Source: Nocardia asteroides (GTDB taxonomy: Bacteria; Actinomycetota; Actinomycetes; Mycobacteriales; Mycobacteriaceae). Taken from it: a DNA stretch of 64,000 nt. The notes under the pieces are model-generated. The model worked only from the letters and a program-made list of their open reading frames with translations. It made no database searches and was not told where the DNA came from. Of the stretch, positions 1-64,000 are shown piece by piece. Where the stretch lies: assembly GCF_900637185.1 (NCBI RefSeq), contig NZ_LR134352.1, positions 3,400,001 through 3,464,000 of the forward strand, in the 5' to 3' direction. Made by a program: the position numbers and the translations under genes. Position 1 is the stretch's first letter, and each line of letters begins with the position of its first letter.

Positions 1-453
1 CGTGCCATCGTCAACTTCGAGGGCCCGATCGTGTTCACCGTGATCTCGCGGTACCACGGCGGCGCGTTCGTGGTGTTCTCGAAGGCGCTGAACCCGAACA
101 TGACCGTGCTCGCGCTCGAGGGCTCGTTCGCCTCGGTGCTCGGTGGCGCGCCCGCCGCCGCGGTGGTCTTCGCCGGCGAGGTCAACTCCCGGACCGCGGC
201 CGACCCGCGCGTGCGTGACCTGGAGACCCAGGCCGCGAACGCGGTCGGCACCGACCGCGCGACCCTCACCGCTGAACTCGACGAGGTCCGTTCGTCGGTG
301 CGCGCGGAGAAGCTGGGCGATGTGGCCGCGGAGTTCGACCGCGTGCACAACATCCAGCGCGCCGTCGAGGTCGGTTCGGTGGACGCCATCGTCAGCGTCA
401 CCGACCTGCGCCCGCGCATCATCTCGGCCATCGAGACGGGCCTGACCACGTAG
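1..453 (+). CDS. Acyl-CoA carboxylase, carboxyltransferase C-terminus (partial)
   Basis: The window opens inside this gene; only the last 150 codons are present, ending at TAG 451-453. The visible part is the end of a biotin-dependent carboxyltransferase domain, recognisable from the segment GGAFVVFSKALNPN and the following Gly/Ala-rich stretch (SVLGGAPAAAVVF), which in this family shapes the crotonase-like site that moves a carboxyl group from biotin to an acyl-CoA. The tail (residues about 60-150) is helical and charged. In actinomycetes this end can belong to a separate beta subunit or to a large fused acyl-CoA carboxylase; the window does not show which, nor the acyl-CoA substrate. A long hairpin follows directly, so this is probably the last gene of its transcript. 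Confidence 0.75.
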   Translation, partial: RAIVNFEGPIVFTVISRYHGGAFVVFSKALNPNMTVLALEGSFASVLGGAPAAAVVFAGEVNSRTAADPRVRDLETQAANAVGTDRATLTAELDEVRSSVRAEKLGDVAAEFDRVHNIQRAVEVGSVDAIVSVTDLRPRIISAIETGLTT

Positions 454-461
454 TTCCGCCC

Positions 462-513
462 GGCACCCGACCGCCCACCCCGGTATTCCGGGGTGGGCGG
501 TCGCGTCGGTGCC
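462..513 (+). terminator. Long hairpin terminator after the carboxylase gene
   Basis: A perfect 16-bp stem (CGACCGCCCACCCCGG at 468-483 pairing with 488-503) closes a TATT loop. Outer arms GGCACC (462-467) and GGTGCC (508-513) extend it after a small mismatch. It starts 9 bases after the stop codon. There is no U-run, which is usual for hairpin terminators in high-GC actinomycetes. Confidence 0.75.
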
Positions 514-590
514 CCTGGCTTTCGCCGGTGATCGGGAGGACACTGCTCGGGGAGGCATTCCTGCTCGGTCCGGCCGGAGAAGGGTGCGCG

Positions 591-632
591 ATGACCGAAC
601 GGCAGACGATCACCCCGGGCGCGGCGCGGTGA
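591..632 (+). CDS. Possible 13-residue leader ORF coupled to the next gene
   Basis: ATG 591 has a good ribosome site (GGAGAAGGG, 577-585) and encodes MTERQTITPGAAR, stopping at TGA 630-632. The stop overlaps GTG 629, the best start of the oxidoreductase gene, as GTGA. The main gene has no ribosome site of its own, so ribosomes finishing this ORF could re-initiate there. It may instead only show that the main start is misjudged; nothing in the peptide itself suggests a function. Confidence 0.35.
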   Translation: MTERQTITPGAAR

Positions 633-1786
633 GGCGCACGCGCGGCGGCATGCGGGCCGGGATCGCCGACCCGAGCCTGCGCAGCCGGGGGATACCGGAC
701 TTCACGCAGCGCAACGCGCGCGTCCTCGCGGCCATGACCGGCGCCGATTCACTGTGGACCGTCGACCATCTGATCGGCCTGTTCCCGGCCTCGATCTGGC
801 GGCCCGCGCACCTCGGCGGGGCCAGGGTCGTTCCGCATGCCGACGCCTATTTCGAACCGTGGACGATGCTCGGCTACGCCGCGGCCAAGAACCGATGGCG
901 CGGGCTCCGCTTGGGCGTGGGTGTCACCGACACCGGCCGCAGGCATCCGGCGGTCACCGCGCAGGCCGCCGCGACCCTGCACCTGCTCACCCGGGGGCGC
1001 GCGATTCTCGGGATCGGGCCGGGCGAACGGGAGAACAACGCGCCCTACGGTGTCGACTGGCAGCGCCCGGTGGCGCGATTCGAAGAGGCGATCGCGACGA
1101 TCCGGGCACTGTGGGATTCGCACGGCGAGCCGATCTCCCGCGATTCGGAGTTCTTCCCGCTGCGGGACGCGGTGTTCGCGCTGCCGCCGTATCGAGGAAC
1201 CCGGCCGGAGCTGTGGATGGGCGCGCACGGCCCGCGGATGCTGCGGATCACCGGCCGCTACGCCGACGCGTGGATGCCCGCCTTCACGACCACCCCGGCC
1301 GACTACCGCGCCAAACTCGACACCATCCGAGGCGTCGCCGCCGACGCCGGGCGCGACCCGGCGTCGGTACGCGCGGCCGCCTGGCTGTTCGTGGTCACCG
1401 CCCGCACGCCCGCGATCGTCGAGGAGATCCTCGACTCGGCGGCGGTTCGCGCCTACGCCCTGACGGCCTCGGCGCAGACCTGGGCGAAGCACGGCGTCGA
1501 GCATCCGATGGGGCCGGCGTTCACGGGCGCGCAGGACATCCTGCCGCAGACCATCGACGAGGCCACCGCGCTGGCCCACGGGCGACGCGCGCCCCTTGGC
1601 CTGCTGCGCGACTACCTCCTGGCGGGTACTCCCGCCGAGGTGCTCGACCAGCTCGCCGAGCGCCGCGACCACGGCCTCAGCTATCCGGTGCTGGTCGATC
1701 TCGGCGGTTGCCATCCCCGGCTGAGCACGGGGATGCGCACGTCGGCTTCCTTCGCGGCGGTGGTGCGCGGCGTGCGCAAGCTGTGA
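629..1786 (+). CDS. F420-dependent LLM-class oxidoreductase (phthiodiolone-ketoreductase-like)
   Basis: Luciferase-like TIM-barrel oxidoreductase of 385 residues. Its order of motifs (ADSLWTVDHL, YFEPWTMLGY, LGVGVTDTGRRHPAVTAQAA, ILGIGPGERENN, ELWMGAHGPRML, HGVEHPMG) closely follows the mycobacterial F420-dependent phthiodiolone ketoreductase family (Rv2951c type, about 381 residues), so hydride transfer from reduced F420 to a ketone is the expected chemistry. The substrate is unknown, since no dimycocerosate genes are seen nearby. GTG 629 gives a length matching the family; ATG 650 is an alternative. The frame is open further upstream, but that sequence is Arg-rich and unlike the family. It ends 10 bases before a convergent gene. 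Confidence 0.8.
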   Translation: MRRTRGGMRAGIADPSLRSRGIPDFTQRNARVLAAMTGADSLWTVDHLIGLFPASIWRPAHLGGARVVPHADAYFEPWTMLGYAAAKNRWRGLRLGVGVTDTGRRHPAVTAQAAATLHLLTRGRAILGIGPGERENNAPYGVDWQRPVARFEEAIATIRALWDSHGEPISRDSEFFPLRDAVFALPPYRGTRPELWMGAHGPRMLRITGRYADAWMPAFTTTPADYRAKLDTIRGVAADAGRDPASVRAAAWLFVVTARTPAIVEEILDSAAVRAYALTASAQTWAKHGVEHPMGPAFTGAQDILPQTIDEATALAHGRRAPLGLLRDYLLAGTPAEVLDQLAERRDHGLSYPVLVDLGGCHPRLSTGMRTSASFAAVVRGVRKL

Positions 1787-1796
1787 AGGCGCGCGC

Positions 1797-2129
1797 TCAG
1801 TCCTTGCCGAGCGCGTGCGCGAGCTGCTTCTTGTTCATCTTCGAGCGGCCCTCGATATTGCGATCCTTGGCCTCTTCGTAGAGCTGGTCGCGGGTCAGGC
1901 CACGCGGTCCCTTGCGGTGCGCGCGCTGACCGCCGCGCTTACCCGAGGACATGTCCGTCCGGGACAGCTTGCTCGAGGTCTTCGACTCGCCCTTGCGGGC
2001 CCGTTCCTTGTTGACGGTGCGCGCGGCGATCTCCTCGGCCCTGTCCTCGCCGACGCCGCGTTCCTCCTGCGACTCCTTGATGTGCTTGTACTGCCGTTCG
2101 CGCTTGTCGCTCCACGCCTGCTGCGGCAT
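1797..2129 (-). CDS. Rho_N-domain basic stress protein
   Basis: A 110-residue, highly charged protein. Residues 1-75 are rich in Lys, Arg, Glu and Ser (QAWSDKRERQYKHIKES), and the last 35 residues (LTRDQLYEEAKDRNIEGRSKMNKKQLAHAL) match a Rho N-terminal/SAP-like helical fold that binds nucleic acid. Actinobacterial relatives are often labelled plasmid stabilisation protein, a label with little support; I infer a nucleic-acid-binding stress protein. ATG 2129 is preceded by GAGGAGG. A SigF-type promoter lies about 45 bases upstream, inside the end of the metallophosphoesterase gene, so this gene can be expressed apart from that operon. Confidence 0.75.
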   Translation of the reverse strand: MPQQAWSDKRERQYKHIKESQEERGVGEDRAEEIAARTVNKERARKGESKTSSKLSRTDMSSGKRGGQRAHRKGPRGLTRDQLYEEAKDRNIEGRSKMNKKQLAHALGKD

Positions 2130-2174
2130 GACCGATACCTCCTCGTCTCGGATCGGGTCTCGTTCTCCGGGCGT

Positions 2175-2199
2175 TTACCCGGTCGCGGCACCCGGAAAC
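2175..2199 (-). promoter_or_regulatory. SigF-type promoter for the Rho_N gene
   Basis: Read on the minus strand: GTTT (2199-2196), 15 bases, GGGTAA (2180-2175). It overlaps the stop codon of the metallophosphoesterase gene and sits 45 bases before the Rho_N start. Same layout and spacer as the other SigF-type sites in the window. Confidence 0.6.
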
Positions 2200-2927
2200 A
2201 CCAGGTCCCGCGGCGCGAGATCGTAGACGGCGTACTCCGTGCCGATCACCGGCTGCGCCACATTGCGCACCCGGATCCCGCCCGGGGTGGTGCCGCGTTC
2301 GGTGCCCGCGTGCGCGTGCCCGTGGATCGCCAGGTCGGCGCCGCACGCGTCGATCGCCTCGCCCAGCAGGTAGGACCCGAGGAACGGATAGATCTCGGGT
2401 GGCTCGCCGTGCAGGGTGTCCGACACCGGCGAGTAGTGCGTCAGCGCGACCGTCACGTCGGTGCGCAGTTCGCTCAGCGCCGTCCGCAACCGGTCGGCCA
2501 GCTCGACGGAGTGCTCGGCGAACTCGCGCATCTGCGGTTCGCCGAAGGCGCTCGCGCACTTGCCGGCGAAGCCGCCGCCGAAGCCCTTGGTGCCGGCGAT
2601 GCCCAGGGTCCGGTCGCCGATGGTGAAGGCGACGGCCGAGCCTTCCAGCACGGTGATGCCGTGTTCGGTGAGCAGCTCGGTCATCTTCTCGGCCTGGTCG
2701 CTGTGATAGTCGTGGTTGCCGAGCACGGCGACGACCGGGACGTCCAGCTCGCCGAATTCCGCGGCGACGGTCTTGGCCTCGTCCATGGTGCCGACGCGGG
2801 TGAGGTCACCGGCCAGCAGCAGTACGTCCGCGTGCTCGGCCAGATCGGCGAGCTGCGGGCGCAGCCTGCCCCGGCAGTCGGCGCTCAGATGCACGTCTCC
2901 GACGGCGGCGATCCGCATGGTGGTCAT
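2175..2927 (-). CDS. Calcineurin-like metallophosphoesterase
   Basis: A 250-residue soluble phosphoesterase with all metal-binding blocks in order: GDVHL near residue 10, AGDLTR near 40, GNHDYH near 71, THYSP near 167 and GHAHAG near 210. Such enzymes hold two metal ions and cleave phosphodiesters or phosphomonoesters; the substrate cannot be read from sequence. ATG 2927 overlaps the stop of the upstream nucleotidyltransferase gene as TGATG, a one-base overlap typical of translational coupling, so the two are made together. A second in-frame ATG at 2918 is possible. Confidence 0.85.
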   Translation of the reverse strand: MTTMRIAAVGDVHLSADCRGRLRPQLADLAEHADVLLLAGDLTRVGTMDEAKTVAAEFGELDVPVVAVLGNHDYHSDQAEKMTELLTEHGITVLEGSAVAFTIGDRTLGIAGTKGFGGGFAGKCASAFGEPQMREFAEHSVELADRLRTALSELRTDVTVALTHYSPVSDTLHGEPPEIYPFLGSYLLGEAIDACGADLAIHGHAHAGTERGTTPGGIRVRNVAQPVIGTEYAVYDLAPRDLVFPGAATG

Positions 2928-3748
2928 CACCTCAGCACTTCCGGGGTCGTGGGCGCGCCCGGCCGGTTGACCCGGACGTCGTTGTGCACCCGCAGCGACC
3001 CGACCCGTTCCCGCAGCACCGTTTCCAGCGCCTCCCTGCTCTGTTCGTCGCCGACCTCGCCGGTCAGCACCAGCACCTCGCCGCGCAGGGTCACGTGCAC
3101 GCCCATCGTCGCGGTGCGCGGATCCTCGGCGAACGCGCGGCGCAGATTCGCGACGAGATATTGCGGCGGTTCGTGCGGCGCGGGCACGGCCGCGGCGAGC
3201 GGTTCGTGGATGCCGAGGTCGGCGACCAGGCTCAGGAACGCCCGGGCGTACGGGGATCCGGCGCACTCGCGGCGCACCTGCGCCCAGTCGACCTGCTCGC
3301 GCAGCGCTCTGGCCGCGGCCAGCAGCGCGGTGAGGTCGAGGCGATGCGCGTCGAGCACCATCAGCTTGTCGACCATCAGGTCGGTGCCGGTCAGGACCGG
3401 CGCGACCGCCGGGCCGACGCGCATCACCTCGGCGCGCGCCAGCAGGGCGTCGTCGACGGTGCGGTGGTTGGTGCGGAAGATGATGTCGACGAGGATGTCG
3501 CCGTGGTAGGCCTTGGTCAGCCAGTTCTCCACCGGGTCGGCGGCCCGGAGCCCGGCGCCCACCAGTGCCGTCCTGGCCGCCGCCGCGTCCTCCGGGCGCA
3601 CGAAGACGTCGACGTCGTGATCGGACTCGGGCCCGCCGCGGGCCCAGACCGCGCAACCACCACCCACCGCGAACCGGACCCCCTTGTCGTGCAAGGTGTT
3701 GACCACCAACGTCAGGGTGTGCAGCAGCTGGTCGATGCCGGCGCTCAT
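2927..3748 (-). CDS. Nucleotidyltransferase-fold protein with C-terminal BON domain
   Basis: A 273-residue protein of two parts. Residues 15-110 resemble a minimal nucleotidyltransferase fold: VRFAVGGGCAVWARGG, then the acidic metal-binding motif SDHDVDVFV, then DILVDIIF. Residues about 200-265 match a BON domain (GEVLVLTGEVGDEQSREALE...VHNDVRV), usually linked to membrane or lipid binding. The combination is unusual. It might modify a protein or small molecule, or be a MenT/AbiEii-like enzyme; I see no cognate antitoxin. ATG 3748 has the ribosome site AAAGGTGG. It is first in a coupled operon with the metallophosphoesterase, behind a SigF-type promoter. Confidence 0.75.
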   Translation of the reverse strand: MSAGIDQLLHTLTLVVNTLHDKGVRFAVGGGCAVWARGGPESDHDVDVFVRPEDAAAARTALVGAGLRAADPVENWLTKAYHGDILVDIIFRTNHRTVDDALLARAEVMRVGPAVAPVLTGTDLMVDKLMVLDAHRLDLTALLAAARALREQVDWAQVRRECAGSPYARAFLSLVADLGIHEPLAAAVPAPHEPPQYLVANLRRAFAEDPRTATMGVHVTLRGEVLVLTGEVGDEQSREALETVLRERVGSLRVHNDVRVNRPGAPTTPEVLR

Positions 3749-3810
3749 CGCGGACCACCTTTCGCCGAAGCGTGCGATCACGTGGGCGCCGAAGCGGCCA
3801 CATGATCGCA

Positions 3811-3835
3811 CTACCCCCGCCCGAAACGCTCAATC
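3811..3835 (-). promoter_or_regulatory. SigF-type promoter for the nucleotidyltransferase-phosphoesterase operon
   Basis: Minus strand: GATT (3835-3832), 15 bases, GGGTAG (3816-3811), 62 bases before ATG 3748. The -35 box has A where other copies have T; spacing and -10 are exact. Confidence 0.55.
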
Positions 3836-3843
3836 ACGGGCGG

Positions 3844-4266
3844 TCAGCCGCTGCCTTCGCGGTCCTCGAGGCCGACCGCGTCGGCGAGTTCGGTCCGCTC
3901 GTCGTCCAGGCCCGGATAGTCGGCGGCGAGCTTGGTCATCAGTCCGTGCAGGCCTTCGGCGATGGCGTTGAGCTTCTGCTGCAGCGCCTCGTCGGAGCGG
4001 GCCTGGGTGTTCTGCAGCAGGGCGACCAGCAGGAAGGTGACGATCGTGGTCGCGGTGTTGATCACCAGCTGCCAGGTGTCGACGCTGGGGAACAGGAACA
4101 CCGACGGCGCCCACAGCAGCACCATGGCCAGGCAGGCGGCGAAGAACCACGCCTTGGACGCGAAGGCGCTGGCCGCCGTGGCGAAGCGGTCGAACAGGGA
4201 GATCCGGCTCGTGATGTCGGACGGCATCGTCGCGCCGTGCGTAGTGCGACCGGCCATGATGACCAC
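3844..4266 (-). CDS. Low-affinity iron permease family membrane protein
   Basis: A 140-residue protein with two membrane segments (residues about 38-58, AWFFAACLAMVLLWAPSVFLF, and 68-88, LVINTATTIVTFLLVALLQN) and a charged C-terminal helix beginning NTQARSDEALQQKLNAIAEGL. This arrangement is the low-affinity iron permease family signature; transport in bacterial members is inferred from yeast Fet4 and not proven. ATG 4266 is used; ATG 4257 (MAGRTTHG) is equally possible. A second member of the family lies at 49152-49529, in the other stress cluster. The gene is divergent from the ANTAR regulator, with no SigF-type promoter visible. Confidence 0.75.
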   Translation of the reverse strand: MVIMAGRTTHGATMPSDITSRISLFDRFATAASAFASKAWFFAACLAMVLLWAPSVFLFPSVDTWQLVINTATTIVTFLLVALLQNTQARSDEALQQKLNAIAEGLHGLMTKLAADYPGLDDERTELADAVGLEDREGSG

Positions 4267-4366
4267 CTGCTTTCCGGCGGATCGGCGAGGACTCTGGTAT
4301 TCCGGCCATAGCCGTTCCGCGCGGTTTCAACCAGGCGCGTGGCCGTCACCGCGGCGGTGAATAATC

Positions 4367-5062
4367 ATGGGCATGACCGAACAGAACGACACGTCGACCG
4401 CCGGGCGTGCGCTGGTCGGGCAGGTGATCGGTATGGGCGACACCCTCGCGGTCGGCCGGTTCCGCTACCTGTTCGCGACGCACCGCTGGGAATGGTCCGA
4501 CGAAGTCGCGGCCATGCACGGCTATCCGCCCGGCACGGTGCCGACCACCGCCATGTTGCTGTCGCACAAGCATCCCGACGACCGGGACCGGGTCGCCGAG
4601 GTGCTCACCTCGATGGACCACGGCGCCACCTTCTCCAGCCATCACCGGATCATCGACACCGCGGGCCGCCTGCGTGACGTGCTCGTCGTCTCCGAGCACA
4701 TCACGGACGCGGACGGGACGGTGATCGGCACCGAGGGCTACTACATCGACGTGTCCGGGACCGCCGCCGAATACCGGCGCGAGGCCATCGACGCCGCCTT
4801 GCCCACCCTGCTCGAGGCGCGGGTGGTGATCGAGCAGGCCAAGGGCGCGCTGATGGTCGCCTACGCGATCGACGCCGACCAGGCGTTCCGGGTGCTGCGC
4901 TGGCGCTCCCAGGAGACCAACGTCAAACTACGGACGATCGCCGAACGGGTGGTGGGCGCCCTGCCCACGGTCGGCGGCGCCGACGTGGGCCTGCGCACCC
5001 GCCTCGACCACGTCCTGCTCACCGCGCACGAGGACCCGCCCGCCGATCACGGCACCGGATAG
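4367..5062 (+). CDS. PAS-ANTAR RNA-binding antiterminator-type regulator
   Basis: A 231-residue two-domain signalling protein. Residues 25-135 form a PAS/PAC fold (FRYLFATHRWEWSDEVAAMHGYPPGT, then HKHPDDRDRVAEVL, then a PAC tail). Residues 145-205 are an ANTAR domain with the typical EARVVIEQAKGALMVAYAIDADQAFRVLRWRSQETNVKLRTIA helices, which in the family bind paired RNA hairpins to prevent termination. PAS probably senses a ligand or redox state. ATG 4367 or 4373 could be the start; both follow a GGTG-containing site. The 3' end overlaps the convergent FMN-reductase gene by 16 bases. No target hairpin pair was identified nearby. Confidence 0.85.
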   Translation: MGMTEQNDTSTAGRALVGQVIGMGDTLAVGRFRYLFATHRWEWSDEVAAMHGYPPGTVPTTAMLLSHKHPDDRDRVAEVLTSMDHGATFSSHHRIIDTAGRLRDVLVVSEHITDADGTVIGTEGYYIDVSGTAAEYRREAIDAALPTLLEARVVIEQAKGALMVAYAIDADQAFRVLRWRSQETNVKLRTIAERVVGALPTVGGADVGLRTRLDHVLLTAHEDPPADHGTG

Positions 5063-5658
5063 TTCTGCGCGCGCAGCAGATTCGCGAGATGGGCGGCATT
5101 GGCCGCCATCGTCGCGGTCGCCGCGCGGACCGCGTCCGGTGTCTCGGGGAGGTCGTTGTAGTCGACGCCGCCCATCGCCTCCCCGTTCCAGTAGGTGCAA
5201 CCCTGGGCGGGGATGGTGAAACCGATGTCGTCGAAGGCTTGGAAGGTGTCGGCGGCGATCTTGTGCGCGCCGTCCTCGTTGCCGACGATGGCGGCGATGC
5301 CGACCTTGCCGAACAGGGCGGGCCTGCCCGCGCTGTCGGTGGTGGACAGTTCGGCGTCGAGCCGTTCGAGAACGCGTTGCGCGACCGAGGACAGGTGACC
5401 CATCCAGGTGGGGGTCGCGAGCAGCACGATGTCGGCGTCGAGGACGCTGCGCCGGATGTCGGGCCACTGGTCGCCGTCGCCCTCGTCGACACTCACCCCC
5501 GGTCTGATGTCGAAGTCGGCGATCCGCACCGAGCGGCCGTCCACGTCGTGGGTGGCCAGCTCGGCGAGCACCTGATCGGCGATCAGCGCACTGCTCGACG
5601 CGGCGGGGGATGCTTTCAGCGAGCAGACCAGGGCGAGCGCGTGCAGCCGTGTGGCCAT
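5047..5658 (-). CDS. NADPH-dependent FMN reductase / flavodoxin-family protein
   Basis: A 203-residue flavodoxin-fold protein. LALVCSLKASPAASSSALI (residues 8-26) is the FMN phosphate loop; ADIVLLATPTWMGHLSS (74-90) and AIVGNEDGAHK (122-132) follow as in NADPH-dependent FMN reductases and WrbA/azoreductase relatives. It likely shuttles electrons from NAD(P)H to flavin or quinone. It is the last gene of a tight minus-strand set (TPP enzyme, Pro-rich protein, decarboxylase, this gene); the gap to the decarboxylase is 20 bases and carries the ribosome site AAAGGAA. Confidence 0.8.
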   Translation of the reverse strand: MATRLHALALVCSLKASPAASSSALIADQVLAELATHDVDGRSVRIADFDIRPGVSVDEGDGDQWPDIRRSVLDADIVLLATPTWMGHLSSVAQRVLERLDAELSTTDSAGRPALFGKVGIAAIVGNEDGAHKIAADTFQAFDDIGFTIPAQGCTYWNGEAMGGVDYNDLPETPDAVRAATATMAANAAHLANLLRAQNYPVP

Positions 5659-5678
5659 GGGGAATTCCTTTCGGGAGG

Positions 5679-7139
5679 TCAGTTCTCGCGGACGACGCGC
5701 AGGGTGTGCAGCCGGGGGTCGTCGGCGTCGGGCACGTTCAGGCCCGCGGCGATGCCGGTGCGCAGATAGTCGACGACCGCCGCGCCGATCCGTTCACCCG
5801 GGACCACCACGGGGATGCCGGGCGGGTACGGGGTGAGCTGTTCGGCGGCGATCCGGCCGGCGGCCTTGTCGACGGGCACCACCTCGGACGGCCCGAAGAA
5901 CGCGTCACGCGGCAGCATCACCGACTCCTGTTGCAGGTCCTCGGGAGTGGGCAGGCTGATCCGCGGCGGCGTCGGGTCGCCGAGCCCGGCTCGCCACAGC
6001 GCGAGCGCGTCGACGAGCCCGTCCACGGTGAGGCCGTCGTCGGCGGTGGACACCGTGGCCAGCACCCGGCGATGATCGCTGAGACCGAGGTCGATGTTGC
6101 GGTGCGCGCGCAGCCAGTCCGCGGCGTCGTAGCCGCTCGCGCCGGTGGCGGAGACGTCGACCAGTACCTGCAGCATGTCCAGATCGTGGGAGGCTTCCAC
6201 GCCGAGCAGCTCGTCGTGCATGACGGTGAGGCCGTTGATCTCCGACAGCCCCGCCCTGGCCCGCCGGGCCGCGCTCAGCGCGCCGTCGAGCAGGTCGTGG
6301 CCGAATTCGACCATCTGCCTGCGCCAGCCGTCGAGGGCGGCGTAGATCAGCACGTTGGGGCTGGTGGTCATCAGCAGGTCGGCGCAGCTGCGCAGGTGGA
6401 CCGGGTCCACCAGGTCGCCCTGCAGGTGGAACACCGAGCCCTGTTCGAAGCCCATGCCCATCTTGTGCACGCTCACCACACACACGTCGGCGCCCACGTC
6501 CATGGCCCAGGTCGGCAGCTTCTCGTGGAAGGGCAGGTGCGCGCCCCAGGCCTCGTCGACGATGAGCGGCTTGCCCCTGGCATGACAGACCTGCGCGATA
6601 CCCCTGATGTCGGCGCAGGTGCCGTACGGGCTGGGGCTGACGATCAGCGCCCCCGCCGCGTCGGGATGCTCGCGCCAGGCCTGCTCGACCTCCTCCGGTG
6701 ACGGCGGATGCGAGAAGTGCCGCTCGGCGTCCCAGCGCGGGGAGATCCAGTACGGCCGCACCCCGGAGAAGATCAGCCCGGCCACGATGGATTTGTGGCT
6801 GTCCCTGGCCACCAGCAGGCCGCCGTCGTGCCCGGCGACGGCCATCATGGCCGCCTTCACCGACAGCGAGCTGCCGCAGGTGGAGAAGAACGCGGCGTCG
6901 GCGCCGACGGCGTCGGCCATCAGCTCCTCGGCCTCGGTGAGCACCCCGTGGCGGGCCAGCCGGTCGTCCAGGCCGGGCGCGGCCAGGATGTCGCTGCGGA
7001 AGGCGTCGGCGCCCAGGGCGCTGAGCACCCGGTCGTCGACGCCGCGGCCCTGCCGATGTCCGGGCGGGGTGAAACCGTAGCGGCCGAGCGCGTGATATTC
7101 GGCGACGGCGGCGAGCAGGGGGGCGGAGCTGTGGTCCAT
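5679..7139 (-). CDS. PLP-dependent Orn/Lys/Arg decarboxylase
   Basis: A 486-residue fold-type I PLP enzyme. Visible markers are GFTPPGHRQG (residues 22-31), FFSTCGSSLSVKA (84-96), the aspartate motif IVDEAWGAH (near 191-199), and SVHKMG with the PLP lysine at residue 226. The C-terminal domain (about 360-486) ends with TPYPPGIPVVVPGE, a hallmark of the Orn/Lys/Arg decarboxylase family. It should turn a basic amino acid into a polyamine or cadaverine; which one is not readable. ATG 7139 follows CCGAGGAGGTC. Amine oxidases lie far away (58.8 and 61 kb), so no direct link is claimed. Confidence 0.85.
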   Translation of the reverse strand: MDHSSAPLLAAVAEYHALGRYGFTPPGHRQGRGVDDRVLSALGADAFRSDILAAPGLDDRLARHGVLTEAEELMADAVGADAAFFSTCGSSLSVKAAMMAVAGHDGGLLVARDSHKSIVAGLIFSGVRPYWISPRWDAERHFSHPPSPEEVEQAWREHPDAAGALIVSPSPYGTCADIRGIAQVCHARGKPLIVDEAWGAHLPFHEKLPTWAMDVGADVCVVSVHKMGMGFEQGSVFHLQGDLVDPVHLRSCADLLMTTSPNVLIYAALDGWRRQMVEFGHDLLDGALSAARRARAGLSEINGLTVMHDELLGVEASHDLDMLQVLVDVSATGASGYDAADWLRAHRNIDLGLSDHRRVLATVSTADDGLTVDGLVDALALWRAGLGDPTPPRISLPTPEDLQQESVMLPRDAFFGPSEVVPVDKAAGRIAAEQLTPYPPGIPVVVPGERIGAAVVDYLRTGIAAGLNVPDADDPRLHTLRVVREN

Positions 7140-7162
7140 TGCGGTCGACCTCCTCGGACGGA

Positions 7163-7351
7163 CTAGTGCTGCTGTGCCGACGGACCCGGCAGCGGCGGCT
7201 TCGGCGTCGGTACCGGCGGGAACGGTTCCGGATTCGGGTTCGGATCCGGTGGGGTCGGCACCGGGTCGCTGGGCTGGGGCGGGACCGGATCGGGGTCGGG
7301 TCCCGGCGGGAACGGGGGCTGCGGCGGCGGTTGGGTGAGTTCGACGGGCAT
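7163..7351 (-). CDS. Small proline-rich protein (62 residues)
   Basis: A short ORF in which nearly half the residues are proline, in runs such as PPPQPPFPPGPDPDPVPP and PPVPTPKPPLPG. ATG 7351 lies 8 bases after a good ribosome site (AGGAAGG); GTG 7360 is in frame but overlaps that site. No signal peptide or membrane segment is seen. It is sandwiched between the TPP enzyme gene (24 bases upstream) and the decarboxylase (23 bases downstream), which supports it being a real, co-transcribed gene. The sequence suggests an extended polyproline linker or scaffold; no function is recognised. Confidence 0.6.
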   Translation of the reverse strand: MPVELTQPPPQPPFPPGPDPDPVPPQPSDPVPTPPDPNPNPEPFPPVPTPKPPLPGPSAQQH

Positions 7352-7375
7352 GGTGATCACCTTCCTGAGGTCGGG

Positions 7376-9157
7376 TCAGCGCAGGAATTCCTGTGCCTTG
7401 GCGCGGACACCCTGGCGGACCAGGTGCCAGGCCTCCGGGTCGCCGTGCAGCAGCGCCTGGGCGGTGTGGCCGAGCTGATCACGGGTGACGTGGGGGGGAA
7501 TGGGCGGAATACCGGGGTCGCAGTGCACATCGAGCAGGACCGGCCCGTCCGCGCGCAGGGCCGCGTCCCAGGCCGGGCCGAGCCGGGCGGGGTCGAGCAC
7601 GGTCTCGCCGCCGAGGCCGGCCTCGCGCGCGACCGCGGCGTAGGAGATATCCGGAAGATCTTGCGAGGCAGGAACTTTCGGTGATCCGGACATAGCCCGC
7701 AGTTCCCAGGTGACCTGGTTGAGGTCGTTGTTGTGGAACACGCACACCACCAGCCGCCGGTCGGCCCAGCGGGCCGCGTACCGGCGGATGGTGAGCAGTT
7801 CGGCGAGCCCGTTCATCTGCATGGCGCCGTCGCCGACCAGCGCCACCACCGGCCGGTCCGGGTGCGCGAACTTCGCGCCGATCGCGTACGGCACCGCCGA
7901 CCCCATCGAGGCCAGCGTGCCCGACAGCGAGGCCCGCATGCCGTGACGCAGCCGCAGACAGCGCGCGTACCAGGTGGTGGAGGAGCCCGAATCGGCGGTC
8001 ACGATCGCGTTGTCGGGCAGTCGATCGGACAGTTCCCACACCACCCGCAGCGGGTTGACCGGGTCGGCGTCGAGCATCGCCTGCCGGCCCAGCGTGTCCC
8101 ACCAGGCCGCGACGTTCGTCTCGATCTGGTCGCGCCAGCTGGGATCACGCCGGTCCGAGACGAGGGTGGTGAGCGCGGCCACCGTGGTCGCCGCGTCGCC
8201 GATCAGGTTGACCTCGGTGGGGTAGCGCATGCCGATCCGGGATCCGTCGACGTCGATCTGGATCGCCCTGGCCCGGCCCGGTTCCGGCAGGAACTGCGCG
8301 TACGGGAAGTTCGAGCCGACGATCAGCAGCACGTCGCAGTCGCGCATCAGCTCGTAGCTCGGCCGGGTCCCGAGCAGCCCGATCGAGCCGGTCACGAACG
8401 GCAGATCGTCGGGCAGCACGTCCTTGCCGAGCAGTGCTTTGGCCACGCCCGCGCCGAGCCGGTCGGCCAGCGCGACGATCTCGGCGGCGGCACCGCGCGC
8501 GCCCTGCCCGATCAGGATGGCTGGCCGGTAGGTGGCGTCGAGGATCGCCGCGGCCCGCGCGATCTCCTCGTCGGGCGGGAGCAGCGAGGAGGTGCTGTCG
8601 GTGCCGGGCGGACTCGGCACCGCCTGGCCCGGCACCGCGGCGGGCGGATGGGACTGTTCGTGTTGCAGGTCCGCGGGCACGATGACCACGGTCGGCGCCC
8701 GCCGCGCCAGCGCCGTGCGGATCGCGCGATCCACGGCGGCGGGCAGCTGTTCGGCGACGTCGACCTCCACCAGGAAGGCGGAGGCGACGTCTTTGAACAG
8801 GCTCTGCAGGTCCACCTCCTGCTGATAGTCCAGCCCGCGCGCAGACCGGGCCGTCTGCCCGACCAGGGCCAGCACCGGCACATGATCGAGTTTCGCGTCG
8901 TACAGACCGTTGAGCAGGTGGATAGCGCCCGGTCCCGACGTGGCGGCGCACACCCCGATCCGGTCGCTGAACTTCGCGTAGCCGGTGGCGGCGAACGCGG
9001 CCATCTCCTCGTGCCTGGTCTGGACGAAGACCGGCGCGTCCGCCCGGCCGAACGCCGCGATCAGGCCGCCGATCCCGTCGCCGGGATAACCGAAGACCTG
9101 GTCCACGCCCCAATCCCGCAGGCGCGCCAGGATCTGGTCGCCGATCTCGGTACTCAT
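7376..9157 (-). CDS. Pyruvate oxidase-like TPP-dependent enzyme
   Basis: A 593-residue ThDP enzyme with the three usual domains. The N-terminal Pyr domain has FGYPGDGIGGLI and the catalytic glutamate in QTRHEEMAAFAATGYAK (near residue 54); the middle domain contains LIGQGARGAAAEIVALADRLGA; the C-terminal PP domain has the ThDP-Mg motif VGDGAMQMNGLAELLTI...NND. This pattern fits PoxB/pyruvate oxidase-like enzymes better than acetolactate synthase, because the small-subunit partner is absent. It probably decarboxylates pyruvate or a related 2-oxo acid, passing electrons to quinone or making acetate. ATG 9157 has the ribosome site TTGGGAGG. It heads a four-gene operon. Confidence 0.8.
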   Translation of the reverse strand: MSTEIGDQILARLRDWGVDQVFGYPGDGIGGLIAAFGRADAPVFVQTRHEEMAAFAATGYAKFSDRIGVCAATSGPGAIHLLNGLYDAKLDHVPVLALVGQTARSARGLDYQQEVDLQSLFKDVASAFLVEVDVAEQLPAAVDRAIRTALARRAPTVVIVPADLQHEQSHPPAAVPGQAVPSPPGTDSTSSLLPPDEEIARAAAILDATYRPAILIGQGARGAAAEIVALADRLGAGVAKALLGKDVLPDDLPFVTGSIGLLGTRPSYELMRDCDVLLIVGSNFPYAQFLPEPGRARAIQIDVDGSRIGMRYPTEVNLIGDAATTVAALTTLVSDRRDPSWRDQIETNVAAWWDTLGRQAMLDADPVNPLRVVWELSDRLPDNAIVTADSGSSTTWYARCLRLRHGMRASLSGTLASMGSAVPYAIGAKFAHPDRPVVALVGDGAMQMNGLAELLTIRRYAARWADRRLVVCVFHNNDLNQVTWELRAMSGSPKVPASQDLPDISYAAVAREAGLGGETVLDPARLGPAWDAALRADGPVLLDVHCDPGIPPIPPHVTRDQLGHTAQALLHGDPEAWHLVRQGVRAKAQEFLR

Positions 9158-9352
9158 CGGTGGGCCTCCCAATCTTCGGGTCCGCGGTGCGAGCCGGGCG
9201 CGCCTGCCGCGACGACGCCGTTGGCGTCGCGGCCGTGCGCCTCGGCTCGCGCCCGCGGTGTGCCGGTGTCGACGCCGGCTTCCGAAACGAGTGGAAACAT
9301 CGGCGCCGTATGCATCCGGTCGGCCGATCCCCACATCCCCGTGATGCCCGCC

Positions 9353-9380
9353 CCCGCGGCCCCGAAACGGGGGCCGCGGG
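9353..9380 (-). terminator. Hairpin terminator after katE
   Basis: A perfect 11-bp stem (CCCGCGGCCCC, 9353-9363, pairing with 9370-9380) with loop GAAACG, 12 bases after the katE stop. It separates katE from the TPP-enzyme operon; the remaining 9158-9352 shows no gene, and I could not pick out a convincing promoter in it. Confidence 0.7.
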
Positions 9381-9392
9381 ACTTTCCCGGGT

Positions 9393-11549
9393 TCAGGACG
9401 CCGCCTCGATCCGCTCCCAGGCACGGTGCTGTGCCAGATCGGTGAGCACGCCCGTGGTGGCCGCGTCCGCATCGGCCACCGTCACACCGGGGGCCTCCGC
9501 GTCGACGCCGGTGCGCTGCAGGACCGACGCCGCGGTGCCGACCGCCGCGATCGCCTTGCCGTGCCGCCACATCTCCTCGACCAGCAGATCGACCCGGGGG
9601 TCGATCGGGCCGCCCAGCAGGATCAGGCCGTCGAATTCGACCGAGCGCATGGTGGCGAAGGTGCGGTCCACCATCAGGTCCGCGTCGTCCTCGACGACAC
9701 CGCCGCGCGCGGCGACCAGCAGCGGCCGCACCCGGGCCTCGGTGAGCGCCGCGATCACCTCGCCGACCGCCGCGGCGGTGGCGGTGTCGTCGATCAGCAC
9801 GGCCACGGTCCGGCCGTCGACGGGGAAGGTTCCCTGCCGCTGCGACAGCGCGGGACTCGGCGCGAGATCGACCCGGTCGGCGTTCGGCGCGGGCGCGGTG
9901 AGCCCGAGCTGTTCGGCGACGTAGTCGGCCAGCGGCTCGTCGACATTGGCCAGCATCTGCAGGCCGCGTTCCCGGATCGTGGTGTCGGTGCACTTGCCGA
10001 GTTCGAAGGCGAACGCGTCGGCCAGATGCTGCCGCTCACCGGGGGTGAGGCTGCGGTAGAACATGCGCGGCTGCGAGTAGTGATCGGCGAAGGACACCGC
10101 CTCGGGGCTGTTCGCCGAGGTCCGCAGCTTGGCGGTGGGCGGCGGGATCGGCGTCGGCGACTCGACATAGGCCTCGCCGGCCATGCTCGCCGCGAAGGGA
10201 CAGCCGCCCGCGGTCGAATTCGGTTTGTAGGGACCGATTCCCGGATGCACGGCGGTCTGGTGCATGCCGTCGCGGAACATGTCGTTCACCGCGGTGTGCG
10301 GTGTATTGATCGGCAGCTGGGCGAAATTGGGGCCGCCGAGCCTGCTGATCTGGGTGTCGAGGTAGGAGAACAACCGGCCCTGCAACAGCGGATCGTCGGT
10401 GACCTCGATGCCGGGCACCAGGTGACTCGGGCAGAACGCGACCTGTTCGGTCTCGGCGAAGAAGTTCACCGGATTCGCGGTGAGCCGCAGCGTGCCGATC
10501 ACCTGGACCGGCGCGATCTCCTCGGGCACGATCTTGGTCGGATCCAGCAGATCGATGCCCTCGAACAGATGCTCGGGGGTGTCCGGGAAGACCTGGATGC
10601 CCAGATCCCATTCCGGCGCGATGCCCGCCTCGATCGTGTCGGCCAGGTCCCGGCGATGGAAGTCGGGGTCGAAGCCCGCGGTGAGCTGGGTTTCCTCCCA
10701 CAGCATCGAATGCACGCCGAGCCGGGGCTTCCAGTGGAACTTCACCAGCGAGGTGGTCCCGTCGGCGGCGACCAGGCGGAAGGTGTGGATGCCGAAGCCC
10801 TCCATCATCCGCAGCGAGCGCGGCAACGCCCGGTCCGACATGCTCCAGAAGGTGTGCGCGGTCGCCTCGGTGTGCAGGGTGACGAAGTCCCAGAACGTGT
10901 CGTGGGCCGACTGCGCCTGCGGAATCTCCCTGTCCTGCTGCGGTTTTCCGGCGTGGATGATGTCGGGGAACTTCACCGCCTCCTGGATGAAGAAGACCGG
11001 GATGTTGTTGCCCACCAGGTCGTAGACGCCCTCGTCGGTGTAGAACTTCACCGCGAAGCCGCGGGTGTCGCGGACGGTGTCGGCCGAACCGCGCGAGCCG
11101 AGCACGGTGGAGAAGCGCACGAACACCGGCGTCCTGGCGTCGGCGGCGAGGAACCGGGCCCGGGTCAGCGAGGCGGCGGCGCCGGTGGCGACGAAGACGC
11201 CGTGCGCGCCCGCGCCGCGCGCGTGCACGACCCGCTCCGGAATGCGCTCGTGGTCGAAGTGGGTGATCTTCTCGCGCAGGTGGATGTCCTGCAGCAGCAC
11301 CGGCCCGCGCGGGCCCGCCTTCAGCGCGTGGTCGGTGTCGGCGACACCGAGTCCCTGCGCGGTGGTCAGGGCGCCGCCCTGCTGGGCGCGCAGACTCGCG
11401 TCACCGGGGATCGGCGCTCCGGTCGGCCCGCGCAGCGCCGGCCCCTCCTGATCGGGGCCGGGACCCGCCTGTTCGCAGGGCCGGTCCGGGTTCTCGTCGG
11501 GCGGTTCGGACGGGCGGGTGAATTCCGCGGGCACCTCGTTGTCGGTCAT
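9393..11549 (-). CDS. katE: Large-subunit (HPII-type) catalase
   Basis: A 718-residue monofunctional heme catalase. The core holds the distal histidine in RVVHARGAGAHG (near residue 86), the distal asparagine in LVGNNIPVFF, FSTVLGSRGSADT, and the proximal heme-ligand tyrosine in GRLFSYLDTQ. Residues about 560-718 add the DJ-1/PfpI-like C-terminal domain that marks large-subunit catalases (VAVLIDDTATAAAVGEVI, LILLGGPIDPRVD). It destroys hydrogen peroxide in the cytoplasm. ATG 11549 follows GAAGGGA. The SDR gene ends 22 bases upstream, so both are expected from the SigF-type promoter at 12453-12477. Confidence 0.93.
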   Translation of the reverse strand: MTDNEVPAEFTRPSEPPDENPDRPCEQAGPGPDQEGPALRGPTGAPIPGDASLRAQQGGALTTAQGLGVADTDHALKAGPRGPVLLQDIHLREKITHFDHERIPERVVHARGAGAHGVFVATGAAASLTRARFLAADARTPVFVRFSTVLGSRGSADTVRDTRGFAVKFYTDEGVYDLVGNNIPVFFIQEAVKFPDIIHAGKPQQDREIPQAQSAHDTFWDFVTLHTEATAHTFWSMSDRALPRSLRMMEGFGIHTFRLVAADGTTSLVKFHWKPRLGVHSMLWEETQLTAGFDPDFHRRDLADTIEAGIAPEWDLGIQVFPDTPEHLFEGIDLLDPTKIVPEEIAPVQVIGTLRLTANPVNFFAETEQVAFCPSHLVPGIEVTDDPLLQGRLFSYLDTQISRLGGPNFAQLPINTPHTAVNDMFRDGMHQTAVHPGIGPYKPNSTAGGCPFAASMAGEAYVESPTPIPPPTAKLRTSANSPEAVSFADHYSQPRMFYRSLTPGERQHLADAFAFELGKCTDTTIRERGLQMLANVDEPLADYVAEQLGLTAPAPNADRVDLAPSPALSQRQGTFPVDGRTVAVLIDDTATAAAVGEVIAALTEARVRPLLVAARGGVVEDDADLMVDRTFATMRSVEFDGLILLGGPIDPRVDLLVEEMWRHGKAIAAVGTAASVLQRTGVDAEAPGVTVADADAATTGVLTDLAQHRAWERIEAAS

Positions 11550-11571
11550 GGGTCGTATCCCTTCGAGAGGC

Positions 11572-12411
11572 TCAGAGGATGGGTTTGCCGCCGGTGACCG
11601 CCAGCCGGGCACCGGAGATGTAGCTGCCGTCGTCGGCCGCGAGCAGCACGTAGGCGGCCGCGAGTTCGGCGGGCTGACCGGCCCGGCCCAGCGGCACGTT
11701 GTCACCGAAATCGGCCACCTTCTCCGGTGGCATGGTGGACGGGATCAGCGGTGTCCAGATCGGGCCGGGCGCGACGCTGTTCACCCGGATGCCCTTCTCA
11801 CCCAGCAGCTGGGCCAGGCTGGCCGACAGATTCGCGATGGCGGCCTTGGTCGCCGCGTACGGCGCCAGCGTCGGATTGGGCATATCGGAATTCACCGACG
11901 AACTGCCGATGATCGAGGACCCGGGTCGCATATGCGGCAGCGCCGCCTTGACGAGCCGGAAATAGGCACCGACATTCACCGCGAAGGTGTAATCGAATTC
12001 CTCGTCGCTGATCTCGTCCAGGTCGGTGTGCGTCATCTGATAAGCGGCATTGCTCACCAGCACGTCGATGGTGCCGAATTCCTCGACCGCCCGCGCCACC
12101 AGCGCCCGGCAGTGCGCCGGGTCGGACAGATCGCCGGGTGCCAGGACCGCCCGGCGCCCGGCCTCGGTCACCCAGCGGGCCACCTCCTGAGCGTCCTCGT
12201 CCTCGTCGAGATAGGAGATCAGCACGTCGGCGCCCTCGCGGGCGAACGCGATCGCCACCGCGCGGCCGATCCCGCTGTCGGCGCCGGTGACGATCGCCGC
12301 CTTACCGGTCAATTTCCCCGAGCCGCGGTAGCTGTGTTCCCCGCAATCGGGGACCGGTGACATCTGTGCCTGGATACCCGGCACTTTCTGCTGTTGTTCG
12401 GGAAATCCCAT
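11572..12411 (-). CDS. SDR family oxidoreductase (stress-type, YhxC/YghA-like)
   Basis: A 279-residue short-chain dehydrogenase with an N-terminal extension (PEQQQKVPGIQAQMSPVPDC) typical of the general-stress SDRs of the YhxC/YghA group. NAD(P) motif TGADSGIGRAVA lies near residue 42, NAA at about 124, the catalytic Ser in GSSSVNSD, and YxxxK as YAATKAA near 193. The substrate is unknown. ATG 12411 follows CGGAGGG. It precedes katE by 22 bases; grouping with catalase and the SigF-type promoter upstream indicate a role in oxidative or osmotic stress. Confidence 0.88.
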   Translation of the reverse strand: MGFPEQQQKVPGIQAQMSPVPDCGEHSYRGSGKLTGKAAIVTGADSGIGRAVAIAFAREGADVLISYLDEDEDAQEVARWVTEAGRRAVLAPGDLSDPAHCRALVARAVEEFGTIDVLVSNAAYQMTHTDLDEISDEEFDYTFAVNVGAYFRLVKAALPHMRPGSSIIGSSSVNSDMPNPTLAPYAATKAAIANLSASLAQLLGEKGIRVNSVAPGPIWTPLIPSTMPPEKVADFGDNVPLGRAGQPAELAAAYVLLAADDGSYISGARLAVTGGKPIL

Positions 12412-12452
12412 GAGCGAATCCCTCCGTATCGACGACTGCCGTCCCGGTGCGA

Positions 12453-12477
12453 CTACCGCGTTATCCGTTCGGCAAAC
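12453..12477 (-). promoter_or_regulatory. SigF-type promoter for the SDR-katE operon
   Basis: Minus strand: GTTT (12477-12474), 15 bases, CGGTAG (12458-12453), 42 bases before ATG 12411. One mismatch from GGGTAG in the -10 box. It lies back to back with the plus-strand site at 12481-12505. Confidence 0.5.
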
Positions 12478-12480
12478 ACC

Positions 12481-12505
12481 GATTGGCCACGAGCGGCCGG
12501 GGTAC
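12481..12505 (+). promoter_or_regulatory. SigF-type promoter for the 38-residue membrane protein
   Basis: Plus strand: GATT (12481-12484), 15 bases, GGGTAC (12500-12505). The expected transcription start is only a few bases before ATG 12515, so the message would be almost leaderless, in keeping with the lack of a ribosome site there. Confidence 0.5.
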
Positions 12506-12514
12506 GCGCCGGAT

Positions 12515-12631
12515 ATGGAACTCCTTGCGATCGTCGCTCTGGTCTGTGTCGTCGCGGTGGTGCTGCTGTTCCGCAGGCGCGGCAAGCAACCACCGGATCA
12601 ACCGGAGTCGACCGGCAACGACCCGAAGTGA
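12515..12631 (+). CDS. Small single-pass membrane protein (38 residues)
   Basis: ATG 12515 opens a 38-codon ORF: a hydrophobic segment (residues 2-18, ELLAIVALVCVVAVVLL), then FRRRGK and a polar tail (PPDQPESTGNDPK). The positive-inside rule puts the C-terminus in the cytoplasm. The frame is open upstream to 12410, but that part overlaps the divergent SDR start and has no membrane character. A SigF-type promoter ends 9 bases before the ATG. It lies just before the anti-sigma gene, so it could form part of that unit. No family recognised. Confidence 0.5.
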   Translation: MELLAIVALVCVVAVVLLFRRRGKQPPDQPESTGNDPK

Positions 12632-12684
12632 GCCGGCGGCCGAGTACCCTTCGGCCATTCGGTGCAGGTGCATGAGGAGGCGGC

Positions 12685-13110
12685 GTGCAGGACGAGCAAC
12701 GCGAAATCGTGCCGCGATCACGGACCGTCGGATTTCAGATCCCGGCGGAACTGGACCAGTTGACCATGGCGCACGCGCTCGCCGAAACCGTCCTGCTCGT
12801 CGAGGGATTCGCGCTCGACGAGGTCACCGATCTGCTGCTGGCGCTGGACGAGGTGGTGACCGCCCTGGTGCTGATCGCGACCCCGGATTCGCTGATCGAC
12901 TGCGCCTTCACCGGCCGGGACGGCGCGCTCGGCGCCCGCGTCAGCACGCTGGCCGCCACGCCGGACGCCATCGACGAGGACGCCTTCGGCTGGCATGTCG
13001 TGGCCACCCTGACCGACGCGCTGAGCACCCGCTACGGCGACTTCGACCCCTTCCGCGGCGGCTACCCGACGACCGTCGAATTCGGCTGGATCCGGCGCGC
13101 CGCTTCCTGA
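12685..13110 (+). CDS. Anti-sigma factor (RsbW/UsfX-like, GHKL fold)
   Basis: A 141-residue protein with the layout of RsbW-like anti-sigma factors: N-terminal helix with DQLTMAHALAETVL, then the ATP-binding N-box region LALDEVVTALVLIA, a short strand pair, and FGWHVVATLTDALSTRYG at the end. The usual N-box asparagine seems replaced (DEVVTA), so kinase activity is uncertain. GTG 12685 follows GAGGAGG. The sigma gene starts 84 bases downstream, the same order as usfX-sigF in mycobacteria; holding that sigma factor inactive is the expected role. No anti-anti-sigma (STAS) gene is in the window. Confidence 0.75.
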   Translation: MQDEQREIVPRSRTVGFQIPAELDQLTMAHALAETVLLVEGFALDEVTDLLLALDEVVTALVLIATPDSLIDCAFTGRDGALGARVSTLAATPDAIDEDAFGWHVVATLTDALSTRYGDFDPFRGGYPTTVEFGWIRRAAS

Positions 13111-13194
13111 GAATCCGCGAAGCCCACACATAGCCGAGTCGGCGCTGGGTACCCGAAGGACATCCGACAACGCCCGGAAGCGAGGCACGTGGCG

Positions 13195-14028
13195 ATGACA
13201 GGGGAAACAGCAACAGCAGATCATTCGACCGCACGGCGGTCCCAATCCCGCGGTGACAGCTACGACAACATCGAACCGTGGTTCGAGAAGTTGCGGGCAC
13301 TCCCGCCGGACGATCCACATCACGAGACCATCCGGGCCGAGGTGATCGGGCTGTGCCTACCGCTGGCCGATCACATCGCCCGCAAGTTCACCGGTCGCGG
13401 CGAGCAGTTCGACGATCTGGAGCAGACGGCCCGGGTCGGGCTCGTCCTGGCCGTCGACCGATACGACGTGACCCGGGGCTATTCGTTCCTGTCCTTCGCG
13501 ATCCCCACCATCATGGGCGAGGTGCGCAGGCATTTCCGCGACCACACCTGGGCCGTGCACGTCCCGCGCCGGCTCAAGGAACTCCAGTTGCGGATCGGAC
13601 CGGCCACCGAGGAACTGTCGCAGCGGCTGGGCCGCCTGCCCAACGCGCAGGAACTGGCGACCGAACTGGACGTGGACCTGCTCGAGGTCACCCGCACGCT
13701 GGTGGCGAGCAACGGGTATCAGACCAACTCGATCGACGGGATCACCGAGGACGATCGTGACAACGCCAGCCAGCCGATCACCGACACGCTCGGGGCCGAC
13801 GAGCCGTGCTACGAGCTCACCGAGGACGCCGACGCGGTGCGGCCGCTGATCGCCGCGCTGCCGAGCACGGACCGGCGGGTTCTGATCATGCGGTTCTACG
13901 AGAACATGACGCAGAGCCAGATCGCCCGGCGGCTCGGGGTCTCCCAGATGCAGATCTCCCGGATCCTGGCGCGCACCCTGAGCTCCCTGCGCGAACAGGC
14001 ACTGGGCGAGGAGCCGGCAGTGCAGTGA
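13195..14028 (+). CDS. sigF: Stress sigma factor, SigF/SigB family
   Basis: A 277-residue group 3 sigma factor. Region 2 carries RGEQFDDLEQTARVGLVLAVDRYD and GYSFLSFAIPTIMGEVRRHFRD; region 3 is PRRLKELQLRIGPATEELSQRLGR; region 4 ends in MTQSQIARRLGVSQMQISRIL, the -35-binding helix-turn-helix. This matches the SigB/SigF/SigG subfamily. GTG 13189 or ATG 13195 can start it; the ribosome site GAAGCGAGG lies before both. It is predicted to read the G(T/A)TT-N15-GGGTAn promoters found across the window. Its own upstream region has GGGTAC at 13147-13152 but no matching -35, so autoregulation is unproven. Confidence 0.9.
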   Translation: MTGETATADHSTARRSQSRGDSYDNIEPWFEKLRALPPDDPHHETIRAEVIGLCLPLADHIARKFTGRGEQFDDLEQTARVGLVLAVDRYDVTRGYSFLSFAIPTIMGEVRRHFRDHTWAVHVPRRLKELQLRIGPATEELSQRLGRLPNAQELATELDVDLLEVTRTLVASNGYQTNSIDGITEDDRDNASQPITDTLGADEPCYELTEDADAVRPLIAALPSTDRRVLIMRFYENMTQSQIARRLGVSQMQISRILARTLSSLREQALGEEPAVQ

Positions 14029-14056
14029 CGGCGAGGGTGAGCCCGCTGTTCGGCCG

Positions 14057-15091
14057 CTATCCCTCGATCGAGGAGGCGACCAGGTCCCCGGACCGACCCA
14101 GCGGCCGCAGCAGCGAGGAGCGCCCGGTGTCCCAGCAGCTCAGCACCTGGTCGGAGAACCGTTGCTCGAGCAGATTCGTCGCCTGGATCCCGAAAACGAT
14201 GTCGGCCGCCGCCTCGGGTTCGGCCGCGAGCACCTCGGCGAGCACGTCCCGGCGCATGACCTGCTCGTGCACCGCGTCGGCCTCGACGTGCTCGCGGTAG
14301 AAGCCGGCACACGCGGGATGCGGCAGCAGGGTGGCGGTGATGTCGGCGAGGCGGCGCGAGGCCGGCGACGAGGTGATCTCCACCGAGGCGAAATGCCCCA
14401 CCGAGGCCGCGCGCAGACCGCGGTGCAGCCCGAACAGCGACATCATGTCCACCAGCGCCAGCATCGGCGCGGGCACGTGGTCGAGATAGTGCAGATAGCC
14501 CGGATCCAGTCCGGCGCCTGCCAGCAGGTCCGCGTACAGCTGCGCGTGGACCCGGTCGCCGCGACCGCCGCCGAACTCGTCGAACTCCACGGCCACCAGC
14601 GCCGCCTTCGCCGTCCCGCGCAGGCGGGGGATCACCCACGCGTAGGGGTCGGCCTCGATGTGGTGATAGATCGAGCGGTGGACGAAGTACTCGCGCAGGT
14701 GGTCCGCGCTGCCGCGGTCGGCGAGGAAACCGGCGATGCCCGCGGAGTCGTCGCCGGGTTCGAGCAGCTGGTCGAGTTCGGCGGTGACATCGTCGCCCCC
14801 GGGCACGTCGGCGCGCAGGGCCGCCAGCAGATCCCGCTCCAGGCCCGCGCGCAGCCGCAGCAGGTCCGGATCCCACTCCCAGTCCTCGTCGACCCCGGCG
14901 AAGCCCTGATAGTGCAGCTCGTAGCAGGTGTGCAGGGCCAGGAGCAGGTCTTCGCCGTAGGGGTCGAGGCCGGTGCCGGCCGGCACGGCCGCCCCGGGCG
15001 TGCCGGCCAGCACGTCGACGATCGCGGCCGACAGGTCGCCGCGGGGGACCGGCAGCGCGCGGCGTGGCGCGACGACGGCGGCGTGGCTCAT
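14057..15091 (-). CDS. Iron-containing redox enzyme family (heme-oxygenase-like fold)
   Basis: A 344-residue helical protein of the heme-oxygenase-like di-iron group. Supporting segments are LALHTCYELHYQGFAGVD (near 50-68), REYFVHRSIYHHIEADPYAW, ALVAVEFDEFGGGRGDRVHAQLY and FYREHVEADAVHEQVM, which supply the His/Glu metal ligands expected of this fold. Some relatives oxidise fatty or amino acids; the reaction here is unknown. ATG 15091 overlaps the stop of the CDGSH gene as ATGA, so translation is coupled. It is the last gene of a three-gene operon with the CDGSH protein and a methyltransferase. Confidence 0.75.
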   Translation of the reverse strand: MSHAAVVAPRRALPVPRGDLSAAIVDVLAGTPGAAVPAGTGLDPYGEDLLLALHTCYELHYQGFAGVDEDWEWDPDLLRLRAGLERDLLAALRADVPGGDDVTAELDQLLEPGDDSAGIAGFLADRGSADHLREYFVHRSIYHHIEADPYAWVIPRLRGTAKAALVAVEFDEFGGGRGDRVHAQLYADLLAGAGLDPGYLHYLDHVPAPMLALVDMMSLFGLHRGLRAASVGHFASVEITSSPASRRLADITATLLPHPACAGFYREHVEADAVHEQVMRRDVLAEVLAAEPEAAADIVFGIQATNLLEQRFSDQVLSCWDTGRSSLLRPLGRSGDLVASSIEG

Positions 15092-15327
15092 GACGTCTCC
15101 TCTCGACGGCGGTGCCTGCGCCGGTGGCTGGTGTCGCAGAGGGGGTAGATCGACGAGCGGCGGCACAGGCACAGCGCCACCCGGAACCGGTCGCAGTGCA
15201 GCACGGTCCCGTCGGCGGTCACCAGGTCGACGGGACCGTCGATGAGGGCCGGACCGCCGTCCACCAGCACGACCCGGCGCGGATCAGCGCCGGTCGCCGA
15301 CGACGGGGGACACTGTTCGGTCGACAC
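15088..15327 (-). CDS. CDGSH iron-sulfur domain protein
   Basis: A 79-residue protein whose residues 53-68 read CLCRRSSIYPLCDTSH, the CDGSH pattern C-x-C-x2-(S/T)-x3-P-x-C-D-x-(S/T)-H that binds a 2Fe-2S cluster through three Cys and one His. The N-terminal half is a small beta fold (VVLVDGGPALIDGPVDLV). It probably acts as electron carrier for the coupled heme-oxygenase-like enzyme. GTG 15327 lies inside the end of the methyltransferase gene (44-base overlap), and its stop overlaps the next start, indicating co-translation. Confidence 0.85.
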   Translation of the reverse strand: MSTEQCPPSSATGADPRRVVLVDGGPALIDGPVDLVTADGTVLHCDRFRVALCLCRRSSIYPLCDTSHRRRHRRREETS

Positions 15328-15958
15328 GGATCACCACCAATTCCTCGTCACGTTGCCCGGGCGCGAGATAGCCCTGCCCGGTGAGCCATCCGGCGCGGGC
15401 GCGGAGCACGGGCCCGAACGGCACCGTGCCCGTGGCGACCACCTGGGCGTCGACCCCGCGCTCGCGCAGCTGGGTCAGGCTCCGGTCGGGGTCGCTGATC
15501 GCGGAGTGCACGATCAGGCCCACCCCGCGCTCGGTGAGCAGATCGGGCAGGGTCGCGCAGAGCCGGTCGAGCACGCTGCGCCCGTCCGGTCCGGCGTCCC
15601 AGGCCAGCGCCGCGCCGCGCGGCCGGGACGCGGCCGCGGGCACATAGGGCGGGTTGGCCAGCACCAGGTCGAAACGCGGCAGGTGCAGCGCGGCGGAGAA
15701 GTCGCCGTGCAGCAGATCCACCGCGATGCCGCGCAGCCGGCAGTTCAGCCACGTCGACAGCAAGGCCCGCCGGGACAGGTCGATCGCGGTGAGACTGTGC
15801 GCGCCGGCCGCGGCCGCGGCGACGGTCAGCGCCCCGGTGCCTGCGCACGCGTCCAGGACACGCGCACCGTGCGCCGGTGCCAGTTCACGGAGGGCGCGAC
15901 ACAGCATCCAGGTGTCGGCCTGGGGTCGATACACCCCGGGTGCGCGGATCACGCGCAT
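15284..15958 (-). CDS. HemK-like class I SAM-dependent methyltransferase
   Basis: A 224-residue methyltransferase. VLDACAGTGALTVAAAAAGA (residues 34-53) is motif I, which binds SAM; LVLANPPYVPA near 99 holds the NPPY motif of enzymes that methylate planar nitrogens such as glutamine or adenine. The short N-terminus (APGVYRPQADTW) resembles the HemK2/Mtq2 type, which modifies release factors; the actual target is not shown. ATG 15958 fits this family start; the frame continues upstream to 16060 with Arg-rich sequence that does not. It heads the operon with CDGSH and the heme-oxygenase-like gene. Confidence 0.78.
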   Translation of the reverse strand: MRVIRAPGVYRPQADTWMLCRALRELAPAHGARVLDACAGTGALTVAAAAAGAHSLTAIDLSRRALLSTWLNCRLRGIAVDLLHGDFSAALHLPRFDLVLANPPYVPAAASRPRGAALAWDAGPDGRSVLDRLCATLPDLLTERGVGLIVHSAISDPDRSLTQLRERGVDAQVVATGTVPFGPVLRARAGWLTGQGYLAPGQRDEELVVIRVDRTVSPVVGDRR

Positions 15959-15996
15959 CGCGGGCCCCGGTGGTCGAGCAGTCGATTTCGCATCGC

Positions 15997-16113
15997 GAAT
16001 ACTCCTTGCGCTCCGCCGATATGGTCTTGTCCGGCGTATGCCCGTACCGCGGCGGCGCAATCAATTCGGCGTAGGGTGAGTCTGGTGCGGAATCCGGGGA
16101 ATACTCCCTGCGC
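15997..16113. repeat. Pair of direct repeats GAATACTCCyTGCGC
   Basis: Two 15-base copies differing at one position (15997-16011 and 16099-16113), 102 bases apart, in the divergent region between the methyltransferase and the glutamate-cysteine-ligase-like gene. They flank the SigF-type promoter at 16038-16062. Possible activator sites; no protein is assigned. Confidence 0.4.
16038..16062 (-). promoter_or_regulatory. SigF-like promoter for the methyltransferase-CDGSH operon
   Basis: Minus strand: GATT (16062-16059), 15 bases, GGGCAT (16043-16038), 80 bases before ATG 15958. The -10 has C for T at its fourth base, so it is weaker than the GGGTA sites, but the 15-base spacer is kept. Confidence 0.4.
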
Positions 16114-16141
16114 GGTGACGGCTCGGTAAGGAGGCGGGGCT

Positions 16142-17245
16142 GTGAGCAGGCACGGGCTGACTGTCGGTGTCGAAGAGGAATTCCTGTTGACCGACCCCGA
16201 CTCCGGCGCGCCGGCGCCGAAGAACACCCAGGTCGCCGCGACCGCGCGGCGCGCGGGACTCGATCTGCAGCTGGAACTGACCAGCTGTCAGGTGGAGACC
16301 AGCACCGGCGTGCACTCCGACATCGGCGAGCTGCTGACCGAACTGCGCACGTCCCGGCGCCGGGTCGCCGAATGCGCGCTCGAGCACGGCGCGCGGCTGC
16401 TCGCGGTCGCCGTCCCGCCGACCGTCCCGCAGGGCTACCCGGTCACCGCGACCCCGCGCTATCAGCGCATCGCGCGCACCTTCGGCATGCTCGCCCACGA
16501 ACAGGGCCTGTGCGGTTGTCACGTGCACGTCGGGGTGCCCGATCGGGAGACCGCGGTACTGGTGTCCAATCATGTGCGCCCCTGGCTGCCGGTCCTGCTG
16601 GCCACCACCGCCAACTCGGCGGTCTACCAGGGCACGCCCACCGGCTACGCGAGCTGGCGCAGCATCATGTGGCGGCGGTGGCCCAGCGCGGGCCCGCCGC
16701 CGTATTTCTCCTCGCTGGAGGACTACGAGTCGATCGTGGCGATGATGCGCGCCAGCGGCAGCATCCTGGACAACAAGATGGTGTACTGGGACGTCCGACT
16801 GTCGGAGTCGTTTCCCACGGTGGAGATCCGGGTCAGCGACGTGCCCGCCACCGCCGAGGAGTCGGCGCTGCTGGCCGCGTTGATCCGCGGCATCGTCGAC
16901 ACCGGTCTGCACGCGATCGCCGACGGCCAACCGGCCGCACCGGTGACCGGCGAGGTACTGCGCGCCGCCTATTGGAATGCCGCGCATTCGGGCCTGGACG
17001 GCAACGGCGTCGACCTCACCGACGGTCGGGTGGTCCCGCACCGGGAACTGCTGGCCCAGCTCGTCCGCACGATCGAACCCGCCCTGGTGACCGCCGGGGA
17101 CGACGCCTTCGTGGCGGAGGCGATCGCGGCGCTGATCGAGCGCGGCAACGGTGCCCGCAGGCAACTCACCGCCCTGCGGTCCCGCCACGACATCGGCGAC
17201 GTGGTCGACGAACTGGCCGCCGCGACGCTGGAGGGCTGCGGCTGA
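16142..17245 (+). CDS. Carboxylate-amine ligase, GCS2/YbdK family
   Basis: A 367-residue member of the glutamate-cysteine ligase 2 family. GVEEEFLLTDPDSG (residues 8-21) is the conserved start, followed by ELTSCQVETSTGVHSDI, GCHVHVGVPDRE near 125 and WDVRLSESFPTVEIRVSDVP near 217, which build the ATP/metal site. Enzymes of this group join a carboxylate to an amine using ATP, making gamma-glutamylcysteine or related products; actinomycetes that use mycothiol often carry them with unknown substrates. GTG 16142 follows a strong AAGGAGG. The stop is 3 bases from the convergent usfY gene. Confidence 0.85.
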   Translation: MSRHGLTVGVEEEFLLTDPDSGAPAPKNTQVAATARRAGLDLQLELTSCQVETSTGVHSDIGELLTELRTSRRRVAECALEHGARLLAVAVPPTVPQGYPVTATPRYQRIARTFGMLAHEQGLCGCHVHVGVPDRETAVLVSNHVRPWLPVLLATTANSAVYQGTPTGYASWRSIMWRRWPSAGPPPYFSSLEDYESIVAMMRASGSILDNKMVYWDVRLSESFPTVEIRVSDVPATAEESALLAALIRGIVDTGLHAIADGQPAAPVTGEVLRAAYWNAAHSGLDGNGVDLTDGRVVPHRELLAQLVRTIEPALVTAGDDAFVAEAIAALIERGNGARRQLTALRSRHDIGDVVDELAAATLEGCG

Positions 17246-17248
17246 TTC

Positions 17249-17551
17249 TCAGTGCCCCCGCGGGTCGGTCAGCTCGCGGCCTTCCTTCGCCTTGACCCGG
17301 CGATGCTCGGCGAACACGATCAGCACACCGCCGAGCAGCGACACCGCGGCCAGTGTCGCGGCGATCGCCGCCCAGCCGCCGAAGCCGTAGCCCGCGGCGG
17401 TCAGGGTGAGGCCGACCAGGATGAGCCCGAGGGCGATGAGGATGAGTCCCGGCCAGTTGCGGGTGTCCTCGATGGACTCGCCCGCGTGGGCACGGGTGGT
17501 GCGCGCGTCGTCGGGGAAACGATCGTCGCGGCGGGGATCGGGAGCGTTCAT
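17249..17551 (-). CDS. usfY: UsfY-family membrane protein of the SigF regulon
   Basis: A 100-residue protein. Residues 17-36 (ARTTRAHAGESIEDTRNWPG) and the end of the second membrane segment (FAEHRRVK) match mycobacterial UsfY, whose gene neighbours sigF. Two membrane helices are visible (about 36-57, LILIALGLILVGLTLTAAGYG, and 60-80). Its function is unknown in any organism I can recall. ATG 17551 has the ribosome site AGGAAAGG. It is the third gene behind the SigF-type promoter at 19131-19155 (epimerase, lipoprotein, usfY), which fits the family's known SigF control. Confidence 0.75.
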   Translation of the reverse strand: MNAPDPRRDDRFPDDARTTRAHAGESIEDTRNWPGLILIALGLILVGLTLTAAGYGFGGWAAIAATLAAVSLLGGVLIVFAEHRRVKAKEGRELTDPRGH

Positions 17552-17577
17552 GGCTGGTCCTTTCCTGAGGCGCGGGA

Positions 17578-17985
17578 TCAGAAGCCGAGCAGGCCCGACG
17601 CCAGGTCGTCGATCTCGAGGGTGGCCAGCACCTGGTCGCGCACGTCGGGGCAGTGCGCGACGGCGGTGGTGTCGATCGCCTCGCGGTTGCGGGTGACGGC
17701 GGCGTTGACCGCGCCGTTGCGCAGCGCCCAGTTGTGCACCGTGCCGTTGTAGGACACGCGCGCCACGGCCGGGCCCTGCTGCTGCCAGTGGCCGATCTCG
17801 GCCCGCAGCATGTCGCACAGCTGAGTCGCCGCCTCGTCGCTGATCTCGGGTGATTCGGCCCCGGGCGGCACCGTGGGACCCACCGGATCGGTGGTCGTGC
17901 CGCAAGCGGTGAGCCCGGCGGCGATCGCGACGACCGCGAGCGCGGTGCGCCGGATACGGGCGGGACGGGGGAGGGACAGGGTCAT
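17578..17985 (-). CDS. Small secreted lipoprotein, hemophore-like length
   Basis: A 135-residue protein with a lipoprotein signal: basic start (PRPARIRR), hydrophobic ALAVVAIAAGLTAC and a lipobox cysteine at residue 27. The mature part has two further cysteines (TQLCDML and AHCPDVRD), probably a disulphide, and is mainly helical, like small mycobacterial hemophore-related or PASTA-unrelated secreted proteins. The exact family is not certain. ATG 17985 follows AAGGAGAT. It lies 32 bases after the epimerase gene and 26 before usfY, so the three form one stress operon. Confidence 0.7.
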   Translation of the reverse strand: MTLSLPRPARIRRTALAVVAIAAGLTACGTTTDPVGPTVPPGAESPEISDEAATQLCDMLRAEIGHWQQQGPAVARVSYNGTVHNWALRNGAVNAAVTRNREAIDTTAVAHCPDVRDQVLATLEIDDLASGLLGF

Positions 17986-18017
17986 GGGAATCTCCTTGCT
18001 CGCCGTGGGCCGCCGGG

Positions 18018-19085
18018 TTACACCCGCAGTTCGGCCTCTTCGCGGCTGCCGACGCCGGTGGTGAATTCGTGGATCCGCCATGGCCCACCGGCGTGGGGGT
18101 CCAGTGGCGGGGTGCCCGCGCCGGCGCCGGTGCGCAGTCCGTCCAGCATCTCGCGCAGCGCCGCCGCGGAGCTGTAGCGCGGAATCCAGCCCAGGTCCTC
18201 GCGGGCGCGGGCGGTGTCCATCAGGGGCAGGTTCATCATCGCGTCGAACAGGTCGGGGGTCGCGGGCACGAGGTGGCTGTGCCACGCCGCGGACAGCGCG
18301 GTGCGGACCAGCCGGGGCGGGACGGTCACCGTGCGCGCGCCCATGACGGTGCGGAGCACGCCCGGGTCGACGACCGGTTCGGCGGCCAGGTTGAAGGGCC
18401 CGCGGGCCTGCGAGGTGACCGCGAGGGCATAGGCGGCGCCCACATCACGGCTGTGCACCGCCTGGAATCGCAGCCCGCGGGGGATGGGCAGGATCGGCGG
18501 CAGACCCGGCCGCACGAGCCGGTTCGGCATGAGCGGGCCGAGGAACAGCCTGCGCTGCTGACCCGCCGACTCACGCCGGAAGCTGAACGCCGGACGCATC
18601 CGGACGACCCGCCGTTCCGGTTCCTCTACCTCGAAGCGATCGAGCAGCCTTTCGACATAAGCCTTTTCGCGCATGTAGCCCGCGGCGGGCCAGCCGTCGG
18701 TGGGCCAGCTCTCGGGCACCATCCGGTCGTCGGCACACGGCGCGTAGGCCCCCACCGAGGAGGCGTAGACGAACGCGGGCACCTGGGCGGCCGACACCGC
18801 CCGCAGCACCCGTTCGGTGCCGCCGACATTGTTGCGCCAGGTGGTCAGCGGTTGCCGGGCCGGCTGGAACAGCCATGCCAGGTGGACGACCACATCGGCA
18901 CCGTGGAACCACGTCTCGAGTTCGTCGGTCCTGATGTCGGCCCCCACCCACTGCACGCCGGGCCGCGATTCGGCGGGTACCCGCCGCGCGATCCCCACCA
19001 CGGAATCCACCCGCGAATCCCCCGCGAGCGCCTCCAACAGGCTGGTGCCGATGTTTCCGGTCGCGCCGACGACGACTACCCGCAT
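18018..19085 (-). CDS. NAD-dependent epimerase/dehydratase (extended SDR)
   Basis: A 355-residue extended SDR. VVVVGATGNIGTSLLEAL (residues 3-20) is the Rossmann loop; DVVVHLAWLF, TERVLRAVSAA, VYASSVGAY and YMREKAYVE (YxxxK, near 156) complete the signature. The C-terminal part (DLFDAMMNLPLMDTARAREDLGW) resembles sugar-nucleotide or 3-beta-HSD-like epimerases; the substrate is unknown. ATG 19085 follows GAGGAGCAGAC. It heads the epimerase-lipoprotein-usfY operon behind a near-perfect SigF-type promoter, so it is probably a general stress gene. Confidence 0.82.
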   Translation of the reverse strand: MRVVVVGATGNIGTSLLEALAGDSRVDSVVGIARRVPAESRPGVQWVGADIRTDELETWFHGADVVVHLAWLFQPARQPLTTWRNNVGGTERVLRAVSAAQVPAFVYASSVGAYAPCADDRMVPESWPTDGWPAAGYMREKAYVERLLDRFEVEEPERRVVRMRPAFSFRRESAGQQRRLFLGPLMPNRLVRPGLPPILPIPRGLRFQAVHSRDVGAAYALAVTSQARGPFNLAAEPVVDPGVLRTVMGARTVTVPPRLVRTALSAAWHSHLVPATPDLFDAMMNLPLMDTARAREDLGWIPRYSSAAALREMLDGLRTGAGAGTPPLDPHAGGPWRIHEFTTGVGSREEAELRV

Positions 19086-19130
19086 GTCTGCTCCTCGGAT
19101 CGAAGGTCCGGTCGGTCCTACGCCCGGCGA

Positions 19131-19155
19131 CTACCCGGCCGCCACCCGCCGAAAC
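19131..19155 (-). promoter_or_regulatory. SigF-type promoter for epimerase-lipoprotein-usfY
   Basis: Minus strand: GTTT (19155-19152), 15 bases, GGGTAG (19136-19131), 46 bases before ATG 19085. The -35 box lies in an inverted repeat (CCGAAACGG 19149-19157 and CCGTTTCGG 19164-19172) that could bind another regulator. Confidence 0.7.
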
Positions 19156-19185
19156 GGTCACCACCGTTTCGGGCCGGGGAACGCG

Positions 19186-19219
19186 CCGGGGGCCGGCGTG
19201 CACGCACGCCGGCCCCCGG
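19186..19219 (-). terminator. Very stable hairpin terminator after csbD
   Basis: A perfect 15-bp stem (CCGGGGGCCGGCGTG, 19186-19200, pairing with 19205-19219) with loop CACG, starting 9 bases after the csbD stop. It insulates csbD from the epimerase operon. Confidence 0.8.
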
Positions 19220-19227
19220 GGAGGCGG

Positions 19228-19401
19228 TCAGTCGCGGAACGCGTCCTTGACCTTCTCGCCGGCGTCCTTGAGGTTCGCCTTGGCCTGGTCGGTGCGTCCT
19301 TCGCGCTCGAGATCCCGGTCGTCGCCGGTCTTGCCCGCGGCCTCCTTGGCCTTGCCCGCCAACTCCTCGGCCTTGTTCTTCGCCTTGTCTGCCAAGCTCA
19401 T
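19228..19401 (-). CDS. CsbD-family general stress protein (57 residues)
   Basis: A short gene: ATG 19401, stop TGA 19230-19228. The product is very charged and helical (MSLADKAKNKAEELAGKAK at the start, DQAKANLKDAGEKVKDAFRD at the end), the CsbD pattern of alternating Lys/Ala/Glu repeats. CsbD proteins are induced by SigB-type factors in Bacillus and relatives; their molecular role is not settled. Ribosome site AAAGGAA. It stands alone between its own SigF-type promoter (19474-19498) and a strong terminator, a complete monocistronic stress unit. Confidence 0.9.
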   Translation of the reverse strand: MSLADKAKNKAEELAGKAKEAAGKTGDDRDLEREGRTDQAKANLKDAGEKVKDAFRD

Positions 19402-19473
19402 GGTGGCATTCCTTTCAGACAGTTCGCTCGGCCACGTCGTGACCGTGGGCCGTCCTGGGGACCCACCGCGGTG

Positions 19474-19498
19474 CTACCCGGGTCCGGCGAGGCCAAAC
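19474..19498 (-). promoter_or_regulatory. SigF-type promoter for csbD
   Basis: Minus strand: GTTT (19498-19495), 15 bases, GGGTAG (19479-19474), 73 bases before ATG 19401. This is an identical box pair to the epimerase promoter; a CsbD gene behind it is the expected target of a SigB/SigF factor. Confidence 0.75.
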
Positions 19499-19588
19499 AG
19501 GCACCCCGCCCGAAACCGCCCGGTTTTCGCGGTGTCACCTGCGGTCATGTCGATTGTGTGGCGACCGTGGGCCCGGTCGGCGACGCCC

Positions 19589-20371
19589 TCACCGGACCGC
19601 GAGCAGCTCCGGCCGCTTGGCGAAGCGTCCGTCCGCCGACGAGCGGCCGGTCAGCCGCCTGCTCAGCCATGGGCCGAGAAAGGTTGCCAGCCAGCGGAGT
19701 TCGTCCCTGGCGGTGACCAGCGGGTGCGACACCGGCAGGGCGGGATCCAACGGCCGGGTCCAGGCGTCGTCGGCGCCCGGCAGACCCAGTGCCTCGGCGA
19801 GCGCGTCGGCGATGCGCTGGTGACCCAGCGGGCTCGCGTGCAGCCGGTCCGCGGCCCACAGCCGCCGATCGGTGACCACCGGGTGCGCCGCCGTCTCGGC
19901 GACGAGCACCCCGTAGCGCCGGGCCGAGGCCCGGATCCGGTCGTTGAGCGCGCCGACCCGGCCCGCCAGCGGCCGGGCCAGCGGCGTCAGGCGGGTGACA
20001 TCGGGATAGGTCACCGTCAGCACGACGGCGCCCGAGGCGGCGAGTCCGGCGAACATCGCGTCCAGATGCCGCATCACCTCGTCGAGGTCGAAGCCCGGCC
20101 GCAGCAGGTCGTTCATCCCGGCGACCACGGTCGCCACATCCGGTTCCAGGGCCAGGGCGGGCGCCAGCTGTTCGGCCCTGACCTGCGCCGCGAGCTTGCC
20201 CCGCACCGCCAGATTCGCGTACCGCACCCGGGGTTCCGCCACGGCCAGCCGTTCGGCGAACCGGTCGGCCAGTCCGCGCAGCCCGGTGCTGTCGTCCCCG
20301 TCGCCGACCCCCTCGGTCTGACTGTCCCCGAGCGCCACGTACCGGGTGAATCGGCCCCTGCGGTTCGTCAC
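19589..20371 (-). CDS. SGNH/GDSL-family hydrolase
   Basis: A 260-residue SGNH hydrolase: YVALGDSQTEGVGD holds the catalytic Ser in block I (residue 15), NLAVRG the block II Gly, GMNDLLRP the block III Asn, and DRLHASPLGH the Asp/His pair of block V. No signal peptide, so it acts inside the cell, probably on an ester or lipid. GTG 20371 overlaps the stop of the reductase gene as GTGA, coupling them. It is the last gene of a four-gene operon (NTF2-like protein, FAD oxidoreductase, reductase, this gene). Confidence 0.85.
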   Translation of the reverse strand: MTNRRGRFTRYVALGDSQTEGVGDGDDSTGLRGLADRFAERLAVAEPRVRYANLAVRGKLAAQVRAEQLAPALALEPDVATVVAGMNDLLRPGFDLDEVMRHLDAMFAGLAASGAVVLTVTYPDVTRLTPLARPLAGRVGALNDRIRASARRYGVLVAETAAHPVVTDRRLWAADRLHASPLGHQRIADALAEALGLPGADDAWTRPLDPALPVSHPLVTARDELRWLATFLGPWLSRRLTGRSSADGRFAKRPELLAVR

Positions 20372-21504
20372 AGCTCGATCTCCACATCGGTGAGCGGGTA
20401 GGCCACGCAGGAATGGGTGTAGCCGAAGGTCTCGTCGGACAGCCGCAGTTTCGCTTCCTCGGCGGTGTGGACCTCGCCTCGGCACACCCGCACGCGGCAC
20501 AGACTGCACTCACCCGAACGGCAGGCGGCTTCGGGCCGGATCCCGTTGTCCTCCAGGGCATCCAGCAGCGGGCGTCGTCGCGGCGTGCGGAACGAGCGGC
20601 CCCCGACGGTGACCGTGACCTCCTCGTCGGGCGCGGCCTCGTCGGGCCAGTGTGGCTGCGCGGTGGGGTCGGCGGGCGCGCCGTTGGCCTCGAACCGGAT
20701 CCGTTTGCGCGGATGACCCAGCGCGGTGAGCTGTTCCAGCGCGTACGGGTACAGCGCTTGCGGCCCACAGACATAGACCATCCGGCCGTCCAGCCCGCCC
20801 ACCGCCGCGGTGATGGTCTCGGCCGTGAGGAAACCCGCCGGCCCGGTCCAGCCCGGTTCCGGTTCGGCGATCACGTGGTCGACCTGGATCCCGGGGTGGG
20901 CGGCGGCGAGGGCGTCCAGTTCCGCGCGGAAGATGATGTCGTCGTTCCGTCGCGAGCCGTAGACCAGCGCGAAGGTGCGGTTCAGACCGAGGTCGGCGAT
21001 CTCGCGCAGCATGCTCGTCGCGGGCACCACGCCGGAGCCGCCCGCCAGGAAGACCAGGTCGTCACCGTGGAACAGCGGATTGTGGTGGAAGGTGCCCATC
21101 GGGCCCGTGGTGGTGAGCACCGTACCGACCCGCACCGTGTCGAGCAGCAGGTTGCTGACGCGGCCACCGGGCACCCGGCGCACGGTCAGGTCGTAGTGGT
21201 CGAGCCGGGCGGGGCTCGACGCGATGGCGTACGGGCGGCTGGTGCCGTCGACGAAGACGTTCACGTACTGGCCCGCGTGGAACGGCGGCAGGGCGAGCCG
21301 GTCGCGGCCCTCGAGCCGGAAGGTGGCCGTGGTCGCGGTCTCGGCGATCACCGCGGTGACCACCAGCGACAGCCGGGCGGGATGGTAGTTCTCGACCGTG
21401 GCGCGGACATCGGCGACATGGTCGCGGTGGTCGGGGACCCGGTCGTCGATGGCGGCCAGGATCGCGGTGGCGCCGTCGAAACGAGGGGCGAGAGGATGGG
21501 GCAC
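20368..21504 (-). CDS. Flavin reductase with C-terminal 2Fe-2S ferredoxin domain
   Basis: A 378-residue electron-transfer protein of the phenol-hydroxylase/KshB type. The FAD domain has RPYAIASSPAR (near 90); the NAD(P) domain has VFLAGGSGVVPATSML and VYVCGPQALY; and the plant-type ferredoxin end has CRSGECSLCRVRVC (near 332) with the fourth Cys at HSCVAYP. It would pass electrons from NAD(P)H via FAD to an oxygenase or desaturase. Its neighbour 12 bases upstream is an FAD oxidoreductase, a likely functional partner, though no Rieske or P450 oxygenase gene is in the operon. Confidence 0.88.
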   Translation of the reverse strand: MPHPLAPRFDGATAILAAIDDRVPDHRDHVADVRATVENYHPARLSLVVTAVIAETATTATFRLEGRDRLALPPFHAGQYVNVFVDGTSRPYAIASSPARLDHYDLTVRRVPGGRVSNLLLDTVRVGTVLTTTGPMGTFHHNPLFHGDDLVFLAGGSGVVPATSMLREIADLGLNRTFALVYGSRRNDDIIFRAELDALAAAHPGIQVDHVIAEPEPGWTGPAGFLTAETITAAVGGLDGRMVYVCGPQALYPYALEQLTALGHPRKRIRFEANGAPADPTAQPHWPDEAAPDEEVTVTVGGRSFRTPRRRPLLDALEDNGIRPEAACRSGECSLCRVRVCRGEVHTAEEAKLRLSDETFGYTHSCVAYPLTDVEIEL

Positions 21505-21516
21505 AGCTGTCTCCGT

Positions 21517-23004
21517 TCAGGCGGCCTTGCGGCGCATCAGCCGGCGGGCGACGCGCGCGCCGGCCTCGAGGGTGGGCTGGAATCCGCCGATGCCGGACCA
21601 GGAGCCCGCCAGGTGCAGGCCGGGGACCCCGGTGTCGCGTTCGCTGTCGCGGAACAGCCAGCCCTCGGTCGCGTCCTGGTCGTAGCCGTAGATGGCACCG
21701 CCGGGATGGCCGAGGTAGCGCATCATCGTCAGCGGGGTCGCGACGTCGACTTCCTCGATGGCGTCCCTGATGCCGGGAGTGATGGTCTCGCACAGGTCGA
21801 GCAGTGTGTCGGCGTAGGCGAATTTCGTTCTCGCGTAGTCGGCGGGCGCGAGTTTCTGCCACAGGTCGGCATAGTGCAGCGTCATCAGGCTGATGTGGTT
21901 GGCGCCGCGCGGCGCGAAACCGATCGGCGCCACATCGTAGGAGCTCACGCAGATCCCGCGCGTCGGCTCCAGCGTGCGCCACGCCTCGAAGGTGCGGTCG
22001 TTGTCGGTGTCACGGTTGACGAAGGTGGTGCTGGTGGTGAACCCTAGCTCAGCGGGCGTCGCGTCCAGCCCCATGTGCAGGACGAAGCCGGAGACGCCGA
22101 TCCGCCTGGTGGACAGGTCTTTCCGGACCGCGGCGGGCACGTCGACACCGGTCAGCATGCCGTAGGTCGTCGGGAGCGAGGCATTGGACACCACGTCGTC
22201 GGCGGTGATCTCGGTGCCGTCGTCCAGGCGCACCCCGAACGCGCGCCCGCCCGCGGCGAGGATGGCCGTGACGCCGGTGTTGAATCGCACCTCGCCGCCC
22301 GCGCGCAGGAAGCTGTCGAGCACGGCCGTCGACATCGCCTGCGAACCGCCGCGCACATGCCACGGCTTGAATTCGAAATAGGCGAACAGGGTGAGCGCGA
22401 GATCCTGGAACGGCAGCCGCGACGGCGGCTGGCCGAGGTAGGTCCAGTAGATGCCGAGTGCGACCTTCAGCCGTTCGTCGTCGAAGAACTCGTCGAGAAC
22501 CGCCGCGGTGGAACGCAATCCGTAGGAGAACAGCACCGGGTCGAGCTGCTCGGCGGGCATGCCGCGCATGGCGGCGATCTGCCAGAAGGTCACGGTCTTG
22601 ATCAGCTCGAAGAAGCGCGCCGCGCGATCCCGGCTCCCCGGGAACTCGGCCTCGATCACGTCGAGCGCGCCGTCCCAGTCCGCGGGCAGGGTCAGATCCA
22701 GTTCGCCGGGGACGACCGCGCGATAGAGATCGTGTTCCCGCACGAAGTCCAGTTTGTCGGCGATCCCGAGCTGGGTGAACAGGCCCTCCCGCAGCGACAT
22801 CGGCTGCCCGTCGACACCCACGCCGGACAGCTGGTGCAGCGCCACCTCGAACTCGAAACGTCCACGGCGGAAGGAGGTTCCGCATCCGCCGGGCACATTG
22901 TGCCGCTCCAGCAGCAGGGTTCGCACCCCGGCGCGCTGCAGGGTGGCCGCGGCGGTGAGGCCCGCGTTGCCCGCGCCGACGACGATCGCGTCGTAGTCGC
23001 TCAC
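21517..23004 (-). CDS. Phytoene desaturase-like FAD oxidoreductase
   Basis: A 495-residue FAD enzyme of the carotenoid desaturase/retinol saturase superfamily. VVVGAGNAGLTAAATLQRAG (residues 7-26) binds ADP; HNVPGGCGTSFRRGRFEFE follows; the C-terminus ends LHLAGSWSGIGGFQPTLEAG, the second FAD motif. It may oxidise, reduce or isomerise a polyisoprenoid or hydrophobic substrate. GTG 23004 overlaps the NTF2-like gene stop as GTGA. Its place before a ferredoxin reductase suggests a shared redox reaction. No carotenoid synthesis genes are in the window. Confidence 0.85.
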   Translation of the reverse strand: MSDYDAIVVGAGNAGLTAAATLQRAGVRTLLLERHNVPGGCGTSFRRGRFEFEVALHQLSGVGVDGQPMSLREGLFTQLGIADKLDFVREHDLYRAVVPGELDLTLPADWDGALDVIEAEFPGSRDRAARFFELIKTVTFWQIAAMRGMPAEQLDPVLFSYGLRSTAAVLDEFFDDERLKVALGIYWTYLGQPPSRLPFQDLALTLFAYFEFKPWHVRGGSQAMSTAVLDSFLRAGGEVRFNTGVTAILAAGGRAFGVRLDDGTEITADDVVSNASLPTTYGMLTGVDVPAAVRKDLSTRRIGVSGFVLHMGLDATPAELGFTTSTTFVNRDTDNDRTFEAWRTLEPTRGICVSSYDVAPIGFAPRGANHISLMTLHYADLWQKLAPADYARTKFAYADTLLDLCETITPGIRDAIEEVDVATPLTMMRYLGHPGGAIYGYDQDATEGWLFRDSERDTGVPGLHLAGSWSGIGGFQPTLEAGARVARRLMRRKAA

Positions 23005-23411
23005 GCGCCCGCCGCCTCGCGTTCGACCTGGGCGAAGGCCTCGGCCTTGATCTGCTCGAACTGCTCGCCCATGCGAGTGGCGAGCGCCGTGGCCCCCGAC
23101 AGCGGGCGCACCATCACCATGAAGTCGTCGATCCGCCCGTCCTCGTCGAAGTGCAGGAAGTCGCACCCGGTGATCTTCTTGCCGTCCACGGTCGCCTCGA
23201 AGACGAACGCGTGGTCACGGCCGTCGGCGATCTCGCGCACGTAGCGGAAGTCCTCGAACACGCGCAGCACGGCGCGCAGGATGGCGGCGGTGATGGCCTT
23301 GCCCGGATACGGCTGGAACGCCACCGGGCTGGTGAAGACGACATCGTCGGCCAGCAGGGCCTCGACGGCGTCGGAGTCGCGGGCTTCGACAGCTGCTCGG
23401 AAGGGATGCAT
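23001..23411 (-). CDS. NTF2/SnoaL-like protein
   Basis: A 136-residue cone-fold protein: the N-terminal helix HPFRAAVEARDSDAVEALLADDVVF and C-terminal strands GCDFLHFDEDGRIDDFMVMVRP are characteristic. Members are small enzymes (isomerase, cyclase) or binding proteins. ATG 23411 follows GAGAGG. First gene of the four-gene redox operon; its promoter region contains the perfect palindrome CAACTAGTTG just upstream of the ribosome site. It may help the following FAD enzyme handle a hydrophobic substrate. Confidence 0.82.
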   Translation of the reverse strand: MHPFRAAVEARDSDAVEALLADDVVFTSPVAFQPYPGKAITAAILRAVLRVFEDFRYVREIADGRDHAFVFEATVDGKKITGCDFLHFDEDGRIDDFMVMVRPLSGATALATRMGEQFEQIKAEAFAQVEREAAGA

Positions 23412-23428
23412 GCTCGACCTCTCATAGA

Positions 23429-23438
23429 CAACTAGTTG
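23429..23438. promoter_or_regulatory. Candidate operator of the four-gene redox operon
   Basis: A perfect 10-bp palindrome CAACTAGTTG, extended by a partial CTAG copy (23441-23444), 18 bases upstream of ATG 23411, in an unusually AT-rich patch. The likely binder (TetR or MarR type) is not known; no regulator gene is adjacent. Confidence 0.35.
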
Positions 23439-23600
23439 ACTAGGTGGAGGGAACACTAGCGCTGAATTTCCCCAGTTGTCCAGGATATGGAGAGCATCGA
23501 ATTGACTATTTATGCGGAGCGGGAGACCATTCGCTGGGCCGACTTCGCCCTGTCGGTCATCGACCGCCGGGTCGACGTCCTCGTGTGACCGTGCCCGTCC

Positions 23601-24011
23601 TCACGGATTGGTGAGTGGCTCCGGTGTGGTGTTGGCCGCGTCGCCGATCAGCCGCCTGCGCAGCAGCACCTTGCCCTGTTCGGCGCCCTTGCGGCTCTCG
23701 TGCTGGGCGCGGCGGAAGAACTCGGCCTTCTCGGGGTCGCCCGCGCGGTCGGCCTCGTGTGCGAAGTGCTCCATGCGCAATGCGGAGCGCAGGCAGGTCT
23801 CGACGAACCAGATCAGGTCGTAGTCCTTGTCCTTGGTGCCGGTGTGCCTGCCCGCTTCGTCGCCGCCGACGGTCGCCGCGCTGCGATCGGCCGAGCCGTC
23901 CAGCGCCGATGCCAGTTCACCACGCAGGCGCCGCGCCGTGGCTTCGTCGCCGGCGTCGTCGGCGGTCGTGATGTCCTGGCGCCACTGCGCGATGAGATCC
24001 CGCGAAACCAT
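23601..24011 (-). CDS. Unknown helical protein with DKDYDLIWF motif (136 residues)
   Basis: A soluble, helical protein. Residues 1-50 form one amphipathic region; residues 57-122 (TGTKDKDYDLIWF, then helices with ALRMEHFAHEADRAGD and AEFFRRAQHESRKGAEQ) match the 76-residue protein at 50245-50475 almost residue by residue. The conserved E/D-H pattern of the helices recalls ferritin-like or PA2169-type stress proteins, but no metal site can be proved. ATG 24011 follows GGAGGAAACC. It lies 29 bases after another small gene and shares its SigF-like promoter (24383-24407). Confidence 0.7.
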   Translation of the reverse strand: MVSRDLIAQWRQDITTADDAGDEATARRLRGELASALDGSADRSAATVGGDEAGRHTGTKDKDYDLIWFVETCLRSALRMEHFAHEADRAGDPEKAEFFRRAQHESRKGAEQGKVLLRRRLIGDAANTTPEPLTNP

Positions 24012-24040
24012 GGTTTCCTCCTCCGGGCGACCCCGCCGGA

Positions 24041-24271
24041 TCACCGGTCGACCGCGTATTCGGTGTTGCGGAGGGCCTCGGCCACCGCCTCCAGCCGCCA
24101 TTGCGCCTGCGGCGACAACCCGGCCGCGCACGTGCACAGCCTGCGCAGGCCCGGATCGGCCAAGCGCACGAGCAGGCTGTTGTCGTGCAGCACGACCGAG
24201 GTGGTACCCGCGGCGGGCTCACCGTCGGTGATGGGCGGGGTGGGCGGCCGGGGGGAATCGAAGAGCGGCAT
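24041..24271 (-). CDS. Unknown small protein (76 residues)
   Basis: ATG 24271 has a textbook ribosome site (CCAGGAGG). The product has a Pro-rich start (SPRPPTPPITDG) and a folded part with SVVLHDNSLLVRLADPGLRRLCTC, two cysteines (CTC), and a closing amphipathic helix QAQWRLEAVAEALRNTEY. I do not recognise a family. The gene is 110 bases after a SigF-like promoter and followed closely by the 136-residue DKDYD protein, suggesting a two-gene stress operon. Confidence 0.6.
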   Translation of the reverse strand: MPLFDSPRPPTPPITDGEPAAGTTSVVLHDNSLLVRLADPGLRRLCTCAAGLSPQAQWRLEAVAEALRNTEYAVDR

Positions 24272-24382
24272 GCTACCTCCTGGGCGTGTCCCCGAGCGGT
24301 GTGTCGCCGTGCCACCGATGGAATCGGCCGCCCGAGCACCAGAACCGACGAGGTGAGCGGTGTTGACGTGGCACAACGCCGA

Positions 24383-24407
24383 GTGCCCCACCCCGGCAAG
24401 GTCAAAC
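24383..24407 (-). promoter_or_regulatory. SigF-like promoter for the 76/136-residue gene pair
   Basis: Minus strand: GTTT (24407-24404), 15 bases, GGGCAC (24388-24383), 111 bases before ATG 24271 and just after the FAD dehydrogenase stop. The -10 has C for T; kept because its paralogue gene at 50245 also has a site of this type. Confidence 0.4.
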
Positions 24408-24418
24408 AGCCGGCAGCG

Positions 24419-26089
24419 TCAGACGGTGTCGGCGGCGGTGCGGCCGGCGGCGCGGCCGGAGAAGATGCAGCCGCCGAGGAAAGTGCCCTCCAGGGAGTTG
24501 TAGCCGTGCACGCCACCGCCGCCGAAGCCCGCCGCCTCACCGGCCGCGAACAGGCCGGGGATCGGCGCGCCGCTCGCGTCGAGGGCACGCGAGCCAAGGT
24601 CGGTCTGGATGCCGCCGAGGGTCTTGCGGGTCAGCACATGCAGTTTCACGCCGATCAGCGGTCCGGCGGCGGGATCGAGGACGCGGTGCGGGGCCGTGGT
24701 GCGCATGAGGCGGTCGCCCAGGTAGCGGCGGGAGTTGTGGATGCCCTGGAGCTGGGCGTCCTTGCTGTAGGGGTTGTCCACCTGCAGGTCACGGGCCTCG
24801 ATCTGCGCGCGGATGCTCGCCGGGTCCAGCAGCGGCCGGTCGGTCAGGCCGTTCATCTTCGCGACGAGGTCGTCCAGGGTGTCGGCGACGACGAAGTCGG
24901 CACCGTGCTGTTTGAACGCCTCCACCGGGCCCGGCGCCTTCTTGCTCAGCACCCGTTCCTTCACGATGGCCTTGCGGTTGCGGGCGGTGATGTCGGGATT
25001 CTGTTCCGAACCCGACAGCGCGAATTCCTTGGCGATGACGCGCTGGGTGGTGATGAACCAGGAATGGTCGTGCGGCACTAGGTCGGGGGTGGTGCGCAGG
25101 TGGCGCAGAGTGCCCAGGGTGTCGTATCCGGGCAGGTAGGGGGCGGGCAGGCGGCGGCCGAGGGCGTCGAACCACAGCGAGGACGGGCCGGGCAGGATCC
25201 GGATGGCGTGGCCGGGCCAGACCGGGTTCCAGTTCTGGATGCCCTCGGTGTAGTGCCACATGCGGTCGCGGTTGACCAGGCGGACACCGGCGTCGGCGGC
25301 GATGTCGAGCATGCGGCCGTCGACATAGGCGGGCACGCCGGTGATCATGGTCGCCGGGGGCGTGCCCATGCGTTCGGGCCAATGCCTGCGGACGATGTCG
25401 TGGTTGCCGCCGATGCCGCCGGTGGCCAGCACCACGGCGGCGGCGGAGAACTCGAACTCGCCGGTGACATCGCGGTTGGACGGTGCGCCGCGCTCGGCGT
25501 CGTCGTCGGCCAGTATCGCGCCCCGGATACCGGTGACGGCGCCGTCGGTGAAGACCAGCTCGTCGACGCGGTGCCGGTGGCGGAAGGTCACCAGGCCGCG
25601 GTCGGCGGCGCGCAGGGCCGAATCGGTGAACGGGCCGACCACGCCGGTGCCGGTGCCCCAGGCGATGTGGAATCGGGGCACCGAATTGCCGTGCCCGTCG
25701 GCGCGCAGATCGCCGCGTTCGGCCCACCCCACCGAGGGCAGGAAGCTGATCCCGTGCTCGGTCAGATACGAGCGCTTCTCGCCCGCGGCGAACTCGACGT
25801 AGGCGCGGGCCCAGCGCTGGGCCCAGCTGTCCTCGTCGGCGAGCCGGTCGAAGCCCGCGCTGCCGGTCCAGTCGCTCCAGGCCAGGTCGAACGAATCGTG
25901 GACGCCGAGGCGGCGCTGCTCGGGGCTGTCGACGAGGAAGAGCCCACCGAAGGACCAGAACGCCTGCCCACCGAGGTTGGCGGCGTTCTCCTGGTCGACG
26001 ACGAGCACGCGCTTGCCCCGGCTGGTCAGCTCGTGCGTGGCGACCAGACCGGCCAGGCCCGCGCCCACCACGATGACATCGGCATCCAT
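24419..26089 (-). CDS. KstD-like FAD-binding dehydrogenase
   Basis: A 556-residue FAD dehydrogenase related to 3-ketosteroid delta-1-dehydrogenase and fumarate reductase flavoproteins. DVIVVGAGLAGLVATHELTSRG (about residues 4-25) starts the FAD domain; LGGQAFWSFGGLFLVDSPEQ, VVLATGGIGGNHD and the C-terminal LFAAGEAAGFGGGGVHGYNSLEG complete it. The exact match is to the actinobacterial FAD-binding dehydrogenase of Rv0785 type rather than a proven KstD, so the substrate is open. ATG 26089 lies 8 bases after GTGGAGG. Divergent from a TetR gene that probably controls it. Confidence 0.85.
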   Translation of the reverse strand: MDADVIVVGAGLAGLVATHELTSRGKRVLVVDQENAANLGGQAFWSFGGLFLVDSPEQRRLGVHDSFDLAWSDWTGSAGFDRLADEDSWAQRWARAYVEFAAGEKRSYLTEHGISFLPSVGWAERGDLRADGHGNSVPRFHIAWGTGTGVVGPFTDSALRAADRGLVTFRHRHRVDELVFTDGAVTGIRGAILADDDAERGAPSNRDVTGEFEFSAAAVVLATGGIGGNHDIVRRHWPERMGTPPATMITGVPAYVDGRMLDIAADAGVRLVNRDRMWHYTEGIQNWNPVWPGHAIRILPGPSSLWFDALGRRLPAPYLPGYDTLGTLRHLRTTPDLVPHDHSWFITTQRVIAKEFALSGSEQNPDITARNRKAIVKERVLSKKAPGPVEAFKQHGADFVVADTLDDLVAKMNGLTDRPLLDPASIRAQIEARDLQVDNPYSKDAQLQGIHNSRRYLGDRLMRTTAPHRVLDPAAGPLIGVKLHVLTRKTLGGIQTDLGSRALDASGAPIPGLFAAGEAAGFGGGGVHGYNSLEGTFLGGCIFSGRAAGRTAADTV

Positions 26090-26122
26090 TCGGACGACCT
26101 CCACTTCCGCTCACGGCAAGAT

Positions 26123-26156
26123 TCGCATTTGCATCGGATACGTTATCGCATCTGAT
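26123..26156. promoter_or_regulatory. Candidate TetR operator between the FAD dehydrogenase and tetR
   Basis: The 88-base divergent region contains a GATA-CGT-TATC palindrome (26137-26147) and direct repeats TCGCATyTG at 26123-26131 and 26146-26154. It is markedly AT-rich against the surroundings. Likely binding site of the adjacent TetR. Confidence 0.4.
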
Positions 26157-26177
26157 TCAGCTGGGTAAGGTGTCTGC

Positions 26178-26810
26178 GTGAACTCGCCCCGGCCCCTCGA
26201 CTCCGCGCCGCCCGCCGCCAAACCGCCGCGCGTCACCCGCAGGCGCGCCGAGACCAGGGCGCGGCTGCTGGACGCGGCCTTCCGGGTGTTCGCCGAGAAG
26301 GGCTTCGGCCTGGTCCGCATCGAGGACGTGTGCGGCGCCGCCGGGTACACGCGCGGCGCGTTCTACTCGCAGTTCGACAGCCTCGAGGAGCTGTTCTTCG
26401 TCCTCTACGATCAGCGCGCCACGCTGATCACCGAGCAGGTCAGGGATGCGCTGGCCACCCTCGACGACCCGTCGGATCTCACCGCCTTCGTCGACCGGCT
26501 CTCGGCCACGTTGCTGCTGGACCGGGACTGGCTGCTGGTCAAGACCGACTTCCTCACCCACGCCGCGCGCAGGCCCGAGATCGCCGCCCGGCTCGTCGCC
26601 CATCGCGCGCAGTTGCGGACCGCGATCGAGCACAAGCTCACCGTCGGCGGATTCGCGCTGCCTCCGCAGCTGGGTTCGATCGGGGAGGCGGCGAAGGCGG
26701 TAGTCGCGGCCTATGACGGCGTCACTGTGCAATTGCTGCTCGACGGCGACCAGGCGGCCGCCCGCGCCTGGCTGGCCCGGCTGGTCCGTCAGCTCGGTGT
26801 GACCGCCTAG
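26178..26810 (+). CDS. TetR-family regulator
   Basis: A 210-residue TetR protein. The HTH (residues about 20-66) reads RRAETRARLLDAAFRVFAEKG, IEDVCGAAGYTRGAFYSQFDSLEELFF, the classic helix pattern. The C-terminal ligand domain is helical. GTG 26178 follows GGTAAGG. It is divergent from the FAD dehydrogenase; with the operator-like repeats between them, repression of that gene and itself is the natural inference. The ligand is unknown. Confidence 0.88.
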   Translation: MNSPRPLDSAPPAAKPPRVTRRRAETRARLLDAAFRVFAEKGFGLVRIEDVCGAAGYTRGAFYSQFDSLEELFFVLYDQRATLITEQVRDALATLDDPSDLTAFVDRLSATLLLDRDWLLVKTDFLTHAARRPEIAARLVAHRAQLRTAIEHKLTVGGFALPPQLGSIGEAAKAVVAAYDGVTVQLLLDGDQAAARAWLARLVRQLGVTA

Positions 26811-26851
26811 ACCGGCCGCGGGTCACGGCGATCCGACGTAGGCTCGGTGAC

Positions 26852-27238
26852 ATGGCTTGCCGGATCACCGAACTCGTCATCGACAGTGCCGATCCCTCAC
26901 GGCTGGCGGACTTCTGGTGTGAGGTCCTGGGCTACGTCGAGGTCGACCGCGACCACGGCGCCGTGGAGATCGGCCCGCCCGGCTCCGCCCCCGGCGGTCC
27001 CCACATCACCCTCCTGTTCGCCCCCAATTCCGATCCCAGACCGGTGAAACTGCGCCTGCACATCGACGTCAACCCCACCGACCGCGACCAGGACGCCGAA
27101 CTCGACCGCCTGCTCGCCGCGGGCGCCCGCCCCGCCGACGTCGGCCAGACCGGCACCGAATCCTGGCACGTCCTCGCCGACCCCGAAGGCAACGAATTCT
27201 GCCTCCTCCGCCGCCGCGTCGAGCCCCTGCCGCGCTGA
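26852..27238 (+). CDS. VOC/glyoxalase-family protein
   Basis: A 128-residue VOC fold: ITELVIDSADPSRLADFWCEVLGY at the N-terminus and WHVLADPEGNEFCLL at the C-terminus are the two half-fold hallmarks (actinobacterial glyoxalase-like subgroup). Members are small metal enzymes or drug-binding proteins. There is no ribosome site; TAGGCT (26839-26844) lies exactly 7 bases before ATG 26852, so the message is probably leaderless. Confidence 0.82.
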   Translation: MACRITELVIDSADPSRLADFWCEVLGYVEVDRDHGAVEIGPPGSAPGGPHITLLFAPNSDPRPVKLRLHIDVNPTDRDQDAELDRLLAAGARPADVGQTGTESWHVLADPEGNEFCLLRRRVEPLPR

Positions 27239-27286
27239 GTGCACGACCGCGACCGAGCGCTGCGCCGCTGATCGGTGCCGATCGGC

Positions 27287-27311
27287 GATTCGGCACCGAT
27301 CGAGCGGGTAC
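27287..27311 (+). promoter_or_regulatory. SigF-type promoter for the SRPBCC gene
   Basis: Plus strand: GATT (27287-27290), 15 bases, GGGTAC (27306-27311); the same boxes as at 12481-12505. It stands 98 bases before ATG 27409. Confidence 0.55.
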
Positions 27312-27408
27312 ACGCGTCGTGACCGACAACGACCGCGGGTGATGGCCGAGCGTGGGAACCGTTCGCCGGCTCTTCGCCCCGACGTCCGCGACATCGGAGG
27401 TGGCTGAC

Positions 27409-27867
27409 ATGGTCCGGGTGACTCACAGCGTCCCCGCCCCGGCGGGCGAGGTGTTCGCCGTGCTCGCCGACGGGTGGTCCTACGCGGGCTGGGTGGTCGG
27501 TGCCTCGCACATTCGTGGCGTCGACGACGGCTGGCCCGCGGTGGGGGCCCGGATCCACCACAGCGTCGGCCCCTGGCCGCTGACCATCCAGGACGTCACC
27601 AAGGTCACCGCCGTCGCCCCGCCGCACCGCTTGGAACTCGACGCCCGCCTCTGGCCGTTCGGCGCCGCCGTCATCGATCTGGAGGTGCGGGCCACCGGGC
27701 CCGCCTCGTGTGAGGTGGTGATGGGCGAACGCGCCGTGCGCGGTCCCGGCAAGCTGCTCCCGCACGCGGTGCAGGCGGCGCTGCTCACGCCCCGCAACCG
27801 GGAATCGCTGAGCCGGCTCGCCGATCTGGCGGTGGGCCGCAAGCACGGCGGGGCACCCCAGGGCTGA
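27409..27867 (+). CDS. SRPBCC-family (START-like) protein
   Basis: A 152-residue polyketide-cyclase/dehydrase-like protein: VTHSVPAPAGEVFAVLADGWSYAGWVVGASHIRGVDDGWPAVGARIHH is the usual START-like opening. Such proteins bind hydrophobic ligands. ATG 27409 lies 8 bases after GGAGG, better than the upstream in-frame ATG/GTG at 27352. A SigF-type promoter precedes it; the LysE-type exporter follows 34 bases later. Confidence 0.8.
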   Translation: MVRVTHSVPAPAGEVFAVLADGWSYAGWVVGASHIRGVDDGWPAVGARIHHSVGPWPLTIQDVTKVTAVAPPHRLELDARLWPFGAAVIDLEVRATGPASCEVVMGERAVRGPGKLLPHAVQAALLTPRNRESLSRLADLAVGRKHGGAPQG

Positions 27868-27901
27868 CACGAGCGGATCCGCGCAGGTCTACCATGGTTC
27901 G

Positions 27902-28525
27902 ATGCTCGCCGCGGTCCTGTCCTTCACCCTCGCCTCGGTGGTGCTCGTGCTGCTGCCGGGCCCGGACACCCTGGTGGTGGTCCGCAGTCTCGTCCGCGGT
28001 GGCCGCGCCGCCGGTATCCGCACCGCCGCGGGCGTGCTGTGCGGGCTCGGTGTCTGGGTGGTCGCCGCGGTGCTCGGCCTGTCGGCGCTGTTGCGGGCCA
28101 GCGAGATCGGCTACGAGGTGCTGAAGATCGTCGGCGCGGCCTACCTGGTGTGGATCGGCGTGCAGTCGCTGCGAGCGCTGCGGCAGCCGGTCGCGGCGGT
28201 GGAACCCGCCGGATCCTCCACCGCGCCGCTGGACCGGATGGGCAGCTTCGGCTCCGGATTCCTCACCGACATCCTGAACCCCAAGATCGGCGTGCTGTTC
28301 GTCAGTTTCCTGCCCGGCTTCGTGCCCGAGGGCTACTCACCGGTGTGGACGACGCTGGGACTGGGGGCGGTCTACATCGCCCTGACCGCGCTCTACTGCG
28401 CGGCGCTGGTGGTGGCGTCCGGCTCGATCTCGGCCTGGATGCAGACCGCCCGCATCCGCCGCCGCATCGACGCGCTCACCGGGCTGGTCCTGGTCGGCTT
28501 CGGCGTGCGGCTGGCGACCGAGTAG
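27902..28525 (+). CDS. LysE/RhtB-family amino acid exporter
   Basis: A 207-residue membrane protein with six helices. VLLPGPDTLVVVRSLVRGGRAAGIRTAAG (residues 16-44) is the LysE/RhtB signature; GFLTDILNPKIGVLFVSFLPGF near 120 is the second conserved block. It should export an amino acid or small amine by proton antiport. TACCAT lies 6 bases before ATG 27902 and no ribosome site is seen, so it may be leaderless. Its last 50 bases overlap the 3' end of a convergent small gene. Confidence 0.85.
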   Translation: MLAAVLSFTLASVVLVLLPGPDTLVVVRSLVRGGRAAGIRTAAGVLCGLGVWVVAAVLGLSALLRASEIGYEVLKIVGAAYLVWIGVQSLRALRQPVAAVEPAGSSTAPLDRMGSFGSGFLTDILNPKIGVLFVSFLPGFVPEGYSPVWTTLGLGAVYIALTALYCAALVVASGSISAWMQTARIRRRIDALTGLVLVGFGVRLATE

Positions 28526-28673
28526 CAGCCGCGCCGTCCGGCGTCGGCGCCGGTGACGGGCGGCGATGCAGTTCGATCCAGTAGACGACCAGCACGACGG
28601 CGTAACCGGCCAGCAGGGCGCCGATGGCCAGCGCCAGCGCCGCGCCGAGCACCGCCAGTACCGTGCCCATCAC
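28476..28673 (-). CDS. Small single-pass membrane protein (65 residues)
   Basis: GTG 28673 overlaps the stop of the upstream gene as GTGA; ATG 28670 is also possible (TGATG). The product has one membrane helix (VLAVLGAALALAIGALLAGYAVVLVVYWI) and a basic tail rich in Arg, Pro and Ala. The tight overlap with the 95-residue gene supports it as real. No family recognised. Confidence 0.5.
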   Translation of the reverse strand: MMGTVLAVLGAALALAIGALLAGYAVVLVVYWIELHRRPSPAPTPDGAAATRSPAARRSRPGPAR

Positions 28674-28957
28674 CAGGGCCTCTTGGAGCGCGTCCGCGCG
28701 CCGGAGCGCTCACGCTGCTCACGCAACCGATCGGTGCGCGCCCGCCGGGCGGCGTCGGCCAGCTCGGTGATGTCGTCCACCAGCGACCGGCCCTCGCCCA
28801 CGATGTCCCGCCCGGACGCGGCCGCCTTCCGGCTGATCTTGCGCCGGCGGACCGCCGTGGCCGCCTTGACCTCCTGGGCGAACTCGCCGGCCGCCCGCAG
28901 GTCCGCCGTGGCGCGATCGACCCACGCGCCGACTACCGTTGACCCCAGCAACTTCAT
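28670..28957 (-). CDS. Small basic helical protein (95 residues)
   Basis: ATG 28957 opens a 95-codon gene. The product is a basic, mostly helical protein (RATADLRAAGEFAQEVKAATAVRRRKISRKAAA) ending in a Lys/Arg-rich tail (RSGARTRSKRPW), with no cysteine or membrane segment. Nucleic acid or membrane surface binding is possible; I do not recognise the family with confidence. It leads a two-gene unit with the overlapping membrane protein, behind a housekeeping-like promoter. Confidence 0.6.
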   Translation of the reverse strand: MKLLGSTVVGAWVDRATADLRAAGEFAQEVKAATAVRRRKISRKAAASGRDIVGEGRSLVDDITELADAARRARTDRLREQRERSGARTRSKRPW

Positions 28958-29009
28958 TGTCGCCACCCCGCCGGTTAATTGAGTGAACAGTTGTGCACTG
29001 ACGTGGTCT

Positions 29010-29038
29010 ACAGTATCCGGTAACGCCGGTACCGGCAA
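29010..29038 (-). promoter_or_regulatory. Candidate housekeeping promoter in gap 28958-29262
   Basis: Minus strand: TTGCCG (29038-29033), 17 bases, TACTGT (29015-29010), about 52 bases before ATG 28957. The rest of this 305-base gap contains no ORF I can support. Confidence 0.3.
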
Positions 29039-29262
29039 CAGTCCTGGTAGGAGCCGCGGCGGCGGTAGGGCGAAAACCGTTCCTCCGCAGGTTACCCGCC
29101 GAAAGCCGCACGTGCCCTGTCGGTTCTGCGTTCCGGGCGGCACGGCCGGAAAAGGCGCGTAGTCGACTACGCGTGAGCTGGTCCGGCGCCGCGACGACGA
29201 TGGGTGGCGTTCACCCATCGCGGCGGTTCCCTCCGGGATCGCCCCCCGCCGAAGGGGTACCC

Positions 29263-30171
29263 ATGACCGCCGGCCAGAACACACAGTCGCAGATCACGCG
29301 GGACCGGTTGCCCGCCGACCGCGCCACCGCGCCGAGGGTCGATGCCCCGGCGGCGGAGGCGATCGTGGCCCGCGGCTACGACCCCGACTTCCTCGGAACC
29401 CGGATCGGCATACCGGAACTCGACGCCGCCGTCGAGACCGACGCCGTCCGCCTCGACGGTTCCCCGAGGATCGACTACACCCACTTCTCGCTGGCGCTGA
29501 GCCGCTCGCGCCGGTTCGCCTTCTGGGTGGCCTGGAACATCGACGGCGCCGCGATGAAGCGCGTCGCCAGGGTCGGTATCGAGTTCGTGAAGGATCCGCG
29601 GCTGCCCGCCGACGCGCAGGTGGGCAACGAGCTGTATCTGCGCAACCGGCTCGACCGCGGGCACCTCGCCCGGCGCGCGGATCTGTTGTGGGGCAGCATG
29701 AGCGAGGCCGAGCAGGCCAATGTCGACTCGTTCTTCTACACCAACATCACCCCGCAGATGGACGACTTCAACCAGAGCAGCCGCCACGGTGTGTGGGGCG
29801 AGCTCGAGAACGCGGTGTTCGCCGACGTCGACATCGACGACCTGAAGGTGAGCGTGTTCGGCGGGCCGGTGTTCCGCGCCGACGACCGCGTGCACCGCGA
29901 CGTCGCCCTGCCCAGGGAGTACTGGAAGGTCATCTGCTACGTCGAGCGAAACCGGCTGAGGGCCAAGGCATTCCTGCTGACCCAGCACGTCGAGCAGCTC
30001 GAGGCGCTCGAACTCGACGAGTTCCGGGTGTTCCAGGTCCCGCTGAGCGACATCGAGGCGCGGGCCCGGCTGCGGTTCCCGGCTCCGTTGCGGGCGGCCG
30101 ACAGCGCCGCGACCACCGAGTCGACCGAACAGTACATTCCCCTGGAAACCACGGCCGACATCACGTGGTGA
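29263..30171 (+). CDS. DNA/RNA non-specific endonuclease (NUC1 family)
   Basis: A 302-residue beta-beta-alpha-metal nuclease. NRLDRGHLARRADLLWG contains the DRGH signature whose histidine is the general base (near residue 133); the metal-binding Asn lies in FFYTNITPQMDDFNQ. The rest matches the NUC1 fold (RIDYTHFSLALSRSRRFAFWVAWNIDG). There is no signal peptide or immunity gene next to it, so it would be cytoplasmic unless exported another way. ATG 29263 follows GAAGGGG. Possible roles are nucleic acid scavenging or programmed degradation. Confidence 0.87.
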   Translation: MTAGQNTQSQITRDRLPADRATAPRVDAPAAEAIVARGYDPDFLGTRIGIPELDAAVETDAVRLDGSPRIDYTHFSLALSRSRRFAFWVAWNIDGAAMKRVARVGIEFVKDPRLPADAQVGNELYLRNRLDRGHLARRADLLWGSMSEAEQANVDSFFYTNITPQMDDFNQSSRHGVWGELENAVFADVDIDDLKVSVFGGPVFRADDRVHRDVALPREYWKVICYVERNRLRAKAFLLTQHVEQLEALELDEFRVFQVPLSDIEARARLRFPAPLRAADSAATTESTEQYIPLETTADITW

Positions 30172-30324
30172 TCCGTTGTGGATTTGTCCGACGATTCGGA
30201 ACGGGGGCCCATGGAAAGGTCAAAACCGCGGGGATAACGGGTTCTAACGGGAGCCGGTCGTGATCTGATCGAGATGTCCCTGATTCAGGGATGTTTCGGA
30301 AATTTCTACCGAGGATGTACCCCT

Positions 30325-30492
30325 ATGAATTCCAGTATCACCCGCCCGCTCGCCGTCGCCCTGTTCGTGTTGTCCGCGGGCGCGGCGAGCGTCGGTACCG
30401 CCACCGCGGCGGCCCCGGCGCCCGTCGCCGGTTCGGTGGAGGTCTGCCTGCCGATCCCGGTCGGCCCGCTCGAGCTGAGCTTCTGTCTGTGA
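30325..30492 (+). CDS. Small exported peptide (55 residues)
   Basis: ATG 30325 (ribosome site GAGGA) encodes a clear signal peptide, basic start then LAVALFVLSAGAASV and an ATA-A cleavage region, followed by a mature piece of about 25-30 residues with two cysteines (EVCLPIPVGPLELSFCL), probably disulphide-linked. An upstream in-frame ATG (30274) would hide the signal and is rejected. A strong hairpin follows. Nocardia-type genomes carry many such short secreted proteins of unknown function. Confidence 0.6.
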   Translation: MNSSITRPLAVALFVLSAGAASVGTATAAAPAPVAGSVEVCLPIPVGPLELSFCL

Positions 30493-30508
30493 CCAGCTGA
30501 GCAGGTAC

Positions 30509-30555
30509 CCGCGGGTGTGGGGTGGCCGTCGAGCCAGGCCGCGTCACACCCGCGG
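30509..30555 (+). terminator. Hairpin terminator after the exported peptide
   Basis: Perfect 11-bp stem (CCGCGGGTGTG, 30509-30519, pairing with 30545-30555) around a 25-base loop that itself holds GGCC repeats. Confidence 0.6.
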
Positions 30556-30693
30556 TGTCCGCCGCGGATTTGTCGGAATCCCCGAAGAATCCCGCGATCC
30601 GTTGCGCTCGGTCACAAGCGAACGTGGGACGGCGATTTGCTGTTCACGGTAAGTTGAGAACTTGCCCGGTGAACTGGGTGGGAAGGATTCATC

Positions 30694-31965
30694 ATGGCTG
30701 TCTCAACATCCATCGCGCCGTTCTTGACCGCTGCGGGACGTCCGGTTTCTACGCCTTTGAAGGATGTGCGGACGATATCCCGCCAGATGGTCGGCCACTT
30801 CATCGAAAACGTCGTGCCGTGCGCGACGTTGCCCGGCGAAGTGCTCGACGGTGACGTCACCACGGTCACCCGCGTGTGCCTGGAACTGACCAGGGGCATG
30901 CTCGACGGCCGCGATCTGCCCGGCCGGCTCGAGCGCATCCAGGCCGCGGCCGCCGACTGGGCGCGCGAGGGCATTCCGATCGACACCATCCACACCGCCG
31001 TGCACGAAGGCTTCAAGCTCGGCTTCGACCTCGTGATCGCCCATGTCACCAGTCACGACCACGACACCGTGGTGGGTGTGGCGCGGCGCCTGACCGAGGT
31101 GCAGAACATGATCACCTCGGCGGTGTCGACCGCCTATGTGCGCGAATTGCGTTCCGTGGTGGGCGAACACCACACCGCCGTACACACCCTCACCTCGGCG
31201 CTGCTGGGCGGGCAGAGCACCTCGACCATGGCCAGGGAGTGCGGGATCGAGATCGCCGAGCGCTACCACGTCATGGCCATCGCGCTGCCGCCGCACACCG
31301 AGGAACACAATCCCGCCCTCGACGGCAATGTCGTGGCCCGCCGCAAGCTGCGCCGCGTGCAGGCCGAACTGGCCAACCGGTGCGTGGGCAAGGTGCTGTC
31401 GCTGCTCAGCGTCGACGGCGGCACCCTGCTGCTGCCGATCGACGAGTTCGCCGACGCCGACCTCGACGACCTGATCGTCGGATTGGCCACGGCCGCACAG
31501 GTTCCGGTGCGCGCGGTGGTCACCGCCGCGACCCCTGCGGAGATCCCGCAGGCCGCCGAACAGGTCCACGAACTGGTCGAGATCGTGGACCGGCTCGGCG
31601 GCGACAGCAAGGTCTACCGCCCGCACGAGCTGGCGCTGGAGTATCAGCTGACCAGGCAGGGCCCGGCCCGCGACTATCTGAGCTCGGTCGTGGACGCCCT
31701 CGAAGCGCATCCGGAACTGCTGCACACGCTCGAGGTGTACATCGCCACCAACCTGCGCCGCACCCAGACGGCCCGGGAACTGTTCATCCACACCAACACC
31801 GTCGACTACCGGCTCAAACGGATCGGCCAGCTCACCGGCTTCGACCTCAACGACGTCACCGGATTGTGTTATCTGCGTGCGGCATTGCTGATCCGCGCCC
31901 ATCGCGGGCGCGGCAGGCAGGAGATCCTGCGCGCGGCCGAGGAGACCAGGTCGCGCGCGGGCTGA
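30694..31965 (+). CDS. PucR-family helix-turn-helix regulator
   Basis: A 423-residue regulator. The N-terminal two-thirds form a sensory region (helical segment with EGIPIDTIHTAVHEGFKLGFDL, then a GGDEF-like CdaR fold); the C-terminal 60 residues (LLHTLEVYIATNLRRTQTARELFIHTNTVDYRLKRIGQLTG) are the PucR HTH. It probably activates a catabolic gene in response to a metabolite. ATG 30694 follows GGGAAGG. Between terminator and start lies AAGTTGAGAACTT (30651-30663), a possible operator. Its target is not evident; the downstream gene is convergent. Confidence 0.85.
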   Translation: MAVSTSIAPFLTAAGRPVSTPLKDVRTISRQMVGHFIENVVPCATLPGEVLDGDVTTVTRVCLELTRGMLDGRDLPGRLERIQAAAADWAREGIPIDTIHTAVHEGFKLGFDLVIAHVTSHDHDTVVGVARRLTEVQNMITSAVSTAYVRELRSVVGEHHTAVHTLTSALLGGQSTSTMARECGIEIAERYHVMAIALPPHTEEHNPALDGNVVARRKLRRVQAELANRCVGKVLSLLSVDGGTLLLPIDEFADADLDDLIVGLATAAQVPVRAVVTAATPAEIPQAAEQVHELVEIVDRLGGDSKVYRPHELALEYQLTRQGPARDYLSSVVDALEAHPELLHTLEVYIATNLRRTQTARELFIHTNTVDYRLKRIGQLTGFDLNDVTGLCYLRAALLIRAHRGRGRQEILRAAEETRSRAG

Positions 31966-31972
31966 CCCGTCG

Positions 31973-32968
31973 TCAGGGGTGCAGATCCGCGGTCGGCGTG
32001 CCACGCAGGACGTCGAACGGCACCGAGGCCTGGTCGTGCACGATCTGCCAGGCGCCGTCGATCTGCCGGAAGCAGAAGGTGACCCGCACCCACATGCCCT
32101 CGGTCTCCTGGCCGGTGTGCAGGACGCCGCCCAGCCGGCCGAAGCAGTGCCCGAAGGCAATGTCGCGTCCCCTGGTGATCGTGAGGTCGCGGACCTCGTA
32201 GCGCACCTCGTCGAAGACGGTGAACACCTTGGCCCAGTTCGCCAGCTTCGCCGCCACGCCCACGTGCTGCAGCGGCGGCTCGACATCGAAGGACACCACG
32301 TCGGTGGCGTAGAGCGGCCGCAACGCGTCGAGATCCTGGGCGTGGATGCCCGCGACGAGCGCGTCGATCGTCCGGCGAATCCCGTCCTGGCCGTTCGGTT
32401 TCCGGTCGTCCGCTCGCAGCGGGGCCAGCGCGCCGCTCCACGCGACCACCTGGTCGAGCAGGGTGTGCAGGGCCGTGGTGTGGTGCTCGGCCGGGGTGAA
32501 CCGGGTGTAGTCGACGAAGTCGGTGAGCACCGAGATGGCCACCTGGGCCCGCACATCGGCCAGGCCGAGCGCACCGCACACGGCCCGCAGCTGCTCGACG
32601 GCGCGGATCCCGCCGCCGGCGCCGTAGGAGACGAAACCCACTGCCTTGTCGGCCCATTCGGCGAACAGGTGATCGATGGCGTTCTTCAGCACGCCGGGCG
32701 CGCCGTGGTTGTATTCCGGCGTCACCACGACGAAACCGTCGAAGCGGGCGATGGTGGCGGCCCAGTCCCTGGTGTGCGGATGCGCGGACGGGCCGAACAT
32801 CGGTGCCACCGCCTCGTCGAGGTGCGGCAGCGGATGGTCGAGCAGGTCGATCAGGGTGAAGTGCGCGTCGCCACGTCCGGCCGCGGTGTCGAGGACCCAG
32901 CGGGCCACCTGCGGGCCGTTGCGCTGGGGGCGGGTGCTGCCGAGGATGATGCCGATGGAAGGTGTCAT
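31973..32968 (-). CDS. NADPH-FMN reductase fused to a SnoaL-like domain
   Basis: A 331-residue two-domain protein. Residues 1-185 are an NADPH-dependent FMN reductase (IIGILGSTRP-type start GIILGSTRPQRNGPQVA, then VVVTPEYNHGAPGVLKNAIDHL and GFVSYGAGGG). Residues about 205-325 are a SnoaL/NTF2-like cone (IDALVAGIHAQDLDALRPLYATDVVSFDVEPP...TFCFRQIDGAWQIVHDQASVPFDV). The fusion of a quinone/FMN reductase with a SnoaL domain is uncommon. No ribosome site precedes ATG 32968, and a predicted ECF41 promoter would start transcription within 2-3 bases of it, so the message is probably leaderless. Likely target of the divergent sigma factor. Confidence 0.85.
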   Translation of the reverse strand: MTPSIGIILGSTRPQRNGPQVARWVLDTAAGRGDAHFTLIDLLDHPLPHLDEAVAPMFGPSAHPHTRDWAATIARFDGFVVVTPEYNHGAPGVLKNAIDHLFAEWADKAVGFVSYGAGGGIRAVEQLRAVCGALGLADVRAQVAISVLTDFVDYTRFTPAEHHTTALHTLLDQVVAWSGALAPLRADDRKPNGQDGIRRTIDALVAGIHAQDLDALRPLYATDVVSFDVEPPLQHVGVAAKLANWAKVFTVFDEVRYEVRDLTITRGRDIAFGHCFGRLGGVLHTGQETEGMWVRVTFCFRQIDGAWQIVHDQASVPFDVLRGTPTADLHP

Positions 32969-32976
32969 GCCGTGGT

Positions 32977-33003
32977 GACGACGCAGCCCGCCGGAACGTC
33001 AGG
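32977..33003 (-). promoter_or_regulatory. Predicted ECF41 promoter for the reductase-SnoaL gene
   Basis: Minus strand: CCTGACG (33003-32997), 16 bases, CGTC (32980-32977), 8 bases before ATG 32968. This is close to the recalled ECF41 target type (TGTCACA-N14-16-CGTC) and is the mirror image of the plus-strand site. Confidence 0.5.
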
Positions 33004-33030
33004 CCTCACATTCGCGGGGGCTGCGTCGTC
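33004..33030 (+). promoter_or_regulatory. Predicted ECF41 promoter for the sigma gene itself
   Basis: Plus strand: CCTCACA (33004-33010), 16 bases, CGTC (33027-33030), 38 bases before GTG 33069. Together with the minus-strand site it forms a near-palindrome (arms 32977-33000 and 33007-33030, centre AGGCCT), so the sigma factor probably drives both divergent genes. Confidence 0.55.
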
Positions 33031-33068
33031 GACTCCAGGAGGGCCGCATCGACCGAAGGAGCCGACCC

Positions 33069-33962
33069 GTGACCGACCCAGACCTGAACGCGGTGATCAG
33101 TGAACGCCGGCGCCTGATCAACCTCGCCTACCGGTTGCTCGGCTCGCTGGCCGAGGCCGAGGACGTGGTGCAGGAGACCTACCTGCGCTGGTACCACCTG
33201 ACCGAGGCGCAGCGGCGCGCGGTGACGGTACCCGCCGCCTGGCTGACGACCGTGGCCGGGCGCCTCTGCCTGGACCTGCTCGGCTCGGCCCGTGCCCGCC
33301 GGGAACGCTATGTGGGGGAGTGGATTCCCGAACCGATCCCGGACCGGACCGAATGGCGGGGCGCGACCCTGCCCGCCGATCCGGCCGATCGGGTCACCCT
33401 CGACGAATCGATCGGGATGGCGTTCCTGGTGGTGCTGGACGCGATGACCCCGGCCGAGCGGGTGGCGTTCGTCCTGCACGACGTGTTCCGCTACTCCTTC
33501 GCCGAGATCGCCGAGATCGTCGGACGCACCCCGGCGGCCTGCCGCCAGCTGGCCTCCTCGGCGCGGCGCCGGGTCCGCACCGCGCGGGCGCTGCCCGGCG
33601 GCGGACAGGCGGAGGTGGTACGCGATTTCCGGCGGGCCTGGGAGGCCCGCGACATCGACGCGCTCATTGGCCTGCTCGATCCCCGGGCCACCGCGACGGC
33701 CGACAGCGGCGGCCTGGCGCCGGCGTTCCTGGAACCGATCAGCGGCGGCGAGCGGATCGCCCGCGCCTGGGTCGAGATCGCGGCGCGCGGTCCCGCGGTC
33801 ACCCTGGTCGAGCGGAGCGTGAACGGCCAGCCCGGGCTGGTGGCGGAACTGGACGGAACGATCGTGTCGGTCTACGCGTTCGACATCGCCGACGGCCGCA
33901 TCACCCGCATCTGGGCCATCCGGAATCCCGAGAAATTGCGACCGTGGACGGCCACGCCGTAG
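33069..33962 (+). CDS. ECF41-family sigma factor with C-terminal SnoaL domain
   Basis: A 297-residue extracytoplasmic-function sigma factor of the ECF41 group. Region 2 (LINLAYRLLGSLAEAEDVVQETYLRWY) and region 4 (YSFAEIAEIVGRTPAACRQLASSARRRVR) are followed by a SnoaL-like extension. ECF41 hallmarks are visible in modified form: linker motif WIPEP (consensus WLPEP), DSGGL in place of DGGGR, and NPEKL (consensus NPDKL) near the end. In this group the extension, not a membrane anti-sigma factor, controls activity. GTG 33069 follows GAAGGAG. Targets are usually a neighbouring oxidoreductase gene, here the divergent reductase-SnoaL fusion. Confidence 0.9.
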   Translation: MTDPDLNAVISERRRLINLAYRLLGSLAEAEDVVQETYLRWYHLTEAQRRAVTVPAAWLTTVAGRLCLDLLGSARARRERYVGEWIPEPIPDRTEWRGATLPADPADRVTLDESIGMAFLVVLDAMTPAERVAFVLHDVFRYSFAEIAEIVGRTPAACRQLASSARRRVRTARALPGGGQAEVVRDFRRAWEARDIDALIGLLDPRATATADSGGLAPAFLEPISGGERIARAWVEIAARGPAVTLVERSVNGQPGLVAELDGTIVSVYAFDIADGRITRIWAIRNPEKLRPWTATP

Positions 33963-33983
33963 TTCGGCTTCCCCCTTCCACTG

Positions 33984-34019
33984 TATACACGATTCCGGGC
34001 CCTCATGAGGAACCCGGAA
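33984..34019. promoter_or_regulatory. Promoter/operator-like region before rph
   Basis: TATACA (33984-33989) is a perfect -10-like box. Just downstream lie inverted arms TTCCGGG (33993-33999) and CCCGGAA (34013-34019) around the palindrome CCTCATGAGG (34001-34010). It could be an operator over the rph start region or a terminator of the sigma gene. I do not see the rifamycin-associated inverted repeat known before such genes in some actinomycetes. Confidence 0.4.
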
Positions 34020-34073
34020 CTGGCCCATAATCGCTCGCGAAATGCCGAAACCACCGGGTGAGGAGCGGTCCGC

Positions 34074-36677
34074 ATGGGCTATGTGCTGGATTTCGACGAG
34101 ATCGACCGGACGCGGATCGCGGCCGTCGGGGGCAAGGGCGCCAACCTCGGTGAGCTGTCGCGGATCGACGGCGTGCCGGTGCCCGCCGGTTTCTGTGTGA
34201 CCACCGACGCCTACGCCCGGGTCGTCGAGAAGGCGGCGATCGGTGACCTGCTCGGCGAGCTGTCCCAGCTCGCCCCCGAGGACCTGACCGCCGTCGCCGC
34301 CGTGAGCGCCCGGGTCCGGCGCGCGATCGAGGACACAGCGCTTCCGGACGACGTGGCCGCCGCGATCCGCGCCGCGCACGCCCGCCTCGGCGCGGACGCC
34401 GCCTACGCGGTGCGCTCCAGCGCGACCGCCGAGGACCTGCCGACCGCGTCCTTCGCCGGTCAGCAGGACACCTATCTCAACGTCGTCGGCGCCGAGCGGA
34501 TCCTCGCGCACGTGCGCCGGTGCCTCGCCTCGCTGTTCACCGACCGTGCCGTCGGCTACCGGATGCGGAATGGGTTCGGGCACAGGCGGATTCGCATGGG
34601 CGTGGTGGTGCAGCGGATGGTGTTCCCGCAGGCGGCCGGTGTGCTGGTGACGGCCGACCCGCTCACCGGCGACCGCACGGTGGTGTCCGTGGACGCGAGC
34701 TTCGGCCTGGGCGAGGCCCTGGTGTCCGGGCTGGTGAACGCCGACGTCTACCGGGTCCGGCACGGAGCGATCACCGACCGCGCCGTCGCCACCAAGAAGC
34801 TGGCCGTCGAACCGCTGGCCTCCGGCGGCACCGAGACCCGGGAAATCGACCCGGAGCGCCGGAACGAGCGGGTGCTCACCGACGAGCAGGTGCTGCGGCT
34901 CGCCGCGCTGGGACGGCGCATCGAGGCGCACTTCGGCTCACCGCAGGACATCGAATGGTGCCTGGACGGCGCGGATTTCCGGATCGTCCAGAGCAGGCCG
35001 ATCACCACGCTGTTCCCGATCCCGGAGGCCGCGGACACCGAGAATCGCGTCTACGTCTCGGTCGGCCACCAGCAGATGATGACCGACGCCATGACCCCGC
35101 TGGGCATCTCGGTCTGGCAGCTGACCAGCCGCGCGCCCATGCGCACCGCGGGTGGCCGGTTGTTCGTCGACGTCACCGCGATGCTGTCCACACCGTCGGG
35201 CCGGGACCAGGTGGTGGGCGCGCTCGGCAAGTCCGATCCGCTGATCGGCGACGCGCTGCGGACCGTCCTGGACCGGGACGGCTTCGTCCGCACGGTGCCG
35301 GATCCGGCGGCCGGCGCCGCACCGGCCGCGCCGGCGCCCGCCCCGCTCGCGGCCGATCCCGACCTCGTCGCCACGCTGATCGCCGACAGCGAGAAGTCCC
35401 TGGCCACCCTGCGACACGACATCGAGACCGTGACCGGTCCGGCCCTGCTCGACTTCCTCCGCACCGATATCCAGGGCGAGTTCCGCCGGGTGCTGTTCGC
35501 GCCGCGCAGCCTCCAGGCGATCACCTCGGGGATGGACGCCGCGTTCTGGATCGACGACATCCTCGGCGCCTGGCTCGGCGTGCGCAACGCGGCCGACGCG
35601 CTCACCCAGTCGGTGCCGCACAATGTCACCTCGGAGATGGGACTGGCACTGCTCGACGTGGCCGACGCCATCCGGCCGCACCCGGAGGTGGTGGCCTACC
35701 TGCGCCGGGTCGAGGACACCGGCGACACCGCGCATTTCCTCGACGAACTCGCCGACCGGCCGGGCGGCCCGGCCGCGCGCGCCGCCCTCGAGACCTTCCT
35801 CGACCGGTACGGCATGCGCTGCGCGGGCGAGATCGACATCACCCGGCCCCGCTGGAGCGAAGAGCCCGCCACCCTGGTGCCGACCATCCTCGGCAACATC
35901 CGCCACTTCGCGCCGGGCGAGGCCGCGCGCCGCTTCGAGGACGGCCGGCGCCACGCGCTCGAGCAAGCCCGCGATCTGGTGGAACGGGTGCGCGGGCTAC
36001 CGGACGGGGCGCGCAAGGCCGAGGAGACCGAGCGGGCGATCGAGCGCATCCGGGTGTTCACCGGCTACCGCGAATATCCGAAATACGGGATGGTGAACCG
36101 GTATTTCGTCTACAAGCAGGCCCTGCTGCGCGAAGCCGCGCGCCTGGTCGCCGCGGGCGTCGTGGACGATCCCCAGGACATCTACTACCTGACCTTCGAC
36201 GAACTCGACGAGCTCGTGCGCACCCACGAGCGTCGCGACGACCTGCTGCGCGCACGCAAGGACGAGTTCCGCGCCTACCAGGCCCTCACCCCGCCCCGGG
36301 TGCTCACCTCCGACGGCGAGATGATCACCGGCACCTACCGGCGCGACGGCCTGCCCGCGGGCGCGCTGCCCGGCATGCCGGTCTCCGCCGGTGTCGTCGA
36401 GGGGCGGGCCCGCGTCGTCACCGACCTCGGGCAGGCCGACCTGGCGCCGGGCGACATCCTGGTCACCGCCTTCACCGACCCGAGCTGGACCCCGCTGTTC
36501 GTGGCCGTCGCGGGCCTGGTCACCGAGGTGGGCGGGCTGATGACGCACGGCGCGGTGATCGCCCGCGAGTACGGGCTGCCCGCCGTCGTCGGCGTGGAAC
36601 GGGCGACGAGCCTGATCCGCGACGGGCAGCGCATCCGCGTGCACGGCTCGGACGGCTACATCGAGGTGCTGTCGTAG
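34074..36677 (+). CDS. rph: Rifamycin phosphotransferase
   Basis: An 867-residue PEP-synthase-like enzyme with three domains in order: ATP-grasp (VGGKGANLGELSRIDGVPVPAGFCVTT near the start, VRSSATAEDLPTASFAGQQDTYLNV near 114), rifampin-binding middle part, and a swivelling phosphohistidine domain with GGLMTHGAVIAREYGLP, whose catalytic histidine falls at residue 825, the same number as in the characterised Listeria enzyme as I recall it. Length and ends agree with that family rather than PEP synthase. It should inactivate rifamycins by transferring the beta-phosphate of ATP. ATG 34074 follows GTGAGGAG. Confidence 0.88.
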   Translation: MGYVLDFDEIDRTRIAAVGGKGANLGELSRIDGVPVPAGFCVTTDAYARVVEKAAIGDLLGELSQLAPEDLTAVAAVSARVRRAIEDTALPDDVAAAIRAAHARLGADAAYAVRSSATAEDLPTASFAGQQDTYLNVVGAERILAHVRRCLASLFTDRAVGYRMRNGFGHRRIRMGVVVQRMVFPQAAGVLVTADPLTGDRTVVSVDASFGLGEALVSGLVNADVYRVRHGAITDRAVATKKLAVEPLASGGTETREIDPERRNERVLTDEQVLRLAALGRRIEAHFGSPQDIEWCLDGADFRIVQSRPITTLFPIPEAADTENRVYVSVGHQQMMTDAMTPLGISVWQLTSRAPMRTAGGRLFVDVTAMLSTPSGRDQVVGALGKSDPLIGDALRTVLDRDGFVRTVPDPAAGAAPAAPAPAPLAADPDLVATLIADSEKSLATLRHDIETVTGPALLDFLRTDIQGEFRRVLFAPRSLQAITSGMDAAFWIDDILGAWLGVRNAADALTQSVPHNVTSEMGLALLDVADAIRPHPEVVAYLRRVEDTGDTAHFLDELADRPGGPAARAALETFLDRYGMRCAGEIDITRPRWSEEPATLVPTILGNIRHFAPGEAARRFEDGRRHALEQARDLVERVRGLPDGARKAEETERAIERIRVFTGYREYPKYGMVNRYFVYKQALLREAARLVAAGVVDDPQDIYYLTFDELDELVRTHERRDDLLRARKDEFRAYQALTPPRVLTSDGEMITGTYRRDGLPAGALPGMPVSAGVVEGRARVVTDLGQADLAPGDILVTAFTDPSWTPLFVAVAGLVTEVGGLMTHGAVIAREYGLPAVVGVERATSLIRDGQRIRVHGSDGYIEVLS

Positions 36678-36727
36678 TACCCGCGGGCCCGGCACGGCGA
36701 TATTCTCGAGTCATCGAGAGGTGAGCT

Positions 36728-36763
36728 GTGAGCTCAGGCGACAATCGGCGGCGCGGTCGATGA
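36728..36763 (+). CDS. Possible 11-residue leader ORF coupled to the kinase gene
   Basis: GTG 36728 follows GAGAGGTG and encodes MSSGDNRRRGR, stopping at TGA 36761-36763, which overlaps ATG 36760 of the kinase gene as ATGA. The kinase start has no ribosome site of its own. An inverted repeat CTCGA/TCGAG (36705-36718) lies just before. The same arrangement occurs at 591-632; evidence is positional only. Confidence 0.3.
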   Translation: MSSGDNRRRGR

Positions 36764-39700
36764 CCGGCGCCGACCCGTTCACGACGCAACCGGACGCGTC
36801 GGGCTCGGTCGTGGCGGAACTGGCCGCGGCCGGGTTCGCCGATGCCGTCGAGATCGGCCGTGGCGGCTTCGGCATCGTCTACCGCTGTTCCCAGTCGCTG
36901 CTGGACCGGGTGGTGGCGGTGAAGGTGCTCACCGCCGACCTCGACGAGGACAACCGCGCCCGGTTCCTGCGCGAGCAACGCGCCGCGGGCAAACTCACCG
37001 GCCACCCGAACATCGTGCACATCCTGCACGCGGGCACCACCGGCAACGGACGGCCCTACCTGGTGATGCCCTACTTCCCGCGCGGCTCGCTGGCCGTGCG
37101 GATCCGGGACAGCGGACCGGTGCCGCTGCCCGACGCGCTGCGCCTCGGCGTCAAGATGGCGGGCGCGCTGGACACCGCGCACCGCGCGGGCATCCTGCAC
37201 CGCGACGTGAAACCGGCGAACATCCTGCTCACCGGCTACGACGAGCCGATCCTGGTCGACTTCGGCATCGCGCACGTGGCGGGCGCGTTCGTCACCGACA
37301 CCGGCATCGTCACCGGGACACCGGCTTTCACCGCGCCCGAGGTGCTCTCCGGGGCGCAGGCGAGCGCCGCGGCCGATGTCTACGCACTGGGCGCGACCCT
37401 GTTCGCCGCGCTCACCGGGCACGCCGCCTTCGAACGCCGCAGCGGCGAACAGCTCGTCGCGCAGTTCCTCCGCATCACGTCCGCGCCGGGACCGGATCTG
37501 AGTTCCGACGACATCCCGGCCGATGTCGCCGCCGCCATCGGCGACGCCATGGCGGGCGAACCCGGCGACCGCCCGTCGGCGGCCGCACTGGGGGAGCGTC
37601 TGCAGGCCGCCGAGCACCGGCACGGCTTCGCGGTCGACGAGATGGTGTCCTCGCCGGTGCCCGAGACCGGGGCGGCCCCGCCGCCCGCCGAGGTGCCGCT
37701 GGTCCGGGTCACCGGACCGCGACAACTCCGGCCCGCCGCGCGCACGACGCGGCGGGTCGAGTTGCCGGTGGAGCTGAACAGTTTCGTCGGCAGGCGGACC
37801 GAACTCGCCGCCGTCCACCGGGCGCTGTCCGGCGCGCGCGTGGTGACCCTCACCGGCATCGGCGGTGTCGGCAAGACCCGGGTGGCCGTGCGCGTCGCCG
37901 CCGACGCCAAGGACCAGTACGCCGACGGTGTGGCGTTCGTGCCGCTGGGCGAGCTCAGCGACCGATCCCAGCTGACCGGCGCGGTGGCGAGCGCGCTGGG
38001 CGTGCGCGGCCGCGCGGCGCTGCCGCTGCCGGAACTGCTCACCGACTACCTCGGCGACCGGAATCTGCTGCTGGTGCTGGACAACTGCGAGCACCTGGTG
38101 GCCGCGGTGGCCGAGTTCGCGGCGGCTCTGCTGCGGGCCTGTCCCGCATTGCGGATTCTCGCGACGAGCCGCGAGCCGATCGGTGTGGACGGGGAAGCGG
38201 TGGTGCCGATCCCGCCGCTGGCCGTCCCCGATCCCGACGGCGCGCTCGCCCAGGCGACCATCGCCATGCTGCTGTTCGCCGAACGCGCCGCGGTCGCGGT
38301 GGCCGGGTTCGAGCTCACCGACGACAACCGGGCCGTCATCGCCCGCATCTGCCGCAGGCTCGACGGACTGCCGCTGGCGATCGAACTCGCCACGGTCTGG
38401 CTGCGTTCGATGACCCCCGACCAGCTCGCGCAGCGGCTCTCCGACCGGTTCACCCTGCTCACCCGCAGCCCCCGCAGCTCACCGCCCCGGCAACAGACCC
38501 TGCGGCTGTGTATGGACTGGAGCTATGAGCTGTGCACGCCGGACGAACAGCGACTGTGGGCCGAATTGTCGGTGTTCGCGGGCAGTTTCGATCTCGACGC
38601 GGCGCTGGCCGTGTGCGGCGAGGGCCGGTCCGAGGCCGAGCTGCTGTATGTCCTGTCGCTGCTGGTCGACAAGTCGATCCTGATGCGGGTGCCCGGCCCG
38701 GGCGAAGTCCGCTTCCGGATGCTCGACACCGTGCGCGATTTCGGCCGCGACACCGCCCGTCGCACGGGCGGCTACGTCGAGCTGTGCCGCAGGCACCGGC
38801 GCTGGTACGAGCAGCTGGTGGTCGACGCGAACGCCGACTGGGTGGGGCCGCGACAGCTCGGCTGGGTCCTCGCCATGACCAGGGAGGAACCGAATCTGCG
38901 GCAGGCGCTGGAATTCTGCCTCCGCGACAGCCCCGAATCCGGGATCCGCATCGCCGCCGCGGTGTGGCCGTTCTGGTTCTGCGGCGGCTCGCTCGACGAG
39001 GGCCGCCGCTGGCTGGACCGGCTGCTGGCCGCGGATCGTGGACCGCTCACGGTCGGGCGCGCCACGGTCGTCTACGCCGACTGCCTGCTGGCCGCGGTCC
39101 AGGCCGACCTGCCCGCGGTGACGGCCAGGGTCGGCGAGGCCAGGGCCATGATCGGCCCGGACACCGACCGGCTCTGCCGCGCCCACGTCGATTTCGCCGA
39201 GGGCACCCTGGCGGTGCTGCGCGGCGATCCCACGCTGGCGCGGCGCGTGCTCGGTCAGGCGATCGCGGTGTACGCCGAGCGAGGCAACGTCTTGTTCCAG
39301 GTCGACGCCCTGACCACGCTCGGCCTCGCCTACGAGCTCGAGCACGACCACGACCGGGCCACCGAGGTCTACCGGCGGGCACTCGAGATCACCGACGAGC
39401 ACGGCGAGACCATGTACCGCTCGTATGTGCTGTGGTCGCTCGCGGTCACCGAATGGCGCCAGGGCTATGCCGCCCAGGCGATGGAGCTGCTGGCCGCGGC
39501 GCTGCGCGCCAGCCACGCGGTGGCCGACAAGATGAGCGTCTGCATGTGCCTGCACGCCATGGCCTGGATCGCCGCCGAGCACGGTGACACCGAGCGCGCG
39601 GTGGTCCTGACCGCGGCCGCCGAGCGGGTCGGCGGGTCGGTCGGGATGGCCCCGATGATCGACCCGAGCGTGCGGGTCCACCTGGCCGACTGCGAGCGCC

Positions 39701-39846
39701 GCGCCCGCCGGGCACTCGACGAGCAGGCCTATGCCGCGGCCCGAAGAGCCGGGGGCGCAATGGATTTCGACACCGCGGTCGGTTACGCGCTGGGCACGGA
39801 CGAACCCGTCGACGCCGACCGCGCGCATCGTCCGACCCCGACCTGA
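36760..39846 (+). CDS. Ser/Thr kinase fused to STAND-type ATPase and TPR-like region (PknK-like)
   Basis: A 1028-residue signalling protein. Residues 20-280: Ser/Thr kinase with GRGGFGIVYR, AVKVL, HRDVKPANILL (active site) and DFGIAH. Residues about 330-640: ATPase with the Walker A loop TLTGIGGVGKTRVA, Walker B LLLVLDNCEHLV, and the R/K-rich sensor of LuxR-type STAND proteins. Residues 650-1020: helical tandem repeats resembling TPRs. No LuxR HTH is seen at the C-terminus. The order matches mycobacterial PknK. It probably links a signal to transcription or division control. ATG 36760 is the best start; GTG 36721 is in frame too. Confidence 0.85.
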   Translation: MTGADPFTTQPDASGSVVAELAAAGFADAVEIGRGGFGIVYRCSQSLLDRVVAVKVLTADLDEDNRARFLREQRAAGKLTGHPNIVHILHAGTTGNGRPYLVMPYFPRGSLAVRIRDSGPVPLPDALRLGVKMAGALDTAHRAGILHRDVKPANILLTGYDEPILVDFGIAHVAGAFVTDTGIVTGTPAFTAPEVLSGAQASAAADVYALGATLFAALTGHAAFERRSGEQLVAQFLRITSAPGPDLSSDDIPADVAAAIGDAMAGEPGDRPSAAALGERLQAAEHRHGFAVDEMVSSPVPETGAAPPPAEVPLVRVTGPRQLRPAARTTRRVELPVELNSFVGRRTELAAVHRALSGARVVTLTGIGGVGKTRVAVRVAADAKDQYADGVAFVPLGELSDRSQLTGAVASALGVRGRAALPLPELLTDYLGDRNLLLVLDNCEHLVAAVAEFAAALLRACPALRILATSREPIGVDGEAVVPIPPLAVPDPDGALAQATIAMLLFAERAAVAVAGFELTDDNRAVIARICRRLDGLPLAIELATVWLRSMTPDQLAQRLSDRFTLLTRSPRSSPPRQQTLRLCMDWSYELCTPDEQRLWAELSVFAGSFDLDAALAVCGEGRSEAELLYVLSLLVDKSILMRVPGPGEVRFRMLDTVRDFGRDTARRTGGYVELCRRHRRWYEQLVVDANADWVGPRQLGWVLAMTREEPNLRQALEFCLRDSPESGIRIAAAVWPFWFCGGSLDEGRRWLDRLLAADRGPLTVGRATVVYADCLLAAVQADLPAVTARVGEARAMIGPDTDRLCRAHVDFAEGTLAVLRGDPTLARRVLGQAIAVYAERGNVLFQVDALTTLGLAYELEHDHDRATEVYRRALEITDEHGETMYRSYVLWSLAVTEWRQGYAAQAMELLAAALRASHAVADKMSVCMCLHAMAWIAAEHGDTERAVVLTAAAERVGGSVGMAPMIDPSVRVHLADCERRARRALDEQAYAAARRAGGAMDFDTAVGYALGTDEPVDADRAHRPTPT

Positions 39847-39855
39847 CGGCCCCGG

Positions 39856-40455
39856 TCAGCCGGGCACGACTCGCGCCCGGATCTGCCGGATCAGCGCGCC
39901 GAGCCGTGCCACCGTCGCGTGTTCCGGGTCGCTGAGCCGCAGCTGGAGCAGTTCCCGGATGGCAGCCTGCACGATGCGCGCGGTGTACTCCGGATCGGGG
40001 AGATCGGGAAAGGCCTGTTCGAGTTCGGCCCGGAAGAACCGCTGCACGATCTCCTGTGATTCGGCCAGCCGCTGGGACAACTCCGGCGGCGCGCCCTCGG
40101 GCGGAAACAGGAACAGCCGCCAGGTGTTCGGATACGCGTCCACCGCGTGCAGCATGGCGGTGAAGGCGTTGACGAAGCGATCGGTCTCGTCCGGATCGGC
40201 GTGCTGGGCGATCGCCTCGGCGAACTGGCGGCCCGCGCGCTGCTGCTCGCGGTCGATCAACGCGACGAACAGGCCGGGCAGATCGCCGAACTGCTGATAC
40301 AGGACCGGGCGGGTGATGCCGGCCGCCGTCGCGATCCGGTTCGGCGTCGCGGCGTGGAAACCCTCGGCGGTCACGATGGCGTGCGTGCTGTCGAGAATCT
40401 GCTCGCGCCGATCCTGCGCGGTCATGCGCTTGCGCGCGGGCGGCGTCGTCGTCAC
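39856..40455 (-). CDS. TetR-family regulator
   Basis: A 199-residue TetR protein; the HTH is at residues 14-60 (DRREQILDSTHAIVTAEG, NRIATAAGITRPVLYQQFGDLPGLF). It is divergent from the DUF2236 gene with 63 bases between them, full of inverted repeats (see operator). It probably represses that gene and itself. A TetR next to a DUF2236 enzyme is also seen at latex-clearing genes, but nothing here proves rubber as ligand. Confidence 0.88.
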   Translation of the reverse strand: MTTTPPARKRMTAQDRREQILDSTHAIVTAEGFHAATPNRIATAAGITRPVLYQQFGDLPGLFVALIDREQQRAGRQFAEAIAQHADPDETDRFVNAFTAMLHAVDAYPNTWRLFLFPPEGAPPELSQRLAESQEIVQRFFRAELEQAFPDLPDPEYTARIVQAAIRELLQLRLSDPEHATVARLGALIRQIRARVVPG

Positions 40456-40457
40456 CC

Positions 40458-40497
40458 TTGACAGGGTAACTTACAACCTGTCAGTGTCTAACTGACA
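40458..40497. promoter_or_regulatory. TetR operator between tetR and the DUF2236 gene
   Basis: TGTCAGT (40479-40485), 5 bases, ACTGACA (40491-40497) is a perfect 7-bp inverted repeat. A third arm TTGACAGG (40458-40465) pairs with CCTGTCA (40477-40483). Three half-sites over the divergent promoters indicate cooperative TetR binding. Confidence 0.55.
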
Positions 40498-40518
40498 AGG
40501 TGAAAGTTAAGGAATCTC

Positions 40519-41856
40519 ATGACGCTCCACTATCCGGAACTGGCCCGGCGGGTGCGCAGTCAGCGCGAGTTGCAGCCCGGTCTCTACGGCGCGGTCGACT
40601 TCGACGCGACGCCTCACCGCTTCACCGCCGACCCCGCGGTCGAATCCTCGCTGCCCGGCTGGGTCGCCGACCGCGCGCCCCTGCTGCGCGACGAGCGGGT
40701 CGTCGAGCTGATGCGCACGGCGACCATGCTCGGCGACGCCGTCGCCGACCCCTACGCGGCGCTGGCGGGGACCTATGGTGTCCGCGGTCTGGTCGGCATG
40801 CTCCGGCAGGCCTGCCGGAGCGGCGTCGACGCCGTGCCCGCGGCCCCCGCCGAACTGCGGGCCTTCCTCGCCGCCATGGAGGCCACCCCGGACTGGGTCG
40901 ACATGGCGCTGGTCGAAGAGGGCGCGCGCCAGTCCAGGGCCGCCGCGGCGTTCCTGTCGCCGTTCCTGATCCGCGGCGCCTTCCTCGCGACTTTCCTCAA
41001 CACCTATGCGGCGCTGCCGATGACGCTCACCGGGGCCCTCTCCGGCCGTCGCGCGGCGCGCCGCGTGCACGAGACGGCGAGCTTCTTCGCCGTCACCACC
41101 GTGCGGGGCGCGCTGGAGCGGCACGGACCCGGCTTCGAGTCGGCCGCCATGGTGCGGCTGATGCACTCGATGGTGCGCTGCAACGCGCTGGCCCGGTCCG
41201 GACAGTGGGATCCGGCGATCTACGGCATCCCGGTGCCCCAGGTCGACCAGATGCCCGCCGGGCTGATCAACATGTACCTGCTGGCCACCTTCGCGCACCG
41301 CCGCGGCCGCATCGTCTTCACCCCGCGCGAGCGGGCGATCCTCGAATTCAGCCGGTACCGGTGCTTTCTGCTCGGCCTCCCCGAGGAACTGCTGCCCACG
41401 ACGGTGCCCGGGATCCTCGAGGTGTTCCACGGGCGCGCCGCCCTGCTGCGCCGCGACTTCGACGACGCCACCTGCGGTGCGCTCGTCCGCTCCACGATGG
41501 CCGCCTACCTGCGCCCCGGCCGTACCCGCTACGACCGGGCCGCCGACGCGGTGGAGCGCAGCTGGAGCCGGGCGTTCTTCCTCGGTTTCTGCGGTGGCGA
41601 CCGCGCGGCGGCGGCCGCGATGAGCGTCGATTTCGGCGTCGGTGACGGTGTCCGGGTCGCGCTCACCGCGCCGTTCGTCCTCGGCCGGTTCCTCGTGGTG
41701 GTCCTCGCGGGCCGCAGACCCCGGCTGCGGGCCGCGGTCGAGCGCTACACCGACCGGGTCCTCGCGCGCCGCCTCGCCGAATACGGCACGCCCGACTTCA
41801 CCACCGACGCCGGTGACTATCCCGCGGCCGCGTCCGCCACACCGGAACACCCGTGA
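40519..41856 (+). CDS. DUF2236 (MpaB/latex-clearing-like) heme oxygenase family
   Basis: A 445-residue, mainly helical protein of DUF2236. In this family a heme is held by a histidine in a motif like VRLMHSMVRCNAL (residues about 210-222 here); VHETASFFAVTTVRGALERHGPG before it and YLLATFAHRRGRIVFTPRERAI after it fit the same pattern. Latex-clearing protein and fungal MpaB belong here; this member lacks a Tat signal, so it is cytoplasmic and is not simply Lcp. Substrate unknown. ATG 40519 follows AAGGTGAAAGTTAAGGA. Controlled by the divergent TetR. Confidence 0.75.
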   Translation: MTLHYPELARRVRSQRELQPGLYGAVDFDATPHRFTADPAVESSLPGWVADRAPLLRDERVVELMRTATMLGDAVADPYAALAGTYGVRGLVGMLRQACRSGVDAVPAAPAELRAFLAAMEATPDWVDMALVEEGARQSRAAAAFLSPFLIRGAFLATFLNTYAALPMTLTGALSGRRAARRVHETASFFAVTTVRGALERHGPGFESAAMVRLMHSMVRCNALARSGQWDPAIYGIPVPQVDQMPAGLINMYLLATFAHRRGRIVFTPRERAILEFSRYRCFLLGLPEELLPTTVPGILEVFHGRAALLRRDFDDATCGALVRSTMAAYLRPGRTRYDRAADAVERSWSRAFFLGFCGGDRAAAAAMSVDFGVGDGVRVALTAPFVLGRFLVVVLAGRRPRLRAAVERYTDRVLARRLAEYGTPDFTTDAGDYPAAASATPEHP

Positions 41857-41941
41857 ACCGCCGGTAGGCTGGGGCGGGCGTTCTTTCGTGTCGGAGTGCC
41901 GGTGGCCGTCGTCTCGGCCGCCGGACCGCGGTGGAGGAGTG

Positions 41942-42736
41942 ATGCGCGTGCAGATCGATCTGACGGGTAAGACGGCCCTGGTCACCGGCTCGACGCAGGG
42001 GATCGGGCTGGCCATCGCCGAGGGTTTGGCGCGCAGCGGCGCCAGAGTCGCGATCAACGGCCGCACGGCCGGGCGCGTCGACGCCGCAGTGGCCGAATTG
42101 CGTGGCGCGGGCGGCGATGTCGTCGGCGTCACGGCCGATGTCGCCACCGCGGACGGCGCCGCGGCCCTGCTCGCCGCGCTGCCCACCGTCGACATCCTCG
42201 TCAACAATCTGGGCATCTTCGAGGCGGTGCCCGCGCGGGAGATCACCGACGCGCAGTGGCGCGACTTCTTCGAGGTCAATGTGCTCGCGGCGGTCCGGCT
42301 CATCCGGTCCTATCTGCCCGGCATGATCGAGCGGGGCTGGGGACGCGCCGTCCAGATCGCCAGCGACTCGGCCGTGGTCACGCCGCAGGAGATGATCCAC
42401 TACGGCGCGTCCAAGACCGCGCTGCTCGCGGTGACCCGCGGCTTCGCCAAAGATGCCGCGGGGACCGGTGTCACGGTCAATTCGGTCATCGCGGGCCCTA
42501 CCCACACGGCGGGCGTGGAGGACTTCGTCTATCAGCTCGTGGACCGCTCGCTGCCGTGGGAGCAGGCCCAGCGCGAGTTCATGCGCGAGCACCGGCCGCA
42601 GTCGCTGATCCAGCGGCTGATCGAGCCGGCCGAGATCGCCAACATGGTGGTCTACCTGAGTTCGCCCCTGGCCTCGGCGACCACGGGCGGGGCGCTGCGG
42701 GTCGACGGCGGCTACGTCGACGCGATCCTGCCCTAG
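41942..42736 (+). CDS. SDR family oxidoreductase
   Basis: A 264-residue classical SDR: VTGSTQGIGLAIAEG (residues 13-27), NNLG, catalytic Ser in QIASDSAVV and YGASKTA for YxxxK. The segment after YxxxK (AGPTHTAGVEDFVYQLVDRSLPWEQAQREFMREHRPQSLIQR) is longer than usual, as in bacterial FabG-like or chloramphenicol-like SDRs of unknown substrate. ATG 41942 follows GGAGGAG. It lies 85 bases after the DUF2236 gene and may share its promoter. Confidence 0.85.
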   Translation: MRVQIDLTGKTALVTGSTQGIGLAIAEGLARSGARVAINGRTAGRVDAAVAELRGAGGDVVGVTADVATADGAAALLAALPTVDILVNNLGIFEAVPAREITDAQWRDFFEVNVLAAVRLIRSYLPGMIERGWGRAVQIASDSAVVTPQEMIHYGASKTALLAVTRGFAKDAAGTGVTVNSVIAGPTHTAGVEDFVYQLVDRSLPWEQAQREFMREHRPQSLIQRLIEPAEIANMVVYLSSPLASATTGGALRVDGGYVDAILP

Positions 42737-42744
42737 CGGCCCCC

Positions 42745-42772
42745 GCGGTTCTAAGCGACCGCTTAGAACCGC
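42745..42772. terminator. 13-bp inverted repeat between convergent SDR and tetR genes
   Basis: GCGGTTCTAAGCG (42745-42757) pairs perfectly with 42760-42772, spacer AC. As a hairpin it can end both convergent transcripts, but its core CTAAGCG-NN-CGCTTAG is the same as the operator-like site at 43483-43498 on the other side of the tetR gene, so it may bind that TetR instead or as well. Confidence 0.55.
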
Positions 42773-42778
42773 CGACGG

Positions 42779-43408
42779 CTATCGCTCGACGGCGCCGACC
42801 ATGCGCGCGGCGAGTTCGGCGTAGGCGGCTCCTACCGCCTCAGGGCTGTGCAGCTCGCGCGACGGATACCAGCGCAGCGTGTCGATGCACAGCGACAACA
42901 CCGCGAGGGTCACCGTGTCGATATCGGGCACGCCGAACTCGCCGGTCCGGACACCCTCGGCCACGATCGCCCGCAGCGTGTCGACGATGTCGCGGCGCAG
43001 CCGTACCACCGTGGCGTGATGGTCCGGGTCGAGCGCGCCGAGTTCGTACTGCACCACGCGGCCCGCCGTGGTGTGCTCGGCGTGCCAGTAGGCGAACGCG
43101 TACACGGCCGCACGCAGGCGTTTCGTGGCGTTTCCCGGCACGTCGGCGCCGGCGCGCAGAGCGGCCAGCGCCGCCGCGTGCCCGGACGTGCTGAGCCGGG
43201 CCAGTACCTCCTGCTTGCTACGGAAGTGGATGTACATCGCGGCCGGGCTCATCCCCGCGCCCGCGGCGATCTCGCGCGTGCTGGTGCCGTGATAGCCCTT
43301 CTTCGCGAACGCGTCGCGGGCCGCGTCGAGCAGCCGCAGTTCGGCCTCCACGATTGGTCGCTCGCTCGCCGTGGATCCGGCCGGTCCCGTCGATGTCTGT
43401 GCTGGCAT
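42779..43408 (-). CDS. TetR-family regulator of the beta-oxidation operon
   Basis: A 209-residue TetR protein. HTH at residues 20-66: EAELRLLDAARDAFAKKGYHGTSTREIAAGAGMSPAAMYIHFRSKQEVL. It is divergent from the thiolase operon, 112 bases apart, with the palindrome CTAAGCG-AA-CGCTTAG beside the thiolase start. This is the layout of repressors of acyl-CoA or steroid-ring degradation such as KstR2, but the operator differs from the KstR2 one as I recall it. The inducer is likely an acyl-CoA. Confidence 0.87.
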   Translation of the reverse strand: MPAQTSTGPAGSTASERPIVEAELRLLDAARDAFAKKGYHGTSTREIAAGAGMSPAAMYIHFRSKQEVLARLSTSGHAAALAALRAGADVPGNATKRLRAAVYAFAYWHAEHTTAGRVVQYELGALDPDHHATVVRLRRDIVDTLRAIVAEGVRTGEFGVPDIDTVTLAVLSLCIDTLRWYPSRELHSPEAVGAAYAELAARMVGAVER

Positions 43409-43482
43409 GCGTCGCGTCCTTCGGTCCGGACCGGCCCGGCGCCGGTGGTCACCCATTGACTTTCTCACACCCGCTCCACATA

Positions 43483-43498
43483 CTAAGCGAACGCTTAG
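43483..43498. promoter_or_regulatory. TetR operator upstream of the thiolase operon
   Basis: Perfect 16-bp inverted repeat CTAAGCG-AA-CGCTTAG, 22 bases before ATG 43521, overlapping the likely promoter. A second copy of the core lies at 42751-42766, past the 3' end of the tetR gene. Confidence 0.65.
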
Positions 43499-43520
43499 CC
43501 AGGTGGATAGGGAGAGCACT

Positions 43521-44744
43521 ATGACCGAAGCAGTAATCGTCGCCACCGCGCGGTCGCCGATCGGGCGGGCGGGCAAGGGCTCGCTGATCAGCCTGCGGCC
43601 GGACGACCTCGCCGCACAGGTGATCGCCGCCGCGCTGGCGCAGGTGCCGGGGCTGGACCCGAACACGGTGGACGACCTGTACCTGGGCGCCTGGGAGCAC
43701 ACCGGCGAGCAGGCCGAGAACATCGCCCGCCGGGTGGCGGTCCAGCTGGGCCTGGACGCCGTGCCCGCCGTCACCGTGAACCGGGCCTGCGCGTCGAGTG
43801 TGCAGACCACCCGCATGGCGGTGAACGCGATCAAGGCGGGCGACGGTGAGGTCTTCATCTCCGGTGGCGTGGAGTGTGTTTCGCGCTATCCGCGGCAGAA
43901 CGGCGTCGGCGCGGGCGACCTCGCGTTCCAGAACCCGCTGTTCGCCGACGCGCAGGCGCGGACCGCGCGGCTGGCCGAGACGAACGAGACCTGGACCGAC
44001 CCCCGGGCCGAGGGCGCCCTGCCCGATGTCTACATCACCATGGGACAGACCGCCGAGAACGTCGCCACCCACCGCGGCATCAGCCGCGCCGAACAGGACG
44101 AATTCGCGGCGCGCTCACAGCAATTGGCCGAGAAGGCGATCGCCGACGGCTTCTTCGCCCGCGAGATCACCCCGGTGACCCTGCCCGACGGCACCGTCGT
44201 CACCACCGACGACGGACCGCGCGCGGGCACCACCGTCGAGGGACTGTCGGGTCTGCGCACGGTCTTTCGCGCCGACGGCACCGTCACCGCGGGCAATGCC
44301 TGTCCCCTCAACGACGGAGCCGCCGCCCTGGTCGTGATGAGCGACACCAAGGCCAGGGAGCTGGGCCTGATCCCGCTGGCGCGGGTCGTGTCCACCGCGG
44401 TGAGCGGGCTGTCGCCGGAGATCATGGGCTTGGGCCCGGTGGCGGCCTCGCGACGCGCGCTGGCCAAGGCCGGCTTGTCGATCGGCGACATCGACCTGGC
44501 CGAGATCAACGAGGCGTTCGCGGCGCAGGTCATCCCGTCCTACCGCGACCTCGGCATCGATCTCGACAAGCTGAACGTCAACGGCGGCGGCATCGCGCTG
44601 GGTCACCCGTTCGGTGCCACCGGCGCCCGCATCACCACCACGCTGCTGCATTCGCTGGCTGAACGCGACCTGCAGTTCGGGCTGGAGACCATGTGCATCG
44701 GCGGCGGTCAGGGCATGGCGATCATCTTCGAGAGGCTGAGCTGA
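43521..44744 (+). CDS. Thiolase (acetyl-CoA acyltransferase)
   Basis: A 407-residue degradative-type thiolase. The acyl-enzyme cysteine is Cys90 in NRACASSVQT; GGVECVSRYP follows; the C-terminal pair is His in GHPFGATGARI and Cys in ETMCIGGGQGMA. Length and motif ACASS fit actinobacterial FadA enzymes of lipid or steroid side-chain degradation. It would cleave a 3-ketoacyl-CoA. ATG 43521 follows GGGAGAG. First of four overlapping genes (thiolase, two SDRs, MaoC), a complete hydration-oxidation-cleavage set without an acyl-CoA dehydrogenase. Confidence 0.92.
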   Translation: MTEAVIVATARSPIGRAGKGSLISLRPDDLAAQVIAAALAQVPGLDPNTVDDLYLGAWEHTGEQAENIARRVAVQLGLDAVPAVTVNRACASSVQTTRMAVNAIKAGDGEVFISGGVECVSRYPRQNGVGAGDLAFQNPLFADAQARTARLAETNETWTDPRAEGALPDVYITMGQTAENVATHRGISRAEQDEFAARSQQLAEKAIADGFFAREITPVTLPDGTVVTTDDGPRAGTTVEGLSGLRTVFRADGTVTAGNACPLNDGAAALVVMSDTKARELGLIPLARVVSTAVSGLSPEIMGLGPVAASRRALAKAGLSIGDIDLAEINEAFAAQVIPSYRDLGIDLDKLNVNGGGIALGHPFGATGARITTTLLHSLAERDLQFGLETMCIGGGQGMAIIFERLS

Positions 44745-45502
44745 TGACGCGCACGCAGACACCGACGTCGAACCTGAGCTTCGACTTCGCCGGGCAGTCG
44801 GTCATCGTCACCGGCGGCGGCCGCGGCATCGGCCTCGAACTGGGCCGGGCCTTCCACACCGCGGGCGCGGTGGTCTACCTCGTCGACTTCGACGCGGCCG
44901 TGGTCGCCGACGCGGCAGCCGAGGTGGGCTGCCGGTACGCGGTGGCCGATGTGGCCGACAGCGCGTCGGTGCGGGCCGTGGTCGAGCAGGTGCACGCCGA
45001 GACCGGCCGGATCGACGTGCTGGTCAACAACGCGGGCATCCTGCGGGACCGGCTGCTCTGGAAGCTCACCGACGACGACTACGAGCAGGTCATGGCGGTG
45101 CACGCCGGCGGCACCTTCCGGTTCACCCGCGCGTGCGTGCCGTACTTCCGCGAACGCGGCTACGGCCGGGTCGTCAACGTCACCTCCTATACCGGTCTGC
45201 GCGGCAACCCCGGTCAGTCGAACTACGCCATGGCCAAGGCCGGGATCATCGGCTTCACCAAGACCGCGGCCAAGGAACTGGCCCGCTTCGGGGTAACCGT
45301 GAACGCCATCTCACCCAATGCCGAGACACGGATGATCGCCTCCATCCCCGACGACAAGAAGGCCGAGCTCACCGGCCAGATCCCGATGGGCCGCTTCGCC
45401 GAGCCCAGCGAAATGGCCTCCGCCGTGGCCTTTCTCGCCTCGGCCGAAGCCGGCTACATCACCGGCACCGTGCTGCCCGTCGACGGCGGGATCTCGATAT
45501 GA
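44744..45502 (+). CDS. SDR, FabG-like 3-hydroxyacyl-CoA dehydrogenase candidate
   Basis: A 252-residue SDR: VTGGGRGIGLELGRAF (residues 18-33), NNAGILRD, Ser in NVTSYTGLRG, YAMAKAG for YxxxK, and C-terminal PVDGGI. The ATG overlaps the thiolase stop (TGATG), so the two are coupled. The NNAGILRDRLLWKLTDDDYEQVMAVHAGGTF segment is close to the SDR domain of peroxisomal multifunctional enzyme 2 types, supporting a 3-hydroxyacyl-CoA substrate. Confidence 0.88.
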   Translation: MTRTQTPTSNLSFDFAGQSVIVTGGGRGIGLELGRAFHTAGAVVYLVDFDAAVVADAAAEVGCRYAVADVADSASVRAVVEQVHAETGRIDVLVNNAGILRDRLLWKLTDDDYEQVMAVHAGGTFRFTRACVPYFRERGYGRVVNVTSYTGLRGNPGQSNYAMAKAGIIGFTKTAAKELARFGVTVNAISPNAETRMIASIPDDKKAELTGQIPMGRFAEPSEMASAVAFLASAEAGYITGTVLPVDGGISI

Positions 45503-46254
45503 CGGGCCGGTTCGACGGACAGGTCGCCGTCGTCACCGGAGCCAGCCGGGGGATCGGTCTGGCGATCGCCCGGCGCCTGGTCGAGGAAGGCGCGCGGGTC
45601 GTGCTCACCGCCCGCACCGAGGAAGCGCTCGACGCCGCCGTCGCCGAACTCGGCGGGCCGACGGTCGCGCTCGCGGTCGCGGGCAAGGCCGACGACCCCG
45701 AGCATCAGGTGGCGACACTGGCCGAGGCGGCGCAGACCTTCGGCGGTGTCGACGTGCTGGTCAACAACACCGGCATCAATCCGGTGGCGGGCCCGGTGCT
45801 CGACACCGATCTCGGTGCCGCGCGAAAGACCATGGAGGTGAACGTATTCGGGGCGATCGGCTGGACCCGGGCCTTCCGTGACCGGGCCGGGGACCGGGCC
45901 AAGGCCGTGGTCAATCTCGCCTCGGTCGCCGGCCTGCGTCCCGCCGCCGACATCGGCGTCTACGGCGTGAGCAAGTCGGCGCTGATCGGGCTGACCACGC
46001 AGCTGGCGCAGGAACTCAGTCCGGCGATCCGGGTGAACGCGGTGGCGCCCGCGGTGGTGCGCACCAGGTTCGCGACCGCCCTGTTCGAAGGCAAGGAACA
46101 GCAGGTGCGCGCGGAATACCCGCTCGCGCGGCTGGGCGAGCCCGCCGATGTCGCGGCCGCGGTGGCGTTCCTCGCCTCCGGCGACGCCGCCTGGATCACC
46201 GGGCAGACCTTGGTCGTGGACGGCGGGCTCACCCTCGGGGGCGGGATCCGATGA
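45499..46254 (+). CDS. SDR family oxidoreductase
   Basis: A 251-residue SDR: VTGASRGIGLAIARRL (residues 12-27), NNTG in place of NNAG, Ser in NLASVAGLRP and YGVSKSA for YxxxK, ending VDGGLTLGGG. ATG 45499 overlaps the previous stop as ATGA. It may act on the opposite stereoisomer or a later step than its neighbour; having two SDRs in one beta-oxidation operon suggests a substrate with more than one hydroxyl to oxidise. Confidence 0.88.
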   Translation: MTGRFDGQVAVVTGASRGIGLAIARRLVEEGARVVLTARTEEALDAAVAELGGPTVALAVAGKADDPEHQVATLAEAAQTFGGVDVLVNNTGINPVAGPVLDTDLGAARKTMEVNVFGAIGWTRAFRDRAGDRAKAVVNLASVAGLRPAADIGVYGVSKSALIGLTTQLAQELSPAIRVNAVAPAVVRTRFATALFEGKEQQVRAEYPLARLGEPADVAAAVAFLASGDAAWITGQTLVVDGGLTLGGGIR

Positions 46255-46706
46255 CGACCTTCGCCTCCCTCGACGAGTTGCGAGCCGCGGTCGGGGCCGA
46301 CCTGGGTGTCAGCGACTGGGTCGAGGTCACTCAGGACCGGATCGACACCTTCGCCGACTGCACCGAGGACCGGCAGTGGATCCACATCGATCCGGTGCGC
46401 GCGGCGGACGGCCCGTTCGGCGCGCCCATCGCGCACGGGTATCTCACGCTGTCGCTGCTGTCGGCGTTCCTGACCGATCTGCTGCGGGTGGACGGCGTGC
46501 GCGCGGCGGTCAACTACGGGCTGGACAAGGTGCGCTTCCCCGCGCCGGTGCCGGCCGGGTCGCGGGTTCGCGGGTCCGGGCGGCTGGCCTCGGTCGACGA
46601 GGTGCCCGGGGGTGTGCAGGTCGCGATCGATGTCACCGTCGAGTGCGACCGGTCCGGCAAACCCGTCTGCGTCGCACGGACATTGGCCCGGTATCTCGGC
46701 GGATAA
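46251..46706 (+). CDS. MaoC-family (R)-specific enoyl-CoA hydratase
   Basis: A 151-residue hot-dog protein. TQDRIDTFADCTEDRQWIHIDPVRA holds the hydratase motif with catalytic Asp and His (D36 and H46 region); GAPIAHGYLTLSLLSAF follows. It hydrates trans-2-enoyl-CoA. ATG 46251 overlaps the preceding stop as ATGA. Last gene of the thiolase operon, providing the hydration step. Confidence 0.9.
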   Translation: MTTFASLDELRAAVGADLGVSDWVEVTQDRIDTFADCTEDRQWIHIDPVRAADGPFGAPIAHGYLTLSLLSAFLTDLLRVDGVRAAVNYGLDKVRFPAPVPAGSRVRGSGRLASVDEVPGGVQVAIDVTVECDRSGKPVCVARTLARYLGG

Positions 46707-46723
46707 CCGGTTGCGCGGTGGGT

Positions 46724-46736
46724 TAGGTTGGGAATC
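46724..46736 (+). promoter_or_regulatory. Leaderless-type -10 box before the MFS leader peptide
   Basis: TAGGTT (46724-46729) fits the TAnnnT -10 pattern and lies exactly 7 bases before GTG 46737, the spacing typical of actinobacterial leaderless transcripts. No clear -35 is seen. Confidence 0.4.
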
Positions 46737-46769
46737 GTGACCACTGCTACCGAGGCGGACAGACTCTAG
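46737..46769 (+). CDS. Predicted 10-residue leader peptide of the MFS gene
   Basis: GTG ... TAG encodes MTTATEADRL. The TAG stop lies on the first bases of a perfect 9-bp hairpin (46768-46789), so a ribosome held near the end of this peptide would melt or block that stem. The layout is that of antibiotic-sensing attenuators; the peptide itself has no known match. Confidence 0.45.
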   Translation: MTTATEADRL

Positions 46770-46901
46770 CCACCGGTCCGCCGGTGGCTGCCCCGTGCGA
46801 ACCACACCGTGCCGACCGGACACGGTCTCTCGTGGTGCGCCCGGATGCCCCGGTTCGACCGCTGTCTGTCCGTCGCGCCGCGTCCCCGCTGCCGGGACGC
46901 G
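46768..46901 (+). promoter_or_regulatory. Structured leader (attenuator-like) of the MFS gene
   Basis: Three hairpins in 134 bases: AGCCACCGG / CCGGTGGCT (46768-46789, loop TCCG); a nested one with ACCGTG / CACGGT arms (about 46806-46830); and CGCGTCCC / GGGACGCG (46879-46901, loop of 7). They separate the leader peptide from GTG 46935. Which are terminators and which are anti-terminators cannot be settled by eye. Confidence 0.45.
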
Positions 46902-46934
46902 CGCGTTCAGCTCGGTGACCAGTGGGAGTTCCCT

Positions 46935-48074
46935 GTGCCTAAGTGGTTGGTGGCGTTGTTCGTCGCCGCGTTCGTCTTCTATACCGACGACTATGTGATC
47001 GCCGGTGTCCTGCCCGAGATCGCCGGTGATCTCGGGGTGAGTCAGGCCGCGGCGGGCCAGCTCGTCACGATCTTCGCCGTGACCGTCGCGCTGGTGGCGC
47101 CGGTCGCGGGTGTGGTGTTCGCGCGCGTGCCACGCCGGTCGCTGCTCGCGACCGGCGTGTGCGTGTTCGTGGCCGCCAATATCGGTGCGGCGCTGACGCC
47201 GTCGTTCGGTGCGCTGCTGGTGGTGCGGGTGGTGGCCGCGGCCGCCGCCGCGGTCGCGACACCGTCGCTGTTCGCGACGGCGGTGCGGCGCGCCCCCGCG
47301 GATCGCGTCGGGCGGTCGGTGGCGGTGGTGGCGCTCGGCGTCACCGGGTCGATCGCCGTCGGCGTGCCCGTCGGCACCTGGATCGGTGGCGTGTTCGGCT
47401 GGCGCGCGACCTTCGCCGCGATGGCGGTGGGCGGGGTGATCGCGCTCGCCGGGCTGCTGGCGGCCCTGCCAAGGGAGCCCGCCGAGACCGCCGTCCCGGA
47501 CTGGAAAGCCCAGCTGCGCAGCCTGTCCCGGCGTCCGGTGAGCTGCGGCCTGCTGGCGAACACCTCGCTCATGACCGGTTCGATGATGATGCTCACCTAC
47601 CTGGCGCCGTACCTCGCCGAGGTCGCCGGGCCGGGAGTGGACGCCCGCGCGGTCTCGTTCGGGCTGGCCGGTGTGGCGGGCATGCTGGGCATGTGGGCCG
47701 GTGGCGTCGCGACCGACCGCTGGGGCCCGGATCGCGCGCTGTCCGCGGGAATCGGCGCCATCGCGGGTTCGATGGCGTACCTGTCGCTGATGTGGGTGCT
47801 GCGCCCGGTCCCGTCGGCTGCCCTGCTCCCGGTGCTCGCGTTCTGGGGCGGCGCCGCCTTCTGGAACTCACCCGCCATCCAGGCCAGACTGGCCCTGCTG
47901 TCCGGCCCGCTGGCCCCGCAGGCGCTGGCGCTCAACACCTCCGGCACCTACCTCGGGGTCGCGCTGGGCGGTCTCTGCGGCGGCCTCGCCATGAGCGTCG
48001 GGAGCAGCGCCGTGTTGCCACCGCTCGCCGCCGGTTTCGCCCTCGCCGCCCTGCTCCTGCTGGCCCGGGCGTGA
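46935..48074 (+). CDS. MFS efflux transporter (DHA1-type)
   Basis: A 379-residue, 12-helix major facilitator. TDDYVIAGVLPEIAGDLGVSQAAAGQLVTIFAVTVAL (about residues 14-50) is the first-helix pattern of DHA1 drug exporters; the loop 2-3 motif is the degenerate FARVPRRSLL, and motif C-like glycines occur in helix 5 (ALGVTGSIAVGVPVGTWIGG). Likely exports a drug or small metabolite. GTG 46935 has GGGAG upstream. The gene follows the attenuator-like leader, consistent with induction by a ribosome-targeting compound; the substrate is not proven. Confidence 0.83.
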   Translation: MPKWLVALFVAAFVFYTDDYVIAGVLPEIAGDLGVSQAAAGQLVTIFAVTVALVAPVAGVVFARVPRRSLLATGVCVFVAANIGAALTPSFGALLVVRVVAAAAAAVATPSLFATAVRRAPADRVGRSVAVVALGVTGSIAVGVPVGTWIGGVFGWRATFAAMAVGGVIALAGLLAALPREPAETAVPDWKAQLRSLSRRPVSCGLLANTSLMTGSMMMLTYLAPYLAEVAGPGVDARAVSFGLAGVAGMLGMWAGGVATDRWGPDRALSAGIGAIAGSMAYLSLMWVLRPVPSAALLPVLAFWGGAAFWNSPAIQARLALLSGPLAPQALALNTSGTYLGVALGGLCGGLAMSVGSSAVLPPLAAGFALAALLLLARA

Positions 48075-48083
48075 TCAGGAGGA

Positions 48084-48587
48084 TCAGGATTGCTCGCGCG
48101 GCGGGTTCGGTTCGCGCCTGCGCCGGCGCAGCGGGCCGATCACCCACACACTGCTGAACAGGAGCGCGAACAGCGCGCCCGCGACGATGGCGGAGGGCAA
48201 CCCGGAGACCGTGTCGAAGATCAGCACGGTCACCCCGGTCAACGCCACGCCGAGCAGGATGATGCCGATCAGCGCGTAATGGTGGGTCGCGGTGACGAGA
48301 TCGGCCAGCTGGTGCCTGCGGAACAACAGGCGGTGGGTGGCGACCGGTGCCACCAGCAGGACCGTCGCCGCGACGGAGGCGACGACGGTCCCCAGATACA
48401 CCACCCGCATCGAGGGCCCGAGCATCTCGAACCGCGCCTGGAACGGCAGGGTCAGCAGGAACCCGGTGAGCAGTTGCACGCCGGTCTGCACGACGCGCAG
48501 TTCCTGGAGCAGTCCGGACCAGTTCCGGTCCAGCCGCTGGGTCTCGTTCTCACCGCGTACCCGCTGGTCCCATGCCGCGTCGTCCAT
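48084..48587 (-). CDS. DUF6328-like four-helix membrane protein
   Basis: A 167-residue protein with a polar N-terminus (RVRGENETQRLDRNWSGLLQELRVVQTGVQLL) and four membrane helices (about residues 37-50, 62-80, 101-122, 130-148), then a basic tail RRRRREPNPPREQS. The NETQRLDRNWxxLLQELRVxQTGxQ block is typical of DUF6328 proteins of actinomycetes; function unknown. ATG 48587 has no strong ribosome site. A SigF-like promoter lies 75 bases upstream. Confidence 0.72.
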   Translation of the reverse strand: MDDAAWDQRVRGENETQRLDRNWSGLLQELRVVQTGVQLLTGFLLTLPFQARFEMLGPSMRVVYLGTVVASVAATVLLVAPVATHRLLFRRHQLADLVTATHHYALIGIILLGVALTGVTVLIFDTVSGLPSAIVAGALFALLFSSVWVIGPLRRRRREPNPPREQS

Positions 48588-48661
48588 GTCAGGCCTCGCG
48601 GCGGGTTGCTGCCCGGTCGCTTGCCGTCGTCATCGTCGGCTCCTTCCGCTGCACAGGGGAC

Positions 48662-48686
48662 ATGCCCCGTTCCGTGCGGCGGAAAC
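48662..48686 (-). promoter_or_regulatory. SigF-like promoter for the DUF6328 gene
   Basis: Minus strand: GTTT (48686-48683), 15 bases, GGGCAT (48667-48662). One mismatch in the -10. In the 48588-48909 gap, which otherwise holds only the divergent site at 48838-48862. Confidence 0.4.
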
Positions 48687-48837
48687 GTGCCGACAGTTCG
48701 CCGGCATCGCTGCCTCACCCAGGTCCGTGACCGGTTCCCACGGTAGGACGGTCGCCGAGGAGGACGAACTGCCGGGCCGGTCTGTGCGCCGAACAGCGGG
48801 CGCGGCTGCGCGAGCGCGACATCTCCCCACCGTGCGC

Positions 48838-48862
48838 GATTCAGGCCGGAGCCGCCGGGTAA
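48838..48862 (+). promoter_or_regulatory. SigF-type promoter for the zinc-ribbon gene
   Basis: Plus strand: GATT (48838-48841), 15 bases, GGGTAA (48857-48862), 47 bases before GTG 48910. Likely drives the zinc-ribbon, iron-permease-like and topoisomerase genes together. Confidence 0.55.
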
Positions 48863-48909
48863 CCGCGAGGTGTAACCGAAGTCGGATCCATCGACGAGAG
48901 GTGATGATC

Positions 48910-49143
48910 GTGACTGTCTGCGATACCTGTGGCAACGACTATGCCCGCGCCTTCACCGTGAGCCGGGACGGCCAGAGCTGGACCTTCGACAGCATCGAAT
49001 GCGCCGCCACGACGCTGGCGCCCAGCTGCGCGCACTGTGGGTGCCGTGTGCTCGGCCACGGCGTGGAGACCGAGGGCACCGTGTACTGCTGCGCCAGCTG
49101 CGCCCGTCATTCCGGCCACGACGCACTGGTCGATCACGCCTGA
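48910..49143 (+). CDS. Cysteine-rich zinc-ribbon / metallothionein-like protein
   Basis: A 77-residue protein with eight to nine cysteines: CDTCGNDY at the start, a central EC, then CAHCGCRV and YCCASCARHSGH. The last part (CxxCxC...YCCxxCAxxH) strongly resembles the metal-binding fold of cyanobacterial SmtA metallothionein, so zinc binding is expected. GTG 48910 is chosen because GAGAGG lies 8 bases before it; ATG 48904 would be too close to that site. First gene of a three-gene stress unit. Confidence 0.75.
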   Translation: MTVCDTCGNDYARAFTVSRDGQSWTFDSIECAATTLAPSCAHCGCRVLGHGVETEGTVYCCASCARHSGHDALVDHA

Positions 49144-49151
49144 GGGCCGGC

Positions 49152-49529
49152 ATGCGAGTCCACCGCCTGGCCACCGCCGTCCCGGATGCCGCCACGCACT
49201 GGGCGGGCACCCGCTGGAGCTGGATTCTCGTACTGGTCCTGGCGATGGCCGCGGTGGTGATCGGTGTCGTGACGAGCTTCCCGCTCTGGTGGCAGACCAC
49301 CGTCTACACCAGCGCCGGGCTGATCAGCGTCGTCATGCTGTTCCTGCTGCAGCACACCACCAATAGGGCCAATCACGCGGTGCTGATCAAACTCGACGAA
49401 CTCGTCCGCGCGACCACCGGCGCCCGCGCGGACTTTCTCGACCTCGAGGACCGGCAGGTCCACGAACAGGAAGCACTGCACGATCGATTGATCGCCGACC
49501 CGAGCACCGCCGTGCCCGAGGAGCAATAG
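49152..49529 (+). CDS. Low-affinity iron permease family membrane protein (second copy)
   Basis: A 125-residue protein with two membrane helices (about 22-44, WSWILVLVLAMAAVVIGVVTSFPLW, and 47-67, TTVYTSAGLISVVMLFLLQHT) and the family helix TNRANHAVLIKLDELVRATTGARADFLDLEDRQ, nearly identical in layout to the protein at 3844-4266. It lies 8 bases after the zinc-ribbon gene, and its TAG stop overlaps the next GTG by one base, so the three genes are one unit. Confidence 0.75.
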   Translation: MRVHRLATAVPDAATHWAGTRWSWILVLVLAMAAVVIGVVTSFPLWWQTTVYTSAGLISVVMLFLLQHTTNRANHAVLIKLDELVRATTGARADFLDLEDRQVHEQEALHDRLIADPSTAVPEEQ

Positions 49530-50173
49530 TGCGCCTGCGCCGCAGCGTGGTGTCCGGGCCGGGAATCCGCCGCCGGGCGCGTGGTCGCGGGTTCTCCTAC
49601 ACCGGCACCCGCGGCGTCGCGACCCTGCTGCGCACCCACGTGCGGGTGACGGGCGAGGAACTGTGGTTCGACTACCGGGCCAAGGGCGGCGCCCGGCGAC
49701 GCGTCCGGATCGGCGACGAACTGCTCGCGGCCGCGGTCCGCGGCCTGCTGCGCAGCCACGCGACCTCGCGACGTCTGCTGGTCTACCGCAGGGGCGGCGA
49801 GTACCGGGAGCTGCACGCCGCCGATATCAACGCCCGCTTCCAGGAGCTCGCCGACTGCGAGTGCAGCGCCAAGGACCTGCGCACCTGGCAGGCCACCGTG
49901 CCGGCCGCCGAGGGGTTCGCGCAGCGCGACCCGCCGAGCTCACGCCGCGCGGCGGCAGCCGCCGGACGCGAGGTGGCGGCCGAGGTCGCCGCGGCCCTGG
50001 GCAACACCCCGGCTGTCGCCCGCGGCTCCTACATCGACCCGCGCGTGATCGAGGCGTTCGCCGACGGCGAGACGGTGGCCAGGGCGGTGGCGCGGGCCGC
50101 GCGGGCAGGCTCCGACGAGGAACGCAGGCAGCTCGTCGACCGCGCGGTCATCCGGTTGCTGCGGCGCCGGTGA
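49529..50173 (+). CDS. Internally deleted DNA topoisomerase IB
   Basis: A 214-residue protein against about 330 in bacterial topoisomerase IB. The start MRLRRSVVSGPGIRRRARGRGFSY and the second half (ATLLRTHVRVTGEELWFDYRAKGGARRRV, KDLRTWQATVPAAE, LGNTPAVARGSYIDPRVIE) are both normal, including the catalytic Tyr in SYIDP, the Arg in LRTW and the Lys of AKGG. Some 110 residues in between, including the FRIG(S/G)EEYA segment with the first catalytic Arg, are missing in frame after GFSYTG. The enzyme is probably inactive or altered. It may be a decaying gene, although its frame is intact. Confidence 0.8.
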   Translation: MRLRRSVVSGPGIRRRARGRGFSYTGTRGVATLLRTHVRVTGEELWFDYRAKGGARRRVRIGDELLAAAVRGLLRSHATSRRLLVYRRGGEYRELHAADINARFQELADCECSAKDLRTWQATVPAAEGFAQRDPPSSRRAAAAAGREVAAEVAAALGNTPAVARGSYIDPRVIEAFADGETVARAVARAARAGSDEERRQLVDRAVIRLLRRR

Positions 50174-50196
50174 TTGACGGCGGCGGTCCCGGGTAG
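50172..50196 (+). promoter_or_regulatory. SigF-type promoter for the small DKDYD gene
   Basis: Plus strand: GATT (50172-50175), 15 bases, GGGTAG (50191-50196), 48 bases before GTG 50245. It begins over the topoisomerase stop codon. Confidence 0.65.
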
Positions 50197-50244
50197 GGCG
50201 ACCCTGTGGCCGCGTTCGCGGTGACGATCCGAAAGGAGACGACA

Positions 50245-50475
50245 GTGGCCCTCGATCAGGAAACCGGACAGGTCACGGGCACCCGTGACAAGGACTACGA
50301 CCTCATCTGGTTCGCCGAAGCGGCGCTGAGCAACGCGCTGCGCATGGAGGTGTACTGCAACGACGCCGAGCGAGCCGGTGATTCCGAACTCGCCGAATTC
50401 TTCCGGCGCGCCCAGGGTGAGAGCCGCAAGGGCGCCGAACAGGCCAAGCAGCTGCTCGCCGGCCGCCTGCACTGA
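50245..50475 (+). CDS. Unknown helical protein with DKDYDLIWF motif (76 residues)
   Basis: A short form of the protein at 23601-24011: TGTRDKDYDLIWFAEAALSNALRME, then AERAGDSELAEFFRRAQGESRKGAEQAKQLL, with most positions shared. GTG 50245 follows AAAGGAGA; an upstream in-frame GTG (50206) is less likely. Helices with conserved acidic and His/Gln positions suggest a small helical bundle; no catalytic motif is seen. Both copies follow SigF-type sites. Terminated by a strong hairpin. Confidence 0.72.
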   Translation: MALDQETGQVTGTRDKDYDLIWFAEAALSNALRMEVYCNDAERAGDSELAEFFRRAQGESRKGAEQAKQLLAGRLH

Positions 50476-50486
50476 CCGCCCGTCCC

Positions 50487-50519
50487 GACGTCCGCCCGGC
50501 CGCGCGCCGGGCGGACGTC
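50487..50519 (+). terminator. Hairpin terminator
   Basis: Perfect 13-bp stem (GACGTCCGCCCGG, 50487-50499, pairing with 50507-50519), loop of 7, starting 11 bases after the stop of the 76-residue gene. Confidence 0.75.
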
Positions 50520-50565
50520 GCTGTCGCTGCGCGGCTTTGTCGGACCTCGATGCCATGCTCACGGG

Positions 50566-52239
50566 ATGCGATGGGCGGTGGCGGAGACGGGCGACGGTGG
50601 CGCCCGGCTGTGTCCGCTCGACCGGGACGGCAGGCCCGCGGGGCCGATCGTGGACGAGCCGTCGCTCATCGAGGCGGTGCGCGCGCGGCCCGCGGTCGAG
50701 CGCTGGGTCTGGCGGTCGACCGCCGAGATCTACCGGCCGCTGCTGGCGGCGGGGGTGCGGGTCGACCGCTGCTACGACGTGCAGGCGGCCGAGGCGCTGC
50801 TGATCGGGCACGAACAGGGGCAGGCGGGGCAGGCGCGCTCGCTCGCCGCCGCGTGGGCCCGGCTGCACCACCTACCGGTGCCGCCGGACGCGCCGGTGCG
50901 CGCCGCCGAGACGCAGCCGTTGCTGTTCGACTCCGCCCCGGTGCCGCTGCCGCCGGGGACCGACGAGTTCACCGCGCTGCTCGAGGTGTACGCCGGGCAG
51001 CTCGCCCGGACCGCGCGCGCCGAGCACCCCGACCGCATGCGCCTGCTGCTGGCCGCCGAATCGGCGGGCATGCTGGTCGCCGCGGAGATGTCGCGCGCCG
51101 GTATCCCGTGGCGTGCCGACATCCACCGCGAACTGCTGGATTCGATGCTGGGCGAACGCTTTCCGGGCGGGCTGGAGCCGCGCCGGATGGCGGAACTGGC
51201 CGACGAGGTGAACCGCGCGTTCGGCGGCGACGTGCGCGTCCGGCCCGACCTGCCCAACGACATCGTCCGGGCGTTCGCCCGCGCGGGCATCGTGGTGTCG
51301 TCCACCCGGAAGTGGGAGCTGCAACGGATCGACCATCCCGCCGTCGCCCCGCTGCTGGCGTACAAGTCGCTGTATCGGGTGCACACCGCGCACGGCTGGT
51401 CCTGGCTCGAGCAGTGGGTACACGGCGGCCGTTTCCGGCCCGAATATCTCCCCGGCGGAACGGTTTCCGGCCGCTGGACCACCAATGGCGGCGGCGCGCT
51501 GCAGATCCCGAAGATCATCCGCCGGGCGATCCGCGCCGATCCCGGCTGGTCGCTGGTCGTCGCCGACGCCGCTCAGATGGAGCCGCGCATCCTGGCCGCG
51601 GTGTCGCGCGATCCGGCGTTGATGGAGGTGGCCGGTCGCGGCGCGGACCTGTACGCGGATCTGGCGGCGCGTGGCCTCGGCGGCGATCGTGACCAGGCCA
51701 AACTCGCCCTGCTGGGCGCCATCTACGGTCAGACCTCCGGTGACGCCCTCACCCACATGGCGGCCCTGCGCCGGCGCTATCCGGCCGCGGTCGCCTACGT
51801 CGACGACGCGGCGCGGGCGGGGGAGGAGGGCCGCCTGGTGCGGACCTGGCTGGGCCGCACCTGCACCCCGCTGTCGGTGCAGGCGCCGGGGCACACCGAC
51901 CCGCCGGAGGAGACGCTCACCGGCTTCACCGGCACCTCCGCGGCGCGCGCCCGCGGCCGCTTCACCCGCAACTTCGTCGTCCAGGGCAGCGCCGCCGACT
52001 GGGCGTTGCTGCTACTGGCCGGGATCCGGCAGGCGATCACCGTGGCCGGGCTCCGCGCCGAGCTGGTCTTCTTCCAACACGACGAGGTGATCGTGCACTG
52101 CCCCACCGAGGAGGCGCCGCGCGTCGTCGACATGATCGCCGGCGCGGCGGCCGAGGCGGGTCGCATCGCCTTCGGGCCGACCCCGGTCCGGTTCCCGTTC
52201 ACCACCGCCGTGGTCGAGTGCTACGGCGACGCCAAATGA
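50566..52239 (+). CDS. Family A DNA polymerase-like (3'-5' exo/polymerase) protein
   Basis: A 557-residue PolA-type protein, shorter than Pol I. Polymerase motifs are clear: motif A LVVADAAQMEPRILAAVSRD (near residue 327), motif B DQAKLALLGAIYGQTSG (near 380), motif C ELVFFQHDEVIVHCP (near 505). The N-terminal 180 residues correspond to an exonuclease-like domain with no obvious catalytic DE pair, so proofreading is doubtful. Such proteins are common in actinomycetes and annotated as bifunctional 3'-5' exonuclease/DNA polymerase. Lacking a ribosome site, ATG 50566 may be leaderless (CATGCT 6 bases before). Confidence 0.85.
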   Translation: MRWAVAETGDGGARLCPLDRDGRPAGPIVDEPSLIEAVRARPAVERWVWRSTAEIYRPLLAAGVRVDRCYDVQAAEALLIGHEQGQAGQARSLAAAWARLHHLPVPPDAPVRAAETQPLLFDSAPVPLPPGTDEFTALLEVYAGQLARTARAEHPDRMRLLLAAESAGMLVAAEMSRAGIPWRADIHRELLDSMLGERFPGGLEPRRMAELADEVNRAFGGDVRVRPDLPNDIVRAFARAGIVVSSTRKWELQRIDHPAVAPLLAYKSLYRVHTAHGWSWLEQWVHGGRFRPEYLPGGTVSGRWTTNGGGALQIPKIIRRAIRADPGWSLVVADAAQMEPRILAAVSRDPALMEVAGRGADLYADLAARGLGGDRDQAKLALLGAIYGQTSGDALTHMAALRRRYPAAVAYVDDAARAGEEGRLVRTWLGRTCTPLSVQAPGHTDPPEETLTGFTGTSAARARGRFTRNFVVQGSAADWALLLLAGIRQAITVAGLRAELVFFQHDEVIVHCPTEEAPRVVDMIAGAAAEAGRIAFGPTPVRFPFTTAVVECYGDAK

Positions 52240-52246
52240 ACGACGA

Positions 52247-52278
52247 CGGCCCGCCGCCACGGTCGTGACGGCGGGCCG
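52247..52278. terminator. Bidirectional hairpin terminator
   Basis: Perfect 10-bp stem (CGGCCCGCCG, 52247-52256, pairing with 52269-52278) between the convergent DNA polymerase-like and SDR genes. Confidence 0.7.
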
Positions 52279-52293
52279 CTGCTCGGGCACCGC

Positions 52294-53055
52294 TCAGCGC
52301 GGCGCCATGCGGATGGCGCCGTCGAGACGGATGGTCTCGCCGTTGAGCATCGGGTTCTCCACGATGTGGCGGGCCAGCGCCGCGAACTCGGTGGGATGAC
52401 CCAGCCGCGAGGGGTGCGGCACCTGCGCGCCGAGCGAGTCGATCGCCTCCTCGGGCAGCGTCTCGAACAGCGGGGTGCGGAACAGGCCCGGCGCGATGGT
52501 GTTCACGCGGATCTTGAGCCCGGACAGGTCGCGGGCGATCGGCAGGGTCATGCCGACGATGCCGCCCTTGGACGCCGAGTAGGCGGCCTGGCCGATCTGG
52601 CCGTCGTAGGCCGCGACCGAAGCGGTGTTGACGATGACGCCGCGCTCCTCGCCGACGACCTCGGTGGCGGCCATGCGCTCGGCGGCGAGGCGGATCACGT
52701 TGAAGGTGCCGATCAGGTTCACGTTGATCACCTTGGTGAACGCCGCGAGCGGGAACGCGCCGCTCTTGCCGACCGTCTTGATCGCGTTGCCGATACCGGC
52801 GCAGTTCACCGCGATGCGCAGCGGCGCAAGGGATTCCGCGACATCGAGCGCCGCGGCGACGGCCGCTTCGTCGGTGACGTCGGCGGGGGCGAAGGCCGCC
52901 CCGTCACCGAGCTCCTCGGCGATGGCGGCACCGTTGGAGGAGGCGAGGTCGATGATGACGACCTTCGCGCCGGCCGCGTGCAGTTCCCGCACGGTGGCCA
53001 GGCCGAGACCCGAGGCACCACCGGTGACCACCGCGGAGGCATTGGTGAAGTCCAT
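52294..53055 (-). CDS. SDR, type II 3-hydroxyacyl-CoA dehydrogenase-like
   Basis: A 253-residue [24 protein letters not shown] (about residues 8-28), [16 protein letters not shown], Ser in [14 protein letters not shown] and YSASKGG for YxxxK; the whole pattern fits HSD17B10/type II 3-hydroxyacyl-CoA dehydrogenases, which oxidise 3-hydroxy-2-methylacyl-CoA or steroids. ATG 53055 follows AGGAGAAG. It stands alone; upstream is a 499-base gap. Confidence 0.88.
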
Positions 53056-53554
53056 ATCTTCTTCTCCTGTCGTATCGACTGCGCGACGGCTGCTCGCCCC
53101 GCGCGCCACCCCCGATGATGTCGGTGCGCGGCAGGCGGCGGCGCCGGAAGGTCTACTCGGCGGTAACAGGAGCCCCGCCGGTCCGGCGAGGGAGGGGAGA
53201 GGTGGACATCGGCGCGGTGATCCGGCAGCCGATCAGGCCCTGAACAGAACAGTCCCCGGTAGTCTGCATCGAATCCATGAGTTCCAGTCGTCGCTGACAA
53301 CTCCGGTATCCGACTGACTTGCCGGGGGCTTAGCCAGATCCTGGAACAACGTCATCACGGTCGAGAAACGTCTTTCTCGGCGGTATGGCCTTCTTCCGGT
53401 GTTCCGGTATGTATCCAGTCTGCTCCGAATTCCCGCGCTGTCAATACCCGATTTGCCGCGAGATAGCGCATTGTGCGGGCGGGCGCCGAGGAGGACAGTG
53501 GGTATGTCCGGTGGCGCCACCGGGGCGCCACCCTTCTGGAGCAGGAGGTGGCCT
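53056..53554. other. 499-base gap with a hairpin, no supported gene
   Basis: Divergent region between the SDR and the ABM-like gene. No ORF of either strand has a ribosome site, conserved protein pattern or matching codon bias. A hairpin CGAGAAA / TTTCTCG (53362-53368 and 53373-53379) and lower G+C than the surroundings at 53270-53470 suggest promoters or a small RNA, which I cannot define. Confidence 0.4.
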
Positions 53555-54178
53555 GTGTACGCACGTTCGAGCACGATCGCGGCCCAGTCGTCGTCGATCG
53601 ACGGCGGGATCGCGTACCTCCGCAACGAGGTGATGCCGAGTTTGCCCGAGATCGACGGATGGGTCGGCATGTCGCTGATGGTCGACAGGGCGACGGGGCG
53701 CTGCATCGCCACGACCGCGTGGGATACCGAAGAGAGCATGCAGATGAGCAGGCAGCGGGTGCAGCCGCTGCGCGACGGTCTGGCCCGGTCGCTGGGTGGG
53801 GCGACGGAGAAGGTGGAGGAGTGGGAAGTCGCGGTCATGCACCGCGATCATCTGGCCGGCGCCCGCGCGTGCACCCGGTGCACCTGGGTGCAGGGCAGTC
53901 CCGAGGAGATCGAGCAGATGATCGACACGTTCAAGTTCGGTCTGCTGCCGGAGTTCGAGAAGATCGAGGGGTTCCGCAGCGCCAGCCTGTTCGTCGACCG
54001 GGAGTCCGGCCGCGCGGTCGGGTCCACCGTGTGGTCGAGCCTCGAGGAACTCGAGCACAGCCGCGACCAGGCGACCCGGTTGCGGACCGCGGCCACCGGG
54101 CGCGTGGGCGTGCGCATTCTCGAGGTCGCGGAGTTCCGGCTGGGCTTCGCGCATCTGCGCCTGCCCGAAATGGTCTGA
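53555..54178 (+). CDS. Tandem antibiotic-biosynthesis-monooxygenase-like (ABM) protein
   Basis: A 207-residue protein with two dimeric alpha/beta-barrel halves: residues 1-95 (SSIDGGIAYLRNEVMPSLPEIDGWVGMSLMVDRATGRCIATTAWDTEESM) and 100-205 (EEIEQMIDTFKFGLLPEFEKIEGFRSASLFVDRESGRAVGSTVWSSLEEL), which repeat the same pattern (I/F-DG/EG...S-L-VDR-GR-IATT/VGST-W). Such repeats suggest fusion of two ABM units. Enzymatic role unknown. GTG 53555 follows GCAGGAGG. Confidence 0.78.
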   Translation: MYARSSTIAAQSSSIDGGIAYLRNEVMPSLPEIDGWVGMSLMVDRATGRCIATTAWDTEESMQMSRQRVQPLRDGLARSLGGATEKVEEWEVAVMHRDHLAGARACTRCTWVQGSPEEIEQMIDTFKFGLLPEFEKIEGFRSASLFVDRESGRAVGSTVWSSLEELEHSRDQATRLRTAATGRVGVRILEVAEFRLGFAHLRLPEMV

Positions 54179-54208
54179 GGCTCGTGGGCACCGCGGTGGC
54201 CTGACGGG

Positions 54209-54865
54209 TCAGGCGACCGCCGCCCGTGCGGCGGTGCCCGGCACCGAGCCCGCGCTCTGGAGTCCGGCCCAGCAGAGCTGGGTGGTGGTCTCCACGGCCT
54301 GGTGCTTGGGGATCGGGCGACCGGTCCGGTGCCATTGCCCCGCCGCGGCGATACCCGCGCCCACCAGCCATGACGCGAGCAGGTGTGCGCGCCAAGGGAT
54401 CTCGCCGCGGCGGTGCAGCGCGGCGGCGACCGTGGCGGTGCAGTCGGCCTTGGCCGTCTGCACCCGCCACCGCACCGACGGCTCGCTCGGCACCGCCGAC
54501 TCGAAGACCAGGATGTGCGTGCCCGCCGCGTCGCGCTCGACCAGGTCGAAGAACGCCGTGACCGTGCCGCGCACCGTGTCGTAGTCGGACCGCGGTGCGG
54601 CCACGACCTCCCGCACCGCGGTCGAGAGCTGGTCGAGGTATCGCTGCACGACCGCCAGATACAGATCCAGCTTTCCCGTGAAGTACTGATACAGAATGGG
54701 TTTGGTGATTCCCGCGGATTCGCTCACCATCTGCATCGTGACCCCGTGGTAGCCGCGGCCCGCGAACACGCCCTGGGCGATATCGATGAACTGGTCGCGC
54801 CGCGCGCGGCGCCGTTCCGATGGGGGGAGGTCCACGGTGTGCCGCGGCCGTCGGGCAGGTGACAT
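54209..54865 (-). CDS. TetR-family regulator
   Basis: A 218-residue TetR protein; HTH near residues 22-70 (RRARRDQFIDIAQGVFAGRGYHGVTMQMVSESAGITKPILYQYFTGKLDLY). It starts 8 bases after the FadE5 stop, so it is co-transcribed with that gene and may control it or a related lipid gene. It converges on the ABM-like gene. Confidence 0.87.
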   Translation of the reverse strand: MSPARRPRHTVDLPPSERRRARRDQFIDIAQGVFAGRGYHGVTMQMVSESAGITKPILYQYFTGKLDLYLAVVQRYLDQLSTAVREVVAAPRSDYDTVRGTVTAFFDLVERDAAGTHILVFESAVPSEPSVRWRVQTAKADCTATVAAALHRRGEIPWRAHLLASWLVGAGIAAAGQWHRTGRPIPKHQAVETTTQLCWAGLQSAGSVPGTAARAAVA

Positions 54866-54873
54866 CGCTTCGG

Positions 54874-56700
54874 TCAGAACCCGGTTTCGTCGAGCTCCAT
54901 CGCGCCCAGGTCGGTCGCGATGAGCACGGCGCGTTCGGCGGTCACGTGGGGCAGCGCCGTGTTCGCGAAGAACGACGCGACGGCGAGCTTGCCCCGGTAG
55001 AACTCCTCGTCCCGGCCGGATTCCAGTGCGGTCAGGGCGATTTCGGCGGCCACGATCAGCCGCCAGGCCACCAGCAGGTCGCCGACGGCGAGCAGGAAGC
55101 GCACGGCGTTGAGCCCGATGCGGTACAGCTGCGTGGGCTGTTCGCTCGCTCCGATCAGGTGCCCGGTGAGCGTGGCCACCATCTCCTCGACGTCCTCGAC
55201 CGCGCAGGCGAGCAGGACCTTCTCGGTCTTGAGCCGGCCACCGTCGGCATCGGAGCGGGCCGTGGCCTTGACCTGGCCCAGCAGGTGGGCCAGCGCGACC
55301 CCGCGATCGCGGGCGATCTTGCGGAAGAAGAAGTCCTGGGCCTGGATGGCGGTGGTGCCCTCGTAGAGCGAGTCGATCTTCGCGTCGCGGATGTACTGCT
55401 CGATCGGGTAGTCCTGTAGGAAGCCGGAGCCGCCGAAGGTCTGCAGCGAGTCGGTCAGGTACTGGTAGGCGCGCTCGGAGCCGACACCCTTGACGATCGG
55501 GAGCAGCAGGTCGTTGACGCGCGCGGCCAGCGCGGCATCGGCGCCCGAAATATGCTGGGCGACAGCGGGATCCTGATGCCCGGCGGTGTAGAGGTAGACC
55601 GCGCGCAGGCCCTCGGCGTAGGCCTTCTGCATGAGCAGCGACCGGCGCACGTCGGGGTGGTGGATGATGGAGACCTTGGGGGCGGTCTTGTCCGAGGCCT
55701 GCGTCAGGTCCGCGCCCTGGACCCGGGACTTCGCGTAGTCGAGGGCGTTGAGGTAGCCGGTGGACAGCGTCGCGATGGCCTTGGTGCCCACCATCATCCG
55801 GGCTTCCTCGATCACCTTGAACATCTGCGCGATGCCGTTGTGCACCTCCCCGACGAGGTAGCCGACGGCGGGCACACCGTGGCCGCCGAAGGTGAGTTCA
55901 CAGGTGGCCGAGGCCTTGAGCCCCATCTTGTGCTCGACATTGGTGACGAAGACGCCGTTGCGGTCGCCGAGTTCGAAGGTCTCGTGGTCGAAGTGGAACT
56001 TCGGCACGACGAACAGGCTCAACCCCTTGGTGCCCGGACCGGCGCCTTCGGGGCGGGCCAGGACCAGATGGACGATGTTGGCGAACAGGTCGTCGGAGTC
56101 GGCGGAGGTGATGAACCGCTTGACGCCCTCGATGTGCCAGCTGCCGTCCTCCTGCCGGGCGGCCTTGGTGCGGCCGGCGCCGACATCGGAACCGGCGTCG
56201 GGCTCGGTGAGGACCATGGTGGCGCCCCAGTCGCGCTCCACCATCTGCACGGCCCACTGCCGCTGCTCCTCGGTGCCGACCTCGGCGAGCACCGCGGCGA
56301 TCATGGCGCCGGTGGAGTACATGTAGGCGGCGGGCTGCGCGCCGAGCACGAACTCGTTGACCGCCCAGCTCACCATCGACGGCGCGGGCACGCCACCGAG
56401 TTCCTCGGACTTGCCCAGCCGCGGCCACTCGGCGTCGAGCCAGGCGCGGACCGCCTTCTTGAACGGCGCGGGCAGCTGGACCGAGTGCGTGGCCGGATCG
56501 AATACCGGTGGGGTGCGGTCGGTTTCGGCGAAGGGCTCGGCCACCGGGCCCTCGGCGAGCCGGGCCGCCTCGCCCAGCATGGTCCGCACGGTCTCGGCGT
56601 CGAGATCGCCGAACTCGCCTGCGGCGAGGACGGTATCGAGGCCGTAGACCTCGAACAGGTTGAACTCCAGGTCGCGAACGTTGCTCTTGTAGTGGCCCAC
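54874..56700 (-). CDS. fadE5: Acyl-CoA dehydrogenase, FadE5 type
   Basis: A 608-residue acyl-CoA dehydrogenase that matches mycobacterial FadE5 along its full length as remembered: [16 protein letters not shown] at the start, [70 protein letters not shown] and ELDETGF at the end. The catalytic Glu is expected near EGTTAIQ. FadE5 oxidises a broad range of acyl-CoAs to enoyl-CoA. GTG 56700 follows GAGAGGTGA. Preceded by the triple-TetR gene, with an operator-like palindrome (56813-56837) between. Confidence 0.92.
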
Positions 56701-56812
56701 CGGACCGTCACCTCTCGACTGGACCCGCCCCGACCGGGGCGGGTGCTGAACCGTGCGCGATACGCGCCGCGGGAGCCATGATTGCGCACAAACTCGCGCC
56801 GCGCAACCATAA

Positions 56813-56837
56813 GTAACTCGCTGATAAGCCGAGTTAC
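56813..56837. promoter_or_regulatory. Candidate operator upstream of fadE5
   Basis: GTAACTCG (56813-56820), 9 bases, CGAGTTAC (56830-56837): a perfect 8-bp inverted repeat in an AT-rich stretch, 113 bases before the fadE5 start and just past the triple-TetR stop (56890). Further GTTACGG half-sites lie on the minus strand nearby. Probable site for one of the two TetR proteins here. Confidence 0.5.
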
Positions 56838-56889
56838 GGACATAATCCAGCCGTAACACTGGGGTGATCGCCGAGGAACGGGTTCTAAG

Positions 56890-58767
56890 TCATCGGTGGT
56901 TAAGGTGGTTGCCGGGCAGTTCGGCCAGGGCGATCCGCTCGCCGAGCGCGCACAGCTCGCCGACCAGATCGGGGCGCCGGGTCAGCCGGGGATTGCGCAC
57001 CGCGTCGTTGACCACCGTGGTGACGGCGTGGATCAGCACCCGCGCGGTCGGCATGCTCAGCTCGGGCCGCACCGACTGCAGCAACCGGGCCCAGCCGATG
57101 ATGCCCTCGCGGTGGATGCGCCGGTACCTGGCCGCGGCGGCGGCGGGCAGATTCCGCGCCTCGCTGACCGCGGTGCCAACGAGATCGGTTCTGTCCATGG
57201 CGAAATGGACGTAGTACCGCAGCAGCAGGCGCAGCGAATCCCGGGGATCGCCGCCCTCGGCGAGCGCGCGCTCGGTGTACTGCTGGATCCACCGGTTGTT
57301 GCGGTCGATGATCTCGTCGAGCAGATCGGACTTGCTCTCGAAGTGGTGGTAGAGTGCGGGCCCGCGCACCCCGACCGACGTGCCGATGTCCTCGATGCTG
57401 ACCGCGGCGAACCCGCGTTCGCTGAACAGCTGGGCGGCGGCGGCGATCAGCTGCTCGGTCCGCAGCTCGGAATCCGGGTCGGCGGGCCCGTCGCCGGACC
57501 CGGTGGCGCCGATGACCGCCGCACCCCGCGAGACTCCGGCGTCGATCACGGCGTCCACGGCGGCGTCGAGCACCCGCGCGAAGGCGTCGTCGGGCAGCCG
57601 GGTGCGATGGTTGGACGGGCTGGTCACCACCGAGAGCACCACCCAGCCGAGCGCGTCACGGTCGGCGGCGGTGATGCCGGGGCGGCGCGCCTGGACGGCG
57701 GCGCCGATCCGGTGGGTCAGCCGCACGGATCGGGCCAGCACGCCCATCCGGTCGACCGGGGTCAGGCTGCGGAACTCGAGCTGCCACAGCCGGGCCAGGC
57801 CCCGGGTCTCGAGCGAGACCCGTACCAGCGCGGGCAGTGAGGCGTCGGCGGGCGCGCCGTCGGCGCACGCGGTCTCCACCCGCTCCAGGATCAGGTCGAG
57901 CCCTTCGCGCAGGCAGGATCCCAGCAGTTCCTGCTTGGTGCGGAAGTGCCGGTACAGGGCGCCGCTGGTGATGCCGACGGCGGTGGCGATGTCGGCCATG
58001 GACGTGCGGTGGTAGCCGTGTTCGGCGAAGGCGTCGCTGGCGGCGCGCAGGATCGTCGCCCTGCGGTCGCGGGGCCTGCGGCGGACCGGTGGCTCCGTGG
58101 GCGTGGCCGGTTCCGTGGTCGCCCGGGCGTCGGTGGCGCCGAGGCCGCCCAGCAGCATGCGCAGCAGTTCGTCGGTGAGCTGGTCGACGGTGGCGTCCAC
58201 CCAGCCCGCGGTCCAGTCCCGCATCAGGCCGTCGACCGCGCCGACGAAGGTGGCCGCGGTCAGCCGGTGGTCGCGGCGCGCGAGTTCGCCACGACCGGCG
58301 AAACTGTCGAACAGCGCGCACATCAGATCGACCCAGCGGGCCCGGCTCTGTCGGCGCTGTTCCTCCATCCGCGCGCTGACGCCAGCGATCTCGACGAACG
58401 CGATTCTGGCGCAGCGCGGATCCCGGGTGACGTAGGACAGGTACGCGCGCACCATGGCGCCCGCGCGACCGGCCAGCGGCAGGTCGTCGACCCGGGCGAC
58501 CTCGTCGAGGACGTGCTGTTCGACGATGCTGTCGAGGTGCAGGTGCAGCTCGGCGAGCAGGTCTTCGAGGGTGTCGTACTCCTGGTAGAACTGCCGCGTC
58601 GACAGGCCGGCGGCCTGGCACAGGTCGGCCAGCCGGGTCTGCCGGTATCCGGGGCCCGCGCCGAAGGCCTCCAGCCCGGCCTCGCGGAACCGGGCCCGGC
58701 GTTCGGCCTGCCGTTCGCTCGCCGACCGGCCGCCGTACCGCCCTGTCGCCGATGCGACTCTGGCCAT
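56890..58767 (-). CDS. Triple TetR-domain regulator
   Basis: A single 625-residue protein with three TetR units. HTH 1 is at residues about 20-68 (QAERRARFREAGLEAFGAG, LADLCQAAGLSTRQFYQEYDTLEDLL), HTH 2 at 230-285 (DRRATILRAASDAFAEHGYHRTSMADIATAVGITSGALYRHFRTKQELL) and HTH 3 at 434-485 (RTEQLIAAAAQLFSERGFAAVSIEDIGTSVGVRGPALYHHFESKSDLL). Each is followed by its own helical ligand domain. All three HTHs are intact. TetR regulators normally carry one unit and act as dimers; three per chain is unusual. ATG 58767 follows TCAGGAGG. The order is triple-TetR, fadE5, tetR on one strand, suggesting lipid control. Confidence 0.9.
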   Translation of the reverse strand: MARVASATGRYGGRSASERQAERRARFREAGLEAFGAGPGYRQTRLADLCQAAGLSTRQFYQEYDTLEDLLAELHLHLDSIVEQHVLDEVARVDDLPLAGRAGAMVRAYLSYVTRDPRCARIAFVEIAGVSARMEEQRRQSRARWVDLMCALFDSFAGRGELARRDHRLTAATFVGAVDGLMRDWTAGWVDATVDQLTDELLRMLLGGLGATDARATTEPATPTEPPVRRRPRDRRATILRAASDAFAEHGYHRTSMADIATAVGITSGALYRHFRTKQELLGSCLREGLDLILERVETACADGAPADASLPALVRVSLETRGLARLWQLEFRSLTPVDRMGVLARSVRLTHRIGAAVQARRPGITAADRDALGWVVLSVVTSPSNHRTRLPDDAFARVLDAAVDAVIDAGVSRGAAVIGATGSGDGPADPDSELRTEQLIAAAAQLFSERGFAAVSIEDIGTSVGVRGPALYHHFESKSDLLDEIIDRNNRWIQQYTERALAEGGDPRDSLRLLLRYYVHFAMDRTDLVGTAVSEARNLPAAAAARYRRIHREGIIGWARLLQSVRPELSMPTARVLIHAVTTVVNDAVRNPRLTRRPDLVGELCALGERIALAELPGNHLNHR

Positions 58768-58856
58768 CGTCCTCGTCCTCCTGACACGGCGGCAGCCACT
58801 GTGGATACCGCTGTGTTCAGAGTACGGGATCGGGTCCCGGCGTTGGTGCCGAGCGC

Positions 58857-60191
58857 TCAGCTCCGGCTGTCGGCCCTGTTCGCGAGGGCGGCGGCGACCT
58901 CACGGGCCACCCGCTCACCGGACTCGATGGCGCCCTCGATGTACCCGGCGTGTTCGCTCGCGGTCTCGCTGCCCGCCCAGTGCAGATTGCCGACGGGTGC
59001 GCTGGGGTGGGGGAAGTAGCCCTCGTCGTGACCGAGGATCGGCAGCGCGGTGTACCCGCCTCCGACGTGCTCGTCCCGGTGCCACAGTTTGTCGTGCCAG
59101 CCTGCCGGGGTGAGGATGTCGGCGCCGAAACGCTCGGCGAGGGGGCCGAGGATCGTCGTACGCCGGGCCTCGTCGTCGAGCGTGTCCAGGGTGCGGGCGT
59201 CGGCGCCGGCGACGAGCACGCAGAGGTGGCCGGGGCCTTGCGGCGGGGAGGTGTCGAACACCGCCAGGCCGGGTTCGGTCAGCACGAGCATCTCCGCGTG
59301 GCCGCGGTCCCGCCAGAACGGGCGTTCGTAGACCGCGATCGCCTTGTAGACCGAGCCCATGTAGGTGTTGTCCTGCAAGCGGATTCGGTCCGCCGGTAGC
59401 GGCGGGTGGTGCGCGACGGTGGCGGCGACCGGCGCCGGCACCGTCACGACGGCCTTGTCGGCCCGGAACTCGCCGGACACGGTGTGGATCGTGACACCGG
59501 CGGCGTCGCGGTGGACGGCGGTGACCCGGCTGTCGTAGACGACACGGTCGCCCAGGTCGGTGGCGATCCGCTCGGCCAGCGTCCCCGCCCCGTCGACGAC
59601 CAGGCTGTCCTGGGCGCCGCCCGCGGTGGACAGCATCCCGGGGAGCCCGCCCTGGTAGCGCACCAGCGCGAGGAGTGCGGGCACGGAGAAGCGGTCGAGA
59701 TCGGCGGTGGACGACACCGCCAGGATCACCTCCAGCAGGCGCCGGGTACGACGCCCCGGCACCCGGCGCAGCCACTCCCGCATGCTCCGGGAACGCCACG
59801 ACCCGGGCACGCCGAGCCGCGACAGGATCTCCAGGACCAGCAGCGTCGCGACGGCGGGCACCGGGTTCCTCAGCTCACCGGCACCGTCGACGACGGTCGG
59901 CCTGGCGGGGGTGCGCATCGCGAAGACGGGGAGGCCGAGTTCGGCGGCCAGCGCGGCGAATCGGTGGTGGCCGTGCCCGATCCACTGACCGCCGAGGTCG
60001 ACGCGCGAGCCGAGCGCGGTCGTCTCCGCCAGCACCCGCCCGCCCGGCCTGCTCGCCGACTCCAGGACGACCACGTCGATGCCCTGCCCGCGCAACTCCC
60101 TGGCCGCGACGAGGCCGGCCATGCCCGCGCCGATCACCGCCACGGTCGCCGTGCGGGGGAGTTCGGGGCCGTCGGATTTCTGCTGGGTCAT
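58857..60191 (-). CDS. Flavin amine oxidase family protein
   Basis: A 444-residue FAD enzyme: VAVIGAGMAGLVAARELRGQGIDVVVLESASRPGGRV (residues 17-53) is the dinucleotide fold, RVDLGGQWIGHGHHRF follows, and NLHWAGSETASEHAGYIEGAIESG is the C-terminal flavin motif. This is the monoamine/polyamine oxidase family; the substrate is probably an amine. It is divergent across a promoter region that carries the shared 13-base motif at 60259-60271, and so is probably controlled by the TetR at 60328. Confidence 0.87.
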   Translation of the reverse strand: MTQQKSDGPELPRTATVAVIGAGMAGLVAARELRGQGIDVVVLESASRPGGRVLAETTALGSRVDLGGQWIGHGHHRFAALAAELGLPVFAMRTPARPTVVDGAGELRNPVPAVATLLVLEILSRLGVPGSWRSRSMREWLRRVPGRRTRRLLEVILAVSSTADLDRFSVPALLALVRYQGGLPGMLSTAGGAQDSLVVDGAGTLAERIATDLGDRVVYDSRVTAVHRDAAGVTIHTVSGEFRADKAVVTVPAPVAATVAHHPPLPADRIRLQDNTYMGSVYKAIAVYERPFWRDRGHAEMLVLTEPGLAVFDTSPPQGPGHLCVLVAGADARTLDTLDDEARRTTILGPLAERFGADILTPAGWHDKLWHRDEHVGGGYTALPILGHDEGYFPHPSAPVGNLHWAGSETASEHAGYIEGAIESGERVAREVAAALANRADSRS

Positions 60192-60258
60192 GTCGTCTCA
60201 CTCCAAGGGGGTGCGCGGGCCTGCCGAGACCTCCGTGCGTGCGACGGAAGCCATACTA

Positions 60259-60271
60259 AGTCGGACAGCCG
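60259..60271. promoter_or_regulatory. TetR operator copy 1 (AGTCGGACAGCCG)
   Basis: The 13-base sequence AGTCGGACAGCCG lies upstream of the minus-strand amine oxidase start (60191) and past the end of the tetR gene. The identical 13 bases recur at 61045-61057, upstream of the second amine oxidase. Both include a TCGG-N4-CCG(A/T) palindromic core. Confidence 0.6.
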
Positions 60272-60327
60272 TACGAGTTACGATAGAACGAGTGTGACCC
60301 ACGACGCAATACCCGGGCCGGGGCGGG

Positions 60328-60969
60328 TCAGGCCGAAGCGTCCGACCGGCGCGCGGTGCCGCGCGCGACCTGCTGCGGATCGGCGAACAGGATCAGCATG
60401 TCCAGGGCCTGGTCCAGGTCGCGGCGCGCGCGTTCGGCGTCCGGCCGGGCCGCGTACTGCAGGATCAGCCCGTCGATCTGCGCCAGCGCCAGGCGCCCCA
60501 GCGTGTCGAAGCCGACGGCGCACCGTTCGCCCGCGGCCTGGGCGGCCCGCTCGCAGAACTCGGTGACCACCGAGCTGTAGCGCTCGTACTGCAGCTGGGC
60601 CAGATGCCCCGCGGCGTCGCTGCGCAGCGAGTACGTCATGAGCTCGTACTGCATGATCTGCAGGCCGATCCGATGCTCGACCAGCTGGTCCCAGAACCCG
60701 GTGACCCCACGGCGCAACGCGTGCGCCATGCCCTGATCCAGCTCGAGCTGGGACCGCAGCGTCGCGGAGATGTCGGCGATGACGGCCGCGATCACCGCAC
60801 GCAACAACTGGTCCTTGGTGGGGAACACATAGTGCAACGTGCCCAGCGGAATTCCCGCCTCGGCGGCCACTGCTCGCAGCGTGGTGGCGGGCACGCCGAT
60901 CTCGCCGAGGACCTTGACGGCGGCGGCGACGATCTGCGCCTCACGCTCGGACGCCTTGACGTAAACCAC
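60328..60969 (-). CDS. TetR-family regulator of the amine oxidases
   Basis: A 213-residue TetR protein: HTH near residues 5-50 (EREAQIVAAAVKVLGEIGVPATTLRAVAAEAGIPLGTLHYVFPTKDQLL). GTG 60969 follows GACGAGGAG; the frame remains open further upstream but is outside the conserved fold. It sits between two amine oxidase genes, each with the same 13-base motif in front, so it probably represses both and itself in response to an amine. Confidence 0.88.
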   Translation of the reverse strand: MVYVKASEREAQIVAAAVKVLGEIGVPATTLRAVAAEAGIPLGTLHYVFPTKDQLLRAVIAAVIADISATLRSQLELDQGMAHALRRGVTGFWDQLVEHRIGLQIMQYELMTYSLRSDAAGHLAQLQYERYSSVVTEFCERAAQAAGERCAVGFDTLGRLALAQIDGLILQYAARPDAERARRDLDQALDMLILFADPQQVARGTARRSDASA

Positions 60970-61044
60970 GGGTTGCTCCTCGTCTGACCGGTACGCGAAA
61001 TTCCCGACAACTCTTGCACACCTCACTGTCGTGACCTATCTTAC

Positions 61045-61057
61045 AGTCGGACAGCCG
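61045..61057. promoter_or_regulatory. TetR operator copy 2 (AGTCGGACAGCCG)
   Basis: Identical 13 bases to 60259-60271, followed by ACCGA, giving a full TCGG-ACAG-CCGA palindrome. It lies between the tetR start (60969) and ATG 61078 of the second amine oxidase. Confidence 0.65.
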
Positions 61058-61077
61058 ACCGAGATTTGCGAGGGATC

Positions 61078-62433
61078 ATGACTGATGTCGATGTAGTGGT
61101 GGTAGGTGCCGGGCTCGCCGGGTTGACCGCGGCGCGCACGCTGCGCGCCGCCGGGCGCAGCGTGCGGGTGCTCGAGGCCAGGGACCGGGTCGCCGGCCGC
61201 AATCATGGGGGCACGTTGTCGAACGGCGTGCCGGTGGAACTCGGCGGCCAGTGGATCGGGCAGACCCAGACCGAGGTGCTGAAACTGGTCACCGAACTCG
61301 GCCTCGAGACGTTCCCGACGTACGACACCGGCGAATCGGTGACGCTGTACAACGGCGCCGTCACCCGCTACGGCGACGAGACCTTCGGCCTCTCGGAGTC
61401 GGCGGCCATGGAGGTGGGCAGGCTGCAGGCCGAATTGGAGGCGATCGCCGAGACGGTGTCGCTGTCGGCGCCCTGGGCCTCACCGCGGGCCGCCGAACTG
61501 GACCGCGGCACGCTCGACGAGTGGCTGCGCGCGAACACCACGAATGCCGAGGCGCTGGCGTTCTGGGCGGCGGTGGTGCCCGCGCTGTTCTCGGCGGAGT
61601 CCGCGGAGCTGTCGCTGCTGCATTTCCTGTTCTACATCAAGTCCGCGGGCATGCTCGACATCCTCGTCGGCGTCACCGGCGGCGCGCAGGAACTGCGGAT
61701 CGTCGGTGGCACACACCAGATCTCGGAGCGGCTCGCCGCCGAGCTCGGTCCCGAGGTGGTCACCCTCGACGCCCCCGTGCACACGATCGCCCAGGACGCT
61801 CAGGGGGTGCGTGTGTCCTACGACGGCGGCACGGTCACCGCCGAGCGGGTGGTCGTCGCGATCCCGCCGACGCTGGCGGGCCGGCTGCGATACCAGCCGG
61901 CGATGCCCGCGGCGCGCGACGGGCTCACCCAGCAGATCCCGATGGGTTCGGTGATCAAGATCCAGGTCGCCTATCCGACCCCGTTCTGGCGGGCCGACGG
62001 CCTCAGCGGATTCGCCTTCGACTTCGACGACGCGCTGTGCGTCACCGTCGACAACTCCCCGCCGGACGGCTCCTGCGGCGTGCTCGTCGGCTTCTTCGAA
62101 GGCGCGCACGCGCGCGTCGCGGCGCAGTGGAGCGCGGACGAACGCCGGGCCGCCGCCGTCGCGGCGCTGACGAAGCTGTTCGGTCCCGCGGCCGCCGCGC
62201 CGATCGACTACGTCGAAATGAACTGGATGGACGAGGAATACACGCGCGGCTGTTACGGCGGCAGGCTGGGCGCCGGGGTGTGGACCCAGTTCGGGGCGGC
62301 CCTGGCCGAACCGGTCGGCCGCATCCACTGGGCGGGCGCGGAAACCGCCGACGTCTGGAACGGCTACATGGACGGCGCCGTCCGATCGGGTCACCGCGCT
62401 GCCGCCGAGGTGCTCGCCCGCCTGGATTCCTGA
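61078..62433 (+). CDS. Flavin amine oxidase (putrescine-oxidase-like)
   Basis: A 451-residue FAD amine oxidase: DVVVVGAGLAGLTAARTLRAAGRSVRVLEARDRVAGRN (residues 4-41), VELGGQWIGQTQTEV, and VGRIHWAGAETADVWNGYMDGAVRSG at the end. Its length and several segments (GESVTLYNG, RLQAELEAIAE, FWRADGLSG, DEEYTRGCYGG) resemble Rhodococcus putrescine oxidase, but the usual VGGRT is VAGRN here, so specificity is uncertain. ATG 61078 follows GCGAGGGATC. Divergent from its TetR. Confidence 0.87.
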   Translation: MTDVDVVVVGAGLAGLTAARTLRAAGRSVRVLEARDRVAGRNHGGTLSNGVPVELGGQWIGQTQTEVLKLVTELGLETFPTYDTGESVTLYNGAVTRYGDETFGLSESAAMEVGRLQAELEAIAETVSLSAPWASPRAAELDRGTLDEWLRANTTNAEALAFWAAVVPALFSAESAELSLLHFLFYIKSAGMLDILVGVTGGAQELRIVGGTHQISERLAAELGPEVVTLDAPVHTIAQDAQGVRVSYDGGTVTAERVVVAIPPTLAGRLRYQPAMPAARDGLTQQIPMGSVIKIQVAYPTPFWRADGLSGFAFDFDDALCVTVDNSPPDGSCGVLVGFFEGAHARVAAQWSADERRAAAVAALTKLFGPAAAAPIDYVEMNWMDEEYTRGCYGGRLGAGVWTQFGAALAEPVGRIHWAGAETADVWNGYMDGAVRSGHRAAAEVLARLDS

Positions 62434-62475
62434 GGGAACCGATTCGCGTCGGACCCCGGCGCTACGCTGCCCGCC

Positions 62476-62775
62476 ATGAGTTCGCAGGAGTTCGAGTTCA
62501 CCGCCGAGGTGTGGCAGGCCCCGGCGGGAACCTGGCACTTCGTCGCGCTACCCGAGCCGGTCGCCGACGAGATCGCCGACCGTCACCCGCGCAGCGGGCC
62601 GGGCTTCGGCGCGGTCCCGGTGACCGTGACGGTCGGCGGCACCACCTGGTCGACCTCGCTGTTCCCGGACAAGGCGCGCGGCACCTACGTGCTGCCGATG
62701 AAGAAGCCGGTGCTGCGGGCCGAGGGGCTCGAGGCCGGAGACCGCGCCGGGGTCCGGCTGCGGACCGGTCGCTGA
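62476..62775 (+). CDS. DUF1905-domain protein
   Basis: A 99-residue beta-rich protein: FEFTAEVWQAPAGTWHFVALPEPVADEI, GFGAVPVTVTVGGTTWSTSLFPDK, YVLPMKKPVLRAEGLEAGDRAGVRL, the DUF1905 pattern. Function unknown. No ribosome site; TACGCT (62463-62468) lies exactly 7 bases before ATG 62476, so the transcript is probably leaderless. It ends 1 base from the convergent Ddn-like gene. Confidence 0.82.
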   Translation: MSSQEFEFTAEVWQAPAGTWHFVALPEPVADEIADRHPRSGPGFGAVPVTVTVGGTTWSTSLFPDKARGTYVLPMKKPVLRAEGLEAGDRAGVRLRTGR

Positions 62776-62776
62776 C

Positions 62777-63265
62777 TCAGGCCGCGCGCGGGCGCAGGAT
62801 CACCACCGGGATCTCCCGGTCGGCCCAGGCCTGATACGCCTCGAAGTCGGCGTAGAGCTCGACCAGGATCGGCCACAACCGCGCGCGCTGCGCCGGATCG
62901 GCGGTCACCGCGCGGACCGCGATTCGCTCGCGGCCGATCTGCACGAAGGTGTCGGGCGTGGCGCACAGATTGCGGTACCACTGCGGATGCGTGGACAACC
63001 CGCCCTGCGACGCCACCACGACCGTGTCGGCGCCGTCGGCGAGAAACAGCAGCGGGGTGGTGTACTCGGCCCCCGACCGCCGGCCGCGATGCTCGAGCAG
63101 CAGGGTGGGTACCGGCTTCCGGAATCCCGCGCCCACCCGCCATGTCCCGCCGATCCGCCCGCCGGTGCGCCGGAACACCCACACCTGCACCGTGCTCATG
63201 AGCTTGAAGATCTTCGGCAGCATCGGCGAATCGAGGTGCTTCGGGCGCGGCGGTGTAGCGGTCAT
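62777..63265 (-). CDS. F420-dependent nitroreductase/quinone reductase (Ddn family)
   Basis: A 162-residue split-barrel protein: TVQVWVFRRTGGRIGGTW, LLLEHRGRRSGAEYTTPLLFLADG (phosphate-binding Ser/Arg), and STHPQWYRNLCATPDTFVQIG are the Ddn signature. It uses reduced F420 to reduce quinones or nitro compounds. Weak ribosome site (CATGACCGC region); divergent from the DUF1254 gene across an operator-like repeat. Confidence 0.87.
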   Translation of the reverse strand: MTATPPRPKHLDSPMLPKIFKLMSTVQVWVFRRTGGRIGGTWRVGAGFRKPVPTLLLEHRGRRSGAEYTTPLLFLADGADTVVVASQGGLSTHPQWYRNLCATPDTFVQIGRERIAVRAVTADPAQRARLWPILVELYADFEAYQAWADREIPVVILRPRAA

Positions 63266-63273
63266 GAACTGTA

Positions 63274-63303
63274 ACCATACATTCTGCTCATAGTTTGTAT
63301 GGT
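63274..63303. promoter_or_regulatory. Candidate operator between the Ddn and DUF1254 genes
   Basis: Perfect 8-bp inverted repeat ACCATACA (63274-63281) and TGTATGGT (63296-63303), spacer 14, in an AT-rich patch 8 bases before ATG 63265. It probably serves a repressor not seen in this window. Confidence 0.5.
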
Positions 63304-63405
63304 GAGGTTTGCTTCATCCGAAACGGATGAGGTCCGCCGGCCGGTCCTCGCCCTACCGTCGGAACCGGTGCTCGGATCGCCACAATCCACCGTGATGGAG
63401 GGGCC

Positions 63406-64000
63406 ATGTCCATATTGTCCGACGATCTGCGAACGCTGAGCCGCGAAGCGTATGTGTACCTGTATCCGCTGGTGACGATGGATGCCACCCGGCGTCAGCA
63501 GATCAACGGCTCGGCGGCGGACAAACCCGGATTCGGTCCGCCGAACCGGTTCCATCACATCCGGACCTTCCCGGATGCCGAGTTCCGCGCGGTCGTGCGC
63601 CCCAACTTCGACACGCTGTACTCCAGCGCGTGGATCGACCTCGTCGACGGCCCGGTCCGGATCCACATTCCCGACAGCGGCGGGCGCTACTACATGCTGC
63701 CCATCCTCGACGCGTGGACCGATGTGTTCGCGAATCCGGGAGCACGTACCACCGGCACGGCGGCCCAGGACTACCTACTGGTCGGCCCCGGGTACACGGG
63801 CGACGTTCCGGCCGGGCTGCCGGTCATCCAGGCCCCGACGCCGCATGTCTGGATCATCGGGCGCCCGCAGACGAACGGTCCCGCCGACTACGCCGCGGTC
63901 AACGCCTTCCAGGACGGGCTCGAGATCGTCGAGATCGGTCCGCGCGCACCGTTCGAACCGGATCCCGGCGTGGACACCACGGTGGAGCCGTTGCGTCTGG
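63406..64000 (+). CDS. DUF1254-domain protein (partial, 5' part)
   Basis: ATG 63406, after GGAGGGG, opens a frame that runs off the window (198 codons visible). LSREAYVYLYPLVTMDATRRQQ, RTFPDAEFRAVVRPNFDTLYSSAWIDL, GRYYMLPILDAWTDVFANPGART and TPHVWIIGRPQTNG are the DUF1254 signature. Members are often secreted, but no signal peptide is seen here. Function of the family is unknown. Confidence 0.85.
   Translation, partial: MSILSDDLRTLSREAYVYLYPLVTMDATRRQQINGSAADKPGFGPPNRFHHIRTFPDAEFRAVVRPNFDTLYSSAWIDLVDGPVRIHIPDSGGRYYMLPILDAWTDVFANPGARTTGTAAQDYLLVGPGYTGDVPAGLPVIQAPTPHVWIIGRPQTNGPADYAAVNAFQDGLEIVEIGPRAPFEPDPGVDTTVEPLRL

Follow-up and report, generated by a model that had tools for sequence, protein, structure and literature searches.

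A 64,000-nucleotide stretch of the Nocardia asteroides chromosome (hereafter 'the window') contains eight perfect copies of the motif G(A/T)TT-N15-GGGTA, and these copies are, judging from their sequence and its conservation, very likely to be promoters of the SigB/SigF type, which together would make up a tightly packed section of a general stress regulon, set around a sigF-type operon. We infer that the sites drive transcription and that they are read by a SigF-type factor. In the mechanism proposed here, RNA polymerase carrying a sigma factor of the SigB/SigF/SigG family would recognise G(A/T)TT as the -35 box and, 15 bases further on, GGGTA as the -10 box, and transcription would begin approximately 9 to 11 bases past GGGTA. 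The window would then hold the regulon at its densest, gathered at the sigF-type operon (anti-sigma plus sigma genes); upon stress, the anti-sigma factor would presumably free the sigma factor, and the latter would induce catalase, CsbD and UsfY at the same time as several small uncharacterised proteins. Since the operon is itself preceded by such a site, it would be self-amplifying.

All eight sites claimed in a first-pass annotation of this DNA are present (Table 1); the start positions that it gave are exact on the plus strand (12481, 27287, 48838 and 50172), whereas its minus-strand coordinates are one base off. When spacers of 10 to 20 bases were scanned in the window, G(A/T)TT followed by GGGTA matched at a spacer of 15 alone, and a spacer of 21 bases returned one match. 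The sites also lie in front of genes, as had been stated: all eight are found 43 to 181 nucleotides upstream of a gene and within 300 nucleotides of a called start, and seven are intergenic while the eighth overlaps the end of the gene upstream (according to a home-made gene caller that misses short genes, such as that at 48904-49143). GATT serves as the -35 box in five of the eight.

Table 1. Motif sites and genes of the window, with the basis for each assignment or its setting.
Feature	Position	Strand	Basis or setting
Perfect site 1	2176..2199	-	GTTT-N15-GGGTA; precedes small Rho_N-like protein gene; overlaps metallophosphatase gene end
Perfect site 2	3812..3835	-	GATT-N15-GGGTA; upstream of nucleotidyltransferase-BON gene
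Perfect site 3	12481..12504	+	GATT-N15-GGGTA; upstream of anti-sigma and sigma genes
Perfect site 4	19132..19155	-	GTTT-N15-GGGTA; upstream of NAD-dependent epimerase gene
Perfect site 5	19475..19498	-	GTTT-N15-GGGTA; upstream of CsbD gene
Perfect site 6	27287..27310	+	GATT-N15-GGGTA; upstream of SRPBCC gene
Perfect site 7	48838..48861	+	GATT-N15-GGGTA; upstream of 79-aa cysteine-rich protein gene
Perfect site 8	50172..50195	+	GATT-N15-GGGTA; upstream of 76-aa protein gene
Near-match	9345..9368	-	GTTT-N15-GGGCA; precedes TPP enzyme gene; absent from earlier list
Near-match	12454..12477	-	GTTT-N15-CGGTA; upstream of SDR and catalase genes; lies back to back with perfect site 3
Near-match	16039..16062	-	GATT-N15-GGGCA; precedes methyltransferase gene
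Near-match	24384..24407	-	GTTT-N15-GGGCA; precedes two small genes
Near-match	48663..48686	-	GTTT-N15-GGGCA; precedes DUF6328 gene
Rho_N-like small protein, 110 aa	1797..2129	-	Match below Pfam cut-off; strict site in 5/14 homologues
Metallophosphoesterase	2175..2918	-	Likely co-operonic with nucleotidyltransferase
Nucleotidyltransferase (PF14907) with BON-like domain	2927..3748	-	Follows site 2
Thiamine-pyrophosphate (TPP) enzyme	7376..9157	-	Follows near-match at 9345
Long catalase (KatE type)	9393..11549	-	22 nt behind SDR gene
Short-chain dehydrogenase (SDR)	11572..12411	-	Follows near-match at 12454
Putative membrane-like ORF, 38 aa	12515..12631	+	By eye; ATG at expected start site of site 3
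Probable anti-sigma factor	12685..13110	+	Weak HATPase_c_2 match
SigB/SigF/SigG-family sigma factor, SigF paralogue	13189..14028	+	Profile scores
UsfY-type protein	17249..17551	-	Several relatives named UsfY in UniRef
NAD-dependent epimerase family	18018..19085	-	Follows site 4
CsbD-like protein, 57 aa	19228..19401	-	Follows site 5
Polyketide cyclase/lipid transport (SRPBCC) family protein	27409..27867	+	Followed by LysE exporter gene
DUF6328 protein	48084..48587	-	Follows near-match at 48663
Cysteine-rich protein, 79 aa	48904..49143	+	Weak metallothionein match
76-aa protein, no family assigned	50245..50475	+	ORF

The statement that such a pattern should arise by chance well under once per window was borne out, with 0.12 sites expected and eight found (100 shuffles, largest count two). 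The whole genome holds 35 perfect sites against 6 for a reversed-pattern control (crude, because base order is not kept), and eight of the 35 fall in 0.9% of the genome, clustered within 48 kb; random placement of 35 sites produced a cluster as dense in 0 of 200,000 simulations. A reader picking out strings thrown up by the base composition of a GC-rich genome would find single boxes in plenty, and the GGGCA variant of the motif has 58 matches genome-wide (control 8), but against the counts above, and against the conservation of sites upstream of homologues, such an origin has a negligible probability. With relaxed criteria the 64-kb window gave 14 matches, of which 12 are intergenic with a gene downstream; 300 kb of flanking DNA gave 42, with 19 intergenic and 11 before a gene.

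That conservation is seen when homologues of different classes of gene are compared: for the first gene downstream of each of the eight perfect sites, strict sites precede 27 of 58 homologues, versus 3 of 72 homologues of genes that have no site, near-match or operon link (and 42 of 193 for genes outside both comparison groups). For the nucleotidyltransferase-BON gene, a strict site is found in 38 of 60 orthologues across the genus (its own included), and in 33 of those 38 one lies exactly 10 nucleotides upstream of the start in the alignment, its spacer letters having diverged; the five closest orthologues (70-81% identical) carry none, and, counting against the promoter reading, turnover of sites among relatives is high. 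UsfY, CsbD and KatE were all located as claimed, the UsfY-type gene possibly belonging to an operon behind site 4, and strict sites were found for 16 of 27 UsfY, 8 of 17 CsbD and 5 of 13 catalase homologues (10 of 13 for the last when relaxed), as well as for 9 of 19 homologues of the anti-sigma factor. A strict site occurs in 4 of 30 epimerase orthologue loci (own included), both homologues of the 76-aa protein (2/2) have one, with seven sites including its own in a wider set, and the one homologue found for the 79-aa protein has no strict site of its own.

Other members of the genus show a similar concentration. Within 80 named Nocardia sigF loci, 111 sites occur in 1.56 Mb, with 1 in the reversed control (raw counts; some loci overlap), and 30 whole Nocardia genomes yield 1,520 sites in approximately 230 Mb (reversed control 301), corresponding to 71 versus 6.6 sites per Mb, or an approximately tenfold difference. 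Against the promoter reading, this surplus is uneven, in that 32 of the 80 loci are without any perfect site, and G038, which has the best sigma match (81%) among the other genomes searched, shows just two perfect sites within 2 kb of the sigma gene. The frequency of sites inside coding regions, named in the first-pass annotation as a check on its reading, spoke for it at the sigF loci: 95 of 105 sites are intergenic (fewer than 12 of their 24 bases inside a called gene), even though approximately 80% of the DNA of the sigF loci and window is called as coding. In other Nocardia, many of the same site-bearing genes reappear close to sigF-type genes, in a different gene order.

Linkage to sigF was also considered as a predictor of the promoter, and gave a nominal effect that did not hold up against kinship. 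The strict site of the nucleotidyltransferase-BON gene is present in 31 of 41 sigF-linked versus 7 of 19 unlinked cases (Fisher p 0.008, kinship ignored; the linkage state of 'unlinked' G004 and some others, which end near a contig edge, is uncertain), and significance is lost after kinship, with independent pairs on the nucleotidyltransferase gene's own tree, rather than a species tree, giving four for, one against and six ties.

The window's sigma factor scores 281.8 bits against TIGR02980 (SigB/SigF/SigG family), over the curated cut-off of 234.35, and 341.8 bits against NF005514 (SigF, mycobacterial type), below the curated cut-off of 372, and was for that reason rejected as SigF proper. 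A paralogue at 5.23 Mb, 1.8 Mb away, scores 376.1 bits and is alone above the NF005514 cut-off; a perfect site is likewise found upstream of its operon. As the window's factor is a SigF paralogue, and one of three SigB/F/G-type sigmas above the family cut-off in the genome, the label 'SigF regulon' is not assigned: of the SigF claimed for the window, a SigF-type sigma stands. The claimed anti-sigma factor, encoded next to the sigma gene, is a probable one; its match to HATPase_c_2, in a test for RsbW/SpoIIAB-type kinases, is weak (E 0.0064, 16.9 bits) and below the cut-off of 27.4. Similarly, the claimed local SigF regulon holds as a clustering of SigF/SigB-type sites beyond chance, and not as to its sigma, which is a paralogue, or its confinement, since 27 of the 35 perfect sites fall outside the window and its set is thus at most the dense core of a wider regulon.

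These scores lend substance to a reading, with close to an even chance of being correct, in which the promoters are SigF-type but are read mainly by the 5.23-Mb SigF orthologue, or by several paralogues, and the clustering reflects an inherited block of stress genes. That orthologue is the sole sigma above the SigF cut-off among the three family members, and an alignment of it with the window's factor shows closely similar segments at the positions expected to contact DNA. Overlapping recognition of the sites by paralogous sigmas is likely. In Streptomyces coelicolor, nearly all of 24 tested promoters are reported to be seen by at least two of nine SigB homologues (PMC8346170). Against a reader at 5.23 Mb, several clades, that of the window among them, have sites concentrated at their sigF-type genes, and sites are found upstream of the sigma operons themselves. 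Some of the loci behind the clade comparison had been selected through the nucleotidyltransferase gene instead of sigF, and its figures are not taken as densities. This possibility is a narrower version of the preferred interpretation of the sites as SigB/SigF-type promoters, and is compatible with it.

The bases that follow the motif are consistent with a promoter. A purine occupies position 34 in all eight window sites and in 79% of 89 sites, with a pyrimidine-purine step at 33/34, and, among 203 non-redundant sites (those of the nucleotidyltransferase excluded), 67 have ATG or GTG at positions 32-34, versus approximately 6 per control position. That these are start codons, leaderless or upstream, placed where transcription is presumed to begin was rejected: a called gene begins exactly there in just 5 cases, and just 19 of the 67 are in frame with the next gene, so that the excess looks more like an initiator preference. 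Site 6 lies inside a perfect inverted repeat (27270-27301), its -35 box lying in the loop and the first base of the right arm. While such a repeat might suggest that the motif is a binding site for some other DNA-binding protein, or a structural element, that explanation is very improbable: the motif is directional, has two boxes at fixed spacing, lies upstream of starts, is followed at a fixed distance by initiator-like bases, and matches the published SigB/SigF consensus in its boxes.

Four near-matches listed in the first-pass annotation are all present, every one on the minus strand, and a fifth was added. Those upstream of the SDR, DUF6328 and TPP enzyme genes are backed by relatives, with five non-redundant perfect sites preceding the SDR family and seven the TPP enzyme family in other Nocardia loci, and strict sites in 9 of 30 DUF6328 orthologue loci (own not included). 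The near-match at 16039 was not upheld as a promoter of the methyltransferase gene, whose homologues have strict sites in 0 of 14 cases and relaxed ones in 2 of 14; a chance origin is refuted for the perfect sites taken together, but not for this near-match. The second small gene after the near-match at 24384 encodes a product with a stretch related to the 76-aa protein at 50245.

Clustering of SigF-dependent genes beside sigF is already known from Mycobacterium smegmatis, for which PMC4694148 reports that many genes from MSMEG_1758 to MSMEG_1804, beside sigF, are lower in a sigF mutant, and lists GTTT-N-GGGTA-type motifs with consensus spacers of 14-19. The gene names tabulated there, among them UsfY, RsbW, ChaB, a methylase, a type I topoisomerase and a dehydrogenase, echo names in the Nocardia window (a comparison of names, not sequences); the two regions differ in that dependence was shown with a mutant in M. 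smegmatis, and in that the Nocardia cluster has spacers of 15 throughout, GATT in five of eight sites and three SigB/F/G-type sigmas. The mycobacterial SigF consensus given in PMC7693655, GGWWT-N16-17-GGGTAY, agrees in the core of its -10 box and in allowing either A or T within the -35 box, but its spacer is one or two bases longer than that of the Nocardia cluster. For the SigB homologues of S. coelicolor, the relevant passages of PMC8346170 describe GTTT/GNNT boxes, -10 elements that include GGGTA and GGGCA, and recognition that overlaps between homologues; that system resembles the present one in having several paralogous sigmas with similar boxes and differs in having nine homologues, and those same passages do not describe clustering of targets around the sigma gene. 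The Bacillus subtilis SigB promoter (PMC9847131) is GTTTAA-N15(+/-2)-GGGTAT, with the spacer counted after six bases and an apparent optimum of 14; the box cores are alike, but the phylum is distant and the optimum recounts to 16, one over that of the Nocardia cluster. An account of the SigF regulon of Nocardia was not found among the open-access papers searched (subscription journals were mostly outside the search).

The exact 15-base spacer that had been claimed applies to all window sites, but as a genome-wide rule it was rejected: GTTT-N16-GGGTA has 34 matches (control 4) versus 21 for GTTT-N15 (control 6), and GGTT also serves as the -35 box at sites elsewhere (32 with spacer 15). Near sigF genes, GTTT-N15 outnumbers N16 by 64 to 13 (non-redundant), whereas four whole Nocardia genomes give 98 versus 101 (raw counts that include background, the controls being 39 and 27, and in which rRNA copies are probably present); GATT occurs 32 times at spacer 15 and 0, 1 and 1 times at 14, 16 and 17. 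It is conceivable, although doubtful, that the SigF-type paralogues of Nocardia keep regulon islands with their own dialect (G(A/T)TT and a strict N15), as opposed to a dispersed GTTT-N16-GGGTA class. If so, spacer length and GATT would help paralogous sigmas to separate their targets, and a gene's move into an island would go along with gain of a site. Counter to this, GTTT near sigF is also found with spacers of 14 (14 cases) and 16 (13), so that the spacer is not strict, and the test of sigF linkage fails after kinship.

The sites yield a list of candidate stress proteins that can be tested. Several of these (the nucleotidyltransferase-BON, 76-aa, 79-aa, DUF6328 and Rho_N-like proteins) are without known function, and for most of them homologues elsewhere in the genus also have sites upstream. 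The sites are, in addition, a natural case of how paralogous sigmas with similar DNA-reading segments share out promoters. Downstream of the 79-aa gene lie an iron-permease-like gene and then a topoisomerase IB-like gene. In other genomes of the family, 73 kb of DNA around topoisomerase genes contains 21 relaxed matches (a count in which overlapping readings appear twice), with 2 in the reversed control; Nocardia epimerase loci, taken as a comparison, contain 16 in 115 kb (reversed control 0), so that the excess in the topoisomerase neighbourhoods is just approximately twofold.

All eight perfect G[AT]TT-N15-GGGTA sites claimed for the window by the first-pass annotation were found where it had placed them, as against a mean of 0.12 and a maximum of 2 in shuffled window sequence, and of the spacers from 10 to 20 bases tested in the window, only the claimed 15 gave matches. 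A pattern scan of the whole genome (6.98 Mb in a single contig, of which the window, 3,400,001-3,464,000, represents 64 kb) returned 35 perfect sites (16 on the forward strand, 19 on the reverse), versus 6 for the reversed pattern. Eight of the 35 fall inside 48,020 bases, a crowding that never arose in 200,000 simulations placing 35 sites at random, and the flanks contain none in the left 140 kb and four in the right 160 kb; the clustering in the window is real. Among the 27 outside sites, one lies 54 nt upstream of an operon at 5.23 Mb that contains another sigF-type gene. In the 22 that were examined, an intergenic position was seen for 19 and a called start no more than 300 nt away for 15, with 14 combining the two.

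Two dispersed sites, G000:C1:1151123 and 5463171 of this genome (loci L004 and L030), recur with near-identical spacer letters in other Nocardia, both in genome G038 and the L030 site also in G044; at L004, no gene start is called within 900 nt on the site's strand. Within the window, the 36 bases 3' of site 2 match those 3' of site 8 at 22 positions (78 pairs: mean 11.1, sd 3.1), which may reflect a copied promoter.

The named relatives of the window sigma that were kept for comparison were all from Nocardia (80 loci of 198, from which own-genome records are possibly missing). Near sigF, 111 sites were counted in 1.56 Mb, with 1 for the reversed control (a raw count, with some loci overlapping), and 1,520 in approximately 230 Mb of 30 whole Nocardia genomes (control 301). 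Their distribution is patchy, with no site in 32 of the 80 loci but ten in L078 and eight in L108. Regions of two other genomes, G044 and G001, contain many of the window's genes in a different order. The compared loci hold 303 non-redundant sites, 261 with a called gene behind them; these genes group into recurrent families, leaving 26 single. The families include anti-sigma factors (43 sites), nucleotidyltransferase-BON proteins (38, a share inflated by 60 loci chosen because they contain that gene), UsfY-like proteins, CsbD-like proteins (assigned by eye) and sigma factors (17 each), Rho_N-like proteins (11), short CsbD proteins (10), the 76-aa protein, TPP enzymes and response regulators (7 each, the last assigned by eye), and DUF6328 and SDR proteins (5 each). 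A PAS-ANTAR protein gene also recurs near sigF-type genes; none of its 22 homologues in the loci searched has its own strict or relaxed site.

Equal frequency inside coding regions, which would have spoken against promoters, was not observed: in the 80 sigF-type loci, whose DNA is about 80% called coding, 95 of 105 sites (non-redundant and away from locus ends) are intergenic, and 79 of these intergenic sites also have a called start no more than 300 nt away, the gene calls being home-made. A pyrimidine-purine step follows at positions 33/34 (0 being the first G of the site); position 34 is a purine in all 8 window sites and in 79% of the 89 sites compared. Transcription could begin there.

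Conservation was assessed in the 80 loci and 20 fetched regions by seeking a strict site within 300 nt of homologues, defined as sharing 45% identity or more across 60% of their length. For the first gene after each of the eight perfect sites, such sites precede 27 of 58 homologues in total, versus 3 of 72 homologues of genes without a site, near-match or operon link. Genes behind near-matches or in likely operons, included in neither sum, gave 42 of 193, among them UsfY (16/27), sigma (16/81), catalase (5/13), TPP enzyme (2/2), DUF6328 (1/12), SDR (0/10) and methyltransferase (0/14). Among the best 30 loci for each protein, own copy included, strict sites were found for nucleotidyltransferase-BON in 15 (matches in 64 of 78 genomes), DUF6328 in 9 (59 of 78) and the epimerase in 4 (78 of 78). 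Across 60 of the 64 nucleotidyltransferase-BON genomes (four weak or partial matches being excluded), 38 have a strict site, 33 of these at 10 nt upstream of the aligned start with diverged spacer letters. Because the five closest relatives lack a strict site and the own site is placed differently, at 63 nt, the latter appears to have arisen independently in this lineage. The related genomes compared are non-independent samples, and sigF linkage does not clearly predict a site once kinship is taken into account.

Of the four near-matches listed earlier, those before the SDR and DUF6328 genes are backed by relatives, in which perfect sites precede the same families, whereas that before the methyltransferase gene has no such backing, with a strict site in 0 of 14 homologues. 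Perfect sites elsewhere also precede the family of the TPP enzyme, whose near-match was absent from that list; behind the remaining near-match is a small-gene pair, the second member related to the 76-aa family. Tested Streptomyces promoters include some with GGGCA as the -10 core (PMC8346170). The SDR/catalase near-match stands back to back with the anti-sigma/sigma site, three bases separating their -35 boxes; loci L073, L075 and L108 show comparable divergent arrangements made of two perfect sites.

Features of the window and their coordinates
Feature	Position	Strand
PAS-ANTAR protein gene	4367-5062	
36 bases 3' of site 2	3776-3811	
36 bases 3' of site 8	50196-50231	
Near-match, TPP enzyme	9345	
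Near-match, SDR	12454	
SDR/catalase and anti-sigma/sigma pair	12454-12504	
Window sigma	13189..14028	+
Near-match, methyltransferase	16039	
Near-match, small-gene pair	24384	
TetR-type gene	26178-26810	
Inverted repeat	27270-27301	
Near-match, DUF6328	48663	
Topoisomerase IB-like protein	49529-50173	
DNA polymerase A-type protein	50578-52239	

Near sigF genes, counts at spacers 14/15/16 were 14/64/13 for GTTT, 0/32/1 for GATT and 2/32/16 for GGTT, the last having no spacer-15 example in the window. The GTTT-N15 to GTTT-N16 ratio was 64:13 near sigF versus 98:101 across four whole Nocardia genomes (Fisher p 1.5e-7); the four-genome counts contain background (summed controls 39 and 27) and presumably 16S rRNA copies, and the contrast is offered as a lead only.

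The earlier 'SigF' naming holds at the level of the SigB/F/G family, whose cut-off is passed by three sigmas in the genome, but not by the SigF profile (cut-off 372), on which the window sigma scores 341.8, its 5.23-Mb paralogue 376.1 and the third 285.3. The segments expected to contact the promoter boxes look alike in the first two when aligned. In Streptomyces coelicolor, nine SigB homologues overlap in the promoters that they recognise (PMC8346170). Given three such sigmas, the sub-threshold score, the similar segments and this promoter sharing, assignment of the sites to SigF is tentative.

In M. smegmatis, many genes from MSMEG_1758 to MSMEG_1804, beside sigF, show lower expression in a sigF mutant, and upstream motifs are listed (PMC4694148). 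A local regulon is therefore already known as an arrangement, and the new case is Nocardia, where the window is a predicted further example; sigF dependence was demonstrated in M. smegmatis by mutant, whereas in Nocardia the argument is from sequence. Within the partly accessible literature searched, no earlier description was met of recurrence across Nocardia with shuffled gene order, or of the spacer contrast.

The -35 box of site 6 runs from the loop of a perfect 12-base inverted repeat (8 bases between arms) into the first base of its right arm, and a TetR-type gene lies upstream; a second control of the SRPBCC-LysE pair is possible. Near site 8, the 214-aa topoisomerase IB-like protein aligns to several relatives as two segments, with approximately 110-120 residues absent between them, and seems to be a shortened form, and a DNA polymerase A-type protein of approximately 550 aa is encoded behind the 76-aa gene.
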